A stretch of 64,000 nucleotides of DNA, from assembly GCA_002730875.1 (NCBI GenBank), contig PCBI01000010.1:62001-126000 (forward strand). Direction: 5' to 3'. The notes under the pieces were generated by a model that did not search any database, was not told the DNA's origin, and saw nothing but the letters and a program-made list of their open reading frames with translations. Made by a program: the position numbers and the translations under genes. Of the stretch, positions 1-64,000 are shown piece by piece. The first letter of the stretch is position 1; the number at the start of each line of letters is the position of its first letter. This stretch comes from Spirochaetaceae bacterium. Its GTDB lineage: Bacteria > Spirochaetota > Leptospiria > Leptospirales > Leptonemataceae.

Positions 1-397
1 CCGGGTGGTCTGATGGATTGCCGCCTTTCTTCAATACCTTTGTTCGTTGCACATCCAACAGGAATCTTTCCGGATTTCCTTCATAGATAGCTAGAACAAG
101 ATACGGACCGCTCTTGACAATGTACATGTATTCCGAAGGAACTATATAACCCAATTCGTGAAAGATCCCCCGTGTGTACATTGACTCGCGGGTAATTTTT
201 TCATACTCGAAGTCCCCGGCTTTCAGTTTCTTTGCATAGTCGGCTCCGCCCGAGGTATCCTCGCGGGGCAGAACGCTCTTTAGCATCCTGAGCAGATTGC
301 TTTCCAGCCTCTCCTTGTTGCCTGCTTCCGGGTCCTTTTTGCTGTCCAGGTAGGAGTCATAGTACTCCTCATCCAGTTTATTGCCCGGTTGCTCCAT
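1..397 (-). CDS. Hypothetical protein, 3' end outside the window
   Basis: An open frame runs leftwards from an ATG at 397 and leaves the window without a stop, giving at least 132 residues. The N-terminus is highly charged (MEQPGNKLDEEYYDSYLDSK) with no signal peptide or membrane segment. The middle part reads like a soluble alpha/beta protein (GYIVPSEYMYIVKSGPYLVLAIYEG). I do not recognise the family. It diverges from the FapA-like gene, leaving about 88 bp for both promoters; that gap holds an A/T-rich stretch and a small CCCGG/CCGGG hairpin. The start has no clear Shine-Dalgarno. Confidence 0.55.
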   Translation of the reverse strand, partial: MEQPGNKLDEEYYDSYLDSKKDPEAGNKERLESNLLRMLKSVLPREDTSGGADYAKKLKAGDFEYEKITRESMYTRGIFHELGYIVPSEYMYIVKSGPYLVLAIYEGNPERFLLDVQRTKVLKKGGNPSDHP

Positions 398-485
398 CTT
401 ATGTCCGGACTCACTGATTTGTGGGTGCGTAAAGGCCGTAAATATATACAAGAGTACGAGCATACCCCGGAATTAAACCGGGCCT

Positions 486-1946
486 GTGCGAAATCCAGTA
501 GAATTTGGGGGCGGATTGGAAACACCGGCGGAAAATGGACCTCGGAGAGAGGAGCTCAGAGCTGAACTTAATGTTCAGAACGATATGCTGGCTACCCTGC
601 GGTTACGCGGCCAGCCCGATCCGTCCTTTTCCGATACACGCATCTATCAGTTACTCAACGAGCACAACATAAAGGCGGGGGTGGACCAAACCGCCATCCA
701 GAAGGTGGTGAACCAGGTACGTAGCTCCATTGAGCCGATTCATCTGGAAGAGGTGGTAGCTCGCGGCAAACCGCCCGTGGCGGGAATCAATGGCACCTAT
801 CACCGACTGGTACGCGAATCGGACAAAGTGAATATCCGGGAAGATGGCAAAGCCGACTTTCGCAACATCCAGAAATTTGTCACGGTGGACAAGGGCCAGC
901 CGGTAGTGGAAATCATACCGGAAAGCCAGGGCACTCCGGGCCACAATTTATACGGGGAAGAACTGAAACCCGACCCCCCTGCCCCGGCTCCTCGAAAGCC
1001 AGGCAAAAACATCAGCCTGATGCCTGGTAGCCATAAATACATTGCGCGCATCCATGGCGTTTACGTGGACGATGGAAAGACCATCGACGTTAGCCCGGAA
1101 CTGGTAGTCGAGGGGAATGCCGGCCTGGAAACCGGCAACATCGAATATGACGGAAATGTTCGCATCCTGGGAAACATCGAACGCGGCACCCAGGTACGCG
1201 TCGGAGGCAATCTTTCCGTGGGCGGAACTATCGAGTCCGGCAATCTAAAGGTGGCCGGCGACATCGAAGTACAACATGGAATCAACACGGCCCGACAGGG
1301 GAGCCTCCAGTGCAGCGGAAGCATTCGCTCCACTTACATTGAAAACTCGGTAATCATTTGCGACGGCAGCCTGTATATAGAGAAGTCTATCCTGTCCAGC
1401 TACGTGATTTCGCATGAAAACATCGAGGTTTCGGGCCAGGGCTCAGCGCTGGCAGGAAGCGAAATCGTCTGCTATGGTAATCTATCTGTAGGCCATCTGG
1501 GAGGCAAGGCCGGATCGGTGACCCGGGTATTCATGGGAACGCATTACAAAAACACCAGACAATGGGAGCATTCGAAAAAGGAACTGGAAACCCTGGAAGA
1601 GCATATCAATTCTATGACCCACAAGTTGAAGCAATATCGCGACAAAGTGCAGCGCTATCGCGGCAATGTACCGGTTGCCCTCCAGGCCGAAATCCGCCAG
1701 GAGTTTCGCGCCTACAAAGAAGAACTGGCAAAACAAAGAAGAGCCACTTCTATCTTTAACTATTTATCCCATCACCGAAGCAATCCGCACCCGATTACGG
1801 TTACCGTTCGCGAAATGATCCATCCAGGCGCCGAGATTCGATACCACGGGCATACCGAGAAATTCAACCAGGAGTCTTCATCGGTGATCCTGGAATTCAG
1901 CCCCGAGGATCCAAAACCCGAAATGCGCGCATTCAAGAAGGCCTGA
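486..1946 (+). CDS. DUF342 / FapA-like polymer-forming protein
   Basis: A 486-residue protein of the DUF342 (FapA) family. The family motif VARGKPPVAGINGTYH lies near residues 91-106, followed by the conserved IIPESQGTPGHNLYGEEL and KPGKNI segments. Residues about 200-345 are a run of short glycine- and valine-rich repeats (GNVRILGNIERG, VGGNLSVGGTIESG) typical of a right-handed beta-helix. A charged coiled coil follows (about 360-400), then a small C-terminal beta domain. Family members have been linked to flagellar assembly or surface functions, but the exact role here is unknown. The first codon is GTG directly after an in-frame stop. A TTG ten codons later, preceded by GGGGGCGG, is a credible alternative start. 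Confidence 0.85.
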   Translation: MRNPVEFGGGLETPAENGPRREELRAELNVQNDMLATLRLRGQPDPSFSDTRIYQLLNEHNIKAGVDQTAIQKVVNQVRSSIEPIHLEEVVARGKPPVAGINGTYHRLVRESDKVNIREDGKADFRNIQKFVTVDKGQPVVEIIPESQGTPGHNLYGEELKPDPPAPAPRKPGKNISLMPGSHKYIARIHGVYVDDGKTIDVSPELVVEGNAGLETGNIEYDGNVRILGNIERGTQVRVGGNLSVGGTIESGNLKVAGDIEVQHGINTARQGSLQCSGSIRSTYIENSVIICDGSLYIEKSILSSYVISHENIEVSGQGSALAGSEIVCYGNLSVGHLGGKAGSVTRVFMGTHYKNTRQWEHSKKELETLEEHINSMTHKLKQYRDKVQRYRGNVPVALQAEIRQEFRAYKEELAKQRRATSIFNYLSHHRSNPHPITVTVREMIHPGAEIRYHGHTEKFNQESSSVILEFSPEDPKPEMRAFKKA

Positions 1947-2141
1947 GCCGGCTACGCCTCCTTCTGCACGGACCTTCACTCCTGGCGACACGCAGTGTTC
2001 CCATATTCGCTTTCAAAAAATCGATGGACGGAATGCGCACCCTGATAACAATATTCTTGCGGTGTTGCCAACGAAAGAAGGCAATCAGAACAATGGTAAT
2101 CTAAACACTCCTTACTTACCTATTCCCTCAAAACATGCTTT

Positions 2142-2164
2142 GCGATGCCGGTTACCCGCATCGC
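2142..2164. other. Short hairpin in the 271-bp gap before the RibD-like gene
   Basis: The gap 1947-2217 shows no convincing gene. Its only clear structure is the inverted repeat GCGATGC / GCATCGC with a 9-nt loop, about 50 bp upstream of the next start codon. It lacks a T tract, so it is not a typical intrinsic terminator. Confidence 0.35.
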
Positions 2165-2217
2165 AAGAAGGATTAGTTTGAAACTGGCGCGAAGCCAGAC
2201 CGATAAAGGAGTGTACT

Positions 2218-2757
2218 TTGAAAGAAATCGTTTATCATGTTGCAGTCTCGCTGGATGGATTTATTGCCGGCCCCGGCGGAGACGTTGCGGGCTTCCCGCA
2301 CACAGGCCCTCATGTGCAGGAATACCTGGATGCTCTTGGAGGCTACGATATGGCTATTATGGGCCGCAGGACCTATGAATTCGGCTATGCCTACGGCCTG
2401 AAGCCAGGAGCGAATCCGTATCCCCTTATGGAAACCTATGTGTTTTCTGCGAGCCTGGAATTGCCCGGTCCGCAGCAATGCGAAATCCATTGCATAAGAG
2501 ATGATTTCCTGGCGCAGGCGAAGAAACTAAAGCAAGGATCGGGTGGTCCAATCTATCTATGCGGCGGCGGCACGTTCGCAGGAACGCTAATGGAGAACGA
2601 ATTGGTGGATCGATTGATCTTGAAGTTCTGTCCGGTTAGTTTTGGTGCGGGCATCCCTCTCTGGCGCGCCGGAAAATGGGAACCCGTGCAGTGGTCCTTG
2701 CTCTCGAGCAAGGCCTACGAAAACGGAGTCCTGCTTCTGGAATACGAGCGAAAATAA
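2218..2757 (+). CDS. Dihydrofolate reductase-fold protein (RibD C-terminal family)
   Basis: A 179-residue protein with the N-terminal VAVSLDGFIAGPGGD signature and the nucleotide-binding segment YLCGGGTFAGTLMENELVDRL, both typical of the RibD C-terminal (DHFR-like) superfamily. It is a single stand-alone domain without the deaminase half of RibD, so it is probably an NADPH-dependent reductase of unknown substrate rather than the riboflavin enzyme. The start codon is TTG, supported by a good AAAGGAG at 2205-2211 with about 6 nt spacing. A strong GC hairpin follows the stop codon. It is not obviously in an operon. Confidence 0.85.
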   Translation: MKEIVYHVAVSLDGFIAGPGGDVAGFPHTGPHVQEYLDALGGYDMAIMGRRTYEFGYAYGLKPGANPYPLMETYVFSASLELPGPQQCEIHCIRDDFLAQAKKLKQGSGGPIYLCGGGTFAGTLMENELVDRLILKFCPVSFGAGIPLWRAGKWEPVQWSLLSSKAYENGVLLLEYERK

Positions 2758-2762
2758 CGGTA

Positions 2763-2781
2763 CGGCGCCCATTGGGCGCCG
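2763..2781 (+). terminator. GC-rich hairpin after the RibD-like gene
   Basis: The arms CGGCGCCC and GGGCGCCG enclose an ATT triloop, 5 bp after the stop codon. There is no T tract, so this may end or protect the transcript without being a classic Rho-independent terminator. Confidence 0.4.
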
Positions 2782-2869
2782 CCTGAACCGACCCCTGCTC
2801 CCATAAGCGCCGAGTAGCCAGGCTACAGAAGAACTGCGGCAGCCCGACCAGCTTCCAGGGAGAGCATGC

Positions 2870-3339
2870 CTATCGCATCTTTTGTCGCCAACGGCCCATA
2901 GCAAGAGCAAGCAGATACGATATCAGTACTCCGAGTCCACATCCAACCAGGCCTGGCCGTTACCACTGAGGCCGGCCAGCCCTACAGGAACCCTTTCCGC
3001 CGGGCCATCATAGACCAGGCGAAAGAGTAGAACAACGGCTCCCACAATCAGCAAATGGAGCGCATAGATGCGGAACCACCGAAGTAGGATCAAAACATTG
3101 GCCTGGCCTGTCTGTCCGACACGAATCCTGGGCCCGTACGCCAGGGCGATACTTAAGCCTGACAGAAAGACAAACAACTCGGCCGAATCAGACAGACCCG
3201 GGTGCAGATGTTTGATAGTTGGAACGAAGTAATAGATGCCGGCTAATTGCTGAGCGTGATTGATCAATATGGAGACGAGAGCGAATCCCCGCAAAAAATC
3301 TATGCGGGGATCGCGCGAACTGGAGGGTTCGAGTTTCAC
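2870..3339 (-). pseudogene. Remnant of an OpgC-like membrane acyltransferase
   Basis: From a GTG at 3339 the frame encodes the N-terminal part of an OpgC/acyltransferase-like integral membrane protein: RIDFLRGFALVSILINHAQQ, a SAELFVFLSGLS segment, and two further hydrophobic helices. It stops after 138 residues, whereas the family usually has about 350-400. Directly downstream, in another frame, lies what looks like the last helix and tail of such a protein (GVLISYLLALAMGRWRQKM), ending at a TAG at 2870-2872. The simplest reading is an internal deletion of about 200 codons plus a frame change. The gene should be inactive unless the short product has a separate role. Confidence 0.7.
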
Positions 3340-3411
3340 GATACCGCCATCCCTGAAAAAGCAAAGGACGCTCGAGACGATGAGCCTGTAACGCCGAGCT
3401 CCCGACCCGAA

Positions 3412-4647
3412 CTAGCGCTTCAGGCCCAGTTGATACTGTACGGTTTGCATTCTACCATTCACCATTTCGCGCCAGGATCCGTGCTTCTTATTCTGTACGA
3501 ATGTCCCTTCGCCGATGAGCTGGCCGCCAGGACCGTACAACTTCCAGGGACCGTTCTTGAAAATAGCCGACGTATGGAGTCGGTCTTCTTTCTGCTCGTA
3601 TTTTACCAGTCCCATGGAGAGAGGACCTTCGGCGGATTTTCGTCCGTTTTCGTATAGTACCGCGTACTTGGGCGAAAAGTCGTTCCCTTCGAAGCGAAAT
3701 TGATAAATGATGTTTCCCGATTTATCCCAGAAGGTCCACATTCCCCGACGAGCATGATCCCGGGGCCCCATGGCCATCTTTTGTCCGGTTTCGTAGTACT
3801 CGGTCCAGGTACCGTTTCGCTTTCCGGTGGTAGGATTATAGGAACCTTCCGTGAACAGCTTGCCATTATCGTGATAGATCTTCCAGGTTCCGATGCGCTT
3901 TTCGCATTTGGTCTTATCTCCGTCCGGAGGGCTCTGCAGGCAGGCCATGTCCGCCCGGTACTCCCCCGTTGCCATGGGTTCGCCGGTGGGGTGATAGAAT
4001 GTCGCGGGACCGTCTTTGAGGCCCTTTCGGTATTCCCCTTCGAACCCTTTGAAGACTTCCCCTTCCCGGGACTTCATGCATTCCGTCCATTGCCCCTGCT
4101 TATCGTCCTCAACGTAGGTTCCGCTGGAAATGCAGTCCGTATCCTGAGACAATCGCTCCTCCCAGGTTCCGGTCTTCTTCCCGTTGCGGTTCTGGCCCCG
4201 GGCCTTCCACTCTCTGGTTCCAGGAAAGTACAGGGTATCCTGGCCATTTTGCAGTCCGTCTTGATACATCACCTCGCGAATCATCTGACCTTCTTTGCTA
4301 TAGAAAGTCCACATACCTTCGCGCTTTCCAGCTCGATATTCGCCTTCGCCCAGCTTGCCGCCGCCGGAATAAAACTGTACCCAGGTGCCCTCTTCTTGTA
4401 GTTGCAGCATGCGCTTTTCATCAAAGCCTTCCGCATCCGAACAGGTTACGCCGGAAGGCAAAGCTACCGGACCTTTTTGTAAAATATCACCGGTATCTTT
4501 CTTGTAGTGTACACGGATGGTTTGAGAATTCTGACAGAAAATATCTACAATCTTACCCGGCTGGTTTTCATCCACCGAGGCAGTCTTGCAATGGACTACC
4601 GCCAGAATTACCAGCAGGGTCATACGAAACGACATGAGAAAACGCAT
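3412..4647 (-). CDS. MORN/YwqK-like repeat lipoprotein
   Basis: A 411-residue protein that begins with a signal peptide ending in a spirochete-type lipobox (LLVILAVVHC), so a lipoprotein. Almost all of the rest is repeats of about 20-25 residues of the form G-x-W-x-x-(Y/F)-(Y/F)-x-x-G-x-(L/K)-x-x-x-G, for example GTWVQFYSGGGKLGEGEY, GMWTFYSKEGQMIREVMY and GTWTEYYETGQKMAMG. This is the MORN_2 (YwqK-type) pattern, which forms extended beta-hairpin arrays. Leptospirales carry many such proteins. The function is unknown and the envelope location is inferred from the lipobox. It diverges from the next gene with only 28 bp between starts. A second ATG four codons in is possible. Confidence 0.8.
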   Translation of the reverse strand: MRFLMSFRMTLLVILAVVHCKTASVDENQPGKIVDIFCQNSQTIRVHYKKDTGDILQKGPVALPSGVTCSDAEGFDEKRMLQLQEEGTWVQFYSGGGKLGEGEYRAGKREGMWTFYSKEGQMIREVMYQDGLQNGQDTLYFPGTREWKARGQNRNGKKTGTWEERLSQDTDCISSGTYVEDDKQGQWTECMKSREGEVFKGFEGEYRKGLKDGPATFYHPTGEPMATGEYRADMACLQSPPDGDKTKCEKRIGTWKIYHDNGKLFTEGSYNPTTGKRNGTWTEYYETGQKMAMGPRDHARRGMWTFWDKSGNIIYQFRFEGNDFSPKYAVLYENGRKSAEGPLSMGLVKYEQKEDRLHTSAIFKNGPWKLYGPGGQLIGEGTFVQNKKHGSWREMVNGRMQTVQYQLGLKR

Positions 4648-4675
4648 AGGTAGAGAGGAACAAATACCCCGGAGA

Positions 4676-5383
4676 ATGGCAAGACTTTTCGGACAACTTG
4701 CTTTGCTGGCATTCTGGGCAGTGCGTTGCTCCGCCCCGGGCCCGGTTTTGGCCCCGGCGCAGGGCGAATTCGCTCCGCCGGGCCTTTACTCCATGCAGGT
4801 ACTGGACCACCGGTTCCGCGAAAACATCGCCGCCTATGTCAGGGTCCAGGACCAGGGTTCAGCCGAGATCTGGCAACTGTCGCGAGCCCGGGACGGAAAG
4901 CTTCGGCTGCTTCAGATGCAGGGCCAGGCCTACCGCGGGTCGGGATTTCCTCTTGCCTTCCGGCCGTCTAAATGCTTCTATTATGCGAAAGATACTCCGG
5001 AGGCGGACCGCGTTCCGCTGGAAGTTTTTACATGCGATCATCTGGCCGTTGCCTTTAGCCGTAGCCCGGCCTGTTCGGATTGCCTGGTTTCCGTTGCCTC
5101 CGACACAGAAATGGGCGCCGAGGATTCGGCTTTCCTGTATGGAAAGACACTAATTCCCGTTACCGGAAGCGGGTACCACGGCAAAAAAGTGGATGCGTAC
5201 AGCGACCATACTCAGGTATGGTACTGGGGCCTAACGCCCAATGGAGAGCAGGTGGCTACCGGACTGCAAACTCCGGCCGGCAAAGTCAGGACAGCGGTGG
5301 ATGGATTTGTCCAGGTCGCTCCGGGGCCAGGACCCGAAACCATACGATTTCGTCTGCCTGAAACAGGCGCCGACCTGTTTTAG
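4676..5383 (+). CDS. Hypothetical lipoprotein
   Basis: A 235-residue protein starting MARLFGQLALLAFWAVRCSAPGP, a short signal peptide with a lipobox-like FWAVRC. The frame stays open for 30 codons upstream, but those residues are charged and overlap the divergent gene, so I place the start at 4676. The mature part is beta-rich with several cysteines (CFYY, CDHL, CSDC) and no recognised domain. Several other lipoproteins in this window also carry extra cysteines. It faces the YwqK-like lipoprotein head to head, so the two may be regulated together. Confidence 0.65.
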   Translation: MARLFGQLALLAFWAVRCSAPGPVLAPAQGEFAPPGLYSMQVLDHRFRENIAAYVRVQDQGSAEIWQLSRARDGKLRLLQMQGQAYRGSGFPLAFRPSKCFYYAKDTPEADRVPLEVFTCDHLAVAFSRSPACSDCLVSVASDTEMGAEDSAFLYGKTLIPVTGSGYHGKKVDAYSDHTQVWYWGLTPNGEQVATGLQTPAGKVRTAVDGFVQVAPGPGPETIRFRLPETGADLF

Positions 5384-5515
5384 ATACCTAAGCCTGTGTA
5401 TTGAATTTGGGCGCCAGAGACACTAAAATGGACTAAACCGCGAACGCCGAACTTCCAAATGGCGATTCGCGAATGCTTGCAATTTATAAGAATATAGAGA
5501 ATCTGGATTATAGAT

Positions 5516-6358
5516 ATGCCAACTGTAGAAGACTATGTTAATCAGATCCGGGATCTGGCCATCATCCCCCCTGTACTGGTATCAGTACTGAGTCTGCCGG
5601 ACGATACAGACCTGTCCTTTGGCAAACTGGAAAATATGGTACAGTCCGACCAGGTACTGGTAGCGCGTATGCTCAAGCTGGCAAATTCGCCCTTTTACAG
5701 TCGCGGTAACCGCGTAACCGGAATTCGGCAGGTAATTACCCGACTGGGGTTTCGCACGGTTCGATCCATGGTGGCCATCGCGCTGGCTGACTCTATCTTC
5801 ATGCATGGTAACTATCGAAAGTTCAAGGATGAAGTGTGGACCCACTCCATAGCCACGGGCGTAGGAGCCCATTATCTGGCTCATGATTACAAACTAAAAG
5901 AATACGAAGACTTTGCCCTGGTGGCCGGTCTGCTATTGGACCTGGGGAAGGTTGTTCTGAACTCCCTGGACAGGAAAAAATACATTGAAGTACTGACTGA
6001 ATTCCTGGAAGAAGGACAGACCAGGGCCATTGAGGAAATCGAAGAAAAGAAGTTTGGAATCAAGTCGGAAGTAATCGCTGTTGAAGCAGCCAGAATCTGG
6101 CAACTACCGCCTTCTGTAGTCGAAATCCTGGAACAAAGGCCTCTGAAAATAGAAGAGCAAAAGGATTTGTCCAGGTTGCTGAATCTTGCCGATCTACTGG
6201 TTCGAAAACTGGGTTTCGGAAAGATGCAGTCGCACCACGAAAGCGAATTGGAACAGTACGCCGAGTATTACGGAATCACCCTTTCCGAAGAGTATCTGGA
6301 AGGAAAGAAAAAGCAAATCGAGGCCGACGGACTGTACCAGTTCTGTCTGAGCCTTTAG
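5516..6358 (+). CDS. HDOD domain protein
   Basis: A 280-residue protein made of an HDOD domain, a catalytically degenerate relative of HD phosphohydrolases used in bacterial signalling. Family motifs include the opening IIPPVLVSVLSLPDD, a segment LARMLKLANSPFYS-like (VARMLKLANSPFY), ITRLGFRTVRSMVA, and VAGLLLDLGKVVLN, where a true HD protein would have the metal-binding HD pair. The start ATG at 5516 is preceded by an A/T-rich stretch that may hold the promoter. It has its own gap on both sides and is probably monocistronic. Confidence 0.85.
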   Translation: MPTVEDYVNQIRDLAIIPPVLVSVLSLPDDTDLSFGKLENMVQSDQVLVARMLKLANSPFYSRGNRVTGIRQVITRLGFRTVRSMVAIALADSIFMHGNYRKFKDEVWTHSIATGVGAHYLAHDYKLKEYEDFALVAGLLLDLGKVVLNSLDRKKYIEVLTEFLEEGQTRAIEEIEEKKFGIKSEVIAVEAARIWQLPPSVVEILEQRPLKIEEQKDLSRLLNLADLLVRKLGFGKMQSHHESELEQYAEYYGITLSEEYLEGKKKQIEADGLYQFCLSL

Positions 6359-6449
6359 ACTCCCGTTTCTTCGCTGTAACTTCCTCGCTGTCGCTGGCTC
6401 CGGATAGATCCGAAATAAACGGAGCTAGCTCCGACTAAAAGGAAGAGAC

Positions 6450-7364
6450 ATGCACGAACTGGATGCCATTCAGTTAAACTTTAGCAGGGACAGCCTGCTC
6501 CTTCTTAACATTATTCTGGGTCTCGTCATGTTTGGCGTGGCCCTGGATCTTACAGTCCACGATTTTCGCCGATTGATCCGGGCTCCGCTGGCGCCCGTCA
6601 TCGGTCTCGTCAGTCAATTTCTCATTCTTCCGGCCCTTTCCTTTGGACTGATTCAGATCCTGGATCTGCGACCCTCCCTGGCGCTGGGAGTCATCCTGGT
6701 GGCGGCCTGTCCGGGCGGAAACATTTCCAACTTCATCGCTCATCTGGCTAAAGGTTCCACTGCTCTTTCGGTAAGCATGACGGCACTGTCCACGGCAGCG
6801 GCCATATTCATGACTCCGTTTAACATCGCCTTCTGGGCCAGCCTGGATCCCGGCACCCGCCAATTACTAACCGATCTAAGCGTAGACCCCCTGGAGCTCT
6901 TTGGCACGGTGGTGATGCTACTGGGCATTCCGCTGGCTCTCGGAATGTGGATTCATCATAAGTATCCGGCCCTGGCGCACAAACTCAGGAAGCCCTTTCG
7001 CATATTTTCGCTGATCTTCTTTGGCGGCTTCGTGCTGGCCGCTCTGGGCGCGAACTGGACTCATTTCATCAAATACATTGGCGCGGTCTTCGGATTGGTA
7101 CTGGTGCATAATGCTCTGGCTATTGCCATGGGCTACACCTCTGCTTTTCTGGCCCGACTGGAAGAACAGGACCGCCGGGCCGTCAGTATTGAAGTCGGAA
7201 TCCAGAACTCGGGCCTGGGACTGACTCTGATCTTTACGTTCTTCAACGGTAACGGAGGCATGGCCCTGGTGGCCGCCTGGTGGGGGATCTGGCACATCAT
7301 CGCCGGAATGACTCTGGCCTTTTTCTGGTCGAAGTATCCGCCCAAGGGGCAAAGCGTTAACTGA
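6450..7364 (+). CDS. BASS family sodium-dependent transporter
   Basis: A 304-residue integral membrane protein with about nine or ten hydrophobic helices, of the bile acid:sodium symporter (BASS) family. The family's discontinuous-helix motifs are present: ACPGGNISNF at residues 86-95 and EVGIQNSGLGL at 248-258. Bacterial members import organic anions, such as keto acids or pantoate, with sodium; the substrate here cannot be read from sequence. The ATG has a good AAGGAAG upstream. The next transporter gene begins 3 bp after the stop, so both are likely translated from one message. Confidence 0.85.
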   Translation: MHELDAIQLNFSRDSLLLLNIILGLVMFGVALDLTVHDFRRLIRAPLAPVIGLVSQFLILPALSFGLIQILDLRPSLALGVILVAACPGGNISNFIAHLAKGSTALSVSMTALSTAAAIFMTPFNIAFWASLDPGTRQLLTDLSVDPLELFGTVVMLLGIPLALGMWIHHKYPALAHKLRKPFRIFSLIFFGGFVLAALGANWTHFIKYIGAVFGLVLVHNALAIAMGYTSAFLARLEEQDRRAVSIEVGIQNSGLGLTLIFTFFNGNGGMALVAAWWGIWHIIAGMTLAFFWSKYPPKGQSVN

Positions 7365-7367
7365 TTC

Positions 7368-8162
7368 GTGGAACATTCCGACATCGTAACAGCCTTAATT
7401 GTCGTGGCTCTGATCGGGCCCGGGATCACCATCGCCGGGATTACCGGCTTTGGAGGCATGGTAATCACCCTGGCCGCCGGAAGCCTGCTTTTTACTCTGG
7501 ATGAGATATCGGCCGCGGCGTTGCTTGCCAACCTGCTGGTCAGCGCCTATGTGCTGGGAAGCGATTTGCACCATGTGAATCGACCGGTGATCTTTCGTTT
7601 GATTGTTCCTTTCATGGTGCCGGGGGTTATCGCCGGAGTCTTTCTGCGCGAGATGCTCATACCGTTGCCCGCCATGCTGGGAGTCTTTCTGATTCTGATT
7701 GTGCCCTATCGATTCTATCGCGAAAGAAAAGACCTTGCCTCTGGCAAAGAAGCGGAGCCCGACAATCGAAGCATGCATGAAAGAGGCCATCATGCGGCCC
7801 GTAGTATTGCCGGCAGATTGTGGACCGCGTCCGCCGGTTTTGTGCAGGGATGGATGAATACCGGCGGCCCATTGCTCGTTTACGGGCTGGCCCGAGCCGG
7901 ACTTTCGCCGCGTTCCTTTCGCGCTACATTGATGGCCATCTGGACCGTAATCAACACCGGAATCATGATCGGGCACGTGTTCTCCGGCGAATTCGGGCGA
8001 CCACAGCTATATCAGATGGCGTTCGTAATCCCTACTCTACCCATTTTCTACGGGATTGGAAATGCGCTGCATCATCGCATCCCAACCCGACAGTTTAACT
8101 CCGTCATTTATGGGCTGTTAACGATTATGGGGCTCTTTCTGGTAATACGCTCCGTTTCATGA
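7368..8162 (+). CDS. TauE/SafE family anion permease
   Basis: A 264-residue membrane protein of the TauE/SafE (DUF81) family. It has the two-fold internal symmetry of the family: GITIAGITGFGGMVITLAAG at the N-terminus and GFVQGWMNTGGPLLVYGL in the second half, each followed by hydrophobic helices. A charged loop (ERKDLASGKEAEPDNRSMHERGHH, roughly residues 123-146) separates the halves. Characterised relatives export sulfite, sulfoacetate or other organosulfur anions. The start is GTG, 3 bp after the stop of the BASS gene, which suggests coupled translation and perhaps a shared uptake and efflux theme. Confidence 0.8.
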   Translation: MEHSDIVTALIVVALIGPGITIAGITGFGGMVITLAAGSLLFTLDEISAAALLANLLVSAYVLGSDLHHVNRPVIFRLIVPFMVPGVIAGVFLREMLIPLPAMLGVFLILIVPYRFYRERKDLASGKEAEPDNRSMHERGHHAARSIAGRLWTASAGFVQGWMNTGGPLLVYGLARAGLSPRSFRATLMAIWTVINTGIMIGHVFSGEFGRPQLYQMAFVIPTLPIFYGIGNALHHRIPTRQFNSVIYGLLTIMGLFLVIRSVS

Positions 8163-8300
8163 TGCTCCGGGCCGGACAGTTAACTGGATGGAACATCGGG
8201 CCGCGAGCTTCAGCAAGGCCTGAACCATGCACCACGCCGTTGCAGTGGCGGTTCTGATGCATTGGCGACCTTGGTGCGTCCACCGCTTCGCTTCTGCGAA

Positions 8301-9542
8301 TCAGCTAAACTGAACCGACCAAACCCGATGGAGCCCCTGCTTTCCTTTTAGCTGTACCGGTTCCAGTTCTTTGAAATCGTACTTGGCTTTCACCTCCGGC
8401 GAAAGGCCTTCCACCAGGTCTGTGTTAATCAGCACCTGGCCGGGTTTGGCGATGCTTTCCAGCCGGGAAGCCACATTCACTGTGTCCCCGATAGCGGTGT
8501 AGGAAAGCTTCTGGAAAGAACCCACATTACCGAGAGTCACTTTCCCTGAAGCCACTCCCACTCCCATGCGCGGCGAAATACCGTAGGACTGTTCCCAGTT
8601 GCTGCTCCAGAGATCGAAGATGCTTTGCATCTCCACAGCGGCCTGAACCGCGTTGTCCCGGTGTTCCGGTGTATATACCGGGGCGCCGAACAGGCACATG
8701 ATGGCATCGCCAATGTATTTATCGATCAGGCCTTCGTAGCCCAGAAGCACCTCGGTCATGGATGTAAAGTATTCGTTCAGAAAGCTAATTACTTTCTCCG
8801 CATCGAGCTGCTCTGCCATGGTGGTATAGCCGCGGATATCGGCAAAAAGGATGGAAATCTCCTGCTCCACACCCCGTTGTTCCAGGGCAATATCGCCTTT
8901 CATAATCCCCTGCACGATGGCGGGATCCACGTACATACCGAATACGGACTGAATCTTTTTCTTTTCTTCTTCCAGTTTGTTTCTGGATTCGTATTCTTTT
9001 TCCAGCTCTCTTCGCATCTCGGCCACAAGATCGTTCAGATCTTTGATCTCCGACTGCGTTGTGCCATGTGCGGATTGAAATCGGTGCAGCGCATCGTCAA
9101 TCTGGCGGTACAATAGCTTGGTGCGAAACTGCATCCGAAACAGGTTTCGCAATCGATACTGTAGCAGATACGAGTTGGTTTTCTTCTTGGGAAAAAACTC
9201 TGCCACGCCCGCCCGAAAAGCATACACGCCGAACATGTCTTCTTTTAGATCAGAGTATACTATCACCGGACTGTCGGCGGCGCCCGGCTCATCCATCAAA
9301 CGATCGACAAATACCGTGGGATCCCCCTGACCCGGGAGCACTACCTCGGTAATCAAAACATCGATCCGGTCCGAATTCAGCTCTTCGATGGCCTCTTCCA
9401 CGCTGGAAGTCCACCGTACCGATACATAGTCGCCAAACCAGTAGGTAAGAAAGCCAGACAGGGTTTCATAGGCATTGCGATCCGGATCCAGATGCAGTAC
9501 CCGGACACCTTCTTCGATGGAGGAGTCTATAGAGGAAGACAC
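8301..9542 (-). CDS. Class III adenylate cyclase with degenerate receiver domain
   Basis: A 413-residue protein: receiver-like domain (about 13-130), coiled coil (about 140-200), and class III cyclase domain (about 225-400). The cyclase residues are intact: metal ligands Asp235 (FADIRGYT) and Asp279 (KYIGDAI), Lys275 and Asp353 for adenine recognition, and Asn356 and Arg360 (TVNVASRLE) in the transition state, so it should make cAMP. In the receiver the usual phospho-acceptor Asp is replaced by Glu66 (DVLITEVVLPG); the acidic cluster HLDPD, Ser97 and Lys119/120 remain. This suggests a receiver that is not switched by phosphorylation, possibly locked active. It starts at GTG and diverges from the acyltransferase gene. 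Confidence 0.88.
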   Translation of the reverse strand: MSSSIDSSIEEGVRVLHLDPDRNAYETLSGFLTYWFGDYVSVRWTSSVEEAIEELNSDRIDVLITEVVLPGQGDPTVFVDRLMDEPGAADSPVIVYSDLKEDMFGVYAFRAGVAEFFPKKKTNSYLLQYRLRNLFRMQFRTKLLYRQIDDALHRFQSAHGTTQSEIKDLNDLVAEMRRELEKEYESRNKLEEEKKKIQSVFGMYVDPAIVQGIMKGDIALEQRGVEQEISILFADIRGYTTMAEQLDAEKVISFLNEYFTSMTEVLLGYEGLIDKYIGDAIMCLFGAPVYTPEHRDNAVQAAVEMQSIFDLWSSNWEQSYGISPRMGVGVASGKVTLGNVGSFQKLSYTAIGDTVNVASRLESIAKPGQVLINTDLVEGLSPEVKAKYDFKELEPVQLKGKQGLHRVWSVQFS

Positions 9543-9620
9543 AGTGCAATGCGCCCCTGGATCGGACCACCTTCAACCTATTTTTACTTGCCTGGATGCT
9601 CACTCGGGTCTTCTTGCGGT

Positions 9621-10562
9621 ATGATTCAGAACTTTGACCAGATACTTACAAAGATCCATAGTTACCCTGTACAGCGCATTGCTGTGGCCAACGGAGTGGA
9701 CCCGGCCACTCTCAATGCGGTTTGCCAGGCCAGGGATGATTCCATAGCGGAAGCAGCTCTGTTTGGAGATGAGTCTTTGATCCGAGAAAATGCGGCAAAG
9801 GAAGGTCTGGATCTAAAGGGAATAGAGATCTACGACCATAAAGAGCCCATCCACGCAGCCAATGCGGCGGTGCAGGCCGTAAGCGAAGGGAAATGCAGCA
9901 TCTACATGAAAGGCTACATCCATAGCGATGACTTTCTTCGCACTGTAATTGGGCGGGATTCCGGTCTTCGCACGGAAAACATACTGAATCATGTCTTTAT
10001 TCTAGAAGCCACTCACCTGGGAAGGCTGCTATTCATTACCGATGGAGCCATGAACATCAAACCCGATCTGGAACAGAAGGCCAGGATTATTGCAAACACC
10101 GTGGCGCTGGCACAGACCTTCGATATTCCACGGCCCAGGGTTGCCGTGCTCAGCGCCGTGGAAGTAATCGCTCCCAAAATCGAATCCACTCTGGAAGCGG
10201 CCGCTCTTGCCAAGATGAGCGATCGAAATCAATTCCATGGAGGGATTGTGGACGGCCCCTTTGCCCTCGACAACGCCATCAGCGAAGAGGCGGCGGCCTA
10301 CAAAAAAATCGGCGGCGAAGTAGCCGGAAAAGCAGACATTCTCCTTGTTCCGGACATCGTCACCGGAAATGCCCTGGCCAAGAGCTTCGCGCACATTACC
10401 GGGGGAACCTCCGCCGGACTCATCTACGGGGCCTCCGCCCCCGTTGTGCTGCCCAGCCGGTCTGATCCGGAGCGTTGCAAGCTCATGGGAATTGCAAGCG
10501 CCGTCTATGTAGCCGGCGCTCAGGCGCAAAAAAGAGTGAAAATCGGCAAGGTGCACTTCTAA
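9621..10562 (+). CDS. Phosphate acetyl/butyryltransferase
   Basis: A 313-residue phosphotransacylase of the PTA_PTB family, closest to the Ptb / short Pta type. It should move an acyl group between CoA and phosphate. Typical segments are YMKGYIHSDDFLRTVI, ATHLGRLLFITDGAMNI, VAVLSAVEVIAPKIEST and the C-terminal LLVPDIVTGNALAKSF and TGGTSAGLIYGASAPVVL. I place the start at the ATG at 9621; the frame extends 43 codons upstream but those residues do not resemble the family. Acetate kinase follows after 190 bp on the same strand, so the two form an acyl-CoA to acyl-phosphate to acid plus ATP route. Confidence 0.85.
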   Translation: MIQNFDQILTKIHSYPVQRIAVANGVDPATLNAVCQARDDSIAEAALFGDESLIRENAAKEGLDLKGIEIYDHKEPIHAANAAVQAVSEGKCSIYMKGYIHSDDFLRTVIGRDSGLRTENILNHVFILEATHLGRLLFITDGAMNIKPDLEQKARIIANTVALAQTFDIPRPRVAVLSAVEVIAPKIESTLEAAALAKMSDRNQFHGGIVDGPFALDNAISEEAAAYKKIGGEVAGKADILLVPDIVTGNALAKSFAHITGGTSAGLIYGASAPVVLPSRSDPERCKLMGIASAVYVAGAQAQKRVKIGKVHF

Positions 10563-10752
10563 TCTCGGAAAAGCGCCGATTTAACAGATTCGTGTCCGGC
10601 TCTCAGAGCTGATTGCTTCTTTTTCCTGGCTGATTGCGCGAAGGCAGTCGGAATGCTTCGGCATGCCCCTCCAGCCCTACGCTGGAACTTGTCCTTCATG
10701 CATCAGAACAGGCGAAGCCGGCAAAGAAAGCATCAAGTGAAAGGAAAGAAAT

Positions 10753-11970
10753 ATGAGTAAAGAAATTCTGGTCTGCAATTCCGGCTCGTCTTCGCTGAAA
10801 CTGGATGTATTTCAGTCCGGCGAATATCTGTCCTACCTGGCCAGCGCTTCGGTGGACCGCATTGGACAGATGCAGGGAGCCGAAAGCGAGCTGGAAGTCA
10901 AAATCAAAGACAGAGAAACGCATACAGAGAGATCTCGCTTCGAAGATCACAGAAGCGCCCTACTTCGCATCTCCGAACTCCTGGAAAAAGAAGGGGTGTT
11001 TTCGCAGGGTAATCGTTTTGCCGTCGGACACCGGGTAGTTCACGGCGGGCCGGACATTACCGATCCCGTAATCATTGACGATTCCATTGAGTCCATCATA
11101 GACAGATGCAGTATATACGCTCCGCTTCACAATCCGGCCAATCTAAACGGAATCCGGGTAGCCCGGGAGTTGTTTGATTGTCCGCAGGTAGGGGTATTCG
11201 ACACCGCTTTTCATGCGAAAATGCCTGCCCCGGCGCGCACCTATGCCATACCCCGGGACATAGCGCAAAGACACGGTATCCAGAGGTACGGATTTCACGG
11301 AACTTCGCACGGCTATGTTGCGGAAGTAGCGGCACGAAACCTGAATCGAGCTTTGAGCGATGTTAATCTAATCACTCTTCATCTGGGAAATGGCGCCAGT
11401 GTCTGCGCAATCAAAGACGGAATCAGCATCGATACAAGCATGGGATTTACGCCGCTGGAAGGTCTGGTAATGGGCACTCGATGCGGCGATTTGGACCCGG
11501 CCATTGTGGCCTATCTTCAAGAGAAAGAGAAACTCATCTTTCAGGAAGTAGACACCCTTCTGAATCGACAGTCCGGCCTTCTCGGCCTGGGCGGTGCCTC
11601 CGACATGCGCGATCTGCTGGACAAAGAAAGCAAAGGCGATCAGAACGCAGCTCTGGCCATAGATACCTTCTGCTACCGGGCACGAAAATACATTGGCGCC
11701 TATTTCGCAGCCATTGGCGGACAGGTGGATGCCATCGTTTTTACGGCAGGAATCGGCGAGAACTCTTCTGCGATCCGTCGGCGAATTATGGACGGCCTTT
11801 TCGAGGACCGGATCTATTTCGACGAGGATGCGAACGAGCAGAAACTCGAAAGCCAGCAGGGCAATCTGCTTACAAAGGAACAGAGCCCGGTGGCGGTGTA
11901 TGCCATACCCACCGACGAAGAGTGGATGATTGCCAGGCTGGCGCGGGATTTGCTGGCGAAGGAAGGCTAA
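10753..11970 (+). CDS. ackA: Acetate kinase
   Basis: A 405-residue acetate kinase of normal length, converting acetyl phosphate and ADP to acetate and ATP. Family signatures are clear: ILVCNSGSSSLKLDVF at the N-terminus, GFHGTSHGYVA, the phosphate-loop-like LHLGNGASVCAI, GTRCGDLDPAIV, and FTAGIGENSSAIR near the C-terminus. The ATG is preceded by AAAGGAAAG with suitable spacing. It lies downstream of the Ptb-type acyltransferase, so it may serve in acetate overflow or use a longer acyl phosphate. The 190-bp gap could carry its own promoter. Confidence 0.93.
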   Translation: MSKEILVCNSGSSSLKLDVFQSGEYLSYLASASVDRIGQMQGAESELEVKIKDRETHTERSRFEDHRSALLRISELLEKEGVFSQGNRFAVGHRVVHGGPDITDPVIIDDSIESIIDRCSIYAPLHNPANLNGIRVARELFDCPQVGVFDTAFHAKMPAPARTYAIPRDIAQRHGIQRYGFHGTSHGYVAEVAARNLNRALSDVNLITLHLGNGASVCAIKDGISIDTSMGFTPLEGLVMGTRCGDLDPAIVAYLQEKEKLIFQEVDTLLNRQSGLLGLGGASDMRDLLDKESKGDQNAALAIDTFCYRARKYIGAYFAAIGGQVDAIVFTAGIGENSSAIRRRIMDGLFEDRIYFDEDANEQKLESQQGNLLTKEQSPVAVYAIPTDEEWMIARLARDLLAKEG

Positions 11971-12164
11971 CCGCGAGCAGAAAGCAGATTCAGTGTAGGG
12001 GCAGCGAGGATTGAAGGCTTGCCCCGTGGTCCGGCGCACTTCTCACAACAGTCGGAAACCACTGCCTGGTTTGCTCCGATCTGAGCCGTGGCCAAAAAAT
12101 CTCCCCTATAAAACTCCTTGCCAACGCGTCAGCTCGGCCCATTTTTTTGTGTACGGAATCGGTG

Positions 12165-12572
12165 ATGCAAACATCTGTTTGTATGGGAGACCTGGAACAG
12201 AGAACCGGTATCCTGGAGCATAGAATGGACGCCGCAGAAGAACGCCAAAGGCAATTCGAACAGGAAATCTTCCGCACAAGAGAAGAGATTCGAGACGCTC
12301 TCCAGCGCATTGAACAACGCTTTGATGCAATCGACAGACGCTTCGAGCGTATGGAGCAACGCTTCGAGCGCATGGAGCAGCGCTTTGAGCACATCGACCG
12401 TAGATTCGAACACATGGATCGGCGTTTTGATCAGTTAATTGATCAAAACCTGCGGCAGTCCGAGGAACTACGCAGAACCCATCGCTGGATGCTGGGCGTA
12501 GCCGTAAGCATGACCGCAACTATTACACTGCTGCTTCCGGTCACACTGAAGCTGGCGGACCGCTGGCTGTGA
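12165..12572 (+). CDS. Heptad-repeat coiled-coil protein with C-terminal membrane anchor
   Basis: About 135 residues. A long helix (about 15-95) carries near-perfect seven-residue repeats of the form R-F-E-(R/H)-(M/I)-(E/D)-(Q/R) (RRFERMEQRFERMEQRFEH), a textbook coiled coil. A hydrophobic segment follows (WMLGVAVSMTATITLLLPV) as a tail anchor. Spirochetes often have such proteins; Borrelia Bdr proteins share the layout but I claim no homology. At DNA level the repeat is a degenerate 21-bp tandem unit over about 12318-12430, so length variation is possible. The start is uncertain: ATG at 12165 or 12183, neither with a strong ribosome site. Confidence 0.6.
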   Translation: MQTSVCMGDLEQRTGILEHRMDAAEERQRQFEQEIFRTREEIRDALQRIEQRFDAIDRRFERMEQRFERMEQRFEHIDRRFEHMDRRFDQLIDQNLRQSEELRRTHRWMLGVAVSMTATITLLLPVTLKLADRWL

Positions 12573-12632
12573 TTTGCCTGGGCCCTACAAAATCCCCGCT
12601 TTGCCGCCAGAGCGATGAAGAAAAACTGACTC

Positions 12633-13229
12633 ATGACCGCCCCATTGATCCTTGCCTCCGGGTCCCCCCGACGAAGGCAGCTTCTGCAGAACCTGAATCT
12701 TTCCTTTGAAGTTCATCCGGTAGATGCAGATGAAAACCTGGACCCGAAGGAAAGCAGACATCCGGCGCTGTACATCGCGGAACGAAAGGCAAACCTGGCC
12801 CGTAGCCTTTTTCCAGATCGGTGGATACTCACCTGCGATACCGTTGTGGAATCAAAAACTCCAGGAGGCCCAACCTATCTTGGCAAGGCCGAGAATCGCG
12901 AAACAGCCAGGAATATGCTCCGATCACTGTCCGGCACCGATCACATAGTTCGCACCGGCCATTGCCTGGTGTCGCCGAATGGAAACATTCTTTCCGCAAT
13001 GCCCTCCACAACTGTCCGGTTTCGTCCTCTGAGCGATGATCTGCTGGACTGGTATCTGGACACCGGGGAATGGACTGATAAAGCCGGAGCCTATGGCATC
13101 CAGGAAAAGGGCGCCGTCTTAATAGATGAAATCCACGGAGATTACTTCAATGTAGTGGGCCTGTCGGTTAAATGCCTGGATGAGTTGTTTGAAAAGGCTG
13201 GAACAAGCCTCGGGCAGTTTCGCCAGTAA
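12633..13229 (+). CDS. maf: Maf-like nucleotide pyrophosphatase
   Basis: A 198-residue Maf/YhdE family protein, a nucleoside triphosphate pyrophosphatase linked to septum control and to removal of modified nucleotides. The N-terminal signature LILASGSPRRRQLL, the catalytic-region ILTCDTVVES, LGKAENRETARNMLRSLSG and the C-terminal DKAGAYGIQEKGAVLIDEIHG with DYFNVVGL all match the family. It begins at an ATG 60 bp after the coiled-coil gene and could be cotranscribed with it, although nothing links their functions. Confidence 0.9.
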   Translation: MTAPLILASGSPRRRQLLQNLNLSFEVHPVDADENLDPKESRHPALYIAERKANLARSLFPDRWILTCDTVVESKTPGGPTYLGKAENRETARNMLRSLSGTDHIVRTGHCLVSPNGNILSAMPSTTVRFRPLSDDLLDWYLDTGEWTDKAGAYGIQEKGAVLIDEIHGDYFNVVGLSVKCLDELFEKAGTSLGQFRQ

Positions 13230-13450
13230 CGCACGATCGAAGCTCGGAAAGCGGCGTCTGCAAAGGATGCAGCAGGGCGCTGCCCTTCCATAAACAAGCG
13301 AGCCACGACAACCGTCGCTGCTCGCTGTCCGCTGTCCGGCAAAGGAAAAAGAATTACCGGCTTTGTTCGGCGTAAACTGACATACCTAACAAGTTCATGG
13401 CTTTAGGCGCAAAGGAGCAACCGGAGCAACCGGCGATTCCATGGCTTTGA

Positions 13451-14074
13451 TTAATTTCCGTTAGATCGAATTAGATCAAAGAACTCCTGACGGGTTCGCG
13501 GATCTTCCCGGAAAGAACCCAGAAGCGTGGAGCTTGTCATAACAGAATGCTGCTTCTCTACTCCACGACAGGTCATACACATGTGCCGGGCTTCAATCAC
13601 AACCCCCACGCCATCCGGCTTCAGTTCATCGTAGATGGCATTTGCAATCTGATGACACAGCTCTTCCTGGATCTGCAGTCTTCGCGCATACACCTCCATG
13701 ACCCTGGCAAGCTTGCTAATTCCGAGAACCTTACCTTTAGGGATATAGCCTATATGGCATTTTCCGGTAAAGGGAAGCATATGATGCTCGCACATGGAGT
13801 ATAACTCAATGTTGGAAAGAACTACCATTTCTTCGGTGCTGGACGTGAAGGTCTTGCTGAGCACCTCTCTGGCATTCTTTCGGTAACCGCTATAAATATG
13901 ATCAAAAGAGCGAACCACACGATCCGGAGTTTCAAGAAGCCCTTCTCGATCCGGATCATCGCCTATATAGCGAAGCAATGTTCGCACTGCCTCCAGGGCC
14001 TGCTCTCTGCTGACTTCTTCTTTCAAGTGCTTCTCCAAACTACCCCGTTCCAGGCGGGGCTTGCTTCTAACCAT
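13451..14074 (-). CDS. folE: GTP cyclohydrolase I (FolE type)
   Basis: A 207-residue GTP cyclohydrolase I, the first step from GTP to dihydroneopterin triphosphate for folate. Zinc and active-site residues are visible in [21 protein letters not shown] and in [43 protein letters not shown] is the usual core helix. The N-terminal extension ([20 protein letters not shown]) is charged and variable, as is normal. It lies alone on the minus strand between Maf and the APC permease. Folate is also needed by the MetH encoded at the far end of the window. Confidence 0.95.
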
Positions 14075-14190
14075 CTCGCAAATGCATGATCAATCTTCCT
14101 CGGGCCGCTGCCGGACAATAAACCGCAGCCGGTCGGAACCAACAGTACCATCACAAGATCCCTATCCGACGACTGCAGGGCCATTGTTTT

Positions 14191-15465
14191 TTACCTCCGG
14201 GCAGCCAATCGAATAGATCTATATAGAAATCCGATGGCAAGAATCATTAAGCCAGAGAGGACAGCAGAAACCGGCAAGCTGAAGGCAAATGCGATGCATC
14301 CAAATAGTCCAAGGACAGAAAGAAAGGCAGGCCATCGTCTTTGTTCGGGACGGAGCGACAACGAAGAAGCGTTGGTCACCGAGTAGTAAATCAGTACAAG
14401 AAAGGAGCTAAAACCTATGGCCGTCCGCAGATCCGCCACCAATATCAGCAGTATGACCAGCGCTCCTGCCAGGCTTTCGCTAATATGGGGCACCTGGAAT
14501 CGGGGATGGATACGGCCCAGCCGGGACGGCAGATCGCCGGCAGAAGCCATCGCATAAGAAGTTCTGCTCAAACCGGCAAGCAGGGAGAGCAATACCCCCA
14601 TCGAGGCAAGCCCGGCGGCCAGACGAACCATCACCGCAAGCGGAGGGAATCCCCCCGCCAATAATGCATCCGCCAGGGGAGCCGACGACTGGCCCAGCCG
14701 CGCAGGCCCGAGAGAAAGAAGTAGAGTTATGGCCACCAGCAAATACAGGGTCACAACAAAAAAGAACGCCACAGGAATGGCCCGGGGGATGGTCTTTGCC
14801 GGATCCTGCACTTCTTCGCCCAGGGTGGCCAGGCGCGCATATCCGGCGAAGGCGAAAAACCACAGCGCCGATGCCTGAAGGACGGACAAAGGATCTTCCA
14901 CAACCGATGCGACAAGAGAGCCGACGAATTCCTGCGAAAGCATTCCATGGGATTGATCCGATTTCCCGGAATTGTGGCCGAACCAGATTGCAGCCAGCGA
15001 AACCAGCAGAACGGCAATCACGACCATAACGATCACACGTGTGGCCAGCGCAGTCTTTTTGATCCCCAGAAGGTTCAGTCCCGTGAGAGCGGCGACCACG
15101 GCCACGGCCAACCATCGTTCCTGCCCCGGCCACAGGTAGGCGCCGGCTGTAAGAGCCATGGCGCCGCAGCTGGCGATTTTGCCGAAAAGAAAACTCCAGC
15201 CTGCAGCAAAGCCCGCCCAGGGATGCAGTTGTTTTCGTCCGTAAGTGTAGGCCCCTCCAGACTCCGGATACACCGCAGCCAGCTGAGCAGAAGAGACAGC
15301 ATTGCAGTAGGCCAGAAGGGAAGCCAGGATCAATGCCAGTAGCATTCCCCATCCGGCGGATGCCGCGGCGACAGCGGGCACTGCGAAGATCCCTGCCCCG
15401 ATCATGGCCCCCAGGCCAATGAAAACGGAATCGGTAAAGCTCAGACGGCGACCAAGTGCTGGCAT
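14191..15465 (-). CDS. APC family amino acid permease
   Basis: A 424-residue integral membrane protein with about twelve hydrophobic helices. The N-terminal GLGAMIGAGIFAVPA is the substrate-binding unwound helix of amino acid-polyamine-organocation transporters, and YPESGGAYTYGRKQLHPWAGFAAGWSF-like sequence (residues about 64-90) is the second family signature. FAGYARLATLGEEVQDPAKTIPRAI in the middle is also characteristic. It most likely takes up or exchanges an amino acid; the substrate is not predictable. It lies 116 bp from folE on the same strand. Confidence 0.88.
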   Translation of the reverse strand: MPALGRRLSFTDSVFIGLGAMIGAGIFAVPAVAAASAGWGMLLALILASLLAYCNAVSSAQLAAVYPESGGAYTYGRKQLHPWAGFAAGWSFLFGKIASCGAMALTAGAYLWPGQERWLAVAVVAALTGLNLLGIKKTALATRVIVMVVIAVLLVSLAAIWFGHNSGKSDQSHGMLSQEFVGSLVASVVEDPLSVLQASALWFFAFAGYARLATLGEEVQDPAKTIPRAIPVAFFFVVTLYLLVAITLLLSLGPARLGQSSAPLADALLAGGFPPLAVMVRLAAGLASMGVLLSLLAGLSRTSYAMASAGDLPSRLGRIHPRFQVPHISESLAGALVILLILVADLRTAIGFSSFLVLIYYSVTNASSLSLRPEQRRWPAFLSVLGLFGCIAFAFSLPVSAVLSGLMILAIGFLYRSIRLAARR

Positions 15466-15664
15466 ATAAACATTGGATGTGTTTCAAACATAGAGGACAA
15501 GCAAAAGCGTCCATGACTCTAACGAATGGAGCCCGCCGCAGAATGCGCGGCTGGATTAGCGTTCTTGACGCCAGCCCAGCCCGAGCAGCGGCCCAAAAAA
15601 GCCTGAAGCTACCAGGCGAAAAACAACCGGTTTACGCCTCAGAGCTCGCCGCAATTCTGCCTGA

Positions 15665-16396
15665 ATGGCCATACGAAACGTAATTATTGAAAAGTTTGAA
15701 ACTGCCGCAGCGGGAGCTGTGATCATCTCCGCCGGAAAGACCAGGGTTCTCTGCACAGCCTCCCTTTCTACAGACCTGCCGGGCTGGCTGGCCGCCAAAG
15801 AGCCGCCCTCGGGCTGGATCAGTTCGGAATACAACATGTTGCCTGGCTCCACATCGCCCCGAAAGAAGCGAGGCAACGATGGCCGCAGCACCGAGATTCA
15901 GCGATTGATTGGAAGATCTTTGCGAGCCATGGTGGAGCTAACTTCCATTCCGGGAGTTAGCATCATTTGTGATTGCGAGGTCTTGCAAGCGGACGGAGGC
16001 ACCCGCACCGCCAGTATCACCGGGGCTTCCGTTGCGCTCATGCTGGCCCTGGGGCAAGCCCTGGACGATGGTTTGCTCCCATCGGTAGAAACGGATCGAA
16101 TCCCGATTCAGCTGGTAACCGCCATTAGCGCCGGCGTCGTTGACGGGAAATGCGTAGTCGATCTGGATTATGACAAGGATAGCCGCGCCGATGTGGACCT
16201 GAACGCGGTCCAGAACCAGAAGCGAGAATGGATAGAGCTTCAGGGCACCGGGGAACGCGCAGGCTTTACAAAAACGCAACTGGACGAAATCCTGGATCTA
16301 TGCGATGAAGCCATAGAACAGATCAGAAACAGACAGTTGGATTTTCTTAAGAACCACTTATCGGCATCGGCATCGGGGCTGCTGCTGGGTTCCTGA
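15665..16396 (+). CDS. rph: Ribonuclease PH with a short N-terminus
   Basis: A 243-residue phosphorolytic 3'-5' exoribonuclease that trims tRNA precursors. Core signatures are present: GKTRVLCTAS, the phosphate-binding arginine regions (GRSTEIQRLIGRSLRAMV; LQADGGTRTASITGA), and the catalytic acidic pair within YDKDSRADVDLN. Compared with typical family members it lacks about ten N-terminal residues, including the conserved M-R-x-x-G-R-x start. An in-frame TGA touches the ATG (TGAATGG), so the frame cannot extend upstream, and no ribosome site is obvious. Either the enzyme tolerates the trim or a frame error removed the start. Confidence 0.85.
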   Translation: MAIRNVIIEKFETAAAGAVIISAGKTRVLCTASLSTDLPGWLAAKEPPSGWISSEYNMLPGSTSPRKKRGNDGRSTEIQRLIGRSLRAMVELTSIPGVSIICDCEVLQADGGTRTASITGASVALMLALGQALDDGLLPSVETDRIPIQLVTAISAGVVDGKCVVDLDYDKDSRADVDLNAVQNQKREWIELQGTGERAGFTKTQLDEILDLCDEAIEQIRNRQLDFLKNHLSASASGLLLGS

Positions 16397-16479
16397 AATC
16401 GTTTTCGGAAGTTTTTTCCTTTTCGAGAATGGGAGTTTTTAATATATCAAGGGGGAACCCTGCAGTACTGGAGTATTGA

Positions 16480-18291
16480 ATGATTTCAATCGGACGAGAA
16501 ACGAAAGTGGCCAGGGGGAATTCCTCCAATATAAGGAATTCTTTTGAGCCCGGAACCGAATACTCAGCCCCATTTGAACAGATCGCAGAACCTGTTTTAG
16601 CCGGTCGATTCTTTCAGCAGAACACCGGGCGAACGAGACGAAGATTGTCGGAACTCTCCCGGCTAGCAATGGCTCTGGCCCTGATTACCGGGTTTTCGGC
16701 TTCGGAACTGGCGGCCGTGGAAGATTGGTCCTCCGACAGCAGCTGGCTCGAGGGCTTTGTTGTATTCGGAAGCGCACGATTCCGACCGGAGTTCCGTGCG
16801 AACGGAGATTTCAATCGCAAGACCGACGATACAAGCGAATTCGCAAGCAGCAAAATTCAGCTTGGCATAGCCAAGGATCTCACAGAAGACACAAAGGTTG
16901 TATTTCGGCTACAGGACTCCCGGGTCTGGGGAGGAAGCCCTACTTCCGACACCGGTTTTGCGGCCAACCCGGCTACTTCGGAAAGCTTCCTGACTGTAAG
17001 AGAAGCCTATATCAAATCGGATAACCTTCTGGGGCCGCTTGGGATCAAGATGGGACGCCAAATACTGAACTACGGTAGCGGGCGTCAACTGGGACGCACC
17101 GACTGGAACAACGTGGGCCGGAGCTTCGACGCCATGGAATTTCACTGGCAACTTGGCCCCTGGAAATCCTCCCTCATTGGGGCGGTCCTGGCCGAAGAAG
17201 ATGCTGGCGCCGGTTTGAGTCCTACTCTGGGCCGATCCAATCCTTCTGGCATCAACTTCAACTGTGATCCCACTACCCGGGCCTGTACCGTGAGCGCCAC
17301 TACACCCAGGGAACTGGACGATGCCTACATGGCCGCCATGTACAACGAGATAAAATTTCATCCGCAGTTCCAGGCTGAGCCGTACTATATTGGCATTTAT
17401 AAGAAATGGATCCCGGCCAGCACATCGCCTTTCCCTGGATTGCCCATTCCCCCAAAGGCCAGGGACCGACAAAGGGACAACCTGCACACCATTGGTCTCC
17501 GGTTTACAAACAAGACGGTAAATGGTAAAAGCGCCTCGCAGTACTTCGATTACTCGCTGGAGTTTGCGTACCAGACCGGTTTCAACGGTCAGCGAGTACA
17601 GGCAGCCTGGGACATTCTAAATCAGACGGCACCCAACGGCGATCCAATATACACTGAACGACAATACTACGATGCCTACGTCGCCTACGCTGACATCGGC
17701 ATAAGGCCGGTAGAGTTTTTACGAATTGGCCTCATAGCCGACGTGGCTTCCGGCGACCCGAACCGCAACGATGCGGCGGTGGCAACCTACACACAATTGT
17801 ATCCCACGAATCATGGCCCCATGGGGGATATGGATATCATTGGCTCCCGAAACATGATTGCCCGAGCCATTCGTCTGGATTTTGCGATGGGCAAATTCGG
17901 GAACTTCAAAATAGCCTACTGGCATTATAAGAAGCATAAGGCGCAGGATAGCTTCTACGCGAATGGCGGTGGAGTGGCCAGGGATGCGGACGGGGAACTG
18001 CTCAGCACCGAAACAGAGAGCAATGCGCGCTACGGTGAAGTCCTGGATAGCTCCGGCAAGATTTCGGAAAACTCGGTGGCCCAGCTGAGCACACAGCTAT
18101 TTCACGAATATAATGTAACCTATGCTTTCAAGGCAAACGGGCTCAGTTTTGCATTCGGATATGGTCAGGCTCATGCCTTGAGCTCCATTCGCCATCGAGT
18201 AGATGAAACCTATGTCCGACCGGATCTTCGGGAGCCCGCTTTCGACCCCAAGAGCCACTTTGGTTATTTCATGCTGACCGCACAGTTCTAG
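16480..18291 (+). CDS. Alginate-export-like outer membrane porin
   Basis: A beta-barrel outer membrane protein resembling the alginate export / AlgE-type porin family. A signal peptide is visible but starts late: RRLSELSRLAMALALITGFSASELAA at about residues 54-79 of the longest frame, so the true start is probably downstream of 16480 (a TTG at 16645 or ATG at 16669). The barrel shows alternating aromatic and charged strands, IKMGRQILNYGSGRQLGRTDWNN, and ends in an aromatic residue (GYFMLTAQF), as barrel proteins do. Its stop overlaps that of the convergent SDR gene at CTAG. The substrate is unknown. Confidence 0.75.
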   Translation: MISIGRETKVARGNSSNIRNSFEPGTEYSAPFEQIAEPVLAGRFFQQNTGRTRRRLSELSRLAMALALITGFSASELAAVEDWSSDSSWLEGFVVFGSARFRPEFRANGDFNRKTDDTSEFASSKIQLGIAKDLTEDTKVVFRLQDSRVWGGSPTSDTGFAANPATSESFLTVREAYIKSDNLLGPLGIKMGRQILNYGSGRQLGRTDWNNVGRSFDAMEFHWQLGPWKSSLIGAVLAEEDAGAGLSPTLGRSNPSGINFNCDPTTRACTVSATTPRELDDAYMAAMYNEIKFHPQFQAEPYYIGIYKKWIPASTSPFPGLPIPPKARDRQRDNLHTIGLRFTNKTVNGKSASQYFDYSLEFAYQTGFNGQRVQAAWDILNQTAPNGDPIYTERQYYDAYVAYADIGIRPVEFLRIGLIADVASGDPNRNDAAVATYTQLYPTNHGPMGDMDIIGSRNMIARAIRLDFAMGKFGNFKIAYWHYKKHKAQDSFYANGGGVARDADGELLSTETESNARYGEVLDSSGKISENSVAQLSTQLFHEYNVTYAFKANGLSFAFGYGQAHALSSIRHRVDETYVRPDLREPAFDPKSHFGYFMLTAQF

Positions 18292-19166
18292 GTCAGACTT
18301 TCGCTGAGTTCGCGCAGGCGGTCCCCGGTAGCGGGATCGTTCGTCACAGCCAGAGGGACCTTGCGTTTTTTGCCGTGGAAGTAGGTGCCCGAGGGACCTG
18401 GATCCGGCAGACTGGCCAGTTGCACCAGGGGGCCGGCGGCCTTTTTGGGCGATTTGCTGATGAGTCCCCAGATGAAGTGCACCGCCCCCGGATATTCGCG
18501 CACCAGCGATGTATTCACAACCCCGGGATGAAAGGCGTACACGGATATGTTCTTTGATTGGAGCTTGCGAAACAAATCCATTGTGTAAATGACGTTGCAC
18601 AATTTGCTATCGCAGTAGGCCTGAAATCCGCTGTAGTTTTCCTTTCGTTCCAGCGGAGCGCCGCCGTTGAGGAAATCCGTTTTTGCCCGATAGTGAAGGG
18701 CGGAAGCCACATTGATAATGCGCGAAGGAGCATTCTTGCTCAGCCCATCCAGCAAGGCCTCGGTCAGCCAGAACGGCCCCAGATGATTCACAGCGAAGGT
18801 AGCTTCAATTCCATCGGCGCTTTCTTTTCTTTCTGGATGAAACACCCCGGCGTTGTTGATTAGAAGGTCCAGGCCCTTGTGGCGCTTAGTGAAATTCTTC
18901 ACGAATTGTTGGATGGACTCTTTCGAAGACAGATCCAGTTCGAAGAGCTCTACCCGGCTTCGGCCGGATTTCATCTGAATCTCGCGCTGCACCGCCTGTC
19001 CGCGAGCGATATCCCGAGCAGTGATGACCACCTGCGCGCCCAGTTCCAGAAGTCCGATGGCCGTTTCCTTGCCAATGCCGGAAGTGGCGCCAGTAATCAA
19101 GCAGAGCTTTCCTTCGATGTGTTCTTTCTGGAGATTTCGTAGCAGGGAGTCATCCTTTCGCGCCAT
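18288..19166 (-). CDS. Short-chain dehydrogenase/reductase
   Basis: A 292-residue classical SDR resembling retinol-dehydrogenase or WW-domain oxidoreductase types. The NAD(P)-binding motif ITGATSGIGKETA, NNAGVFHPE, the catalytic serine in INVASALHYR and the YCDSK catalytic Tyr-Lys pair are all present, with FHPGVVNTSL after them. The preference for NADP is suggested by the basic residue in TARDIARG. I choose the ATG at 19166; a TTG two codons upstream is possible. It converges with the porin gene and their stop codons share CTAG. The substrate is not predictable. Confidence 0.88.
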   Translation of the reverse strand: MARKDDSLLRNLQKEHIEGKLCLITGATSGIGKETAIGLLELGAQVVITARDIARGQAVQREIQMKSGRSRVELFELDLSSKESIQQFVKNFTKRHKGLDLLINNAGVFHPERKESADGIEATFAVNHLGPFWLTEALLDGLSKNAPSRIINVASALHYRAKTDFLNGGAPLERKENYSGFQAYCDSKLCNVIYTMDLFRKLQSKNISVYAFHPGVVNTSLVREYPGAVHFIWGLISKSPKKAAGPLVQLASLPDPGPSGTYFHGKKRKVPLAVTNDPATGDRLRELSESLT

Positions 19167-19261
19167 AGGCAAATCCGGACCCGGCCGGCATTCCTGTCAA
19201 GCCAGGACCGAATTTCACAACGTCTTTGAAAGGCCCAATCCGTCAACTGTCCACACAAAGC

Positions 19262-19297
19262 AAAACAGCCAGCCCGGGTTGATCCGCGGACTGGCTG
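19262..19297 (-). terminator. Intrinsic terminator downstream of the FecR gene
   Basis: Read on the minus strand, CAGCCAG and CTGGCTG form the stem, followed by TTTTGCTTTG. It lies about 35 bp after the FecR-type stop codon, within the 160-bp gap before the SDR gene. Confidence 0.6.
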
Positions 19298-19331
19298 CGT
19301 ACATCTGCTTACAACAGAAGCCCTTTTACTA

Positions 19332-20051
19332 TTAGTAGTCGGTGGGATCGGGACTGTTATCAGTAGCCAGATCGGTCATGCGATGACACATGGTGCAGTC
19401 CTTCATTTTCGGATCTTTGTCGATGATTGGCTGGAAGGCATTGTCCACTTTGAGACCGTCGAACAGTTCGCGAAAATCGTTTGTTTCTACCTTGCCCTCT
19501 TCATTGAAGTCGTTGCTAAATCCTTGATTGAGGTCTTCGGATTCCTCGCTGTCCACATGGCGAGTAGCCACTGTTCCTTCGCAAACACAGGTGGCGCTTC
19601 CGTTATGGTCATGGCTTACAGAAAACTTGGTTCCGCGAACCGATGCCACCGCCGTTGGGCTGACAACGGTCACTCCCTGATCGGATTTCTTCTGCACATC
19701 GATCCAGGTAAAACCCTTCTCCAGCTTCACTTTCACGGATTCCGGTCCCTTCTTGAGGTTTTCCAGGACCACATCGGTCTTTGGGCCCAGGCGAATCTCT
19801 TTTCCCTGGTAGATGATCACCAGACTGCTCTGCGGACCGGTCTGGATTCGATCGTTGCTCTGGATGATTGTCTTAAGCTTAAGGGGCTTGAAATCGCCCT
19901 GCCCCGCTTTCTGGACTTTGGCCAAGCCCACAAGGCGGGTAACCAGAGCCCGGTCCTCCGCCTGCAATGCAGACGTCATAAAGAGAGCAAAAAGAACAAC
20001 AAGACCGGCAAACGGCCGAGAGCCCCTTGCAAACGGAGTTCGGTAATTCAT
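19332..20051 (-). CDS. FecR domain protein with C-terminal CxxCH motif
   Basis: A 239-residue exported protein: signal peptide (LVVLFALFMTSALQA), then a FecR domain (about 33-165) with the hallmark VTVVSPTAVASVRGTKFSV and a short CVCEG segment. The C-terminal tail holds Cys219-Thr-Met-Cys222-His223, the covalent heme c attachment motif, followed by a DPTDY end. FecR domains usually bind surface ligands or sense signals; a single CxxCH at the end would make this a monoheme cytochrome if it is matured. AGGAAGG precedes the ATG, and a terminator lies downstream, so it is a single-gene unit. Confidence 0.82.
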   Translation of the reverse strand: MNYRTPFARGSRPFAGLVVLFALFMTSALQAEDRALVTRLVGLAKVQKAGQGDFKPLKLKTIIQSNDRIQTGPQSSLVIIYQGKEIRLGPKTDVVLENLKKGPESVKVKLEKGFTWIDVQKKSDQGVTVVSPTAVASVRGTKFSVSHDHNGSATCVCEGTVATRHVDSEESEDLNQGFSNDFNEEGKVETNDFRELFDGLKVDNAFQPIIDKDPKMKDCTMCHRMTDLATDNSPDPTDY

Positions 20052-20143
20052 AAATACACCTTCCTACAATTTTAGCGTCGGGTTTGACACTTATACCCCA
20101 CAACACCTCTGAGAGGATGATTTGCAACCTTTTACCAGAAATT

Positions 20144-20185
20144 GCGCAAGGCCCGAAGGACCACAAAAAATCCACGGGAGCAACA
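20144..20185 (+). repeat. Degenerate fragment of the hairpin repeat family
   Basis: This piece of the 231-bp gap 20052-20282 repeats part of the units at 22.1 and 27 kb: an imperfect GGCCC-GAA-GGACC hairpin (20150-20162), an A-rich spacer, and an exact CACGGGAG box at 20173-20180. The following stem and the CGAGCGTACCTC box are missing. I see nothing else in the gap. Confidence 0.65.
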
Positions 20186-20282
20186 CTGTAAGAGGACCAG
20201 GCAAATGGCGGCAGTTGTAGCCGGAATCCTCTCAGCACATTTGACGTTTTACCTTCACAAACACAACTCTAATAGTTCACCC

Positions 20283-20669
20283 CTATTCCATGAATGCCGC
20301 ATGAAATCGAAATTCCATGCGAGCCCCCAGGGCTCCGGCCAGAAGTAGATAGCGGGAGTCCAGTTCGAAATAAGCTTCGGCTTCGTCCCCCGCATCCATT
20401 ACGCAGGCCACTCGTACCTCGTGTTCGCGAGCCAGTTGTCGCAGGCTTCTTCGCACCGGCGCCAGTCGTCGCATCAAGTCCTTTACATGCTCTTCAATGG
20501 GCTCATTTCCTGCCGGACGGCTGTTAATTTGCCAGATTCCCTTGCCCCAGGCATCTCGCGGAATAATCCGGTCCGGCTCCATGCCCAGAATTCGACTTAC
20601 ATCCTCGGGATGCAGCTCCGCGCCAGAAACAGTAAGAATGGCCCAGCCTGTTGTTACTCTGTTTGACAT
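20283..20669 (-). CDS. DUF4279 domain protein
   Basis: A 128-residue soluble protein with the features of DUF4279: an opening beta strand WAILTVSGAELHPEDVSRILGMEPDRI, a tryptophan-containing strand GIWQINSRPAGNEPIEEH, a leucine-rich helix LMRRLAPVRRSLRQLA, and a final beta hairpin. The family has no established function and is often seen next to toxin-immunity or regulatory genes. It diverges from the FAD oxidoreductase gene with about 50 bp between the starts. Confidence 0.75.
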   Translation of the reverse strand: MSNRVTTGWAILTVSGAELHPEDVSRILGMEPDRIIPRDAWGKGIWQINSRPAGNEPIEEHVKDLMRRLAPVRRSLRQLAREHEVRVACVMDAGDEAEAYFELDSRYLLLAGALGARMEFRFHAAFME

Positions 20670-20721
20670 TTGCGGCTTTTTCCTGTAACTCTACCAGCAC
20701 CTTCGCGAATCCACACTGCCC

Positions 20722-22101
20722 ATGAAAGAACCGGCGCTCGTAATCATTGGAAATGGCATCACCGGAATCACCGTAGCCAGAACCGTCCGAAAGCAATTCA
20801 AAGATGTCCGTATTCGTATAATATCGGATGAAACCGACTACTTCTTTTCCCGTCCGGCCTTAATGTATATTTATATGGGCCATATGGAAGCCAGGCATAC
20901 CGAGCCCTATGAAAGAAGATTCTACGATGATAACTACCTGGAACTGATCAAAGGCAAAGTAGAATCCCTGGACCCGGAATCCGGACAGATCACTCTTTCC
21001 AACAGCCAGATCATTCCATATGATTATCTGGTTCTGGCCACCGGATCCATTCCCAATCGATTTGGCTGGCCCGGGCAGGATCTTCAAGCGGTGCAAGGGC
21101 TTTATTCCATGCAGGATCTGGAGACTCTGGAGCACTGGTCCGCCCAGGGGATAGACCACGCTGTTATTGTAGGAGGCGGGTTGATTGGCATCGAACTGGC
21201 AGAGATGCTACATACCCGAAACATCCCGGCCACGTTTCTGGTTCGGGAGAGCCACTACTGGGGCAACATTTTGCCTCCGGAAGAGTCAGGATTGGTAAAG
21301 AAACAAATCGATGCGCATCATATTGGCCTCAAATTAAACACCGAGCTCAAATCCATTGAAGCCGATGAAAATGGAAGAGCTCGAGCTGTAGTCACCACGG
21401 ACGGTCAGGAGATACCCGCCAATTTCGTAGGGCTCACCGCCGGTGTTCGCCCCAACCTATCCTTGAGCCATCCCTCCCTGGAGACAGGCCGTGGCTATTT
21501 GATCGACTCTTACTTCCAGACTTCGCAGGACAAGATTTATGCAGCCGGGGACTGCGCACAGTTGCGCAATCCGGATGGAAGCCCGGGGCCCGTGGAACAG
21601 CTTTGGTACACGGGTCGCATGCAGGGTGAATCTCTGGGCAAGATCCTGGGGCATCGAATCCAACAGGAGCACGACCTCCAGATGAGAAACGACATTGTAG
21701 AAAGGGATCAAGCAACTCCGGGAAGAAGCCCCTATGACCGAGGCATCTGGTTCAATTCGGCGAAGTTCTTCAACCTGGAGTATCAGACCTACGGCTTCGT
21801 GCCCGCACAGGTGGATGCGGAGCGAACCTTCTACTGGCAACATCCGGGTAAGGACATGTGCTTTCGTATGGTCTGGAGCGGCGATGCCCAAAGCGGCGCC
21901 GTTACGGGATTCAATGTATTCGGGCTAAGGTACAGACAGAATGTTTGTGAAACCTGGATCGCTGAAAAGCGCAGCCCGGCCTTTGTGATCGAGAATCTAA
22001 AGAAGGCAAACTTTGACCCCGAGTTCTTTGAAAGACCGGAAAGGAAGATCCAAAAGGCCTTCAAGGAGTTTTTGAAGAAGGCCGCGCCCGCTTCCGCGTA
22101 A
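20722..22101 (+). CDS. NAD(P)/FAD-dependent oxidoreductase
   Basis: A 459-residue flavoprotein of the class II pyridine nucleotide-disulfide reductase type, similar to nitrite- or rubredoxin-reductase subunits. The FAD site is IIGNGITGITVART (about residues 8-21), the NAD(P) site VIVGGGLIGIELAEML, and the second FAD motif KIYAAGDCAQL. There is no redox-active CxxC, so electrons should pass to a partner protein. A C-terminal extension of about 130 residues is unlike simple family members. The next gene encodes a membrane ferredoxin, a likely partner. A 236-bp hairpin-repeat array separates them. Confidence 0.85.
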   Translation: MKEPALVIIGNGITGITVARTVRKQFKDVRIRIISDETDYFFSRPALMYIYMGHMEARHTEPYERRFYDDNYLELIKGKVESLDPESGQITLSNSQIIPYDYLVLATGSIPNRFGWPGQDLQAVQGLYSMQDLETLEHWSAQGIDHAVIVGGGLIGIELAEMLHTRNIPATFLVRESHYWGNILPPEESGLVKKQIDAHHIGLKLNTELKSIEADENGRARAVVTTDGQEIPANFVGLTAGVRPNLSLSHPSLETGRGYLIDSYFQTSQDKIYAAGDCAQLRNPDGSPGPVEQLWYTGRMQGESLGKILGHRIQQEHDLQMRNDIVERDQATPGRSPYDRGIWFNSAKFFNLEYQTYGFVPAQVDAERTFYWQHPGKDMCFRMVWSGDAQSGAVTGFNVFGLRYRQNVCETWIAEKRSPAFVIENLKKANFDPEFFERPERKIQKAFKEFLKKAAPASA

Positions 22102-22110
22102 AGACGTCCG

Positions 22111-22337
22111 GCGAGCGTAACTCTAAAGTGCGGAGCACTTTTGGCGGTCAGGATGACCACAAGCGGCGAAGCCGCGCAACAGAATTCACGGGAGCCCCAT
22201 TGCAGGAAGCAATGAGGCGAGCGTACCTCCAAAGTGCGAACCACTTTGGCGCGGGCAGGATGCCCGCAAGGTCCGAAGGACCGTAAAAACTATCACGGGA
22301 GCGAAGCTACACGACGTAGCTTCGCGAGCGTACCTCT
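22111..22337. repeat. Hairpin repeat array A, about two units
   Basis: The CGAGCGT box starts at 22112 (variant), 22218 and 22325, so the period is 106-107 bp. CACGGGAG boxes lie at 22187-22194 and 22294-22301. Between them are perfect or near-perfect stems: AAGTGC-GGA-GCACTT, GGTC-AGGAT-GACC, GCGGC-GAA-GCCGC, CATTGC-AGGAA-GCAATG, GGGC-AGGAT-GCCC, GGTCC-GAA-GGACC, and a 9-bp stem with ACGAC loop. The last CGAGCGTACCTC ends one base before the ATG of the ferredoxin gene, which has no Shine-Dalgarno of its own. Confidence 0.85.
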
Positions 22338-23699
22338 ATGACCAACAACCAAATGAATTCAGTACCATTTAAAGCATTTCAACCCTACAACCTTATGGCC
22401 ACGGCGCTGATTACGATAAGCCTGGCCGTGCCGGTGTTGAGCCTTGCCGGATTTGCCGTGCCGGCAGGAGGGCTGTATCTCGTTTTTTTTCCCGGGCTCC
22501 TTTGCCTCGGCTTCTTCATGATGGCCGCGCAGAGAGCCTTGTCCAAACCAGCCGGGATAGACAATCATGGGATTTACCAGAGTAGCGTCACCGGACGCGG
22601 GCTGGCCGGAATTCTCCTGGGCGTCGTTATCACCGGGCTCTATGTGGTGATCTATTTCGGAAATCGCATCCCACTGGGCGACGGCACAGTGCATTCCCTC
22701 TTTCAGGAACGGCTCTACAACTACTTCAACCCGGTGAGCGAATTCATCCGAAACAAGCCTGCAGATAACTGGTTCTTCTACAGCCTGATGTACACGCTGG
22801 CGGTTTTCGTTTTCGGCGTCCGAATGATTTTCAAACATCGTCATTCTCCCTACCAAATCATTCGCACGATTTCGGTAATGGTAGTGCAAACCGGATTCGG
22901 TTTCCTTATACCTTATCTGCTGGTAGCCTTCGAGAAGCCGGAATTCTACTTCAGCTACTTCTGGCCGCTGAAGCCGGAATATCTTTACCCTTCCACCTGG
23001 CCTGCCCTTGCTTCCGGCGCTTTAGGCACATTCTTTTCCGGCGAAGCGCAGGTGATGACCTACTTCCTGGTTTTCGGCGCCTTTATGACCTTTGTGGCCA
23101 CCCCTATCCTCACCTATTTCTTCGGTAAACGCTGGTATTGCTCCTGGGTATGCGGCTGCGGCGGCCTTGCCAATACCGCCGGCGATCCGTTTCGACAACT
23201 GAGCGATAAATCCCTGAAGGCCTGGAAGCTGGAGCGATGGATCATCCATTCTGTTCTGGTAGTTATAGTCCTGGTCACGGGAGTTCTGTGGGCCAACTCC
23301 TTGAGCGATGGGCAACTCTTTCCGGAATGGGGGGTGCCGCTACGCGAAGCCTACACATTTTATATTGGGATGATATTCAGCGGCGTTGTGGGCGTTGGTT
23401 TCTATCCGTTGCTGGGAACCCGGGTCTGGTGCCGGTTCGGATGCCCCATGGCAGCCATCCTGGGCATCATTCAGAAGTTTTTTTCCAGGTTTAGAATCAC
23501 TACCAACGGAGGGCAATGCATCTCCTGCGGCAACTGCTCGACCTATTGCGAGATGGGCATCGATGTGCGATGGTATGCGCAACGAGGCCAGAACATTGTA
23601 CGGGCTTCTTGCGTGGGTTGCGGCATGTGTTCCGCTGTTTGCCCCAGAGGCGTCTTGAACCTGGAAAACGGAATCGTTACAGCCCGGGTGCCATCGTAG
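22338..23699 (+). CDS. Membrane-bound 4Fe-4S ferredoxin-type protein (NapH/NosR-like)
   Basis: A 453-residue protein with about eight hydrophobic helices and iron-sulfur motifs. In the membrane part, WYCSWVCGCGGLAN and TRVWCRFGCPMAA are the paired cysteine signatures of NapH/NosR/RdxA-type proteins. The C-terminal region carries two 4Fe-4S motifs, CISCGNCSTYCEMG and CVGCGMCSAVCPRG. It probably moves electrons between the membrane quinone pool and a soluble partner. The FAD oxidoreductase just upstream is the obvious candidate. Its ATG directly follows a repeat box (TACCTCT) that resembles anti-Shine-Dalgarno sequence, an unusual leader. Confidence 0.85.
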   Translation: MTNNQMNSVPFKAFQPYNLMATALITISLAVPVLSLAGFAVPAGGLYLVFFPGLLCLGFFMMAAQRALSKPAGIDNHGIYQSSVTGRGLAGILLGVVITGLYVVIYFGNRIPLGDGTVHSLFQERLYNYFNPVSEFIRNKPADNWFFYSLMYTLAVFVFGVRMIFKHRHSPYQIIRTISVMVVQTGFGFLIPYLLVAFEKPEFYFSYFWPLKPEYLYPSTWPALASGALGTFFSGEAQVMTYFLVFGAFMTFVATPILTYFFGKRWYCSWVCGCGGLANTAGDPFRQLSDKSLKAWKLERWIIHSVLVVIVLVTGVLWANSLSDGQLFPEWGVPLREAYTFYIGMIFSGVVGVGFYPLLGTRVWCRFGCPMAAILGIIQKFFSRFRITTNGGQCISCGNCSTYCEMGIDVRWYAQRGQNIVRASCVGCGMCSAVCPRGVLNLENGIVTARVPS

Positions 23700-23819
23700 T
23701 TTCAGGAAGTTCCACCGGGCAACTACAGGATAGCCTGAGGCGGGTGCGGCCCGGATAAAGAGGGTGCGCCTCGATTCATGACCTCCCCGTCCAAAGCGCC
23801 GTCGCAGCCAAAAAGGCCC

Positions 23820-24953
23820 CTACCCAATACAGAGGAAGTCCACTTCCTGCTCGAAGCCATTCTCCTGAAGAGCCCGCTGGATGATGCCCCGGGCGCCGCG
23901 GGCGTTCACGTACACCAGCACAAAGGGGCGCGGCGAATCCGCATACAAATACTCGGGACTTCGCACGGCAATCCGCACTGGAGTGGCCCGATCAGAACGA
24001 TGGGTGTCTGCTTGAACCGTTTCGCCTGCTGGGGATCTTTCGTAATCGCCCCCGGGGCTTTCTTCGGACATGCGTGCCATCGGCACACCGCTGGATTCCA
24101 GCAAAGAGGGCTTGATATCCACGTAGTATTCCGGTATCCAATCCGGGAAGTGGTCTTCGAATCGACGTCGGGATCGCCGACTGGCCCCCCAGACCACCAT
24201 TCGCCGTTCGGACATTCGCTTATGGAGAGCCAGGTCCCGGGCCAGATACTCTTTTCTAAGTTCGTGAAAAGCCTGCTTGCTGTATCTATGGTCCTTTCGG
24301 GAAAGCTGGTTCTCGCTTACACGGTATTGAAGCAGGGTGTCCGGTAGCTTCTCCACTCGCATGCCTGCCTGAAGACATCGCAAAAATAAATCGTAATCTT
24401 CCGGGAAGGGACCATCCCGATATGCGCCCAGGGACTTCAGCGAATTCACCGGCATGGCCAGTGTCGGATGTTGTAGCGGGCACTCCACATATCGATTGGC
24501 AAGAATGTCGGATTCGCAGACCAGATTGTTCTGCCAGGCGAAGTATTCCTGTGCACCCGGGCCCGGATTCCCCACGGGCTCCACCAGACAGCCAGATACA
24601 TCCACCTCCTCAAGATGCTCCAGCTGCCGCTGCAATCGAACAGGGTCCATGATGTCATCCGCATCCATGCGCACGAAGACCGGAGACTGACACAGGCTCA
24701 GACCTTGATTGAGCGCATCCACAATGCCCGCACCCTTACTTTGAACCAGGCGAATGTCAGGCCAGACGAGACCCTGCCCTTTTCGGGATTCCGCCACCGC
24801 GCGAATCAATTCCGAGCCCTGATCAGTAGATCTATCGTCGATCAGGAGTATCTCGAAGTACGGGTAGCTTTGATTCAGAACAGATTGCAGGCAATCATTC
24901 AGGGTATTTGCTGCATTGCGAAATGGTATGACTATGCTGGCTGCGGGTTTCAG
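23820..24953 (-). CDS. Family 2 glycosyltransferase with apparent CTG start
   Basis: A 377-residue GT-A glycosyltransferase. Reading from a CTG at 24953 gives a perfect family N-terminus: KPAASIVIPFRNAANTLNDC, then FEILLIDDRSTDQGS with the nucleotide-binding Asp pair, VFVRMDADDIMDP (the DxD-type motif) and GPFPEDYDLFLRCLQAGM with the catalytic acidic region. A stop codon lies two codons upstream of that CTG, and the first conventional start (TTG at 24809) would cut off the first strand and the DD motif. The C-terminal 130 residues are a second, unrecognised domain (MVVWGASRRSRRRFEDH). It follows a secreted-protein gene by about 20 bp. Confidence 0.8.
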   Translation of the reverse strand: MKPAASIVIPFRNAANTLNDCLQSVLNQSYPYFEILLIDDRSTDQGSELIRAVAESRKGQGLVWPDIRLVQSKGAGIVDALNQGLSLCQSPVFVRMDADDIMDPVRLQRQLEHLEEVDVSGCLVEPVGNPGPGAQEYFAWQNNLVCESDILANRYVECPLQHPTLAMPVNSLKSLGAYRDGPFPEDYDLFLRCLQAGMRVEKLPDTLLQYRVSENQLSRKDHRYSKQAFHELRKEYLARDLALHKRMSERRMVVWGASRRSRRRFEDHFPDWIPEYYVDIKPSLLESSGVPMARMSEESPGGDYERSPAGETVQADTHRSDRATPVRIAVRSPEYLYADSPRPFVLVYVNARGARGIIQRALQENGFEQEVDFLCIG

Positions 24954-24973
24954 TAGTCAAAGGCTGATGACGC

Positions 24974-25579
24974 CTACTGAAATGGCGAGAACTTTACGCC
25001 GTAGGCGATATAGTTGCTGCCACAGGTCCGCGGACAAAAAGTACCGTAGATTCCGCTGCGGTGATGGATTCGCAGGAAAGCCCGGGGCTCGTACGCATCC
25101 ACCGGCAGGCCGATTTCGAGTTCGAATACCAGATAGTTGAGCAGATTTCGCGAGTACTCCGATTCGCCGTTTATCCCGTAGAAGCTTCGCGGGTTTTCCA
25201 GGTCCGGATTCCTGGTGGCCAGCGAAAGACCTTCACCCACCGCAAAGCTCACAGGCACTCCGGAAAAATCCAGGCTATCGCCCATGCGAGCCATGATCAG
25301 AGCATTGAATTCAAGATGCTTTTGCGAACCGGAATGATGCACCACCTGGCCCTCCCATTCCATGGGCAGGCCAAAAAAGGCCATGGGCGCCGGTTGCGAA
25401 ACAGCGCCGGTAAAAATGTAGCTGGGTTTGAAATCCGTGTCGGCCTTCAAGGCAATGTTACCCAGATTACTTCGGGTAAATTGCCCCCGGTAGAAGGTAA
25501 TGTCCGTCCGGTCCGGCTCATCCAGAGCATGCAGGGAAGTGGAAGCCAGCAACATTACCAGGGTAAGGGCGCGTACCAT
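24974..25579 (-). CDS. Secreted or outer-membrane hypothetical protein
   Basis: A 201-residue protein with a cleavable signal peptide (MVRALTLVMLLASTSLHA). The rest is beta-rich, with YIFTGAVSQPAPMAFFGLPMEW near residue 55, and ends FLRIHHRSGIYGTF...GSNYIAYGVKFSPF. The HH-x-S-G-x-x-G end resembles the active-site strand of PagL-type lipid A deacylase barrels (H-x-S), so a barrel enzyme or porin is possible, but the match is weak. It lies upstream of the glycosyltransferase with a 20-bp gap, which suggests one transcript concerned with the envelope. Confidence 0.6.
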   Translation of the reverse strand: MVRALTLVMLLASTSLHALDEPDRTDITFYRGQFTRSNLGNIALKADTDFKPSYIFTGAVSQPAPMAFFGLPMEWEGQVVHHSGSQKHLEFNALIMARMGDSLDFSGVPVSFAVGEGLSLATRNPDLENPRSFYGINGESEYSRNLLNYLVFELEIGLPVDAYEPRAFLRIHHRSGIYGTFCPRTCGSNYIAYGVKFSPFQ

Positions 25580-25689
25580 GGTATTTGGACGATCGTGATC
25601 CCCCGATGGTTGTCAGAAAAGCTGGCGAAGGCCGTTCCATTTGCGGGAGGCCCGCGGCCAAAGTGGCTGCAGGTGACATCTAAGCGGGT

Positions 25690-26841
25690 TCAATCCACGA
25701 TAATCCGTGGAATGCCTGGCTCAATTCGGGTCACAACCTCGTAGTTAATGGTACCGGCCAGATCCGCCAGTTCATCCGCTGTAACAGATTCTCCGCCATC
25801 CGAGCCAATCAAGGTAGCCACATCGCCGGGGGCGCATTCCGGGATGGAAGTTACATCTACCATAATCATGTTCATACAAACCCGGCCCAGAAGCGGCGCT
25901 CGACGTCCGCGAATCAGCACATGAGAGCGATTGGAAAGACTTCGATCATAGCCCTCATAGTAGCCTACCGGAATCACAGCAATGGTAGTAGGCGCCGTGG
26001 TTCGGTAGGTGCATCCGTAACCCACGTCAACGCCCTCCGCCACCGGATTGATGTGCACGACTCGAGCTTTCCATGACAGCGCCGGCCGAAACTCCGGCAT
26101 CTCCGCCAATACCATCTTTGCGCTCAGACGCGTGGAACTGGAAGCCCAGAATCCATAGAGCGAAATCCCAACCCGGATCCAGTCCTGCCTGGACTCTGGA
26201 AGCAACATGGCCGGGGCGCTGGCGGCGCTGTGACAGATCAAGGAGCCCTGAAAACCGGCCCTGTGGATGGCGCCCGCCTCTTCCATGGCCTTCGCGAATC
26301 GGGCGTATTGCAGCCGGCCATAGCCCTGATCCATTACATCCTCTACGTTGGCGAAGTGGGTCATGAGCCCACGCCAGGGCAAATCCGGGTTTTCGGATAG
26401 ATATTGCAATACCCTGGCCAACGCCTCATCGTGCGCCCCCAGACGACTCATGCCCGTATCCACTTTTAGATGAAAAGGCAACGAAGGGCGGACCGAATGC
26501 AGAGCCAGTATATCATCCACGGTAGACAACACGATATGAAATTCCCTTTCTTGTTCGGGAATCCTGGCATAATCGGAATCCTGGTTGCGGCCCATAATCA
26601 GAACCGGGCCCGCATATCCCCACTCCCGAAGCTGCACCGCCTCGAAGATAGCATTCACCGCCAGGCCGGAAACCTCACCCGAGCTATAGAGCGGCATAAG
26701 AATCTCCAATAGCTGCTTGAGTCCATGACCGTAGGCGTTGGACTTAACCACGGCAAAGAACCCGCTATTCGGCGCAATGGCCCGGTAATTGCTCACCGAT
26801 TTCTGGATAGCGCTCCTGCTGATTTCCAGCCAGGTATTCAT
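25690..26841 (-). CDS. alr: Alanine racemase
   Basis: A 383-residue PLP-dependent alanine racemase supplying D-alanine for peptidoglycan. Lys33 in FAVVKSNAYGHG binds PLP. The other catalytic residue, Tyr, is in VDVGYGCTYRT, and GRVCMNMIMVDVTSIP is the usual C-terminal signature. WLEISRSAIQKSVSNYRAI is a standard start. Length and domain order (TIM barrel, then beta domain) are normal. It is followed by the secreted protein and glycosyltransferase genes on the same strand after 110 bp, so an envelope-related cluster is plausible. Confidence 0.95.
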   Translation of the reverse strand: MNTWLEISRSAIQKSVSNYRAIAPNSGFFAVVKSNAYGHGLKQLLEILMPLYSSGEVSGLAVNAIFEAVQLREWGYAGPVLIMGRNQDSDYARIPEQEREFHIVLSTVDDILALHSVRPSLPFHLKVDTGMSRLGAHDEALARVLQYLSENPDLPWRGLMTHFANVEDVMDQGYGRLQYARFAKAMEEAGAIHRAGFQGSLICHSAASAPAMLLPESRQDWIRVGISLYGFWASSSTRLSAKMVLAEMPEFRPALSWKARVVHINPVAEGVDVGYGCTYRTTAPTTIAVIPVGYYEGYDRSLSNRSHVLIRGRRAPLLGRVCMNMIMVDVTSIPECAPGDVATLIGSDGGESVTADELADLAGTINYEVVTRIEPGIPRIIVD

Positions 26842-26969
26842 ACAGCCACCGAAAAAAAGCGACTTGCTCTGTATACCGGTTTGTCAATTGTGGAAGATTC
26901 TTGTGATATCTGCATTCTGCTCGCCCCATCCTATGGCTGGCTCGCAGGGCGCGGACATCGGGGAGAAGC

Positions 26970-27253
26970 GCCCGCAAGGTCCGAAGGACCGCAAAATTTT
27001 CACGGGAGTGACGCTACAGGATGTAGATTCACGAGCGTACCTCTGAAGTGCAGAGCACTTTGGGTGATCAGGATGATCACAAGCGGCGAAGCCGCGAACA
27101 AATTTCACGGGAGTCGCATTGCACGAGGCAATGGGGCGAGCGTACCTCCAAAGTGCAAAGCACTTTGGGTGATCAGGATGATCACAAGCGGCGAAGCCGC
27201 GAACAAATTTCACGGGAGCAGCAATACAGGATGTATTGCTGCGAGCGTACCTC
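26970..27253. repeat. Hairpin repeat array B, three units at exact 105-bp period
   Basis: CACGGGAG boxes start at 27001, 27106 and 27211; CGAGCGTACCTC boxes at 27032, 27137 and 27242: both with exact 105-bp spacing. Inside each unit are an AAGTGC/GCACTT stem with AGA or AAA triloop, a GTGATC-AGGAT-GATCAC stem, a GCGGC-GAA-GCCGC stem and an A/T-rich GAACAAATTT spacer. The stem between the two boxes differs in each unit (loops AGGAT, ACGAG, AGGAT). A GGTCC-GAA-GGACC stem opens the array. The remainder of the 426-bp gap (26842-26969) shows nothing clear. Confidence 0.9.
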
Positions 27254-27267
27254 TAAGGAGCCGAACA

Positions 27268-27402
27268 GTGAAGAAGCTGAAGACCAGATTATCCGTTCGA
27301 AAGCGACTGCAGAAGAAGCGCGAAGCAAGAGCTTTGCGAAGCAAGGCCAAACAGGCCCACAGACGCGGTACCGGATACAAAGACCTGGAAGATGCCGAGT
27401 AA
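27268..27402 (+). CDS. 44-residue basic protein
   Basis: A GTG start with a strong AAGGAG 7 bp upstream opens a 44-residue frame. The product is very basic and helical: KKLKTRLSVRKRLQKKREAR, then SKAKQAHRRGTGYKDLEDAE. Its stop overlaps the ATG of the carboxylesterase gene by one base (TAATG), which supports real translation. It resembles small ribosome-associated or nucleic-acid-binding proteins in composition, but I cannot place it in a family. The ribosome site lies just after the last box of repeat array B, where the CCTC of the box could pair with it. Confidence 0.65.
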   Translation: MKKLKTRLSVRKRLQKKREARALRSKAKQAHRRGTGYKDLEDAE

Positions 27403-28031
27403 TGAAGCCTATTGCAGGCCTCCCGCTACGCAATCATTTCATTCCCGCAGAAAGAAGAGACTCCGCATTGCTGATCGTCATGCACGGGCTGGGCGATCGC
27501 ATGGAGTCTTTTTTCGATTTCCCTTCTCTGTTGCTGGGTAACCGGCTCTCCTATCTGTTTCTAAACGCACCGGACGCCTACGTGGTAGGCTGGAAGTGGT
27601 ATGATCTGGACGGTCAGCAGGAAACAGGACTAAAGAAGTCCCGAGAACTTCTGGACGCAACCATCGACCATCTTCACAAAGAAGAAGACATTGCGCCGGA
27701 TCAAATTGTTCTTTCGGGCTTCAGCCAGGGAGCAGTGGTCAGCCTCTACACAGGGATTCGACGTACACGCCCGTTAGCCGGCATTGGCGCCCTTTCTGGA
27801 TATCTGTTCGGCGGAGTGGAAGAAGCCAGCGATGCCAGCAAAAACACTCCCATCTTTATGACGCACGGCCTTTATGACGAAGTGCTGCCCTACGAGCGGT
27901 CCGAACAACACGGCGAACTGCTTTCCGAAGCCGGCTACAAACTGGACTGGCGCGAGTACCCCATGGGGCATCAGATCTGCCAGGAAGAGATGCAGGATTT
28001 CAGTCAGTGGCTGAGCGCCATTGTTAGCTAG
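27402..28031 (+). CDS. Phospholipase/carboxylesterase (alpha/beta hydrolase)
   Basis: A 209-residue alpha/beta hydrolase of the phospholipase/carboxylesterase (Abhydrolase_2) family. The oxyanion-side motif LLIVMHGLGD, the nucleophile elbow LSGFSQGAV with catalytic Ser, the Asp in HGLYDEVLPYE and the His in YPMGHQI form a complete triad. It should cleave short carboxylic or lysophospholipid esters in the cytoplasm. There is no signal peptide. Its ATG overlaps the stop of the 44-residue basic protein, so the two are coupled. Confidence 0.9.
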   Translation: MKPIAGLPLRNHFIPAERRDSALLIVMHGLGDRMESFFDFPSLLLGNRLSYLFLNAPDAYVVGWKWYDLDGQQETGLKKSRELLDATIDHLHKEEDIAPDQIVLSGFSQGAVVSLYTGIRRTRPLAGIGALSGYLFGGVEEASDASKNTPIFMTHGLYDEVLPYERSEQHGELLSEAGYKLDWREYPMGHQICQEEMQDFSQWLSAIVS

Positions 28032-28146
28032 CGCACGCCCACTGAAACAGGCTCACCGATTCGGCCAGCGCAGCCGCCCGATTGGTACCCGTAGAGCTTA
28101 TACGCAGCTTCCCAGGGATCGCGCGTCGATTCAAGCCAATCGTATA

Positions 28147-29481
28147 TCAAACCAATGGAAGCAAATCGTTTAGCCACAGAAGGGCAGTCAGCAGCGCCAC
28201 CCAGATGAGCGAACCATAGTAAAGCCACTGCCTTTCCACAAGGGCGAAAAGGATCATCGCCGGCGCGAATATTCGGGCAACGTTCGCGAAATTTAGCCAG
28301 TACTCAGCCGCGCTGGCAAAGGATATCAAAAGCAGGTTACCCGCCAGGCCCGCGATCAGAAGCACATTCCGCTGGCTTCGCGGCGAAGCGGAGTCGTTGC
28401 GAGGCGTTTTTGGAGATTTCGAATTCTTCGCATGCAGAATAAGCGCAACCAGCGTTACCGTCATCCAGAGCAGGCCCATTACCAGCAGTCCACGACCGCT
28501 TATCAGCTTTGGTTTAGTCCCAAGGAAGTCCATGAGCCCGGAAAAAGGGACCTGAACCTTGCCTCCGGCGCCATCGCCGGCGAAAAAGCCGGTCCATCCA
28601 TACCAGGCGATGGCGAGCAGCCCCGCAAGAAGCAATATAACAGGAAGCCGCAGGCATCGCCAGGGAGCGCCACGACCGGCTTCGGCGCCTGCAGCGCGAA
28701 ACCTGCTGTAACAACGAAACAACGCTGCCAGCCCCATACTGCCCCCCACCAGAAACATGGTCTCCTTGCCGAGCATAGACAGAAGCAGCAGTAACCCGGC
28801 AGTTCCATACAGCGCTCCGGTGGACGTGGATCCGGAACCGGGATTGGCCCAGGACCGCATGATAATGAGCGAAGCGATACAGGCCAACGCAAGGGCCAGA
28901 GGCTCCGCCAGATTCAAACCGAAAGAAAGCAGACTAATCGGATTAACGCCAAAGAGCCAGGCCGCCCGGCGGTCAAAAGAGAACAGCAAATAGGATGCCA
29001 GAAGATGCGAAAGCAATAGCAATGCCGGCATCCCCAGCATGAGCGCCTTCGGCGAGAGCCAGTACAGCCAGCCCGCGAGAAGCGGAAAAGCGATCCGCGA
29101 AAGGCGAAAGCCGATGCTGTCCACCACTACAGGCGAGTCCGGGCTGCCGACTTCTTCATATAGTTTCGCATCCGCTTTAGCGGGATCGCCGGACCGGGAT
29201 TCAAGATCGGCAAGCGAAATGACAGGTCTTCCAGAATAGATGGCGGCGGCCACATAGTAGTAAAACTGACCGTCGTAGCCGCCGGTAGGGAAAACGGGAG
29301 CGTCTTCAGGTATGATATGGGCGTTAAGCTTCGCCAGGCAGACATCATCCGGCAAACAGCCAAAACCTACCAGCGAGCCAGGCCCTCCAAAGCGGGCGGA
29401 TCGCAATGCACCGTACGACAGGAAGAGTATCGCAATGAAAGTGAGAAAGAAATGCTTATTTTGAAACACCGAGTGATTCAT
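28147..29481 (-). CDS. Multi-spanning membrane protein, AZOBR_p60025-like glycopolymer family
   Basis: About 444 residues with ten or more hydrophobic helices. FPTGGYDGQFYYYVAAAIY soon after the first helix is the pattern seen in a family annotated as surface glycopolymer formation proteins, which resemble GT-C glycosyltransferases. I start at the ATG at 29481 (MNHSVFQNKHFFLTF); the longer frame reading from 29697 only repeats the opposite frame of the upstream gene. The start overlaps the end of that STAS-like gene by 26 bp. The basic loop KNSKSPKTPRNDSASPRSQRN separates the last helices. Enzymatic activity is not proven. Confidence 0.7.
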   Translation of the reverse strand: MNHSVFQNKHFFLTFIAILFLSYGALRSARFGGPGSLVGFGCLPDDVCLAKLNAHIIPEDAPVFPTGGYDGQFYYYVAAAIYSGRPVISLADLESRSGDPAKADAKLYEEVGSPDSPVVVDSIGFRLSRIAFPLLAGWLYWLSPKALMLGMPALLLLSHLLASYLLFSFDRRAAWLFGVNPISLLSFGLNLAEPLALALACIASLIIMRSWANPGSGSTSTGALYGTAGLLLLLSMLGKETMFLVGGSMGLAALFRCYSRFRAAGAEAGRGAPWRCLRLPVILLLAGLLAIAWYGWTGFFAGDGAGGKVQVPFSGLMDFLGTKPKLISGRGLLVMGLLWMTVTLVALILHAKNSKSPKTPRNDSASPRSQRNVLLIAGLAGNLLLISFASAAEYWLNFANVARIFAPAMILFALVERQWLYYGSLIWVALLTALLWLNDLLPLV

Positions 29482-29911
29482 AGGGAGTGGTTCGCCCGCG
29501 GCTATCCACACGAAAATGGGTGCCGCAAACCGGACAACTATAAAGACCGGTTCCCTGAATCTGCAGCTTTCGAGCACATTCCGGACAATAGGCCGCCGGC
29601 TCGGGTGCCTGGACGGTCCCGACATCGGAATTGCTTTCGGAAGCCACCAGCGCCGTTCCATCGTGCAGATTCCAGCCGCAGTACTGTAGCGCCACACGGC
29701 ACTCGCCGGACAAATCCATTATGGCCAGTTGACTACCCTGTTTCTCCACCCGATCTTTCAGCATGCAGGCCGAAGCAAAATCCACAGAAAAAAGGCCCGA
29801 ACCATCCGCTCGATAGCGAATATGCGGTCTGGCCGAGATTTCCTCCATCAGTGATTCCACCATGGGTCGATCCAGTGTACCTTTCAGTATAAAATGTACG
29901 GTCTGATTCAT
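29456..29911 (-). CDS. STAS-like domain fused to a zinc ribbon
   Basis: A 151-residue protein. Residues 1-90 have the strand-helix pattern of a STAS / anti-sigma antagonist domain (LFSVDFASACMLKDRVEKQG, AIMDLSGECRVALQYCGW), but the usual D-S-S-G phosphorylation site is replaced. A linker leads to a compact zinc ribbon with Cys109-x2-Cys112 (YCPECARKL) and Cys126-x2-Cys129 (YSCPVCGTHF). The combination suggests a small regulator or adaptor. Its stop overlaps the start of the membrane protein gene, so the two are probably cotranscribed. Confidence 0.65.
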   Translation of the reverse strand: MNQTVHFILKGTLDRPMVESLMEEISARPHIRYRADGSGLFSVDFASACMLKDRVEKQGSQLAIMDLSGECRVALQYCGWNLHDGTALVASESNSDVGTVQAPEPAAYCPECARKLQIQGTGLYSCPVCGTHFRVDSRGRTTPYESLGVSK

Positions 29912-29954
29912 AACTTGTTTGCTATCTGCGAGTCAAAATGGTTTTGAGTCCTAC

Positions 29955-30800
29955 ATGGAGCCTGTATCTCGTCTGAGATTGTTTCTGGGCTGGACCCTGG
30001 AAGTTCTGCTGCTTTTTTTGCAGCTGATCTTTGTAATTCTGCCCATCCCTCTACCCTCATTTCGAAGGGGCAGACGTGGTACTATAATCATCGTCACAGA
30101 TACGCTGACTTCGCCACTGTTTTATTTCCTGCTTCAGAGCAGGCTGAAAAAAAACGGATACAGCGTGTATGTACATTCCTGCTACAATCCGCTGAAAGGT
30201 TATCGGGTGCATGCACGAACACTGTCCGCTAATCTGGAGAAGTGGAATGTTAGCCAGGCCACTCTTATGTGTCATGGCGCCGGAGGCCTGGCCTCTCTGG
30301 GCCTTCCGGATCCGGGAAGACAACGAATCAAATACCTGGTCACCCTGGGCGCGCCTTTTCATGGCACTACCTTGCTCAACTGGCTGCCGTTTATTCCCTC
30401 TTTCCATGACATGACTCCTGGCAGCGAGTATCTTCTGATCAACAGAATGAATGCACTTCTGTTTCCTTCGTTTTCGCCTTTTGTCCCCTGGCGGGACGAG
30501 TGGATCTTTCCCGCCAACCTGGCGCGATTCGGCCAGGGAAGGGATCTGATCCTGGACTGGCCTGGCCGACTGAACCTACTATTTAGCGCTGACGTGGCAG
30601 AGACAGTCATTGAACATCTGAACCGGGAGCATCCGTATCCGATGACGGCCAACCATATGGCCCGTCAAACACCGGAGCCGGAAGGCGTGGTAAGTCGGCC
30701 CGCTCCCACCGCCAGGCCTGCGGCAGTAGCCAAACCCGCGAAAAAGAAAGCTCCTGTTAAACCGGCGAAGAAAACCTCCAAAAAAGCGCGTCGAAAATAA
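29955..30800 (+). CDS. Alpha/beta hydrolase with histone H1-like tail
   Basis: About 281 residues. An N-terminal membrane helix (LGWTLEVLLLFLQLIFVILPIPL) anchors a lipase-like alpha/beta domain: TIIIVTDTLTSPLFYFLLQSRLKKNG, a nucleophile-like LMCHGAGGLASLG and YLVTLGAPFHGTTLLNWLP, the pattern of PGAP1/lipase-class proteins. In the elbow the usual Ser is not obvious (CHGAGG), so activity is uncertain. The last 40 residues are lysine, alanine and proline repeats (AKPAKKKAPVKPAKKTSKKA), like histone H1 or HU tails. I start at ATG 29955; the longer TTG start lacks support. Confidence 0.65.
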   Translation: MEPVSRLRLFLGWTLEVLLLFLQLIFVILPIPLPSFRRGRRGTIIIVTDTLTSPLFYFLLQSRLKKNGYSVYVHSCYNPLKGYRVHARTLSANLEKWNVSQATLMCHGAGGLASLGLPDPGRQRIKYLVTLGAPFHGTTLLNWLPFIPSFHDMTPGSEYLLINRMNALLFPSFSPFVPWRDEWIFPANLARFGQGRDLILDWPGRLNLLFSADVAETVIEHLNREHPYPMTANHMARQTPEPEGVVSRPAPTARPAAVAKPAKKKAPVKPAKKTSKKARRK

Positions 30801-30820
30801 TCGGCGAAACGATTCGCGAT

Positions 30821-31465
30821 TTGCGCACATCTCGGGGTGTGAGCCAAAATCATCCCCGGGAAAAATTGCTTCAGTGCGGCGTCCAGCGACTCTCCGACCT
30901 GGAGCTCTTGATGCTCATTCTGGGACGCGGCAGTCGCACAAACCGGCTTCAACCCCTGGCAAAATCGCTGCTTACTATTCTGGACCGCAACAGAACCCCG
31001 AGCATGGAACAACTCCTGGAACTGGACGGAATCCATACGGCCAGGGCGGCCATGATTCTGGCGGCCCTGGAACTGGGCCGTCGAAGACACCAATCCGGCA
31101 TCCGCATTCGCGGCCCGGAAGACGCCTTTGAGCTGATTCGCTATCTGGGCGACCGAAACCAGGAGCACTTTCTCTGCCTGACGCTGAACGGGGCCGGAGA
31201 ACTCATAGAAAGACACACTGTGACGGTGGGACTCGTAAACCGAACCTTGATCCATCCACGGGAAGTATTCGCCCCCGCATTGAAGGACCGGGCCGCTTCC
31301 GTGCTGGTGGCCCACAACCATCCCTCCGGAAATCTGGAGCCAAGCTCCGAAGACATTCAGATAACACGGCGCTTACAGGACTCCGGGGAATTGCTGGGCA
31401 TTCCGGTGTTGGATCATATAATCTTTCATCGCACGGATTTTCGAAGCCTGCTGGGAAGCTCCTGA
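30821..31465 (+). CDS. radC: RadC family protein (JAB1/MPN domain)
   Basis: A 214-residue RadC protein. The N-terminal helix-hairpin region has PREKLLQCGVQRLSDLELLMLIL, then the JAMM metalloprotease-like core with the metal motif VAHNHPSGNLEPSSED. GLVNRTLIHPREVFAPAL is the other family signature. Despite the old name, a DNA repair role is not established. The start is TTG at 30821 or GTG at 30839; the shorter form fits the family N-terminus. It follows the hydrolase by 20 bp and may be cotranscribed with it. Confidence 0.88.
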   Translation: MRTSRGVSQNHPREKLLQCGVQRLSDLELLMLILGRGSRTNRLQPLAKSLLTILDRNRTPSMEQLLELDGIHTARAAMILAALELGRRRHQSGIRIRGPEDAFELIRYLGDRNQEHFLCLTLNGAGELIERHTVTVGLVNRTLIHPREVFAPALKDRAASVLVAHNHPSGNLEPSSEDIQITRRLQDSGELLGIPVLDHIIFHRTDFRSLLGSS

Positions 31466-31583
31466 AGCCAATGGCGCCGGAACCCATACAAAGCCCGACC
31501 TGAAGAAATACCGGATCTACGATAGCGGACGCTGCGGCAATGCATAGGCCGGGATAGCGCGCCGCATCGTTTCAAACGATTGG

Positions 31584-31612
31584 TTGTTACAGAAGGTTTG
31601 CACTCGTATAGG
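31584..31612 (+). promoter_or_regulatory. Candidate promoter of the lipoprotein-receptor operon
   Basis: TTGTTA and TATAGG are separated by 17 bp, about 25 bp upstream of the first lipoprotein gene. A second possible -10 (TATAAA) follows. This is a weak match found by eye. Confidence 0.3.
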
Positions 31613-31637
31613 GGGGCTATAAAAGTGGTTCAGATCT

Positions 31638-31982
31638 ATGCGACCAGCCACTGTAATCTTACTCTTCTTGCTTCTGGCAGGCATTGCCGGATGCGCCTCT
31701 TCCAGCGCCGGAATCACCACGTCCAATGTTCCGCTCACCGGAAAGAACTACAGAATTGTCGGTAATGGCAAAACCCAGGTGGACTGGTGGTCCTTTGATG
31801 TAGGTCTACTGGGCCTACCGCTGCAGGAACCGCCCATCGACAAGGCTGTACAGGAACTACTGCAAACCCATAACGGCGATGCGCTGATTAACCTGAGATA
31901 CAGCACCGACCGCTCTATCTTTCTATTCATGACCCGCCACCGATTTACATTGCAGGCCGACGTAGTAAAAGTTCAGAACTAA
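31638..31982 (+). CDS. Small lipoprotein, first gene of the receptor operon
   Basis: A 114-residue lipoprotein: MRPATVILLFLLLAGIAGC is a clear signal peptide with lipobox AGIAGC. The mature protein has a WWSFDVGLLGLPLQEPPIDKAVQELL segment and ends with beta strands (INLRYSTDRSIFLFMTRHRFTLQADVVKV). There are no further cysteines. The domain layout resembles small TRL/YbjQ-like envelope proteins but I am not sure of the family. Its stop codon overlaps the start of the next lipoprotein by one base (TAATG), so the genes are tightly coupled. Confidence 0.75.
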   Translation: MRPATVILLFLLLAGIAGCASSSAGITTSNVPLTGKNYRIVGNGKTQVDWWSFDVGLLGLPLQEPPIDKAVQELLQTHNGDALINLRYSTDRSIFLFMTRHRFTLQADVVKVQN

Positions 31983-32488
31983 TGTCTCGATTGCGCAACA
32001 TTGGCTGGCTACCCTTGCTCTGTGCGCTGGCGCTTCCGGTATTCCACTGCTTCCCTGGCGGAGTAGTGATGGAAGGAGGCTTCGTCGATCATGCAGGCTT
32101 CATCCCGGAGGCCACCCTGACCAACAATGCACCCTTCGACTACGTATGCCCGGATCCGGACGAGGTCAAAAGGCGCCAGGAGCTAAAGGAGCAAGGTTTG
32201 CCGGTGCCCGGGGAACCGCCTGTTCGCTACGTATCCGTGACCTCCTATCAGGGCGGATGCGAACAAACCGCAAGCAGTTCGGTCTATTATCTATTTCATT
32301 TGTTTCCCGCCACGCCGCCCATGGACCCTCATTACGCCCTGGGCCTGGCCGTTCAGAAACTGGAAGGCGATACCATGATCAATATCAAGACCTGGCATGA
32401 GACGCATTATTATTCCATTCTGGGGCATGTGCGAGTATTCAAAGTAAAGGGCGATGTGATTCGTTTTCGCCAGAGGAGAGAAAATTGA
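31982..32488 (+). CDS. Lipoprotein, second gene of the receptor operon
   Basis: A 168-residue protein with a signal peptide ending LPVFHC, a spirochete-type lipobox. The mature chain has a CPDPDEVKRRQELKEQGLPV charged segment, a central SSSVYYLFHLFPATPP and a C-terminal beta region (TMINIKTWHETHYYSILGHVRVFKVKGDVIRF) that resembles the end of the upstream lipoprotein, so the two may be distant relatives. Two cysteines follow the lipid-modified one, enough for one disulfide. Start and stop both overlap the neighbouring genes. Confidence 0.72.
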   Translation: MSRLRNIGWLPLLCALALPVFHCFPGGVVMEGGFVDHAGFIPEATLTNNAPFDYVCPDPDEVKRRQELKEQGLPVPGEPPVRYVSVTSYQGGCEQTASSSVYYLFHLFPATPPMDPHYALGLAVQKLEGDTMINIKTWHETHYYSILGHVRVFKVKGDVIRFRQRREN

Positions 32489-32784
32489 CGCGCCTCCGAT
32501 TGTTGCTGATACCCATATCCCTTCTGTCTATTCTGGTAGCCTGTCCGGAAAACACAACGGTACCGGATGACGAGGCCTGGAGTCAGATCTATGCCGCAAT
32601 CGACTACAAAGCCCGAGAATGCGGAAACCAGCCCAACTATATTCTGATTGTACCCAGAGAGCCCACGCAGTACGGAGTGGAACTCTGCTCGCTTTCCATA
32701 CTGCGACAACCATGCCCTTTTAACGATTATCCGCTTTTCTGCGCCGAGATGTACGAAATCGATCTTCCGGGGATAGGACCCTGA
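32485..32784 (+). CDS. Cysteine-containing small lipoprotein
   Basis: A 99-residue lipoprotein with signal peptide MTRLRLLLIPISLLSILVAC. The start codon is TTG, overlapping the stop of the previous gene (TTGA) and preceded by a good AGGAG. Four cysteines follow the lipid-modified one (ECGN, LCSL, PCPF, FCAE), an even number suited to two disulfides. I know no relative. The TonB receptor gene begins 1 bp after its stop codon. Confidence 0.7.
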   Translation: MTRLRLLLIPISLLSILVACPENTTVPDDEAWSQIYAAIDYKARECGNQPNYILIVPREPTQYGVELCSLSILRQPCPFNDYPLFCAEMYEIDLPGIGP

Positions 32785-32785
32785 T

Positions 32786-35392
32786 ATGCGAACGGTTTGG
32801 TTTATACCAGAATGCATTTTGTCTGCCGGACGATGCGAATTTAAACGTCATGAGCGCGGAGAAGGCTCGGGGCGTACGGAACGTCGATTCTCGCATTTGC
32901 GATTTGCTCTTTTTCTTCTTTTCCTGTTTCCGTCGATGCTTTCTGCTTTTGAAGTGCAGGTTCGCGTATACGATCCGGTAAGCCGAAAAACCGTACCGGA
33001 TGCGCAGATTATCGTAAAGGAAACCGGGCAGCAAACGTTTACGGATGGCCAGGGGATAGCGATCCTGGAAGTGCCACAGCCCGGCTTCTATACCGTGCGA
33101 GCCATTCTGCCGGACGGAAACCTGGTGCAGCCCCGGCTACAGGTGCAGGGCGCCGGCCAGATGCTTACCATTTTTACTTCGGAACCGGAGAGCCGGCCCG
33201 AACCCACCGGGCCCGAAACCCAGATCGTAGAAGATGAAGGCATCGTAGTCCGTGGCCGCAGGGACAAACAAAACCTCTCCCGGTACAATGTGCGATTGGA
33301 TGAAGTGCGAAGATTGCCCGGACAGTTTGGCGAAGCTCTGCGCGGAATCGAATCCTTGCCAGGCGTAAACGCCCCGCCTTTCGGCAACGGCGACATTGTT
33401 CTGCGCGGCGCAAACGAAAACGCAAACACGTATCTAATCGACGAACTGCCTCTGGGTTACCCCTTCCATCTCCTGGGCCTGAACTCGGTGGTGCAAAACA
33501 ACATAATCAATAGCATAGATGTTTATTCCGGTTCTTATCCCGTTAAATATGGCGATGCTACCGGCGGCGTAATCTCCATCGATACCATCGATGAAGTGGA
33601 GAAGTTCGGCGGACACACGACATTCTCGTTATGGTCCGCAAGCGTTCTTCTCAAGGCCCCCATAGGCGAAAAGGGCAAAGATGGGTACTGGGTAGCCGGC
33701 GTGCGGGCATCCTATCTGGACAAGACCCTGGGAAATCTGGTACCGTCGGGCTACACACTCATCCCCCGCTATCAAGATGCTCAGTTCAAACTCAGATACA
33801 ATCTTACTGATCGACAAAGCCTGTATTTCTACATTCTGGGGTCCAAAGATACGCTCATTGCCGCTGTCGACAATCGGCCCACCTGGGATCCGACCACGGA
33901 AATCAGTCCTACACTGTTCGGCGCAAGTGTAGCATTGGATCGAGTATTCCATACAGAGGCTATCCGTCATATCTGGCAGCCCAATCAAGTATTCCAGTTA
34001 AAGACCACGCTGTTTAATCATAACAACATCGCCTATACCGACGGCACCCTGGGCATTATCGATGCGAAGCAAAACCTGGAGGATGGCTACGCCGCGCTTC
34101 GCACAGAGGCATTTATCGAACTATGGAAAGACCATGCTCTCCTGGATCTTGGCCTGGAAGCTCGCCGATTTCGTTATGTGTTCGAGGGAACCACAGTACA
34201 GCAGATAGATGTACTGGACCAGAGTCCGGATTTGTTCGATGCCAATAATCCGGACTTTCAGGTTGTTCCGGTGGATGACCGGAATTTTGCCAATTTCAAC
34301 AGCGGCTACGCAATGCTCACTCTACGAGGCTGGTGGCTGGAATTCAAGCCAGGAGTGCGAGTGGACTATTTTGGTCCTACGAAGCAACGAGTCACCGATC
34401 CCCGCGGCACGCTGTCTCTGAAGTTACCCACCGACACAACGTTCATTGCCGGTGGCGGAATCTATCATCGAGTGCCGGATCCGGAACAATACAGCCCCTC
34501 CTCCGGAAACCCAAAACTCAAACTGGAGCAGGCAGATCATGCGGCCGTCGGCGTGGAACAAATCCTGGGCAACTGGATCATAAAGGTAGAAGGATTTCGC
34601 CAGGTATACCGGGACATAGTGATTTCCGATCCCTATGCCCGGCTTGCCTTTCGAGAAAATCCAGACCCCTTTACGCGATACGAAACGCCCATCCTGGTAA
34701 ACACGCCGGCCTATTACTCCAACGACGGATACGGCTATTCAGAAGGACTGGAGTTCTACATCAAGCGAAGCAAACCCCCTAACGAGTCCGGCTGGTATGG
34801 GTGGATTTCCTATACCTATTCACGAAGTTTTCGCGACGACAATCGTTTCCGACCCAGTCCGTTCGCTCCGCCGACGCAGTATAGCGCCGATGAGCTGCGA
34901 CTTCTACAGCAGTATGACAACACAGAAGCCATCTATGCCGACTTCGATAGAACGCACATTATCAACGTAATCCTGGGCTATAAGATCAATCCTGAATGGC
35001 AGATTGGAATCAAGTGGAGGTACGCCACCTCCAGGCCTTTCACGGAGATCATTGGCGATGACGGCGCTCAGCAGAATAATGATGGCCGGCCTATTTTTGA
35101 CCCGGTGTTCTCGCCGAACCGGAACACTTTGAGGCTCAAGCCCTATCACCGCCTGGACATTCGCATCGACCGATTCTTCAACTATGAATGGGGCTTTGGA
35201 AACGTATTCATAGAAGCGCTCAACCTGTATCTCCGGGATAATCCAGGAAACTACTCTTTCGACGAAAGCCAGCCGTTCTCGAAAGCCAACCCGTCTGTGA
35301 CTCCGGAATTTGGGAATCTGGTCATCCCCACGTCCAACGGCACGGGCCTGCGAATACCTTTGATTAACTTCGGTGTGGAGGTGCAATTCTGA
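32786..35392 (+). CDS. TonB-dependent receptor with carboxypeptidase-like plug extension
   Basis: An 868-residue outer-membrane receptor. After an unusually long 35-residue leader comes a hydrophobic signal segment (FALFLLFLFPSMLSAF), a carboxypeptidase-regulatory-like beta domain (about 58-135), a plug (VVRGRRDKQ, GEALRGIESLPGVNAPPFGNGDIVLRG, VYSGSYPVKYGDATGGVISI) and a 22-strand type barrel ending in GVEVQF with a terminal Phe. The region TQIVEDEGIVVRGRRD lies near the place of a TonB box. The ligand is unknown. It sits among lipoprotein genes, which may be its surface partners. The next gene overlaps its stop. Confidence 0.88.
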   Translation: MRTVWFIPECILSAGRCEFKRHERGEGSGRTERRFSHLRFALFLLFLFPSMLSAFEVQVRVYDPVSRKTVPDAQIIVKETGQQTFTDGQGIAILEVPQPGFYTVRAILPDGNLVQPRLQVQGAGQMLTIFTSEPESRPEPTGPETQIVEDEGIVVRGRRDKQNLSRYNVRLDEVRRLPGQFGEALRGIESLPGVNAPPFGNGDIVLRGANENANTYLIDELPLGYPFHLLGLNSVVQNNIINSIDVYSGSYPVKYGDATGGVISIDTIDEVEKFGGHTTFSLWSASVLLKAPIGEKGKDGYWVAGVRASYLDKTLGNLVPSGYTLIPRYQDAQFKLRYNLTDRQSLYFYILGSKDTLIAAVDNRPTWDPTTEISPTLFGASVALDRVFHTEAIRHIWQPNQVFQLKTTLFNHNNIAYTDGTLGIIDAKQNLEDGYAALRTEAFIELWKDHALLDLGLEARRFRYVFEGTTVQQIDVLDQSPDLFDANNPDFQVVPVDDRNFANFNSGYAMLTLRGWWLEFKPGVRVDYFGPTKQRVTDPRGTLSLKLPTDTTFIAGGGIYHRVPDPEQYSPSSGNPKLKLEQADHAAVGVEQILGNWIIKVEGFRQVYRDIVISDPYARLAFRENPDPFTRYETPILVNTPAYYSNDGYGYSEGLEFYIKRSKPPNESGWYGWISYTYSRSFRDDNRFRPSPFAPPTQYSADELRLLQQYDNTEAIYADFDRTHIINVILGYKINPEWQIGIKWRYATSRPFTEIIGDDGAQQNNDGRPIFDPVFSPNRNTLRLKPYHRLDIRIDRFFNYEWGFGNVFIEALNLYLRDNPGNYSFDESQPFSKANPSVTPEFGNLVIPTSNGTGLRIPLINFGVEVQF

Positions 35393-35997
35393 TGAAGCCG
35401 ATCAGATTCGCTAGATCCGGTTTGCCTCGCAGATCCGGTGTGCCGCGCCTGCATTTGTGGGCTGCGATCGCCCTGTTCGCCGCATCGCTGACGAATGCCT
35501 GCAAAAGCGACTCCTTTGAGGACGTGCCCGATACAGAAGAGACCGCTTCCTATTATTTATTACTAATTGCCCCCACGCGGGAAACGGCGCTGGCCCGATG
35601 CATTCAGGCAGAAACCGTGGCGCTTTCCTGCAGCCAGGACGGCGGCCGCCAAACCGGCTACCTGAGCGCAGTTAGCACAAACTATCAGCCGGCCAGCACA
35701 TCCTCCGATGCCGCTACCCTCTGCGATCAACTCATTGACGCCCGGGTCTTTAACAGCTCCACCATCTACACCTACGGAGCCCGGCAGTGCCACTTCGAGT
35801 GCAATCGACAATACTGGCAGTCTCGGAGAGACAGTAGCCTGTGCACATCCAGTGGAACCACCACAGCCATCCAGGCCCATCGAGATTGCAGTCCCACCCT
35901 GTGGCGCAGCAATTGCACTGACACCACTTTTAAGAACTGCCTGGTGGACTGCTTTGTAAACGGGACCGACACCTACTTTCTTCCTCAAGGATACTGA
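35392..35997 (+). CDS. Cysteine-rich lipoprotein
   Basis: A 201-residue lipoprotein whose ATG overlaps the stop of the receptor gene (TGATG). The signal peptide ends in LTNAC. Ten further cysteines are spread through the mature chain (for example RQCHFECNRQYW, DCSPTLWRSNC, KNCLVDC), an even number consistent with five disulfides. No known domain is evident. Its place beside a TonB receptor and two DsbD-like thiol proteins suggests a folded, disulfide-bonded surface factor. Confidence 0.75.
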   Translation: MKPIRFARSGLPRRSGVPRLHLWAAIALFAASLTNACKSDSFEDVPDTEETASYYLLLIAPTRETALARCIQAETVALSCSQDGGRQTGYLSAVSTNYQPASTSSDAATLCDQLIDARVFNSSTIYTYGARQCHFECNRQYWQSRRDSSLCTSSGTTTAIQAHRDCSPTLWRSNCTDTTFKNCLVDCFVNGTDTYFLPQGY

Positions 35998-36136
35998 GCC
36001 ATCCACGCCCATTCAGGTCCGGATACCGGCCACACCACACCAGGTCCCCTCTGAGTGCCCAGCACAGTGGTCCGCCGGGACCTGGAATGCTCAAAAAACT
36101 CTTCCCGAACAGATCCACCGATTCCAGTTTAGTCCT

Positions 36137-36598
36137 ATGAGTTTCAAAAAGGCTTCACTACTCTATGCCGCAGTGTTCTCCGTAGCTGCGTTCTCCGTGC
36201 AATGTACCGAAACCGAAAAAAGCGGATCCGACGGGATCCCGGAAGCCACCATCAAGGCTGCCACGGTAAACGATGAAACCACGGTAACGATTACCATACC
36301 GGCGGATCATCATGCATACCTGGACAAAGGCCCGCAGGGTAACCTGATTCCCGTAGCCTTCGACTGGAAACCAGCCCTGGAGTCCGGCAAAGTGAAAGCG
36401 GAGCCTGAATTGCAGTCCTCGCCGGAAGGCCAGAAAGAGGAAGCCACCGGAGCCCTGGTTATGCGAGGCACCGGAGAGTTTGTGTTTTCTGGAGGCGAAA
36501 TCGAGACAGGAGCTCAGATAAGGGTCAGAACCCAGATTTGTAACGAAATCAGCGGCATGTGTTTTCGTCCTTCCTGGCAAACCGTAAATGTACAGTAG
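36137..36598 (+). CDS. DsbD N-terminal-domain lipoprotein
   Basis: A 153-residue protein with a lipoprotein-type signal (FSVAAFSVQC) and the immunoglobulin-like alpha domain of DsbD. The conserved redox pair is in TQICNEISGMCFRPSWQ (Cys-x6-Cys), and TITIPADHHAYLDKG is the usual first half. In DsbD this domain receives electrons from the membrane part and passes them to periplasmic substrates. Here it is a separate lipoprotein. The next gene encodes the matching thioredoxin domain; the membrane part of DsbD is missing from the window. Confidence 0.82.
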   Translation: MSFKKASLLYAAVFSVAAFSVQCTETEKSGSDGIPEATIKAATVNDETTVTITIPADHHAYLDKGPQGNLIPVAFDWKPALESGKVKAEPELQSSPEGQKEEATGALVMRGTGEFVFSGGEIETGAQIRVRTQICNEISGMCFRPSWQTVNVQ

Positions 36599-36667
36599 TA
36601 GGATCAGGTCCGGGCCCACGTCGATAACGGCTCCGTTCGATCCAGACCGTCCGGAAAAGATGACAGA

Positions 36668-37195
36668 ATGAAAAACACATTTCGCACATTTCTTTTTGCG
36701 GCAATCGCGGGTAGCCTGCTCATCGGAGCCACCGGTAGCTTTCTCTACTTCTACTTTAATTCGAAATCCTCGGTCGCCGCCCCGGTGAGCCAGGAACCCC
36801 CTTCGTCGGGTATCGCCGAAACACGCCACGGGAATCTCACCATCTACCGGGACCCAGCTGAAGCGTTTGCGCAGGCACGGAAAACCGGCAGACCCGTATT
36901 CCTGGATTTCTATGCGGACTGGTGCGTAAACTGCGTAAAGTTTCAGGATCGAATGCTACAAGATGATGCGCTAAACCAGGCGTTGAGCGAATCCATAGTC
37001 CTGAAAGTGGTAGAAGATGATGCGGCTTTTCAGCATTATTCCCTCGAAGGTCGCTTCCCGGAAATCAACGAATCTTTGCCGCTGTTTGCAGTTCTCAGTC
37101 CCGCCAATGACCTGGTCTGGAAGGGGCAGGACTATCTGGACTCCCAATCCATGATAGAGGCGCTTAACCGGGCCATCCAGGCTCCTCGCCCGTAG
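36668..37195 (+). CDS. Membrane-anchored thioredoxin, DsbD C-terminal type
   Basis: A 175-residue protein: one N-terminal membrane helix (FLFAAIAGSLLIGATGSFLYFYF), a linker, and a thioredoxin domain from about residue 55. The active site FLDFYADWCVNCVKFQ has the CVNC pattern of the DsbD gamma domain. The protein should reduce the upstream DsbD-alpha lipoprotein or other exported thiols. The two genes are 70 bp apart on one strand. Without the central TM module they would need a CcdA-like partner elsewhere in the genome. Confidence 0.85.
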   Translation: MKNTFRTFLFAAIAGSLLIGATGSFLYFYFNSKSSVAAPVSQEPPSSGIAETRHGNLTIYRDPAEAFAQARKTGRPVFLDFYADWCVNCVKFQDRMLQDDALNQALSESIVLKVVEDDAAFQHYSLEGRFPEINESLPLFAVLSPANDLVWKGQDYLDSQSMIEALNRAIQAPRP

Positions 37196-37266
37196 ACGCA
37201 CTACGCACTCCAGGCCTCGGAGTTTGCCTTGTTCCAGGGTCTTTGTACGAGTCCACGGCAGAACCC

Positions 37267-37374
37267 TTTTCAGAGAATTCGCCGGTAAGTCCTGGACAGT
37301 GCCGTTTTCAGAGGATTCGCCGGTGAGTCCGGGAAAGTGCCGTTTTCAGAGAATTCGTCCGTGAGTCTTCCCGC
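37267..37374. repeat. 38-bp tandem repeat, about 2.8 copies
   Basis: The unit begins TTTTCAGAGAATTCGCCGGT and ends AGTGCCG. Copies start at 37267, 37305 and 37343; the third is partial and more diverged. It occupies the gap between the thioredoxin gene and the convergent DUF1574 gene. Confidence 0.75.
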
Positions 37375-37473
37375 TAAGAGCAATTCCAATGGATTCTACT
37401 GGAATTCGGAATGTTTCGGCGGCTTGCTCGGGGATTGCCCACACTATTTTTCCGGCAGGCTTATTCCGGCGGT

Positions 37474-38634
37474 CTATTCGCTCTTTTGCGTTCGGGCAAG
37501 AATCAGCGGATAGGCATCCATGGCTACCGACAGCACCGGATTGTAGCACTGAAAAGACATATGACTGCCGTCCGCAAAGGTATTGCAGTGGAAGGGGTCG
37601 CCGTCCGTAAGATCTATGAGCATCTCTCCCTCCAAACGCTTATCCATGCGCTCGCTCCAGATCGCGGTGTTTTTCTGTATTAGTTCATCCGAGTCCAGAA
37701 TGGATTGCATGGGCCTGGATACAGGTGGTCGCAAGAACACCAGGGGAAGATTCGCCTCTCGGGCCCGTCGTAGCAACTGATCCAGAAAGCCCCATTGCCT
37801 TTCGGACAGTTCGTAGTTCCCATAGATCCAGCGCACGGTCATCTCCGATGTGGCGGCCAGACTTGCGTAATCGCGTTCATAGTAATCCGGTCTGGGAATC
37901 AAAGACATCCCGCCACCCCGGTTCTTGCGCTGGAACTGATCCATTTGCTGAATGGCGATCAAGAATTTATTCTGCGGATCGGACAATCGCTCCACGGCTT
38001 TGTCCAAATGGGGCCGGAATCGATACCCGGCGAAAAGGTTCTTGGCCAGGAATTGACTCACTTCATCCGCAGTGAATCCCTGATCGGAGGAGAGCAATGA
38101 GTAGTTCTCCAGAACGTACGCGAAGTCAAAACTGTAGGCAAGGTTGGACTTCACAAATCCCGGGGAGTTTTCGTTGAACTGAAAAGGGTCCGACTCCGCA
38201 ATCACGTAGTCCGGCTTCACGCCCGTTGCCAGGACTTCCTGTAGCATATAATCGAAATAAGCGGGAGAACTTACCGGGGCCGAAAAGTTAAACATCTCCC
38301 AGTTGGGGTAAGCATGTTTGAAGCTTTCGTAGTTGAAGTAAAGAAGCCGCGAGCTACCCAGAACCACCAGGATCCGCTTGCCCGAATGCTCGGAGCATGG
38401 ACCCGACACATCTTCAATACAATTGCCCTGGCTATCCGCCGGCGGCAGTTTCCGCAGGCGATCAAACTCCTTTAGCTCCTGCAGCAGCTCCGGTTTGTAA
38501 TCGTAGTAGATGTAAGTGGCATCATCCTGAGTGTACCGCTTTACCGAGTCCAGGCACATGATCTTGTCCAATGCAAAAAAGGCAAAGAACAGAATCACAG
38601 GGAAAAGTAGGAATCGACGAGAACCGTCAGACAT
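37474..38634 (-). CDS. DUF1574 family protein
   Basis: A 386-residue protein of the DUF1574 family, which I know mainly from Leptospira. It has an N-terminal anchor (FLLFPVILFFAFFALDKI), then an SGNH-hydrolase-like fold: VLGSSRLLYFNYESF as the catalytic-type block I, NFSAPVSSPAYFDY, and a C-terminal DGSHMSFQCYNP with a His that could complete a triad. It may act on envelope polysaccharides, as SGNH proteins such as AlgX do, but this is inference. I begin at the ATG at 38634, which overlaps the stop of the upstream GT87-like gene; the longer frame only repeats the other gene's reading. Confidence 0.78.
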   Translation of the reverse strand: MSDGSRRFLLFPVILFFAFFALDKIMCLDSVKRYTQDDATYIYYDYKPELLQELKEFDRLRKLPPADSQGNCIEDVSGPCSEHSGKRILVVLGSSRLLYFNYESFKHAYPNWEMFNFSAPVSSPAYFDYMLQEVLATGVKPDYVIAESDPFQFNENSPGFVKSNLAYSFDFAYVLENYSLLSSDQGFTADEVSQFLAKNLFAGYRFRPHLDKAVERLSDPQNKFLIAIQQMDQFQRKNRGGGMSLIPRPDYYERDYASLAATSEMTVRWIYGNYELSERQWGFLDQLLRRAREANLPLVFLRPPVSRPMQSILDSDELIQKNTAIWSERMDKRLEGEMLIDLTDGDPFHCNTFADGSHMSFQCYNPVLSVAMDAYPLILARTQKSE

Positions 38635-40102
38635 AGACCGCTTCCTTACGCATAGCGCGAAGAGTAAATACCAGACTCCAGATGCAAAGCGCAAACATCA
38701 GCCAGGTAAATACGCTATACATGGCCAGAAGATCACGCACCGGACCGGGAAATACAATGTTGCCCAGGCCGGAGAACGCTATAAACCCTATCATCCATCT
38801 TTCGCCGGCGGAGAAAGGCTCCGGCCCAAAAATCCGAAATGCCAGCGGAACCAGAAGAAGACAATAGGCATGGAACCAGCTTACGCCGGATACCAGCAGA
38901 CTTACAAGAATCAAGGATTGCACGAAATACACCCGGGCCAATCTCAGGTCCGGCCGGTAGAACTTTCTTCGCAGCGAAAAAATCACCGCCATTCCGGTAA
39001 CGACGGCAATCAGTCCGTAGACCAGGGTCTTTATGCCCGTTCGTAGCCAGAAAGTCCCGGACGCTCCCAGTTCTTCTATAGAGTTGAAAAACAAAGGCAA
39101 TCCGGCGGCAGCTTGCTTGGAAGGATCGGAACCCGCCACAAATAGCTTGGAAAGGGCCGCCGAAATGGTCTGGTTGTTCGCATACGGTCGCACCACCCCA
39201 TACTGGCTGTAGGTATTAATCATCAAATCATACCATTCCAGGTGCCACTGATAATTAAGGCTCCAGCCTGAAAAGAGAGCGGGAAGAACCAGACAGAGGA
39301 GTCCGGCGACGACGGCGCCAAACAGAGCCTTGAAGTTTCGTCTACCCAGCAGGAATAAGCCCAGTATAGCGGGCATGATTTTGATCACCGCAGCAATACC
39401 CAGAAATGCGCCGCCCAGGTAAGGGAGATACCCGCGAAAACCATCTTCGGACTGACCATCCCCTCCGGCCAGGTCCGGCGAAGACAAGAGTAATCCTCCG
39501 CCCGTAAGAAAGATTAGCAGAAAACCTACGTTAGCATTGGCCGCATTTTCCGTAAGAAATGAGGCCACCGGAATCATACTCAATGCGGCCAGATACCAGA
39601 AGCGATCCCGATCCATGCGGTCATGGTGGCGGCGAATCAAGACAAAGAAAAACCAGAGAAGAAAGAGGCAGGAAATCTGAAAGATCATCACCGCCACTTC
39701 ATAGCCTACGAAGCTCAGCGGCAAAAGCAGGAAGGCAAAGAAAGGTAGATAGAGGTACGAGCCCGCCCCTTTCAGGGATTCCAGATAAGCTCGCCCTTCC
39801 GGGGTCATGGAGAACTGAAGCAACTCCACCGGATTGTTCACATCGATTTCGATGCCGTCGGTATTCTCCATATTCCGAACCGCATCCATCTGATACAGAT
39901 CGCCTTCTTCGGCCATTCGCCGGGCTGCATTGTAGTAGTCCTCAAAGTCGCTTCGGGCACTTCGTAATTGCAGAAGGCCGCCATCGGCCTCATCCAGCAC
40001 CCTCAGACCGGATATCAGAAGAGCCAGAAAGGCCACCAGGGCCACGTAAACGCCGTATTTGCTCAAAAAAGCAGAGACCTTTTTCCTTAAATCATACATC
40101 AT
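38627..40102 (-). CDS. GT87-like membrane glycosyltransferase
   Basis: About 491 residues with ten or more hydrophobic helices, of the GT87 (DUF2029) polyprenol-phosphate mannosyltransferase-like type. The first periplasmic loop has SARSDFEDYYNAARRM, where the Asp resembles the catalytic residue of GT-C enzymes, followed by GAGSYLYLPFFAFLLLPLSF and later KIMPAILGLFLLGRR and YANNQTISAALS. It likely adds a sugar from a lipid carrier to an envelope glycan. The start is ATG 40102; a GTG five codons upstream (40117) is possible. It overlaps the DUF1574 gene by 8 bp. Confidence 0.78.
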   Translation of the reverse strand: MMYDLRKKVSAFLSKYGVYVALVAFLALLISGLRVLDEADGGLLQLRSARSDFEDYYNAARRMAEEGDLYQMDAVRNMENTDGIEIDVNNPVELLQFSMTPEGRAYLESLKGAGSYLYLPFFAFLLLPLSFVGYEVAVMIFQISCLFLLWFFFVLIRRHHDRMDRDRFWYLAALSMIPVASFLTENAANANVGFLLIFLTGGGLLLSSPDLAGGDGQSEDGFRGYLPYLGGAFLGIAAVIKIMPAILGLFLLGRRNFKALFGAVVAGLLCLVLPALFSGWSLNYQWHLEWYDLMINTYSQYGVVRPYANNQTISAALSKLFVAGSDPSKQAAAGLPLFFNSIEELGASGTFWLRTGIKTLVYGLIAVVTGMAVIFSLRRKFYRPDLRLARVYFVQSLILVSLLVSGVSWFHAYCLLLVPLAFRIFGPEPFSAGERWMIGFIAFSGLGNIVFPGPVRDLLAMYSVFTWLMFALCIWSLVFTLRAMRKEAVYV

Positions 40103-40222
40103 TTCTGTGCAAAACACTTCCGCAGACAGGCCTTTCGGAGAGTCTGAACATCTCGGGGCCTTCTAAGAACAATGCCTGAGATAGACCCCTTTTGGCAAAA
40201 CGATTTTACGTGTATCGGAGCC

Positions 40223-41314
40223 ATGGACGAATTATCCGAATTACAGAAAACCTATCAGTTTGATCTGCCCGATGAGCTGATCGCCCGACATCCGGCCCAG
40301 TTCCGGGATCAGTCCCGACTCATGGTCTTGCCAGCGGACCGACCGCTTCCGGAGAATCGATCCTTCTTTGAGCTGGATCAGATTCTGGAGCCTTCGGATA
40401 TTCTGGTCTGGAATGATACTCTGGTGGAGCCCAGGCGAGTCTTTCTGCAAAGATCGACCGGAGCGCGAATAGAAGCATTATTCCTGGAACCCGTGCAAAG
40501 CGACCCTTCTCGTTCGGTAGCGCCTGCCCCGGAAGGATCGCAGTCCTGGAGTTGTCTGATCCGAAATGCATCCAGGATCAAACAAGAAGAACTTCTTATT
40601 GAGCCGCAAAGTCAGCGGAACTTCCGTTTTCTTCGACTCACCGACAGCGCTAACAATCACTCTTTTTTTCTGCAGCCGGAGCCGGGCCTGAACATGCATG
40701 AGTTTTTTCTCAACTACGGCCAGATGCCCATACCTCCCTATCTGGGTCGGGAAGAAGAAGCCGGGGATCGCAATCGCTATCAGACCGTGTATGCCGGCGA
40801 CCAGGACCTGACCAGCGCCGCCGCCCCTACTGCCGGGCTGCATTTTAGCGCCCCCCTCATAGATCGTCTTAAGGATCGGGGAATTCGGATCGCCTCGGTA
40901 CGGCTGGCCGTGGGCCTGGGAACCTTTGCTCCGCTCACGGGGGAAAACCTTAGAAAAGGGGAACTCCATGAAGAACGATTCTCCATGCCCGAGACTACGG
41001 CGACGCTACTGAACCATCCGGCAGGGCGGATTATTGCCGTGGGCACCACCACCCTGCGCGCCCTGGAAAGCAACCTCAGGGAGTACCAGCGCTTCGAACC
41101 GGGCACCTTTCAAACCCGGGCCTTTTTCAAACCGCCGGACCGAATACGCTCAATTCAAGGCTTAATTACAAACTTTCATCTACCGGGATCCAGCCTGCTA
41201 ATGCTGGTATCCGCTTTTGCGGGCACCGAACGCATCCTTCATGCCTACCGGCAAGCTGTGGAAGATCGTTACCGATTTTACAGCTACGGCGATGCGATGC
41301 TGGTATTTGCTTGA
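40223..41314 (+). CDS. queA: tRNA preQ1(34) S-adenosylmethionine ribosyltransferase-isomerase
   Basis: A 363-residue QueA, which transfers a ribosyl group from SAM to preQ1 in tRNA during queuosine synthesis. Signatures: FDLPDELIARHPAQFRDQSRLMVL, the VWNDTLVEPRRVFLQR block, YAGDQDLTSAAAPTAGLHFS, and GTTTLRALES with LITNFHLPGSSLLMLVSAFAG at the end. The start is ATG 40223, with GGAG upstream; the 17 earlier codons of the open frame do not fit the family. The next frame opens four bases before the queA stop, though its better start lies 36 bp downstream. Confidence 0.95.
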   Translation: MDELSELQKTYQFDLPDELIARHPAQFRDQSRLMVLPADRPLPENRSFFELDQILEPSDILVWNDTLVEPRRVFLQRSTGARIEALFLEPVQSDPSRSVAPAPEGSQSWSCLIRNASRIKQEELLIEPQSQRNFRFLRLTDSANNHSFFLQPEPGLNMHEFFLNYGQMPIPPYLGREEEAGDRNRYQTVYAGDQDLTSAAAPTAGLHFSAPLIDRLKDRGIRIASVRLAVGLGTFAPLTGENLRKGELHEERFSMPETTATLLNHPAGRIIAVGTTTLRALESNLREYQRFEPGTFQTRAFFKPPDRIRSIQGLITNFHLPGSSLLMLVSAFAGTERILHAYRQAVEDRYRFYSYGDAMLVFA

Positions 41315-41349
41315 CCGTAGGCAGGATTCCATCCAGGATTCAGGAACCT

Positions 41350-42255
41350 ATGCAGACGTTGGAAGATATTACCAGGGTAGAGATGATTCGAGTTCCGCAT
41401 TTTGAGCTGGACTCATTTCAGAAAAACATACTGGATAATCTGTATCTGGAGTTCTTCCTGGAACAATGCCGCGTACTCGTTACACCGGATTTCAGCTATA
41501 TGACCACCGGCCCCGCCTCTTCGGAGGAATTGGAACGGGTAGAGGAACTGTTAGCCTCCGGCAACGAAACCCTGGATAAGCTAAAGTGGTACCTGCTCTA
41601 CGATCTGAGCCTGTATTCGGCTTTGCTGGAAACCAATTCCTATTATATAGCCTCCAACGGTCATGTGCTCATCTCAAGGTTCGTCCCGGTAGAAGGCGAA
41701 GACCAGCGCTTCGAAGTTAAGCTTTATACTATTGCTGCCTCGGATCTTCCCGAGCAATACAAGGACAAAATCTATCTGGGCCGGGACTTCTTCTCGCTAA
41801 AGACCCTGCGAAGAGAGCACTTTGGGCTGAAACTCATCCGCGGCTCCATCATTGGGCAGTTTTACAAAATGCGCGATCGGGTAAACCAATACACCCTGTC
41901 CGAATACCACAGCGAACTGGAAAGCGAATACCTCAAGGAAATCGAAGAGATCTCAGGCGAGTTCGCCGAAGCCAGCGAAGGTATACTTTCCTCATTCCCC
42001 GTGGATATTTCCACCGACAGCCTGGAAAAACCGGCATTGATCGATGCCAACCAGCAGTTTAGAGACCTCAAGCACATTCTGATTGAGATGGAAGAATCCT
42101 TGCGCGAAATGGAATCCAGGCTGTTCGAATTGGATCAGACCAGGGCTGTTCGCTACGTTACCAAATTCAGAAAAGACATCACGAACTACACCAACTACTT
42201 CATCATAAAAGTAAACGGTCGCATTTCAGACGCGGTGAACGGGATACATATATAG
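41350..42255 (+). CDS. Conserved hypothetical protein of Leptospirales type
   Basis: About 301 residues, soluble, largely helical. It begins MQTLEDITRVEMIRVPHFELD, preceded by AGGAA, and an earlier in-frame start at 41311 would overlap queA. There are no signal peptide or membrane segments. The C-terminal third (RDLKHILIEMEESLREMESRLFEL) is a coiled coil with a basic end. I do not recognise the family. Its stop codon TAG overlaps the first hairpin-repeat box (AGGTACGCTCG at 42254-42264). Confidence 0.7.
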   Translation: MQTLEDITRVEMIRVPHFELDSFQKNILDNLYLEFFLEQCRVLVTPDFSYMTTGPASSEELERVEELLASGNETLDKLKWYLLYDLSLYSALLETNSYYIASNGHVLISRFVPVEGEDQRFEVKLYTIAASDLPEQYKDKIYLGRDFFSLKTLRREHFGLKLIRGSIIGQFYKMRDRVNQYTLSEYHSELESEYLKEIEEISGEFAEASEGILSSFPVDISTDSLEKPALIDANQQFRDLKHILIEMEESLREMESRLFELDQTRAVRYVTKFRKDITNYTNYFIIKVNGRISDAVNGIHI

Positions 42256-42660
42256 GTACGCTCGAAAAGCTACCTCCTGTAGCTTTTCTCCCGTGAGAAT
42301 TGCTGCGGCGCTACGCGCCTCGCAGACTTCGTGTCTGCCCAAAGTGCTTCGCACTTTGGAGGTACGCTCGAACAAAACCTCGTGTATTGCTCCTCCCGTG
42401 AAGGAGAATGCGGTCCTACGGACCTTACAAACTCATCGGCTCTCGACCTCGTGTCTCCGCCGACATTAGAACCTCCTTGTTCGTCATCCTGTTTGTCTAA
42501 AGAGCTTCGCTCTTTAGAGGTACGCTCGAGGCGTTGCCTCCTGCAACGCCTCGAGCGTGAGACAGGGGGCGCGGCTTCGCCGCTGGTGATCGTCCTGATC
42601 ACGGCAGTTCTCCGAACTGCCCGGTTACGCTCGGTAGTGTAGTCTGAGCTGGCATGCTTA
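42254..42660. repeat. Hairpin repeat array C, inverted orientation
   Basis: The boxes appear as reverse complements: GAGGTACGCTCG at 42254 (shortened), 42359-42370 and 42517-42528, and CTCCCGTG at 42288-42295 and 42393-42400. Read on the minus strand the stems again have A(G/C)GAN pentaloops (AGGAG twice) or GNA triloops, such as AAAGTGC-GAA-GCACTTT, GGTCC-GTA-GGACC, GGCGC-GTA-GCGCC and TAAAGAGC-GAA-GCTCTTTA. The region 42420-42480 is less regular. A 764-bp gap (42256-43019) is almost filled by this array and its continuation. Confidence 0.85.
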
Positions 42661-42667
42661 TCCCACA

Positions 42668-42772
42668 GATGTCCGCGCTTCGTGAGCCGGCCACAGGATG
42701 TGGCCAGTGGGGCAATTTGGGCACGGAAGCCCAACTTGACACACCGAACGAAGTGCGGACATCCTACGCTCG
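42668..42772. repeat. Long inverted repeat with nested hairpins
   Basis: A 16-bp arm at 42668-42683 (GATGTCCGCGCTTCGT) pairs with 42748-42763 (one wobble pair). Inside is GGCCAC-AGGAT-GTGGCC at 42689-42705 and a GGGC/GCCC stem near 42718. A TACGCTCG box (42765-42772) follows the outer arm. The remaining bases to about 42830 show nothing clear. Confidence 0.75.
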
Positions 42773-42848
42773 AAATGAATCTGAAGAATCTGTTAATCAG
42801 ATTCTGGATTCAACTGCCGCTTTTCCAGTTGGCCCTCGTGTATTGCTC

Positions 42849-42932
42849 CTCCCGTGAGAATTGCTGCGGCGCTACGCGCCTCGCAGACTTCGTGTCTGCC
42901 CAAAGTGCTTCGCACTTTGGAGGTACGCTCGA
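42849..42932. repeat. Exact 84-bp duplicate of part of array C
   Basis: The bases are identical to 42288-42371, running from a CTCCCGTG box to a GAGGTACGCTCG box. The upstream bases CCTCGTGTATTGCTCCTCCCGTG also match those at 42378-42400. The copy lies 88 bp before the next gene. Confidence 0.9.
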
Positions 42933-43019
42933 GGCTGCAGACCACAGGTCCGTTTGAACCTGACCCGAGGCGACGGGTATTCTGGTTGCGTGCGTTTATT
43001 GTTGGCGCAGGTTAAGTCC

Positions 43020-43457
43020 ATGAAATCAAGATTCTGGGTCTGCTTACTTCCATTATTGTTCGCACTGACCTGCATATCTGCAAATGAGGACCAGACCCCT
43101 TCGCCTGCCAACAAGTTGCTGGTTCGCACTGTGGCCAGTAGCGAAGATGCTTTTGCTTTCTGCTCCGATGGGCAGGTCCGGGTGGAATATAGAATTTCGG
43201 AACTCCAACCTCATATTCGCTTTGGCACGTGGAAAATGGATGGCGATTCCATTCGCATTCGCTGGACCCAGGAGAAGGGCGGAGAGCCCGTTGGACCGCC
43301 GGTGTCTTGCGGATCGGTATGTGTTTATAAGCAATACAACAAATTCCAGCGAGACATCGACCAAACCGAAGAGCTATCCTGGAACGAAATTAAGCAGAAT
43401 CAGCACCAGCACTGGGATATTCAGAGCTTTGCGGGCAACTGCAACGCCATGCCCTAG
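43020..43457 (+). CDS. Small lipoprotein or secreted protein
   Basis: A 145-residue protein starting MKSRFWVCLLPLLFALTCIS, a signal peptide with a possible lipobox (FALTC). The mature part is mostly beta strands, with FCSDGQVRVEYR, IRFGTWKMDGDSIRIRW, SCGSVCVYKQY and a final GNCNAMP. Four cysteines besides the possible lipid-modified one. The GTWKMDGDSIRIRW strand pair is the kind of lipocalin-like or META-like beta motif seen in small envelope proteins, but no family is certain. The start at 43020 follows the repeat region and precedes a convergent M3 peptidase. Confidence 0.68.
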   Translation: MKSRFWVCLLPLLFALTCISANEDQTPSPANKLLVRTVASSEDAFAFCSDGQVRVEYRISELQPHIRFGTWKMDGDSIRIRWTQEKGGEPVGPPVSCGSVCVYKQYNKFQRDIDQTEELSWNEIKQNQHQHWDIQSFAGNCNAMP

Positions 43458-43527
43458 AAGCTAGCCCTGGGATTCTGTATTTCGGCGGCTGTTTATAGTC
43501 TGATTCCCGGGCCAGGCCGGGGATCAT

Positions 43528-45591
43528 TCAGGCGCTCTTAAGCAACCCTTCCCGGCGAAGCAAAGCGTCCGGATCCGGGTCTCGGCCGCGAAAGCTACGA
43601 TACAGCACGGCAGGATCCTCGGTGTTCCCTCTTTCCAGGATAAACCCCCGGAATTTGTCTGCGCTCTCTTTATCGAACAGGCCTTTCTCCTCAAAGAGCT
43701 CGAAGGCATCGGCCTCCAGGATCTCGGCCCATTTATAGGAGTAATAGCCTGCGGAATAACCGCCGGCAAAGATATGGCCAAACCCGGTGGCGAAACAGGT
43801 ATGGGGCGCATCCTCCACCAGATTTGTTTTTTCTGTGGCCTGTCTTTCAAAAGCTTCTACATCCTGGATTTTAGCGGCCGGAGTCGTATGGAAGGCCATA
43901 TCCAGGGTGGCGTAGTTTAGCTGAGTCATGAAGCCCCAGCCCGCGCGAAAGGTTTCCGAAGCCTGCATTTTCTCCACCAGCTCTGGAGGAATCTTTTCGC
44001 CGGTTTCAAAATGAGCGGCGAAGAGATCCAGACCCTCCTTCTTTCGCACCCAGTTTTCCATAAACTGGCTGGGAAGCTCTACAAAATCCCAGTACACATT
44101 TGTTCCTGCAAGACTACTGTAGGTGCACCGCGAAAGAAGTCCGTGCAACGCATGTCCAAACTCATGAAACAGTGTCCGGACCTCATCGTAAGAAAGCAAA
44201 GAAGGACGATCTTTCCCGGGCTTTGTGAAGTTACATACGATCCCAATGTGCGGTCGGCGGACCTGCCCGCGAAACAAGCCCTGCTCCTGAAACGATGTCA
44301 TCCAGGCGCCGCTTTTTTTGGTCTGTCTGGGAAACAGATCCACATAGAAGAGACCCACATCCTGGCCGCTGGCATCGGATACGGCGTAGACTTCTACTTC
44401 GGGATGATAGGTTTCAATGCCTTCCTGCTTTTTAAAGGAAAGGCCGTAGAGCTTTTCGGCAGTGCCGAACAATCCGTCCATCACCCGATTCAACGGGAAG
44501 TAAGGTCGCAATTGCTCTGAATCAAACTGATGGAGCTTCTGTTTTAGCTTTTCGGAAAGAAAACGTATGTCATAAGGCTCAACGGAATCGTAACCCAGCT
44601 CCACTGCGAAGTCGGACAACTCCTTCTGCTCCTGGCGGGCCGCCGTTATACTGGCCTCCACCAGGCGATCCAGGAAGGACTGCACATTCTGCGGGCTTCG
44701 TGCCATTCGCTTCTCCAGAATGTAGGCCGCATGGTTTTCGAAGCCCAGGAGTTGCGCCCGACTTTCTCGAAGCTTAAGTATTTCAAGCACTACCGGACGA
44801 TTGTCCGTACCCTCCGGCTGCCCGTATTCCAGCGCCGCTTCGCCCATACCGCGGCTGCGAAAGGCCAGATACATCTGCTTGCGAAGCTCGCGATTCTCGG
44901 CATAGGTCATGAAAGGCATGAAGTCCGGGAATTGAAGCGTAAAGACCCAGCCTTCCAGCCCCTGCTCCGATGCCGTGGCCGCTGCTTGCTCCACCGCCAT
45001 TTCCGGGATACCGGCCAGATCCCCTGCTTCGGTGATGTGCAGCTTAAAGTGGTTCGTGGCCTTCAAAAGGTTCTCCGAAAACCTGGGCGATAGAGCGGCC
45101 AGTTCTTGATCAATCTGACGGAGGGTTTCGCGCTCCTTTTCCGGCAGGGAGGCGCCGTTTCGCACGAAATCCTGGTAGGTTTCTTCCAGAAGCCGGGCCT
45201 GTTCGGAATCCTGCACTCCCTTGCGGCTTTCGTATACCGACTTAACCCTCTGGAATAGCGCCTGATTCAACGTTACATCGCTGGAAAAGCCGGCCAGAAA
45301 CGTAGAAACCTCGCCGGCAATCTTCTGGATACCTTCCGTGGCATGGGCGCTGAAGAGAACATAATATATGGAGGCAACGTGACTCAATTCCTCGGATGCG
45401 GTTTCCAGGGCTACGATGGTATTTTCAAAATCCGGTTCCGCTGCGGATTGCACAATGGAATCCACATTTCGCTGGGCTTCCTCTTTAAAGTGCTTGAGCG
45501 CCGGCAGGAAATGCTCCGGCTCAATCCGGGCAAAGGGGATGGTTTCATTCTTTCCGGTAGCCTTTTCGATCAGTGGATTGGATTGCGACAT
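43528..45591 (-). CDS. M3 family oligopeptidase
   Basis: A 687-residue zinc metallopeptidase of the oligopeptidase A / PrlC type, degrading peptides in the cytoplasm. The zinc motif HEFGHALHG is present (VRTLFHEFGHALHGLLS), with the further Glu in ELPSQFMENW. NPLIEKATGKNETIPFARIEPEHFLPAL is the standard N-terminus of the family, so I start at the ATG at 45591, which has AAGGA close upstream; the open frame runs 59 codons further back without homology. Length is normal. It diverges from the ATP-grasp operon across a 368-bp gap. Confidence 0.92.
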   Translation of the reverse strand: MSQSNPLIEKATGKNETIPFARIEPEHFLPALKHFKEEAQRNVDSIVQSAAEPDFENTIVALETASEELSHVASIYYVLFSAHATEGIQKIAGEVSTFLAGFSSDVTLNQALFQRVKSVYESRKGVQDSEQARLLEETYQDFVRNGASLPEKERETLRQIDQELAALSPRFSENLLKATNHFKLHITEAGDLAGIPEMAVEQAAATASEQGLEGWVFTLQFPDFMPFMTYAENRELRKQMYLAFRSRGMGEAALEYGQPEGTDNRPVVLEILKLRESRAQLLGFENHAAYILEKRMARSPQNVQSFLDRLVEASITAARQEQKELSDFAVELGYDSVEPYDIRFLSEKLKQKLHQFDSEQLRPYFPLNRVMDGLFGTAEKLYGLSFKKQEGIETYHPEVEVYAVSDASGQDVGLFYVDLFPRQTKKSGAWMTSFQEQGLFRGQVRRPHIGIVCNFTKPGKDRPSLLSYDEVRTLFHEFGHALHGLLSRCTYSSLAGTNVYWDFVELPSQFMENWVRKKEGLDLFAAHFETGEKIPPELVEKMQASETFRAGWGFMTQLNYATLDMAFHTTPAAKIQDVEAFERQATEKTNLVEDAPHTCFATGFGHIFAGGYSAGYYSYKWAEILEADAFELFEEKGLFDKESADKFRGFILERGNTEDPAVLYRSFRGRDPDPDALLRREGLLKSA

Positions 45592-45905
45592 ATCCTTCAA
45601 TAAAGCGGACAGGCGGTACTCCAGGCAACCATTTCCGTTAAGGATTGAGCGGGCCTGGAGCGCCGGCCATTTAAAAATGCCTACAGCCGAAGCATATTGC
45701 TTGATTGGAGGCAGGCATGAAATAAGTCCGTGCAGAATCGCAACCCGAACCATCGCCACAGGCGTCACCGCCCTACCCTGGCAGGCTTCCAGGGTCCAAG
45801 CTCAAGGTACGATTATTGCAAATGAACCACAGGGATTGAGATGGCAAGCCTGCAGGGCCTGTCAGGGCTCTTTCAGGGACGGTTGTCCCCGGAGCACAAA
45901 TAAAA

Positions 45906-45950
45906 AGAATTCTTGAAATCCCTAAGAATTCTATAGTAAAATTAGATCGG
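45906..45950 (+). promoter_or_regulatory. Candidate promoter of the ATP-grasp operon with paired palindromes
   Basis: Two identical 8-bp palindromes AGAATTCT (45906-45913 and 45925-45932) are 19 bp apart and overlap a possible -35 TTCTTG and -10 TATAGT separated by 16 bp. The operon start codon is about 25 bp downstream, preceded by GGAAGG. The layout suggests a dimeric repressor site on the promoter. The remaining part of the 368-bp gap (45592-45905) shows no gene. Confidence 0.45.
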
Positions 45951-45959
45951 AAGGTAGAT

Positions 45960-47384
45960 ATGCTCGGAAACTACAAGACTGGAATTTTCTTCGATGAAAT
46001 GTTCGCGGCGGACGGTGAGCCCAGGCCCGGATATTACCCCTTGCGGGATCAAATCGAGTCCATGACCGAACCGGAATTGCAGCACCGGAAGGATGAGGCC
46101 GAACAGGCTCTGATTTCCCTGGGAATTACCTTCCGGGTTTATGGCGACAGTCGTGCCGAAGAACGGATCATCCCATTCGACATCATTCCTCGAATCATTA
46201 CCCCGGAGGACTGGGCGCCGCTGGAAACAGGCCTGAAACAACGGGCCACTGCGCTGAACGAATTTCTGAAAGACATCTACGGCGCAAAACGTATCCTGAA
46301 GGACGGCGTGGTGGACGAGGAATATGTGTATTCCAGCCCCAGTTACCTGGAGATTCTGGAAGGATTCCGTCCTCCCCGGGATATCTGGATTCATGTGAGC
46401 GGAACTGATCTGGTTCGGGATTCAGAAGGGACCTTTCGGGTGCTGGAAGACAATGTCCGCTGTCCGTCCGGGGTTTCCTACGTGCTGGAAAACCGGGAAG
46501 TCATGAAGCGCACTTTCCCCAACCTCTTCCGCAGCCATAAGATTCGCACCATTTACGATTACCCCATTCGTCTTCGGGGCACCATGGAGTATCTGAGCGA
46601 TGCCATCGCCCCTTCCTGCGTGGTTCTAACTCCGGGGATCTACAATTCGGCCTACTACGAGCACTCATTCTTGGCGCAAAAGATGGGCGTTCCTCTGGTT
46701 AGCGGCACCGACCTGGTGGTTCGAGATAGCCGGGTATATATGCGCACCACTCATGGACAGAAACCGGTGGATGTCATCTACCGAAGAATCGATGACGCAT
46801 TCCTGGACCCGGAGGCATTCAATCCGGAGTCTCTGCTGGGAGTTCCGGGGCTTTTTGAGGCCTACAAAAAAGGAAACGTAGCCCTTCTAAACGCTCCGGG
46901 CACCGGAGTGGCCGACGACAAAGTGATCTACGCATTCGTTCCCGACATGATTCGCTACTATCTGGATGAAGAGCCCATAATCCCCAATGTGGACACCTAC
47001 CTTTGCTCTCGCCCGGACGATCTAAAGTACGTTCTGGAAAACATGGAAAACCTGGTAGTAAAAGAAGCCAATGGCGCGGGCGGCTATGGCATGCTCATAG
47101 GTCCGGCCTCCACCAAAGAGCAGGTCGCGGAATTCCGGAAGAAGGTACAATCTTCTCCTCGCAGCTTCATCGCACAGCCGGTGCTGGGTCTCTCCCGTGT
47201 GCCCACCATGGTGGAAGACGGAATCGAAGGTCGACATGTGGATCTGCGGCCCTTTATTCTGTTCGAGGAAGATATCTATGTAATGCCCGGAGGACTGACG
47301 CGAGTAGCTCTGCCCCGAGATTCGCTGATAGTCAATTCATCCCAGGGCGGAGGCACCAAAGACACCTGGGTGATGGGCTCCTGA
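45960..47384 (+). CDS. Circularly permuted type 2 ATP-grasp protein
   Basis: A 474-residue protein of the DUF404/DUF407 family, a circularly permuted ATP-grasp ligase. Family segments: EEERIIPFDIIPRII-like (AEERIIPFDIIPRII), LEDNVRCPSGVSYVLENR, VVLTPGIYNSAYYEHSFLA, VDVIYRRIDDAFLDP, GVPGLFEAYKKGNVALLNAPGTGVADDK, VVKEANGAGGYGMLIGP and a C-terminal GGTKDTWV. It is predicted to form amide bonds with ATP, substrate unknown. It is the first gene of the five-gene operon; the next ATG follows its stop by 1 bp. Confidence 0.9.
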   Translation: MLGNYKTGIFFDEMFAADGEPRPGYYPLRDQIESMTEPELQHRKDEAEQALISLGITFRVYGDSRAEERIIPFDIIPRIITPEDWAPLETGLKQRATALNEFLKDIYGAKRILKDGVVDEEYVYSSPSYLEILEGFRPPRDIWIHVSGTDLVRDSEGTFRVLEDNVRCPSGVSYVLENREVMKRTFPNLFRSHKIRTIYDYPIRLRGTMEYLSDAIAPSCVVLTPGIYNSAYYEHSFLAQKMGVPLVSGTDLVVRDSRVYMRTTHGQKPVDVIYRRIDDAFLDPEAFNPESLLGVPGLFEAYKKGNVALLNAPGTGVADDKVIYAFVPDMIRYYLDEEPIIPNVDTYLCSRPDDLKYVLENMENLVVKEANGAGGYGMLIGPASTKEQVAEFRKKVQSSPRSFIAQPVLGLSRVPTMVEDGIEGRHVDLRPFILFEEDIYVMPGGLTRVALPRDSLIVNSSQGGGTKDTWVMGS

Positions 47385-47385
47385 T

Positions 47386-48321
47386 ATGCTGAGCAGAGTA
47401 GCAGCCTCCGTTTACTGGATGAACCGCTACATCGAACGAGCGGAAAACTACTGTCGGTTTATGGACGTAAACTTCCAGCTTTCGCTGGATTCGCCGGAAA
47501 GCGCCAATCAGTGGGGTCCCATGGTTACCACAACCGGCGACAACCAGGAGTTTGAATCCAGGTACGGCGAATACAACCGGGAAAACGTGATTCAGTTCAT
47601 GACCTTTGATGCGGAGAACCCCAGCTCCATCCTATCCTGCATTCGAAGAGCCCGGGAGAATGCTCGCACCATTCGCGAAAACATCAGCACGGAACTCTGG
47701 CAAATCCTGAATGAGCTGTACCTGGATCTAAAAAAGCAGCCCAACTCATCGGATCTGGAAGCCCTGGAACGATTCTATACCAGAGTCCGCCGAACCTGCC
47801 TGCTTTTCTATGGCACCATGGACGCTACTCTTTCCCATGACGAAGTGCACCGCTTCGCTCTCACCGGGCGTTACCTGGAAAGAGCGGACAAGACCACCCG
47901 AATCCTGGACATGAAGTACTTCATATTGCTGCCCAGCATTCAGGACGTGGGCACGACCCTGGATCTGATTCAGTGGCTTTCGCTTCTGAAGTCCGCCAGC
48001 GCCCATGAGATGTTTAATCGAATCTATCAGAAGGTAACTCCCAAAAACATCGCGGAGTTTCTAATATTGAATACCGATTTTCCCAGAGCCTTGATCTACT
48101 GCCTGGCCGAACTTGACCGAAACCTGCGTGCCATATCGGGCAACAGCGGGCGATCCTATTCCAACGAGGCGGAGAGAAAAACCGGAATGATGCTTTCTGA
48201 ACTTAACTACACAGACATAGAAGAAATCTTTGATCGAGGGATGCATGAATACCTGGACTCGGTGCAAACCCGCTTGAACGATATTGGCGGCCATGTAGTG
48301 GAACGCTACTTCGCGGTATAG
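47386..48321 (+). CDS. Alpha-E domain protein (DUF403)
   Basis: A 311-residue, all-helical protein of the alpha-E (DUF403) family. It opens MLSRVAASVYWMNRYIERAENYCRFMDVN, the family hallmark, and includes ARENARTIRENISTELWQILNELYL and LERADKTTRILDMKYF. Alpha-E proteins nearly always travel with circularly permuted ATP-grasp enzymes and transglutaminases, and are thought to help the ligase or bind its substrate. It lies 1 bp after the ATP-grasp gene and 2 bp before the large transglutaminase. Confidence 0.9.
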   Translation: MLSRVAASVYWMNRYIERAENYCRFMDVNFQLSLDSPESANQWGPMVTTTGDNQEFESRYGEYNRENVIQFMTFDAENPSSILSCIRRARENARTIRENISTELWQILNELYLDLKKQPNSSDLEALERFYTRVRRTCLLFYGTMDATLSHDEVHRFALTGRYLERADKTTRILDMKYFILLPSIQDVGTTLDLIQWLSLLKSASAHEMFNRIYQKVTPKNIAEFLILNTDFPRALIYCLAELDRNLRAISGNSGRSYSNEAERKTGMMLSELNYTDIEEIFDRGMHEYLDSVQTRLNDIGGHVVERYFAV

Positions 48322-48323
48322 AA

Positions 48324-51300
48324 ATGACCCGTGTATCCCTGCATCATCTTACATCCTATCATTTTGACCGCCCGGTTCAAATACATCCCCATTCCATTCG
48401 ACTCAGGCCGGCGCCGCATACAAGAGCCCATGTCCATTCCTATTCTCTGAAAGTCAGCCCGGAGCACTTCATCAACTGGCAACAGGACCCCGCCGGAAAC
48501 TTCCTGGCGCGCCTGGTCTTCCCCGAAAAATCCTGGGAGCTTCGCATCCAGGTGGATATGGTAGTAGAGCTTCGCACGGTGAATCCGTTCGATTTCTTCC
48601 TGGAACCCGAAGCATCCACGTTTCCTTTTTCTTATCCGCCCGAGCTTCTGCCCGACCTGGCTATCTATTTACAGTCCGAGATCCAGGAACCGGAATTGCT
48701 GCAATGGGTGCAGCAGATCCAGAAAGAAGCGATCAGTCCGGATATGTCCACAGTGGATATGCTGGTGGCCATAAATCAGTTCGTGGCCAATCGCGTGGGA
48801 TACGTAATTCGCATGGAGCCCGGCATCCAGAGTTGCAGTCAGACCATTCAAAGCGAAAAGGGATCCTGCCGGGATTCCTCCTTTCTGCTGATGCATATCT
48901 TGCGAAAGCTGGGTCTGGCCAGTCGATTCTGTTCGGGCTATCTCATTCAATTGAAGGCCGATGAAGTTCCCCGCAAAGGACCCGCCGGGCCTTCCGAAGA
49001 CTTCACGGACTTACACGCCTGGACCGAGGTGTATCTTCCGGGGGCCGGATGGGTTGGCCTGGACCCCACGTCCGGACTGCTCACCGGCGAAGGGCACATT
49101 CCGCTTTTTTCGGCGGCGGAGCCGGCCCGGGCCGCGCCAGTTACCGGAACCACCGATATATGCGAGTCCCATCTTCAATTCGAGATGAAGGTGGAACGAA
49201 TCCAGGAAGCTCCCCGCACGACAAAGCCCTACAAAGACGAAACCTTTGAGCGTTTCCAGCATATGGTTCCGAAAATCGATAAGAAGCTCGCGGAACTGGA
49301 TATGCGGCTAACCATGGGCGGCGAGCCCACATTCGTTTCCGATGAAGATTTTGACAGCCCGGAATGGAATTTCCAGGCCATGGCTCCGGACGGCGACCAT
49401 ACGAAACGGGACTATGCCGAACGTTTACGAAGACGGATTGTTCAGAATCTGGCGCTTCCATCGCCGCTCTTTGTCTCCGCCCAGGGGAAGTGGTATCCCG
49501 GGGAACCTTTGCCGCGCTGGGCCTATTTCGCCCACTGGCGGCTGGATGGCCAGCCCCTGTCGCTGTTTTCCGGCGCTCCCCCGGAGAAGGATGCATCCCA
49601 CGGCGACGATAAGGCTCTTCTTGAAAAACTGTGCGAGCGACTCAAGATCGAATCTGTATTCATAAAACCGTTGTTCGAGGACCCTCTGGAACAACTTCGC
49701 AACCAGGCAGCGCTACCGGAGAACGCACAGAAGCTGAAAGACCTGGAGAGCTTCCATGCACTGGAGAGAAACCGGGTGCTTGCTTTGATGGAGTCGGATC
49801 TATCCGAAGCCGCGGCCCATGTCCTTCCCCTGGCCTATGAGCCGGAAAGTCGGCGATGGTCCTCCTCTGTATGGAAAACCCGCAGAAGCCAACTGTTTCT
49901 ACATCCAGGGGACTCCCCGGCCGGGCTGCGGCTTCCGCTGAACTCCCTGGGGGACGGATTCAGAAGCGTTTTTCTGGAAGATCCCACGGACCAACCCGGT
50001 CAGCTGCCAGATCCGGAACAATTGCTAAAGGCCCCGGCCGGCTACAGCCTGAAAGACGACAAGGACCGGGAACCTTTACGGGTAGCTCTCGTAGCGCAGG
50101 TGCGCGATGGGATACTGAACGTCTTTCTTCCTCCGCCTTCTTCCGTGGTTTCCCATCTTTCGCTTATTGCTCACATCGAAAGCTGCCTTCAGGAAATGGA
50201 GGTGCGGTACTGCTTTGAAGGCCATCCGCCGCCGGCGCATCCGGCCCTGAACCATCTTTCCATCACTCCGGACCCCGGGGTACTGGAAGTGAACCTGCAA
50301 CCCGCCGAAAGTCTGGAAGAGGCTTCTCGCATTACTCGCACTCTGTACAAATCCGCAAAAGAAGAAGGGCTCACCACACAGAAATTCCTGATCGATGGAA
50401 GACCCGCGGCTACCGGCGGCGGAAACCACATCACTCTGGGCGCGCGAAGCACACTGGAAAGCCCGTTCCTGCGATTTCCCTCCCTTCTGCCGGCTCTCAT
50501 CACTTACTGGCAGAAGCATCCATCGCTTAGCTATTTGTTCTCGGGACTGTTTATTGGGCCTACAAGTCAGGCGCCGCGAATCGACGAAGCGCGCATAGAC
50601 ACATTGTACGATCTGGAACTGGCGCTGAAGACCCTCTACGATTTAGAGAAGAAAGACTGTCCTCCCTACATGATCGATCGACTGCTCAGGCATCATCTTA
50701 CCGATCTTACCGGAAACACCCACCGGGCGGAGTTCTGCATCGACAAGCTTTATGATCCGGGCTCCCTGGGCGGACGCCGAGGCCTGCTGGAAATGCGAGC
50801 CTTTGAAATGCCGCCCCACTGGAAAATGAGCGCGATGCAGCAATCGCTTATTGGAGCGATTCTGTGCCTTATGCGAAACCATCCGCCGGAGCCCCGATTG
50901 GTGCGCTGGGGGCTGGATCTACGGGACCGGTTCATGATCCCCTACTACATTCGCGAGGACCTGAGAGAAGTGCTGGCAGACCTGCGCAGGATTGACCTGG
51001 AATTCGCCCTCGAACTGTTTGATCCTTTCTTCGAGTTTCGTTTTCCGGTGTACGGCGAAGTGCTGTATCCGGGCCTGCGACTGGAACTGCGCATGGGCCT
51101 GGAGCCCTGGAACGTCCTGGGCGAAGAAGCCCACACCGGCGGAACATCCCGGGCAGTGGATTCGGCCACCGAGAGGATGCAAGTAACCCTGGAAGGCGAT
51201 CCCGCCGGCCGCTACGAAATTGCCTGCAACGGATATCGAGTTCCGCTCAAGAAGGTAGGCGCCGAAACCAGGGTAGCCGGAATTCGCTTCAAAGCGTGGA

Positions 51301-51608
51301 ACCCCGCATCCACCATGCATCCGCATATCAAACCCCACAATCCTCTGGTGTTCTCGGTGTTCGACACATACAACCAGAGATACGTCACCGGGTGCACATA
51401 TCATGTGAGTCATCCCGGAGGAAGAAGCTACGATACACTTCCGGTAAACTCCCTGGAGGCGGAAAGCCGTCGAATCAGCCGGTTCGAAGCGGGCCAGTTT
51501 GGTTCATCATTTTCTCCGCCCCCGGTGGATCTGCCGCATCCCGAGTTCCCCTGCACCCTGGATTTAAGACTGGCCGCGAGAATGGATGAGGAGTTGTCTG
51601 ACTCCTAG
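48324..51608 (+). CDS. Transglutaminase - DUF2126 fusion protein
   Basis: A 1094-residue protein. The N-terminal transglutaminase_N beta domain (1-100) leads into a papain-like transglutaminase core with catalytic Cys182 (KGSCRDSSFLLMHIL), His231 (LHAWTEVYLP) and Asp247 (GLDPTSG). The rest, from about residue 300, is the DUF2126 region, with LTMGGEPTFVS, RPAATGGGNHITLGA and RAFEMPPHWKMS. The protein is cytoplasmic by sequence. It probably cleaves or transfers amide bonds made by the ATP-grasp ligases in the same operon. The next start codon directly follows the stop. Confidence 0.9.
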   Translation: MTRVSLHHLTSYHFDRPVQIHPHSIRLRPAPHTRAHVHSYSLKVSPEHFINWQQDPAGNFLARLVFPEKSWELRIQVDMVVELRTVNPFDFFLEPEASTFPFSYPPELLPDLAIYLQSEIQEPELLQWVQQIQKEAISPDMSTVDMLVAINQFVANRVGYVIRMEPGIQSCSQTIQSEKGSCRDSSFLLMHILRKLGLASRFCSGYLIQLKADEVPRKGPAGPSEDFTDLHAWTEVYLPGAGWVGLDPTSGLLTGEGHIPLFSAAEPARAAPVTGTTDICESHLQFEMKVERIQEAPRTTKPYKDETFERFQHMVPKIDKKLAELDMRLTMGGEPTFVSDEDFDSPEWNFQAMAPDGDHTKRDYAERLRRRIVQNLALPSPLFVSAQGKWYPGEPLPRWAYFAHWRLDGQPLSLFSGAPPEKDASHGDDKALLEKLCERLKIESVFIKPLFEDPLEQLRNQAALPENAQKLKDLESFHALERNRVLALMESDLSEAAAHVLPLAYEPESRRWSSSVWKTRRSQLFLHPGDSPAGLRLPLNSLGDGFRSVFLEDPTDQPGQLPDPEQLLKAPAGYSLKDDKDREPLRVALVAQVRDGILNVFLPPPSSVVSHLSLIAHIESCLQEMEVRYCFEGHPPPAHPALNHLSITPDPGVLEVNLQPAESLEEASRITRTLYKSAKEEGLTTQKFLIDGRPAATGGGNHITLGARSTLESPFLRFPSLLPALITYWQKHPSLSYLFSGLFIGPTSQAPRIDEARIDTLYDLELALKTLYDLEKKDCPPYMIDRLLRHHLTDLTGNTHRAEFCIDKLYDPGSLGGRRGLLEMRAFEMPPHWKMSAMQQSLIGAILCLMRNHPPEPRLVRWGLDLRDRFMIPYYIREDLREVLADLRRIDLEFALELFDPFFEFRFPVYGEVLYPGLRLELRMGLEPWNVLGEEAHTGGTSRAVDSATERMQVTLEGDPAGRYEIACNGYRVPLKKVGAETRVAGIRFKAWNPASTMHPHIKPHNPLVFSVFDTYNQRYVTGCTYHVSHPGGRSYDTLPVNSLEAESRRISRFEAGQFGSSFSPPPVDLPHPEFPCTLDLRLAARMDEELSDS

Positions 51609-54086
51609 ATGGAAACCCTGCAAAGGCAACTTCTGTCCGGCTATCAGCCCATAGCCGGAATCCATGATGAGCTGTTGCAAAACGGGAAAATCCGTCCCCA
51701 TTATGAGTTTCTGATGTCCAGTCTGGACAGCCTGGGCTCGGAAACATTACAGCACCGAAGAAATGAAGCTTACCGACTTCTGCGGGAAAACGGAGTCACG
51801 TATAGTATTTACGGAAGCCCGGCCGGCGAGAACCGAATCTGGCCGCTGGATCTTATACCGGTAGTCATTCCCAGCGATGAGTGGGCGCCGCTGGAGCGAG
51901 GGCTTTTGCAGCGGGCCGAACTGCTGGATTTACTGCTTACGGATCTCTACAACCAGCGTAGCGCCATCCACGAAAAGCATCTGCCCCCGGATTTACTGTT
52001 TCGTTCCCCGGCTTTTTTGCGTCCCTGCCATGATCTTTTTTCTCCTCGAAGCGGGGCCTTATCCTACTTTGCCACCGATGTCAGCCGAAATGCCGATGGC
52101 AGTTTTGTAGCACTGGGCGATCGTATTCAGGCGCCTTCGGGTTCGGGCTACAGCCTGGAAAACCGGATCATTCTTTCCCGGGTGTTACCCAGCATATACC
52201 GCGATAGCCAGGTTCATCGCCTGGCCACCTACTTTCGCACATTGCGGCGCAATCTGATACGAAGATCCCAGGTTCGAAAAAAAGACCCCCTGACCGTACT
52301 GCTTACCCCTGGACCGGGCAACGAAACCTACTTCGAGCATGCTTATCTCTCTTCCTATCTGGGCTTCACCCTGGCCCAGGCCGATGATCTCACCGTTCGC
52401 GAACAGAAGCTCTACTTGAAGACCGTGGAGGGATTCCAGCAGGTAGACATTGTTTTTCGTCGAGTGGACGATCTCTATCTGGATTCCCTGGAGCTCCGGG
52501 GAGATTCGCTTCTGGGCGTTCCGGGATTGCTGCAATGCGTTCGCGCCGGCACCGTAACGGTGCTGAATCCTCCGGGTTCCGGGCTTCTGGAAGATCGATC
52601 GCTGCTGGCCTACTTGCCGCAACTGAGCCAGCATTTCCTGGGCGAAGAACTCATACTCCCCAACGCTACCACCTACTGGCTGGGCGACGAAAACCATCGA
52701 AAGCAGGTGATGGACCGCACAGATCTGGTCATCAAGCCATCCATTCGGCGGTTGGGCGAAGAAGGATACTTCCTACAGTACATGGAGCCTTCCGAAAGGC
52801 AGGAGCTATGGAATCGAATCCTGGAACAGCCGCACAAATACATTGCGCAGGAAGTACTTTCGGGCTGCAGCTGCCCGGTTTTTCAAAATGGGCAGTTCGT
52901 CCCGGCCCGAGGAATCTACCGTACTTTCATTGCGGCCTCCGATTCCGGCTACATTGTTCTTCCCGGCGGACTGGCTCGTTTCAACACGAACCCCACGGAC
53001 TTTGTAATCACCAATCAGACCGGAGCGCTGAGCAAGGATATCTGGATTCTGGCCAGCGAACCCCAGAAGCAGGAAACCCTGCTTTCCGTATCTGCCGACA
53101 CCGGAGAGATCTTTCGCAAAGGAATCGGTCTTCCTGGACGGGTGGCGGACAATTTGTTCTGGCTGGCGCGCTACGGCGAACGAGCGGAAAACCAGTGCCG
53201 CTTCTTGCGCATGATCCTGGAAAGCTCCAGCGATCAAAGCAGCCCCACTGCTCTACAGAACACTCTCATTCAAATGCTTTCTAACATGGCCGGCAATCCG
53301 GGACCGGAATTCGCCACCGACATGGTTTCCTATATGCTGATTCGCTCCGGGGAGCCCGGCTCCATGGCCCATGACCTTTCGGCCCTGGTGCAGGCCGGTC
53401 GAAGCATTCGCGATCGACTTTCCGAAGATACCCGGCGCGTTATTTCCGGTCTGGAAAACACCCTGTCGCTTCTACAGAAAGACGATATGGTGGAAGCGTC
53501 AGAAGCGCTATTCCAGATAATACTTCTGCTGACTTCCCTCACCGGTCACCTGTCGGAAAACATGAGCCGGGAGGCTTCCTATTTCTTCCCTCGATTCGGT
53601 CGCCGACTGGAGCGCTCCCTTTTCCTTATGCGACTGATCTATGCCCTGAGCCGAACCGGCTCGCTGGAATGGTGGGACCTTCTGGATGGAATCCTGCGAA
53701 TTAACGACATTAGCATTACCTACGGAAGAAGATATAGAAACCGCATGGACGCTCGAAGTGTGCTGGATATTCTACTGTTCGATCGCACCAACCCCCGTTC
53801 GTTGATCTTCCAGGTGGACGAAATGTATGCCATGACCGCCGAATTGCCCGGGGTAGAAAATCCGGACAAGGCTGCCGAACGCAAGCTTGCCCTGGAGCTA
53901 TACACAAAGGTTCATTTGACCGAGATCGAGTCCTTCTTTACGCCGGATGGTAACCTCCAAACCGAAACGCTGAAAGAATTCTCGCTGCAGGCGCAGAAAC
54001 TGGCGCACCGACTGTCCGATGCCGTAAGCCATCGTTACTTCCAGTACAGGGAACAAAGCCAGCAGATGGAGGATCTGGGTGCCTGA
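51609..54086 (+). CDS. Circularly permuted ATP-grasp fused to alpha-E domain
   Basis: An 825-residue fusion that repeats the first two genes of the operon in one chain. Residues about 1-485 are a second ATP-grasp (RIWPLDLIPVVIPSDEW, LTPGPGNETYFEHAYLSSYLG, VDIVFRRVDDLYLDS, GVPGLLQCVRAGTVTVLNPPGS, GALSKDIWILAS). Residues about 510-825 are a second alpha-E domain (GRVADNLFWLARYGERAENQCRFLRMIL). The two ATP-grasp copies are clearly diverged, so they probably have different substrates. The fusion confirms that the two domains work together. The start directly follows the previous stop codon. Confidence 0.9.
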   Translation: METLQRQLLSGYQPIAGIHDELLQNGKIRPHYEFLMSSLDSLGSETLQHRRNEAYRLLRENGVTYSIYGSPAGENRIWPLDLIPVVIPSDEWAPLERGLLQRAELLDLLLTDLYNQRSAIHEKHLPPDLLFRSPAFLRPCHDLFSPRSGALSYFATDVSRNADGSFVALGDRIQAPSGSGYSLENRIILSRVLPSIYRDSQVHRLATYFRTLRRNLIRRSQVRKKDPLTVLLTPGPGNETYFEHAYLSSYLGFTLAQADDLTVREQKLYLKTVEGFQQVDIVFRRVDDLYLDSLELRGDSLLGVPGLLQCVRAGTVTVLNPPGSGLLEDRSLLAYLPQLSQHFLGEELILPNATTYWLGDENHRKQVMDRTDLVIKPSIRRLGEEGYFLQYMEPSERQELWNRILEQPHKYIAQEVLSGCSCPVFQNGQFVPARGIYRTFIAASDSGYIVLPGGLARFNTNPTDFVITNQTGALSKDIWILASEPQKQETLLSVSADTGEIFRKGIGLPGRVADNLFWLARYGERAENQCRFLRMILESSSDQSSPTALQNTLIQMLSNMAGNPGPEFATDMVSYMLIRSGEPGSMAHDLSALVQAGRSIRDRLSEDTRRVISGLENTLSLLQKDDMVEASEALFQIILLLTSLTGHLSENMSREASYFFPRFGRRLERSLFLMRLIYALSRTGSLEWWDLLDGILRINDISITYGRRYRNRMDARSVLDILLFDRTNPRSLIFQVDEMYAMTAELPGVENPDKAAERKLALELYTKVHLTEIESFFTPDGNLQTETLKEFSLQAQKLAHRLSDAVSHRYFQYREQSQQMEDLGA

Positions 54087-54966
54087 ATATATCGTTACCC
54101 ATAAATCCAGATACGACTACGAAGAAACCGTATCTCTGTGCCAGAACCTGGCGCTTATGGAGCCGCAGGACAGCGAAATCCAGACCGTACGGCATTTTGC
54201 GCTGACCTGCGAACCCGTACCGGCCACGCGAAATCGGCGGAAAGACTACTTCGGCAATGCGGTTCATTACTTCGCCATTGAGCAGCCCCATTCCCATATC
54301 GAATTCGTAAGCGCCACAGATGTATTCACCGAAGATCCGCAATACCCGGACTTGGCCAGCAGTCCTCCTTTCGAACAGGTGCGCGATCAAATCCGCCGAG
54401 CGCTACAACCAGAAGAACTGGAAATTGTTCAGTATACCCTGCCTTCTCGCTTTGTGCCTACGGGCCGGGAGTTTGCCGAACTGGCCGCCCAGGACTTCCA
54501 GGAAGGAAGGCCTCTGGCCGAAGCCGCCATGGCCTTTACTCGAAGGATTTACGAAGAGTTCAAATATGAATCCGGCTCCACCACCATACTGACTCCGCTC
54601 AAGCAAGTCTTAAAGATTCGAAAGGGCGTATGTCAGGACTTCAGCCACATCTTTCTGGCCGGTCTTCGCAGTCTGGGATTGCCCTGTCGCTACGTTAGCG
54701 GTTACATCGAAACCTATCCCCCTCCGGGTCAGCCCCGGCTCCAGGGAGCGGATGCCAGTCATGCCTGGGTATCCATCTACTGGCCAGGCCAGGGCTGGCT
54801 GGATCTGGATCCCACCAACGGAAAGCTGCGAACCCATGAATACATTCAGGCTGCTGTGGGACGGGACTATCAGGATGTCAGTCCCCTACGGGGCGTTCTT
54901 TTCGGCGGAGGAAAGCACAAAGTCCATGTTTCGGTGGATGTTAAGCGAAAGGAAGAGGCGGTCTAA
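54079..54966 (+). CDS. Transglutaminase family protein
   Basis: A 295-residue transglutaminase-like protein, last gene of the operon. The N-terminal domain begins PEYIVTHKSRYDYEETVSLCQNL. Catalytic residues are Cys185 (RKGVCQDFSHIFLAGLRSLG), His228 (GADASHAWVSIY) and Asp244 (WLDLDPTNG). The start is a GTG that overlaps the end of the ATP-grasp/alpha-E gene by 8 bp. Compared with the 1094-residue protein it lacks DUF2126. Such a pair of transglutaminases next to ATP-grasp and alpha-E genes is the pattern described for putative peptide-modifying operons. Confidence 0.9.
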   Translation: MPEYIVTHKSRYDYEETVSLCQNLALMEPQDSEIQTVRHFALTCEPVPATRNRRKDYFGNAVHYFAIEQPHSHIEFVSATDVFTEDPQYPDLASSPPFEQVRDQIRRALQPEELEIVQYTLPSRFVPTGREFAELAAQDFQEGRPLAEAAMAFTRRIYEEFKYESGSTTILTPLKQVLKIRKGVCQDFSHIFLAGLRSLGLPCRYVSGYIETYPPPGQPRLQGADASHAWVSIYWPGQGWLDLDPTNGKLRTHEYIQAAVGRDYQDVSPLRGVLFGGGKHKVHVSVDVKRKEEAV

Positions 54967-54998
54967 GTCCTTTTCCCCGGATCAGTCGAGAGCCGCGC

Positions 54999-55026
54999 GG
55001 CCCGCTGGTGGCCCGGGCCTTTCTTT
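54999..55026 (+). terminator. Intrinsic terminator of the ATP-grasp operon
   Basis: GGCCCG and CGGGCC form a stem with a 9-nt loop, followed by TTTCTTT, about 30 bp after the last stop codon and before the convergent dtd gene. Confidence 0.65.
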
Positions 55027-55066
55027 GCTATAGCAGTCATAGGGCTTACAGAAGCGCCGGACAACC

Positions 55067-55510
55067 CTACCGAGGCTCCTGCACCAAAAACGTCACCGGT
55101 CCATCATTAATCAATGCGACCTTCATATCGGCCCCGAACTTTCCAGTGCTAACCGGCACGCCGGTTTCGGCAAGCGCGCTGGCAAAGATCTCGTAGAGCT
55201 CCTCGGCGATCCGGGGTTCGGCGGCAGGGCCAAAGGAAGGACGATTCCCCCGCGAAAGATCGGCACAAAGCGTGAACTGGGACACCACCAGAGCGGCGGC
55301 ACCGGCATCCAGGAGAGATAGGTTCATCTTGCCCGCATCGTCTTCGAATATGCGGAACTTGCTCAGTCGTACGGCCAGGTTACGAGCAACCTCGGAAGAG
55401 TCTTCCCGGGATGCCCCCAAGAAGATAAGCATGCCGGCGCCGATGGAGGAAATTTGCTGTCCATCAACCGCCACCGAAGCGCTTTGAACTCTTTGAATTA
55501 ATGCTTTCAT
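55067..55510 (-). CDS. dtd: D-aminoacyl-tRNA deacylase
   Basis: A 147-residue Dtd, which removes D-amino acids from mischarged tRNAs. Signatures: MKALIQRVQSASVAVDG, KFRIFEDDAGKMNLSL, VVSQFTLCADLSRGNRPSF with the active-site SQFTL, and the C-terminal TGKFGADMKVALINDGPVTFL (Gly-x-Pro-like motif NDGPVT). The length is normal. It is followed on the same strand, upstream, by a coiled-coil protein gene, 42 bp away. Alanine racemase elsewhere in the window is a source of D-alanine that this enzyme would guard against. Confidence 0.95.
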   Translation of the reverse strand: MKALIQRVQSASVAVDGQQISSIGAGMLIFLGASREDSSEVARNLAVRLSKFRIFEDDAGKMNLSLLDAGAAALVVSQFTLCADLSRGNRPSFGPAAEPRIAEELYEIFASALAETGVPVSTGKFGADMKVALINDGPVTFLVQEPR

Positions 55511-55552
55511 TCGGAACCGAGCAAGAAACGCCGGAGCCCTGAAACCAGAGCC

Positions 55553-56737
55553 TCAGTTTCGCACTGACTGAAGAAAGCGATCCGCTTCCGGATCTTCCAC
55601 TCCCAGTTCCCGGGCAGCCCGCAGCTCCTGGAAAGCGGCCTCTTTCTTGCCCATTCGCAGGTACAGCATGCCCATATCGAACAAAGCCCGACCCAGGTAG
55701 ATCCTGGCTCGCTGCAACTGCTCGACTTCGCTTCCAATGCGCGAGAGAAGAATCTCCTCTTTGAGGACCCCGGAGCGAATGATTCCGTTTACGCGGTCCC
55801 GAATATTGTCCAGCACATGCTCCAGCCGCGTTGCCTGATCAATACGATTAAGACGATTGGCCAGATCGATATTCTTACTCACCAGGGCATCATATTTTTG
55901 CGATAGCGTATTGAATTCCTGCTTGAGGCTTTCCAGTTCAGTGGTGTCTCCCCGGGTTATAATCGTGGTCGGACTGGAAATAATCTGCTCGGCCAGTCGC
56001 TGGACTTCCTCTTCAAGAAGATCCGCCCTGGTGGTTTCGCGCTTGAGCTGAGACCTTAAATCGTCGCTTTCTTCCAGAACTTCTTCCAGGCGCTTCTTGA
56101 GTTCGCTTTCGGAGGACGGAACGTCTCGAACGCGCTCTTTACGTACTTCATGAGCGCCTTCCAGAAGTTCTCCCCGGTCGCGCACGAGATCCCGCAGGGT
56201 AATAAAGATGGCCCATTGGATCTCGGAAGACTCGGCTTTCTTCAGCTTCTTGTCTACGGACAGTTTATTCTTCAGAGTCTGAAGCTTCTTGTAATGTTTG
56301 TCCTTTTCCTTTTCTCTTGCGATCCTTTGCTGCTCCGCAGCCGAAATGGATTTCTTTCCCTTTTTCTCGTTCAGAACGGCGCGAGTAGCCCGCTGCAGGG
56401 CGGTGCCTTTCTTTTTCTGAGTGGGCCGGAATTGCTTCTGGTATTCGTTAAGGTAATAGCAAAGAACCAGGGGATGCTCCGGACTGTCCGCATCGGCGCC
56501 GGTCCAGTGATGAAAAAGCCCCTGGAGCACCTTGATTCGGTCATCGGTTTCCACCAGAGGGAAAGGAAGCTGTTTCTTGCCTTTCTTGATCAGATAGTCC
56601 GCCGGGAAATGGCCCGGATGATTTTCCGGCCACAGAATGGCCTCCACCGGCGCCGTTTTGCATTGCTGGAGAAAATCCTGCTGCATGGAACGGTCTTTAC
56701 GATAGGCCTCAATTTTTTTCTGAACCCTGGCTGACAT
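55553..56737 (-). CDS. Coiled-coil protein with C-terminal TPR-like repeat
   Basis: A 394-residue soluble protein. The N-terminal 130 residues are a globular region (EAILWPENHPGHFPADYLIKKG). The middle (about 130-300) is highly charged coiled coil (AEQQRIAREKEKDKHYKKLQ; SELKKRLEEVLEESDDLRSQ). The last 60 residues contain a TPR-like pair, LYLRMGKKEAAFQELRAARELG, ending at QSVRN. I do not know the family; it seems to be a leptospiral conserved protein. It lies upstream of dtd on the same strand, probably as one transcript. Confidence 0.7.
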   Translation of the reverse strand: MSARVQKKIEAYRKDRSMQQDFLQQCKTAPVEAILWPENHPGHFPADYLIKKGKKQLPFPLVETDDRIKVLQGLFHHWTGADADSPEHPLVLCYYLNEYQKQFRPTQKKKGTALQRATRAVLNEKKGKKSISAAEQQRIAREKEKDKHYKKLQTLKNKLSVDKKLKKAESSEIQWAIFITLRDLVRDRGELLEGAHEVRKERVRDVPSSESELKKRLEEVLEESDDLRSQLKRETTRADLLEEEVQRLAEQIISSPTTIITRGDTTELESLKQEFNTLSQKYDALVSKNIDLANRLNRIDQATRLEHVLDNIRDRVNGIIRSGVLKEEILLSRIGSEVEQLQRARIYLGRALFDMGMLYLRMGKKEAAFQELRAARELGVEDPEADRFLQSVRN

Positions 56738-56796
56738 AGAATTGCTCCGTAATAAGATCGGAACAGTGGCCCATTTGCCGCAGCAAAAAGCAGACT

Positions 56797-57390
56797 ATGA
56801 TAACGATATTCCTGATCGCCATCAATGCAATCATTACCCTGATCTTCATGCACAAAGAGCAGCCCCGGGACTTTCTCTTTTTCCCCTATCAGCTGGCCCG
56901 CGGCCAGGGCATTAGAGGCCTGATCTATTCTCAGTTCTCCCACATGGGCTGGGGACACCTTTTCTTTAACATGCTGACGCTGTTTTTCTTTGGACGCCCC
57001 ATGGAATTGGTCAGTCCGGGAGTCATGCTACTTGCCTATTTTTTGGCGGCAGCCGGGGCCGATCTGGCCACATATCTGTTTCACAAGAATGACCCGGATT
57101 ACGCAACACTGGGCGCCAGCGGTTCGGTGGCAGGAGTACTCTTTTGCTCCATAGTATACTTCCCGGATCAGAGTATATTTATCTTCCCGCTGCCCATTCC
57201 TATACCCGCGCCCATCTTCGCTGTGCTCTACATCGTGGGCAGCATGATGCTTGCCCGTTCCGAAAGGGGCAGCGTCAACCATGAGGCCCATATTGGGGGC
57301 GCTATCATCGGCTTTCTGGTGGCTGCCATCAGTTCTCCGGCGGCGCTATCCAACTTCTGGGATACGGTCCTGGGATACCTTCCGGGATAA
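56797..57390 (+). CDS. Rhomboid family intramembrane protease
   Basis: A 197-residue membrane protein with about six helices. The rhomboid catalytic dyad is present: Ser in TLGASGSVAGVLF (GASGS) and His in NHEAHIGGAIIGFLVA. The first conserved region SQFSHMGWGHLFFNMLTLFFFG also fits. Rhomboids cut membrane proteins within their helices; the target is unknown. Divergent from the coiled-coil gene with a 59-bp gap, and convergent with metH, ending in a shared terminator. Confidence 0.9.
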   Translation: MITIFLIAINAIITLIFMHKEQPRDFLFFPYQLARGQGIRGLIYSQFSHMGWGHLFFNMLTLFFFGRPMELVSPGVMLLAYFLAAAGADLATYLFHKNDPDYATLGASGSVAGVLFCSIVYFPDQSIFIFPLPIPIPAPIFAVLYIVGSMMLARSERGSVNHEAHIGGAIIGFLVAAISSPAALSNFWDTVLGYLPG

Positions 57391-57431
57391 AAAAAGCCGG
57401 CCCCGTGTAGGAAGCCGGCAATTGTTTTCGG
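57391..57431. terminator. Bidirectional terminator between rhomboid and metH genes
   Basis: GCCGGC at 57396-57401 pairs with GCCGGC at 57414-57419. To the right is AATTGTTTT, and to the left a run of A that gives TTTTTT on the minus strand. It can serve the rhomboid gene and the converging metH transcript. Confidence 0.6.
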
Positions 57432-57543
57432 CGGAGCCGGGGCATTTACAGCGCCGGCCCGGCCTGAAAGCCTGGCGTTGCTGCGCAACCGGGCACAATG
57501 GCCCTGCTGCCTGCGGCAGCCGCCGAAAGCTTGCAGAGAATCG

Positions 57544-60500
57544 TTATCGATCGTAGGCCAGATTGGGTCCCAGCCATTTTTCCATTTCATCCAATGGCAT
57601 GTCTTTTCGTTTTGCATATTCTTCCAACTGGTCCTTATTCAGTTTACCCAGATTGAAGTATTCCGCATCAGGATGCGAGAAGTAGAAGCCGCTTACGCTG
57701 GCAGCAGGCATCATCGCCAGGCTTTCGGTAAGCTGAATACTGGCATCCTCGGTGGCGTTTAACAGATTGAAAAGAGTGATCTTTTCTGTATGATCCGGCT
57801 GCGCAGGATATCCGGGCGCCGGTCGAATTCCCTGGTACTTTTCCTTCACCAGCTCTTCGTTGGACAGGTTCTCCCCTGCGCCGTATCCCCAGACCTCTTT
57901 TCGCACTTTTTCATGCAGATACTCGGCAAACGCTTCGGCCAGCCGGTCCGCCACTGCCTTCGCCAGAATGGAGTTGTAATCGTCCTGATTGTCGTCGAAC
58001 TCCTTTACCAGAGCGTTCAAGCCTATGCCAGAAGTAACGGCAAAACCGCCGAGCCAGTCTTTGATGCCTGATTCCTCCGGAGCAACGTAGTCCGCAAGCG
58101 AGCGGTTGGGCTGACCGGATCGCTTCCTGGCCTGCTGACGCAGACAATGAATCACTCCTAGCTCGTCTTTTCTGCTTTCGTCCTTGTAGAGCTTGATGTC
58201 TTCGCCGGTGGAGTTGGCCGGAAAGATTCCGTATACCCCCCGCGGCTTGAGCAAACCCTCTCTGGCAATTCGGTTCAGCAATTCATTGGCATCGTTGAAA
58301 AGCTTGGTGGCTTCTTCTCCCAGCTTGGGATCCTGCAGAATGTTCGGATACTTGCCCCGCATCTCCCAGGTCAGAAAGAACGGAGTCCAGTCGATGTAGG
58401 GGATGAGGTCCTCCACTTTTGGCTCGATCTGAAATACACCGGTCTTTTTGGGCTCAAAGGTCTTGTCTTGAAAGACAACCTTGTGCTTGTTCTCCACGGC
58501 CTTCGCAAACGTAAGAATCTCTTTTTCGTCCTGACGATTCTTGTGCTGCTCTCGCATACTTTCGTATTTTTCACGAATTTCGGCGGTGGTTTTGTCCCGA
58601 TGAGTATCGGAAGCAAGATTCGAAACCATGGGAACGCTCAATGAGGCGTCCAACACATGGACTGTGGCCCCGGAATAATTAGGTTCGATCTTAACTGCGG
58701 TATGCACCTCGCTGGTTGTAGCGCCGCCAATCAGAAGCGGAAGTTTCATTTTTCGCTTCTCCATTTCACGGGCCACTTCGACCATTTCGTCCAGGGAAGG
58801 AGTAATCAATCCCGAAAGACCAATCACATCCACCTTCTGCTTTTCCGCTTCATCCAGGATTTTGTCTCTAGGGACCATTACCCCGAGATCAATCACGTCG
58901 TAGCCGTTACAGGCCAGCACCACTCCCACGATGTTCTTTCCAATATCGTGCACGTCCCCTTTGACGGTGGCCAGAAGCACCTTCACCGCTTCTTTCTTGC
59001 TTCCAGGGTTCTTGCGCTGCTCCTCTTCCATGTAAGGAATTAGATAGGCCACGGCCTTTTTCATGACACGGGCGCTCTTTACGACCTGCGGCAGAAACAT
59101 CTGGCCGGAACCAAATAATTCCCCTACGTGATTCATCCCGTCCATCAGCGGACCCTCAATCACATCCAGGGGCTGGTCAAATTTCTGACGGGCCTCTTCG
59201 GTATCCTCTTCAATGAATTCTACAATTCCTTTCACCAGGGCATGCCGGATGCGTTCTCCCACATCGGCCTCTCGCCAGGCGTTCTTCTTTGTTTCGTCCT
59301 GGCCACCTTCATCCTTGTAGCTTTCGGCGAAATCCACAAGCTTTTCCCCGGCTTCCGGGTCTCGGTTCAGAACTACATCCTCCACCAGGTCTCGTAGTTC
59401 CCGGGGGATTTCATCGTAAACGTCCAGTTGTCCCGGATTTACGATTCCCATATCCATTCCGGCCCGAATGGCATGGAATAGAAATACCGAGTGCATGGCC
59501 CTTCGAACAGGTTCGTTACCGCGGAAAGAAAAACTCATGTTGGAAACGCCGCCGCTTACCCGGGCATGAGGCAGATTCTCTTTGATCCACTTCGTGGCGT
59601 TGATAAAGTCCACGGAGTAGTTATTATGCTCTTCAATACCGGTAGCGATGGGAAAGATATTCGGATCAAAAATGATGTCCTGGGCCGGGAATCCCACCTC
59701 TTCGGTGAGTATCTTGTAGGCCCTGCCACAGATTTCGATCATTCTTTCGTAGCTATCCGCCTGGCCCTTGTCGTCAAAGGCCATGACAATGACGCTGGCG
59801 CCATAGCGCATGATCTTGCGTGCCTGCTCCTTAAAGACCTCCTCCCCTTCTTTCATGGAGATTGAGTTTACAATGGCCTTCCCCTGGACACAGCGCAGAC
59901 CGGCCTCAATTACACTGAACTTGGACGAGTCGATCATGATAGGAACCCGGGAGATATCCGGCTCCGCGCCAATCAGGTTCAGAAACTTCACCATGGCCGC
60001 TTCAGAGTCCAGCATACCTTCGTCCATGTTGACGTCGATCACCTGGGCGCCGTTTTCCACCTGTTCCAGGGCAACGGCCACAGCTTCTTCGTAGTTCTCT
60101 TCGCGAATCAACCGCGCAAATTTCTTTGAACCGGTTACGTTGGTTCGTTCACCCACATTCAGGAAGTTCGCTTCCGGCCGCACTACCAGTGGTTCCAGAC
60201 CGGACAATCGCAGAAAGGGTTCCGGCTCGGCGGGCTTCCGGGGCTGAACACCTTCCACTGCCTTGGCCATGGCTCGAATGTGATCCGGGGTGGTTCCGCA
60301 GCAACCGCCGATGATATTCACCCAGCCTTCGCTGGCATAACTATGGATTTGCTCGCCCATATACTCGGGGGTTTCGTCATAACCGCCGAATTCGTTGGGA
60401 AGGCCTGCATTGGGATAAAGGCTTACGCGGCATCCGGCCACCCGGCTCAATTCCTGGATAAACGGCTTCATCTGCGCCGATCCCAGCGCGCAATTCAATC

Positions 60501-61248
60501 CTACGCTCAGAAGATGCGGCATATGCGAAATCGAGATCCAGAAAGCCTCGGTGGTTTGTCCGGACAGCGTTCTACCGCTCTGGTCCACAATTGTTCCGGA
60601 CACCATGGTAGGCACGGAATATCCGATTCTATCAAATACGTTCTCAATGGCAAAGAGGGCCGCTTTTGCGTTCAGCGTGTCGAACACCGTTTCCACAAGC
60701 AATATGTCTACGCCGCCCTTGATCAGCGCTTCCACCTGTTGTTCGTAGGCAAGCACTACCTCTTGATAGGTTACAGCCCGAAAACCCGGATCATTCACGT
60801 CCGGAGAAAGCGACAGCGTTTTATTCGTAGGACCGATAGCGCCGGCCACAAAGCGAGGCTTATCCGGATTCTTTTCGGTGTACTTATCGGCCGCTTTTCG
60901 GGCCAGTTTTGCGCCTTCGATGTTCAGCTCATCCACCAGGTCCTGCAGGTCGTAGTCGGCCTGCGAGATGGTAGTGCAGCTAAAGGTATTGGTTTCGATG
61001 ATGTCGGATCCGGCCTCCAGAAACTCTTCATGTATTTCCTGGATTAGCTCCGGTCTGGTAAGCGTAAGCAGGTCATTGTTCCCCTTCAACTCTCCAGGGT
61101 AGTCTTTAAACCTGTCTCCACGGAAGTCTTTCTCCTCCAGTTTGTGCTTCTGGATCATGGTACCCATGGCCCCATCCAGCACCAGGATCCGCTTATCCAG
61201 CTGCTCGTAGAGTAACTTTGTTCTATCCTGCGTCTCTGTCTGACTCAT
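57544..61248 (-). CDS. metH: Cobalamin-dependent methionine synthase
   Basis: A 1234-residue full-length MetH, which methylates homocysteine from 5-methyl-tetrahydrofolate. Domains in order: homocysteine/zinc (about 15-345; [18 protein letters not shown] ligands), pterin (about 370-620; [11 protein letters not shown]), cap and B12 (about 650-900; [21 protein letters not shown] with the axial His), and the SAM-dependent reactivation domain (about 930-1220; [15 protein letters not shown]). It lies downstream of ahcY, with an A/T-rich TATATATAAT stretch near 61370 that could form its own promoter. No riboswitch was recognised. A good AGAAGGAG ribosome site precedes the ATG. Confidence 0.97.
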
Positions 61249-61385
61249 AATGTCTCCTTCTATTTATAGAGTGAAGCCTGCAGAGCTACGTCTGCTCTGA
61301 CTTCGACGGGGTCTGACCCGCGGATCGAGTCGAGGGCAGTCAATCCGTGACCGCGAATGCTCGATTAGAAATTATATATAATGGC

Positions 61386-61412
61386 AAAAGGCAGCCCCGG
61401 CCGGGCCGGGGC
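61386..61412 (-). terminator. Intrinsic terminator of ahcY
   Basis: On the minus strand, GCCCCGGC and GCCGGGGC form a perfect GC stem with a CCG loop (61394-61412), followed after four bases by CTTTT. It lies 10 bp after the ahcY stop codon. Readthrough, or a promoter just beyond, must supply metH. Confidence 0.7.
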
Positions 61413-61422
61413 GCATAGTTTC

Positions 61423-62775
<1,353 letters not shown>

Positions 62776-63804
62776 TCATCCAGACATGGCCCCGCTGGCC
62801 GTGGGTTCGGTATCCATCTCATTCTCAGAAACCAGGGCCAGCCTGTGAGCTTTGTAGAATAGACAGGGAAGACTGCCGTTCCCTTTGCCTGAATGCATAT
62901 CCAGGATTTCAAATCCTGCATCGGCGAGATCCTGATCCAGGTTCTCGCTTTCGAAACCCAGCCAGAAATCCGCGAAATTACTTCGCATAACTTCTTCATT
63001 GTGATGAACCAGGTCGGCCAGGATCAGATGTCCGCCTGGCTTGAGGACTCTTGCCGCCTCTTTCAGGGCCGTTATCGGCTCCGGCACATGATGCAGCACC
63101 ATGGAAAGTACCGCTACATCCGCCTCTTCATTGGCCAGCGGAAGGTGCTCCATGCTTCCCAGGCGAAAATCCAGATTGCTTTCTTTTACATCGGATAGCG
63201 ACTTGCGCGCCTCATCCAACATCGCCTGGCTTTGATCTACGAGTATAATGTCTCTGCCCGGGGCCGCCATTGCCAGAGACAGCTCTCCGGTACCGCAACC
63301 CAGATCCACTATTGTAGACGGCCCATCGGGCAGCATGGAAACCACCTCTCCTCTATAGTAAGGGGCATCTACGTAATCCCTCTGCATTTCATCCTGCAGG
63401 GCGCCGTAGCGAAAGAAGTGATCCAGAGTCTGGCTCTTTCGCGCATCCAACACGTTGGCAAGGCGATCGAAGTCCCTGAGCGATTCCTCGGGCAGCCATA
63501 GGCCTGGTCGACCGGAGCCTTCTTCCTTTTCTTCAAAGTAGCCCAGCATGATTTCCAGAGAGGCCAGCAAATCGGACTGACGAATCTCCGGACTGATTCC
63601 GTAGTAGATCCTGGAACCCTCGCGACGACCGGCCAGGAGGCCCGCATCGGCCAGGATCTTCAAGTGTCGAGAGACGCGACTCTGCCCCATTTGCAGAACT
63701 TCCAGGATTTCATTTACATGAAGAGGCCCCTTTAGAAGCAAACGGACGATTCGCAGTCTGGATTCGTCAGCCAGCGATTTAAGGATTTGAACGCCCTCGG
63801 ACAT
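62776..63804 (-). CDS. ArsR-family regulator fused to a methyltransferase domain (SahR-like)
   Basis: A 342-residue protein. Residues about 1-90 are an ArsR winged helix (LADESRLRIVRLLLKGPLHV, SRVSRHLKILADAGLL) without the cysteine metal-binding motif. Residues about 150-300 are a class I SAM-binding methyltransferase fold with IVDLGCGTGELSLAMA (Asp167 to Gly173) and PGGHLILADLVHH. The fusion, next to ahcY and metH, fits a regulator that senses SAH or SAM, as SahR does in Proteobacteria. A perfect palindrome lies 13-32 bp upstream of its ATG, so it probably represses itself and the genes behind it. Methyltransferase activity itself is unproven. Confidence 0.85.
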   Translation of the reverse strand: MSEGVQILKSLADESRLRIVRLLLKGPLHVNEILEVLQMGQSRVSRHLKILADAGLLAGRREGSRIYYGISPEIRQSDLLASLEIMLGYFEEKEEGSGRPGLWLPEESLRDFDRLANVLDARKSQTLDHFFRYGALQDEMQRDYVDAPYYRGEVVSMLPDGPSTIVDLGCGTGELSLAMAAPGRDIILVDQSQAMLDEARKSLSDVKESNLDFRLGSMEHLPLANEEADVAVLSMVLHHVPEPITALKEAARVLKPGGHLILADLVHHNEEVMRSNFADFWLGFESENLDQDLADAGFEILDMHSGKGNGSLPCLFYKAHRLALVSENEMDTEPTASGAMSG

Positions 63805-63816
63805 TACATGACCATT

Positions 63817-63836
63817 ATATCAAGATATCTTGATAT
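63817..63836. promoter_or_regulatory. Perfect 20-bp palindromic operator
   Basis: The sequence ATATCAAGATATCTTGATAT is a complete palindrome, 13 bp upstream of the start codon of the ArsR-methyltransferase regulator. It is the right size for an ArsR-family dimer site. I see no second exact copy before ahcY or metH. Confidence 0.8.
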
Positions 63837-63864
63837 GTCAACAAAAAAGAGCACATAGGCGCGC

Positions 63865-64000
63865 ATGGTTCGGGACGTTATCTCGTGGGAGTCCATGCCA
63901 GGTGCCGGGTACTATGCACTCGGAATTCGGCGCTCGGCGCTGGAATCCTGGATGCTGTTTTCGGGTCTTACCGAATCGCGGAGCCTAATCGTTTTTCGGC
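63865..64000 (+). CDS. Possible partial CDS at the right edge
   Basis: An ATG at 63865 opens a frame that stays open to the window end (45 codons: MVRDVISWESMPGAGYYALG...). It would diverge from the ArsR-methyltransferase gene. No family is recognised, no clear ribosome site is present, and it may be chance. Confidence 0.25.
   Translation, partial: MVRDVISWESMPGAGYYALGIRRSALESWMLFSGLTESRSLIVFR

Follow-up and report, generated by a model that had tools for sequence, protein, structure and literature searches.

The window, as we call the whole 64,000-nucleotide stretch of spirochaete DNA analysed here, contains three arrays (A, B and C) built from a common repeat unit of about 105 bp (Table 1). 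In every standard unit four hairpins stand in a set order: triloop hairpin H1, pentaloop hairpin H2, triloop hairpin H3 and box hairpin H4. Nine units are recognised in the window by the R1 model, and in array B (at unit 2) a tandem repeat with a period of 105 is detected.

Table 1. Positions of the repeat arrays and their parts in the window.
Feature	Position	Strand	Basis
Left box-2 copy CGAGCGTAACTC, start of array A	22112..22123	+	match with one mismatch
Array A unit 1	22123..22229	+	R1 match, 107.2 bits
Array A unit 2	22230..22336	+	R1 match, 102.3 bits
ORF directly 3' of array A unit 2	starts 22338		ORF list
Array B unit 1, H2 degenerate	26937..27043	+	R1 match, 67.7 bits
Array B unit 2	27044..27148	+	R1 match, 95.5 bits; tandem repeat
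Array B unit 3	27149..27253	+	R1 match, 101.8 bits; fold
H1 of array B unit 3, C-AAA-G triloop hairpin	27149..27167	+	fold
H2 of array B unit 3, C-AGGAT-G apex	27169..27185	+	fold, covariation
H3 of array B unit 3, C-GAA-G triloop hairpin	27188..27200	+	fold, covariation
H4 of array B unit 3: box strands ACG/CGT, internal loop GGA/GAG, inner stem, AGGAT apex	27212..27248	+	fold, covariation including box pairs
Array C last unit	42253..42358	-	R1 match, 100.1 bits
Array C unit, module Y nested in H2	42359..42516	-	R1 match 42359-42479, 56.2 bits; module by eye
Array C unit, boxes fully paired (CACGCTCG ... CGAGCGT)	42517..42623	-	R1 match, 90.7 bits
Module Z, larger palindrome of array C	42666..42764	-	by eye
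Array C first unit, module X in H4	42766..42920	-	R1 match 42838-42920, 47.7 bits; module by eye
Opening box 2 of array C	42920..42931	-	exact match

The preliminary description of this DNA reported arrays in which two fixed boxes alternate with hairpins of variable stem and conserved loop. This picture holds, as do the copy numbers given there: box 2 (CGAGCGTACCTC) is present in the three arrays in 8 exact copies and 2 copies with one mismatch, and box 1 (CACGGGAG) in 8 exact copies and one CACGCTCG variant. With up to two mismatches box 2 matches the window 12 times against 3.90 expected (the maximum among 100 shuffles is 9), and in the whole genome it is found exactly 26 times as compared to zero for the reversed control. 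Taken alone, box 1 shows no excess in the window (51 matches against 57.8 expected, at up to one mismatch); what makes it distinctive is its position about 23 nt 5' of box 2 in standard units. The boxes are not linkers between stems; they pair with each other as opposite strands of the outer stem of H4 (ACG with CGT, G with C) and covary. The 7-mer GCGAAGC noticed earlier does occur in the arrays: of its 35 occurrences, counted on both strands of the window, 9 fall within the arrays, which total 1,241 bases, and 8 of these 9 are on the array strand.

The loops are far more constant than the stems. In 45 aligned core units the H2 loop is A(G/C)GAN in 41, the H3 loop is G-N-A in 40, and the H4 loop is mainly A(G/C)GAN with some hexaloop variants. 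A 3x3 internal loop GGA/GAG lies inside the box stem in 41 of the 45 units. The C-G closing pair of H3 is invariant (45/45), and the apex of H4 reads T-R-C-A(S)GAN-G-Y-A with a T-A pair constant in 43 units. GGA is present in 60 of the 90 apical loops of H2 and H4, while ACGAN accounts for 20 (22%). When one unit was folded, the box stem was predicted on the plus strand and was absent from the minus-strand fold. The fold of array B unit 3 has a z-score of -8.6 as DNA and -7.3 as RNA.

Stem sequences change in pairs. The alignment of core units (A4) was drawn from the 85 matches of alignments A2 and A3, 45 of which were selected for regular length; since few units with nested modules were kept, its figures apply to standard units. 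The A1 alignment consists of 18 of 39 stretches selected by eye. Of the 1066 pair cells in A4, 95.4% contain standard pairs, and both sides are changed in 291 cells as compared to one side only in 12. Stem pairs covary well above shuffles and slid controls: four of five measures exceed all 500 shuffles, while the measure 'further pair types' does not (80/500 and 86/500 in two runs). Box pairs covary too, as ACGGGAA/TGAGCGT in three units and as AGGGGAG/CGAGCCT, GCGGGAG/CGAGCGC, ACGTGAG/GCAACGT and ACGCTCG/CGAGCGT in one unit each. Neither result that would have contradicted the preliminary description was obtained: further copies exist in the genome, and the covariation also holds between species. 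When last units of the same array are compared across species, their orthology being assumed from position beside the same gene, 85 pairs are double-changed and still Watson-Crick, 19 lack Watson-Crick pairing in one member of the comparison, and loop columns are identical in 203 of 225 cases. Selection on the fold, which the preliminary description suggested, is the natural reading of this pattern and is partly supported. It is nevertheless unproven, because template switching during DNA replication can yield the same pattern: one arm is copied onto the other, and multi-base compensatory changes are described as arising in one event (PMC8794818).

The family is larger than first noted. The genome itself has 44 matches and 15 arrays; 4 of the matches come from a locus that was assembled twice (start of C9, and C3) and belong to its second version. 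Four congeners have 14, 2, 17 and 12 matches (45 in total). There is no match in 43 other genomes of the class; note that searches over 40 genomes used stricter filters, at which weak matches are lost. Outside the genus R1 found one weak match among 56 genomes (27.5 bits, G058, L060), which has CAGGATG apices in common with the family but lacks the boxes. An exact-pattern scan of a genome contig collection returned 20 stretches. Three MAGs carrying the label Leptospiraceae or Spirochaetaceae (SP332, HKST-UBA09, NP47) account for ten of them; nine of these score at least 69.9 bits and one (L103) 12.1 bits. The other ten (Actinomycetes, Anaerolineales, two Paenibacillus, two Clostridia, three Nitrospira and Accumulibacter) are taken as chance because they have scores of 11.3-19.9 bits or no listed score, and so is a single viral-contig match of 11.3 bits. 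A blastn search of phages and plasmids with one 222-base query gave no match. Rfam has no match in the window at gathering score and only sub-threshold matches at 10 loci (E at least 0.2). Among the genomes searched the family is thus restricted to one genus.

In several species the arrays are retained at shared intergenic places. Ten of the 15 arrays have a counterpart at the matching position in a congener, which argues that movement is rare. A DNA search for empty sites covered two further arrays, neither of them on C4, C6 or C8/C20, and at each of these two loci all four congeners have an empty site; the direction of change at these sites is read by parsimony, with no tree. No clear target-site duplication was seen at the empty-site loci examined. 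One unit lies inside an Rpn-type nuclease gene, the reading frame of which picks up again at the end of box 2, and four relatives of this gene (P0003, P0005, P0006 and P0008) are uninterrupted. Two assembled versions of one locus differ in the number of units within the array, by a net 86-bp unit.

On these results the arrays form a tandem modular palindromic repeat of one uncultured spirochaete genus, and we give about an even chance to the reading that it is a mobile element, REPIN/BIME-like in kind, whose folded single strand of DNA is the target of a trans-acting enzyme (none was found). Sites filled here and empty in congeners would then reflect gain by transposition and not loss elsewhere. 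The recognised form would be DNA rather than RNA, probably the plus strand with its GNA triloops, A(S)GAN apex and purine internal loop. Stems may be kept perfect through selection on the fold, perhaps with some help from template switches in which one arm is rewritten from the other, and arrays may lengthen and shorten via recombination between units. Like REPINs and BIMEs (REP sequences with a RAYT, a Y1 transposase), the arrays are multi-copy intergenic palindromes, single or in mosaics and in both orientations, and for REPINs the spacer of the hairpin is described as commonly showing compensatory changes (PMC3116915). The differences are a four-hairpin unit in which nearly all stems vary while loops are fixed, and a genus in which a Y1 transposase (Y1_Tnp, PF01797) was found in none of five genomes, which are 77-94% complete (controls positive in 5 of 14). 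A GTAG or CGTC tag at the hairpin foot is not seen by eye in the 45-unit consensus. Reverse transcriptase (RVT_1) was likewise found in none of the five genomes.

The preliminary description knew of no element of this architecture. Sequence and layout are indeed unmatched in Rfam, the genome and viral collections, phages, plasmids and the literature searched, but the mode of change has precedents, in the REPINs and in organelles. Among mitochondrial and plastid hairpin elements, those of Volvox are described as intergenic palindromes with fixed short loops, variable stems and insertion of one palindrome inside another (PMC2670323), and mobility was proposed for the double-hairpin elements of Allomyces (via PMC2800124). 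The arrays share with these paired stem changes and presence or absence at homologous sites. They work like the organelle hairpins without being members of that group: here the setting is a bacterial chromosome, and the unit combines several hairpins in a fixed way, one of them with an internal loop. To our knowledge there is no sequence relation between the two.

A serious rival, although a rather unlikely one in our estimate, is that the arrays act as structured RNA, either as hairpins within leaders or operon spacers or as transcripts of their own, putatively bound by a protein, most likely CsrA, for gene regulation or protein titration. The genome has a single csrA (one PF02599 match, 88 bits), the loops are purine-rich on one strand, and the H4 apex resembles a CsrA site; the H2 and H4 apical loops are divided, 60 of 90 with GGA and 20 of the ACGAN kind. 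E. coli CsrB shows CAGGA(U/A/C)G many times over in its hairpin loops, and SELEX with CsrA gave the consensus RUACARGGAUGU; CsrB/RsmY-type RNAs share CAGGA(N)G repeats in hairpin loops with the arrays. They differ in that more than a fifth of the apices here are ACGAN without GGA and that many dispersed arrays lie in both senses. Ten of the 15 arrays are sense to the gene on the 3' side (not significant; orientation is based on our own ORF calls). At least two arrays (C9c and window array C) are antisense to both neighbours, C8/C20 probably likewise by our own reading of ORFs, and two more lie between convergent genes. In the array L124 of G004 units stand side by side in opposite orientations. 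No Rfam family fits, and near array C neither promoters nor terminators show a strong excess. Few G-U pairs also argue against RNA. In the sequence-based alignment A4 G-U (14) is hardly above A-C (11) among 1066 cells, which points to a DNA-level fold; model-guided alignments qualify this with some G-U excess (43 against 16 among 1864 cells), and these fractions stand without calibration on a known RNA. A mismatch-penalising hairpin scan gave 7 of each among 1994 pairs, and these counts are given no weight because the same rule recovers too little of E. coli rRNA (only 15 hairpins, 84 pairs) and is uncalibrated.

It is improbable, in our view, that stem perfection is functionless, with template switching at quasi-palindromes recopying the arms of inert repeats inherited in place. 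Changes that are almost always two-sided, the described ability of the mechanism to make multi-base compensatory changes at once and the recombination seen within arrays agree with this; the fixed loops, the GGA/GAG internal loop and the constant C-G of H3 and T-A of H4 are left unexplained. Integron attC sites also conserve a single-strand fold while their stem sequence varies, and contig C20 carries both an IntI/XerA-like recombinase gene and attC-like sequences. It is nonetheless very improbable that the units are attC-like recombination sites of an integron-type integrase. By eye, the 45-unit consensus lacks the RYYYAAC/GTTRRRY pair that forms the attC core sites, there are no cassette ORFs between units, and the apical loops are fixed. 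The C20 protein scores 192 bits against an integron integrase cut-off of 265, and no unit lies within the 17.5 kb searched around it. Of 22 recombinase matches 7 were scanned, and among these the IntI/XerA type is confined to G000 and G003.

Returning to the mobile repeat, we put forward tentatively a more specific form: a bacterial mobile element whose identity is carried by its fold, its loops and its internal loop rather than by stem sequence. A mobilising system, belonging neither to the Y1 transposases nor to the reverse transcriptases, would act on the folded plus strand, and copies could diverge through paired stem change yet stay recognisable. Recognition by folded single strand instead of sequence, if true, would make this repeat unusual in how it preserves its identity. 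In one genus the family offers a single fold in dozens of copies that have diverged in nature, at matched loci in several species and with empty sites for comparison, and it makes selection versus template switching as the source of compensatory change directly testable. It may point to a hairpin-recognising mobilisation system beyond the Y1 transposase and reverse transcriptase families.

The arrays consist of units of about 104–107 bp (period 105 in array B) in which the hairpins follow in the order H1, H2, H3, linker and H4. H1 is a triloop hairpin, H2 has the apex C-A(G/C)GAN-G and H3 is a C-GNA-G triloop hairpin. The preliminary description saw two fixed boxes. Both are indeed present in the unit, box 1 (ACGGGAG) and box 2 (CGAGCGT, with an ACCTC tail at its end), but they lie together in H4, where they pair with each other and covary. 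Specifically, ACG is paired to CGT and G to C; the bases between them form a 3x3 internal loop, GGA/GAG, in 41 of 45 units, and the box pairs show changes from A-T to G-C, C-G to G-C and G-C to A-T. One unit has an outer stem of T-A type with a different internal loop, and in one unit the boxes are paired throughout. When a single unit was folded, the four-hairpin structure with the box stem was predicted on the plus strand (z −8.6 as DNA, −7.3 as RNA), and on the minus strand the four inner hairpins are predicted to be retained and the box stem lost. As read by eye, nested modules X and Y can sit in the hairpin apices of units, and units can also bear larger palindromes (Z).

That stems vary while the fold stays, as had been proposed, is borne out by both alignments. 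In 18 units picked by hand, standard pairs fill 97.2% of the 432 pair cells, and 17 of 24 pairs show changes on both sides. In 45 units of regular length, selected from 85 matches in five genomes, 95.4% of 1066 cells are standard, 21 of 24 pairs have changed on both sides, and 291 cells are changed on both sides versus 12 on one. Four of five measures were reached by none of 500 shuffles of this alignment, the fifth (further pair types) by 86; sliding the structure left 25–41% paired. The loops and the internal loop are fixed while stems vary. The C-G closing pair of H3 is invariant (45/45) and a T-A pair near the H4 apex nearly so (43/45). Moreover, the last units adjoining the same gene were compared between species (15 comparisons, six loci): 249 pairs are identical Watson-Crick pairs, 85 differ on both sides but remain Watson-Crick, and in 19 one of the two units has a non-Watson-Crick pair; 203 of 225 loop columns agree. 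Perfect stems may be kept by selection on the fold or by template switching (PMC8794818).

If the fold were selected as RNA, G-U pairs should be tolerated much better than A-C pairs. C-GNA-G triloops are unusually stable in DNA. In the sequence-based alignment of 45 units the two kinds of pair, G-U and A-C, are scarce to a similar degree (14 and 11 of 1066); model-guided alignments give 43 and 16 of 1864, and such alignments lean to G-U. With moderate confidence we prefer a fold at the DNA level. A serious but less likely alternative is that the arrays act as RNA, perhaps bound by CsrA: the H4 apex resembles the recognition sequence described for CsrA (PMC5027483, PMC7652899) and csrA is present in the genome. 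Against it, besides the scarcity of G-U, CsrA needs GGA, and 20 of 90 apical loops carry CGA in its place.

Our favoured explanation, at about even odds, is that the arrays are a mobile mosaic palindromic element whose DNA a mobilising enzyme would recognise as a folded single strand. Neither Y1 transposase nor reverse transcriptase was found in the five genus genomes (77–94% complete), and tyrosine recombinases are present in all five. Seven of 22 recombinases were scanned; two, in the source genome and the congener G003, resemble IntI/XerA but score below the cut-off for integron integrases, and no units lie near them. A locus of the source genome (L183) looks like a chromosomal integron, its IntI/XerA-like recombinase (TIGR02249 192 bits against a cut-off of 265; IntI4 in PDB 127 bits, XerA 134) being followed by small ORFs. 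A second copy of a long palindrome there runs into the contig end.

Flanking DNA was used to look for empty sites at two arrays, and both sites are empty in all four congeners. The first lies between the two genes of a pyruvate:ferredoxin-type oxidoreductase, the second on contig C10; no clear target-site duplication was found at either. An Rpn-type nuclease gene (PF04754) is split by one unit, and its frame resumes at most 2 bases from the end of box 2. Relatives 95, 86, 82 and 75% identical (P0003, P0005, P0006, P0008) are uninterrupted, and one 91% identical (P0004) ends at the same residue as the split gene. The oxidoreductase locus was assembled in two versions (L080 on contig C3, L092 on C9), 98.9% identical over 4.37 kb, with a net difference of 86 bp, one unit. 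Some H4 hairpins in these versions are made up of arms from different units, as though recombination had taken place within the apex. In the congener G004 (L124) units of opposite orientation stand side by side. By eye, TA follows the last box 2 at 11 of 13 arrays of the source genome, loci that are not all independent; this is possibly a target preference.

Coordinates of individual features
Feature	Sequence	Position	Remark
Tandem repeat, 38-bp unit	window	37267-37367	2.7 copies; no relation to arrays
Tandem repeat, 21/63-bp unit	window	12295-12418	no relation to arrays
Second empty-site array	contig C10	near 144.5 kb	
Split nuclease gene	L081 (contig C4, source genome)	4013-5077	
Integron-like region	L183 (contig C20, source genome)	13606-17534	
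GCCTAAC...GTTAGGC pair	L183	16564-16795	
Another GTTAGGC	L183	15642	
Weak match outside the genus	L060 (genome G058, other family of the phylum)	1540-1625	R1, 27.5 bits; CAGGATG-apex hairpins without the two boxes

A search for further copies, proposed in the preliminary description, returned 44 matches to the unit model R1 in the source genome (a 4.87-Mb draft of 20 contigs, 92.9% complete) and 14, 2, 17 and 12 in four congeners. With filters that drop weak matches in both searches, R1 gave one weak match in 56 genomes outside the genus, and a second model, R2, had no match in the class beyond the genus (43 genomes). Counting the contig ends of C8 and C20 as a single locus, the source genome has 15 arrays. 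Ten of these are matched by an array at the corresponding position in one or more congeners (flanks 64–92% identical, mostly 72–86%). The family is therefore an old one within the genus, and most of its arrays have been inherited where they stand.

A literature search for intergenic repeats that combine compensatory changes with conserved loops turned up work on Borrelia plasmids. REP super-families are set by GTAG or CGTC tags (PMC3733652), and a survey reports REPs in Spirochaetota (PMC12306157). Compensatory hairpin changes as in our arrays are described for REPINs (PMC3116915). Volvox organelle palindromes likewise keep their loops while their stems vary, and show nested insertion (PMC2670323); double-hairpin elements are known from Allomyces (cited in PMC2800124). 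In the present family almost all stem sequence is free, and identity resides in the loops and the fold.
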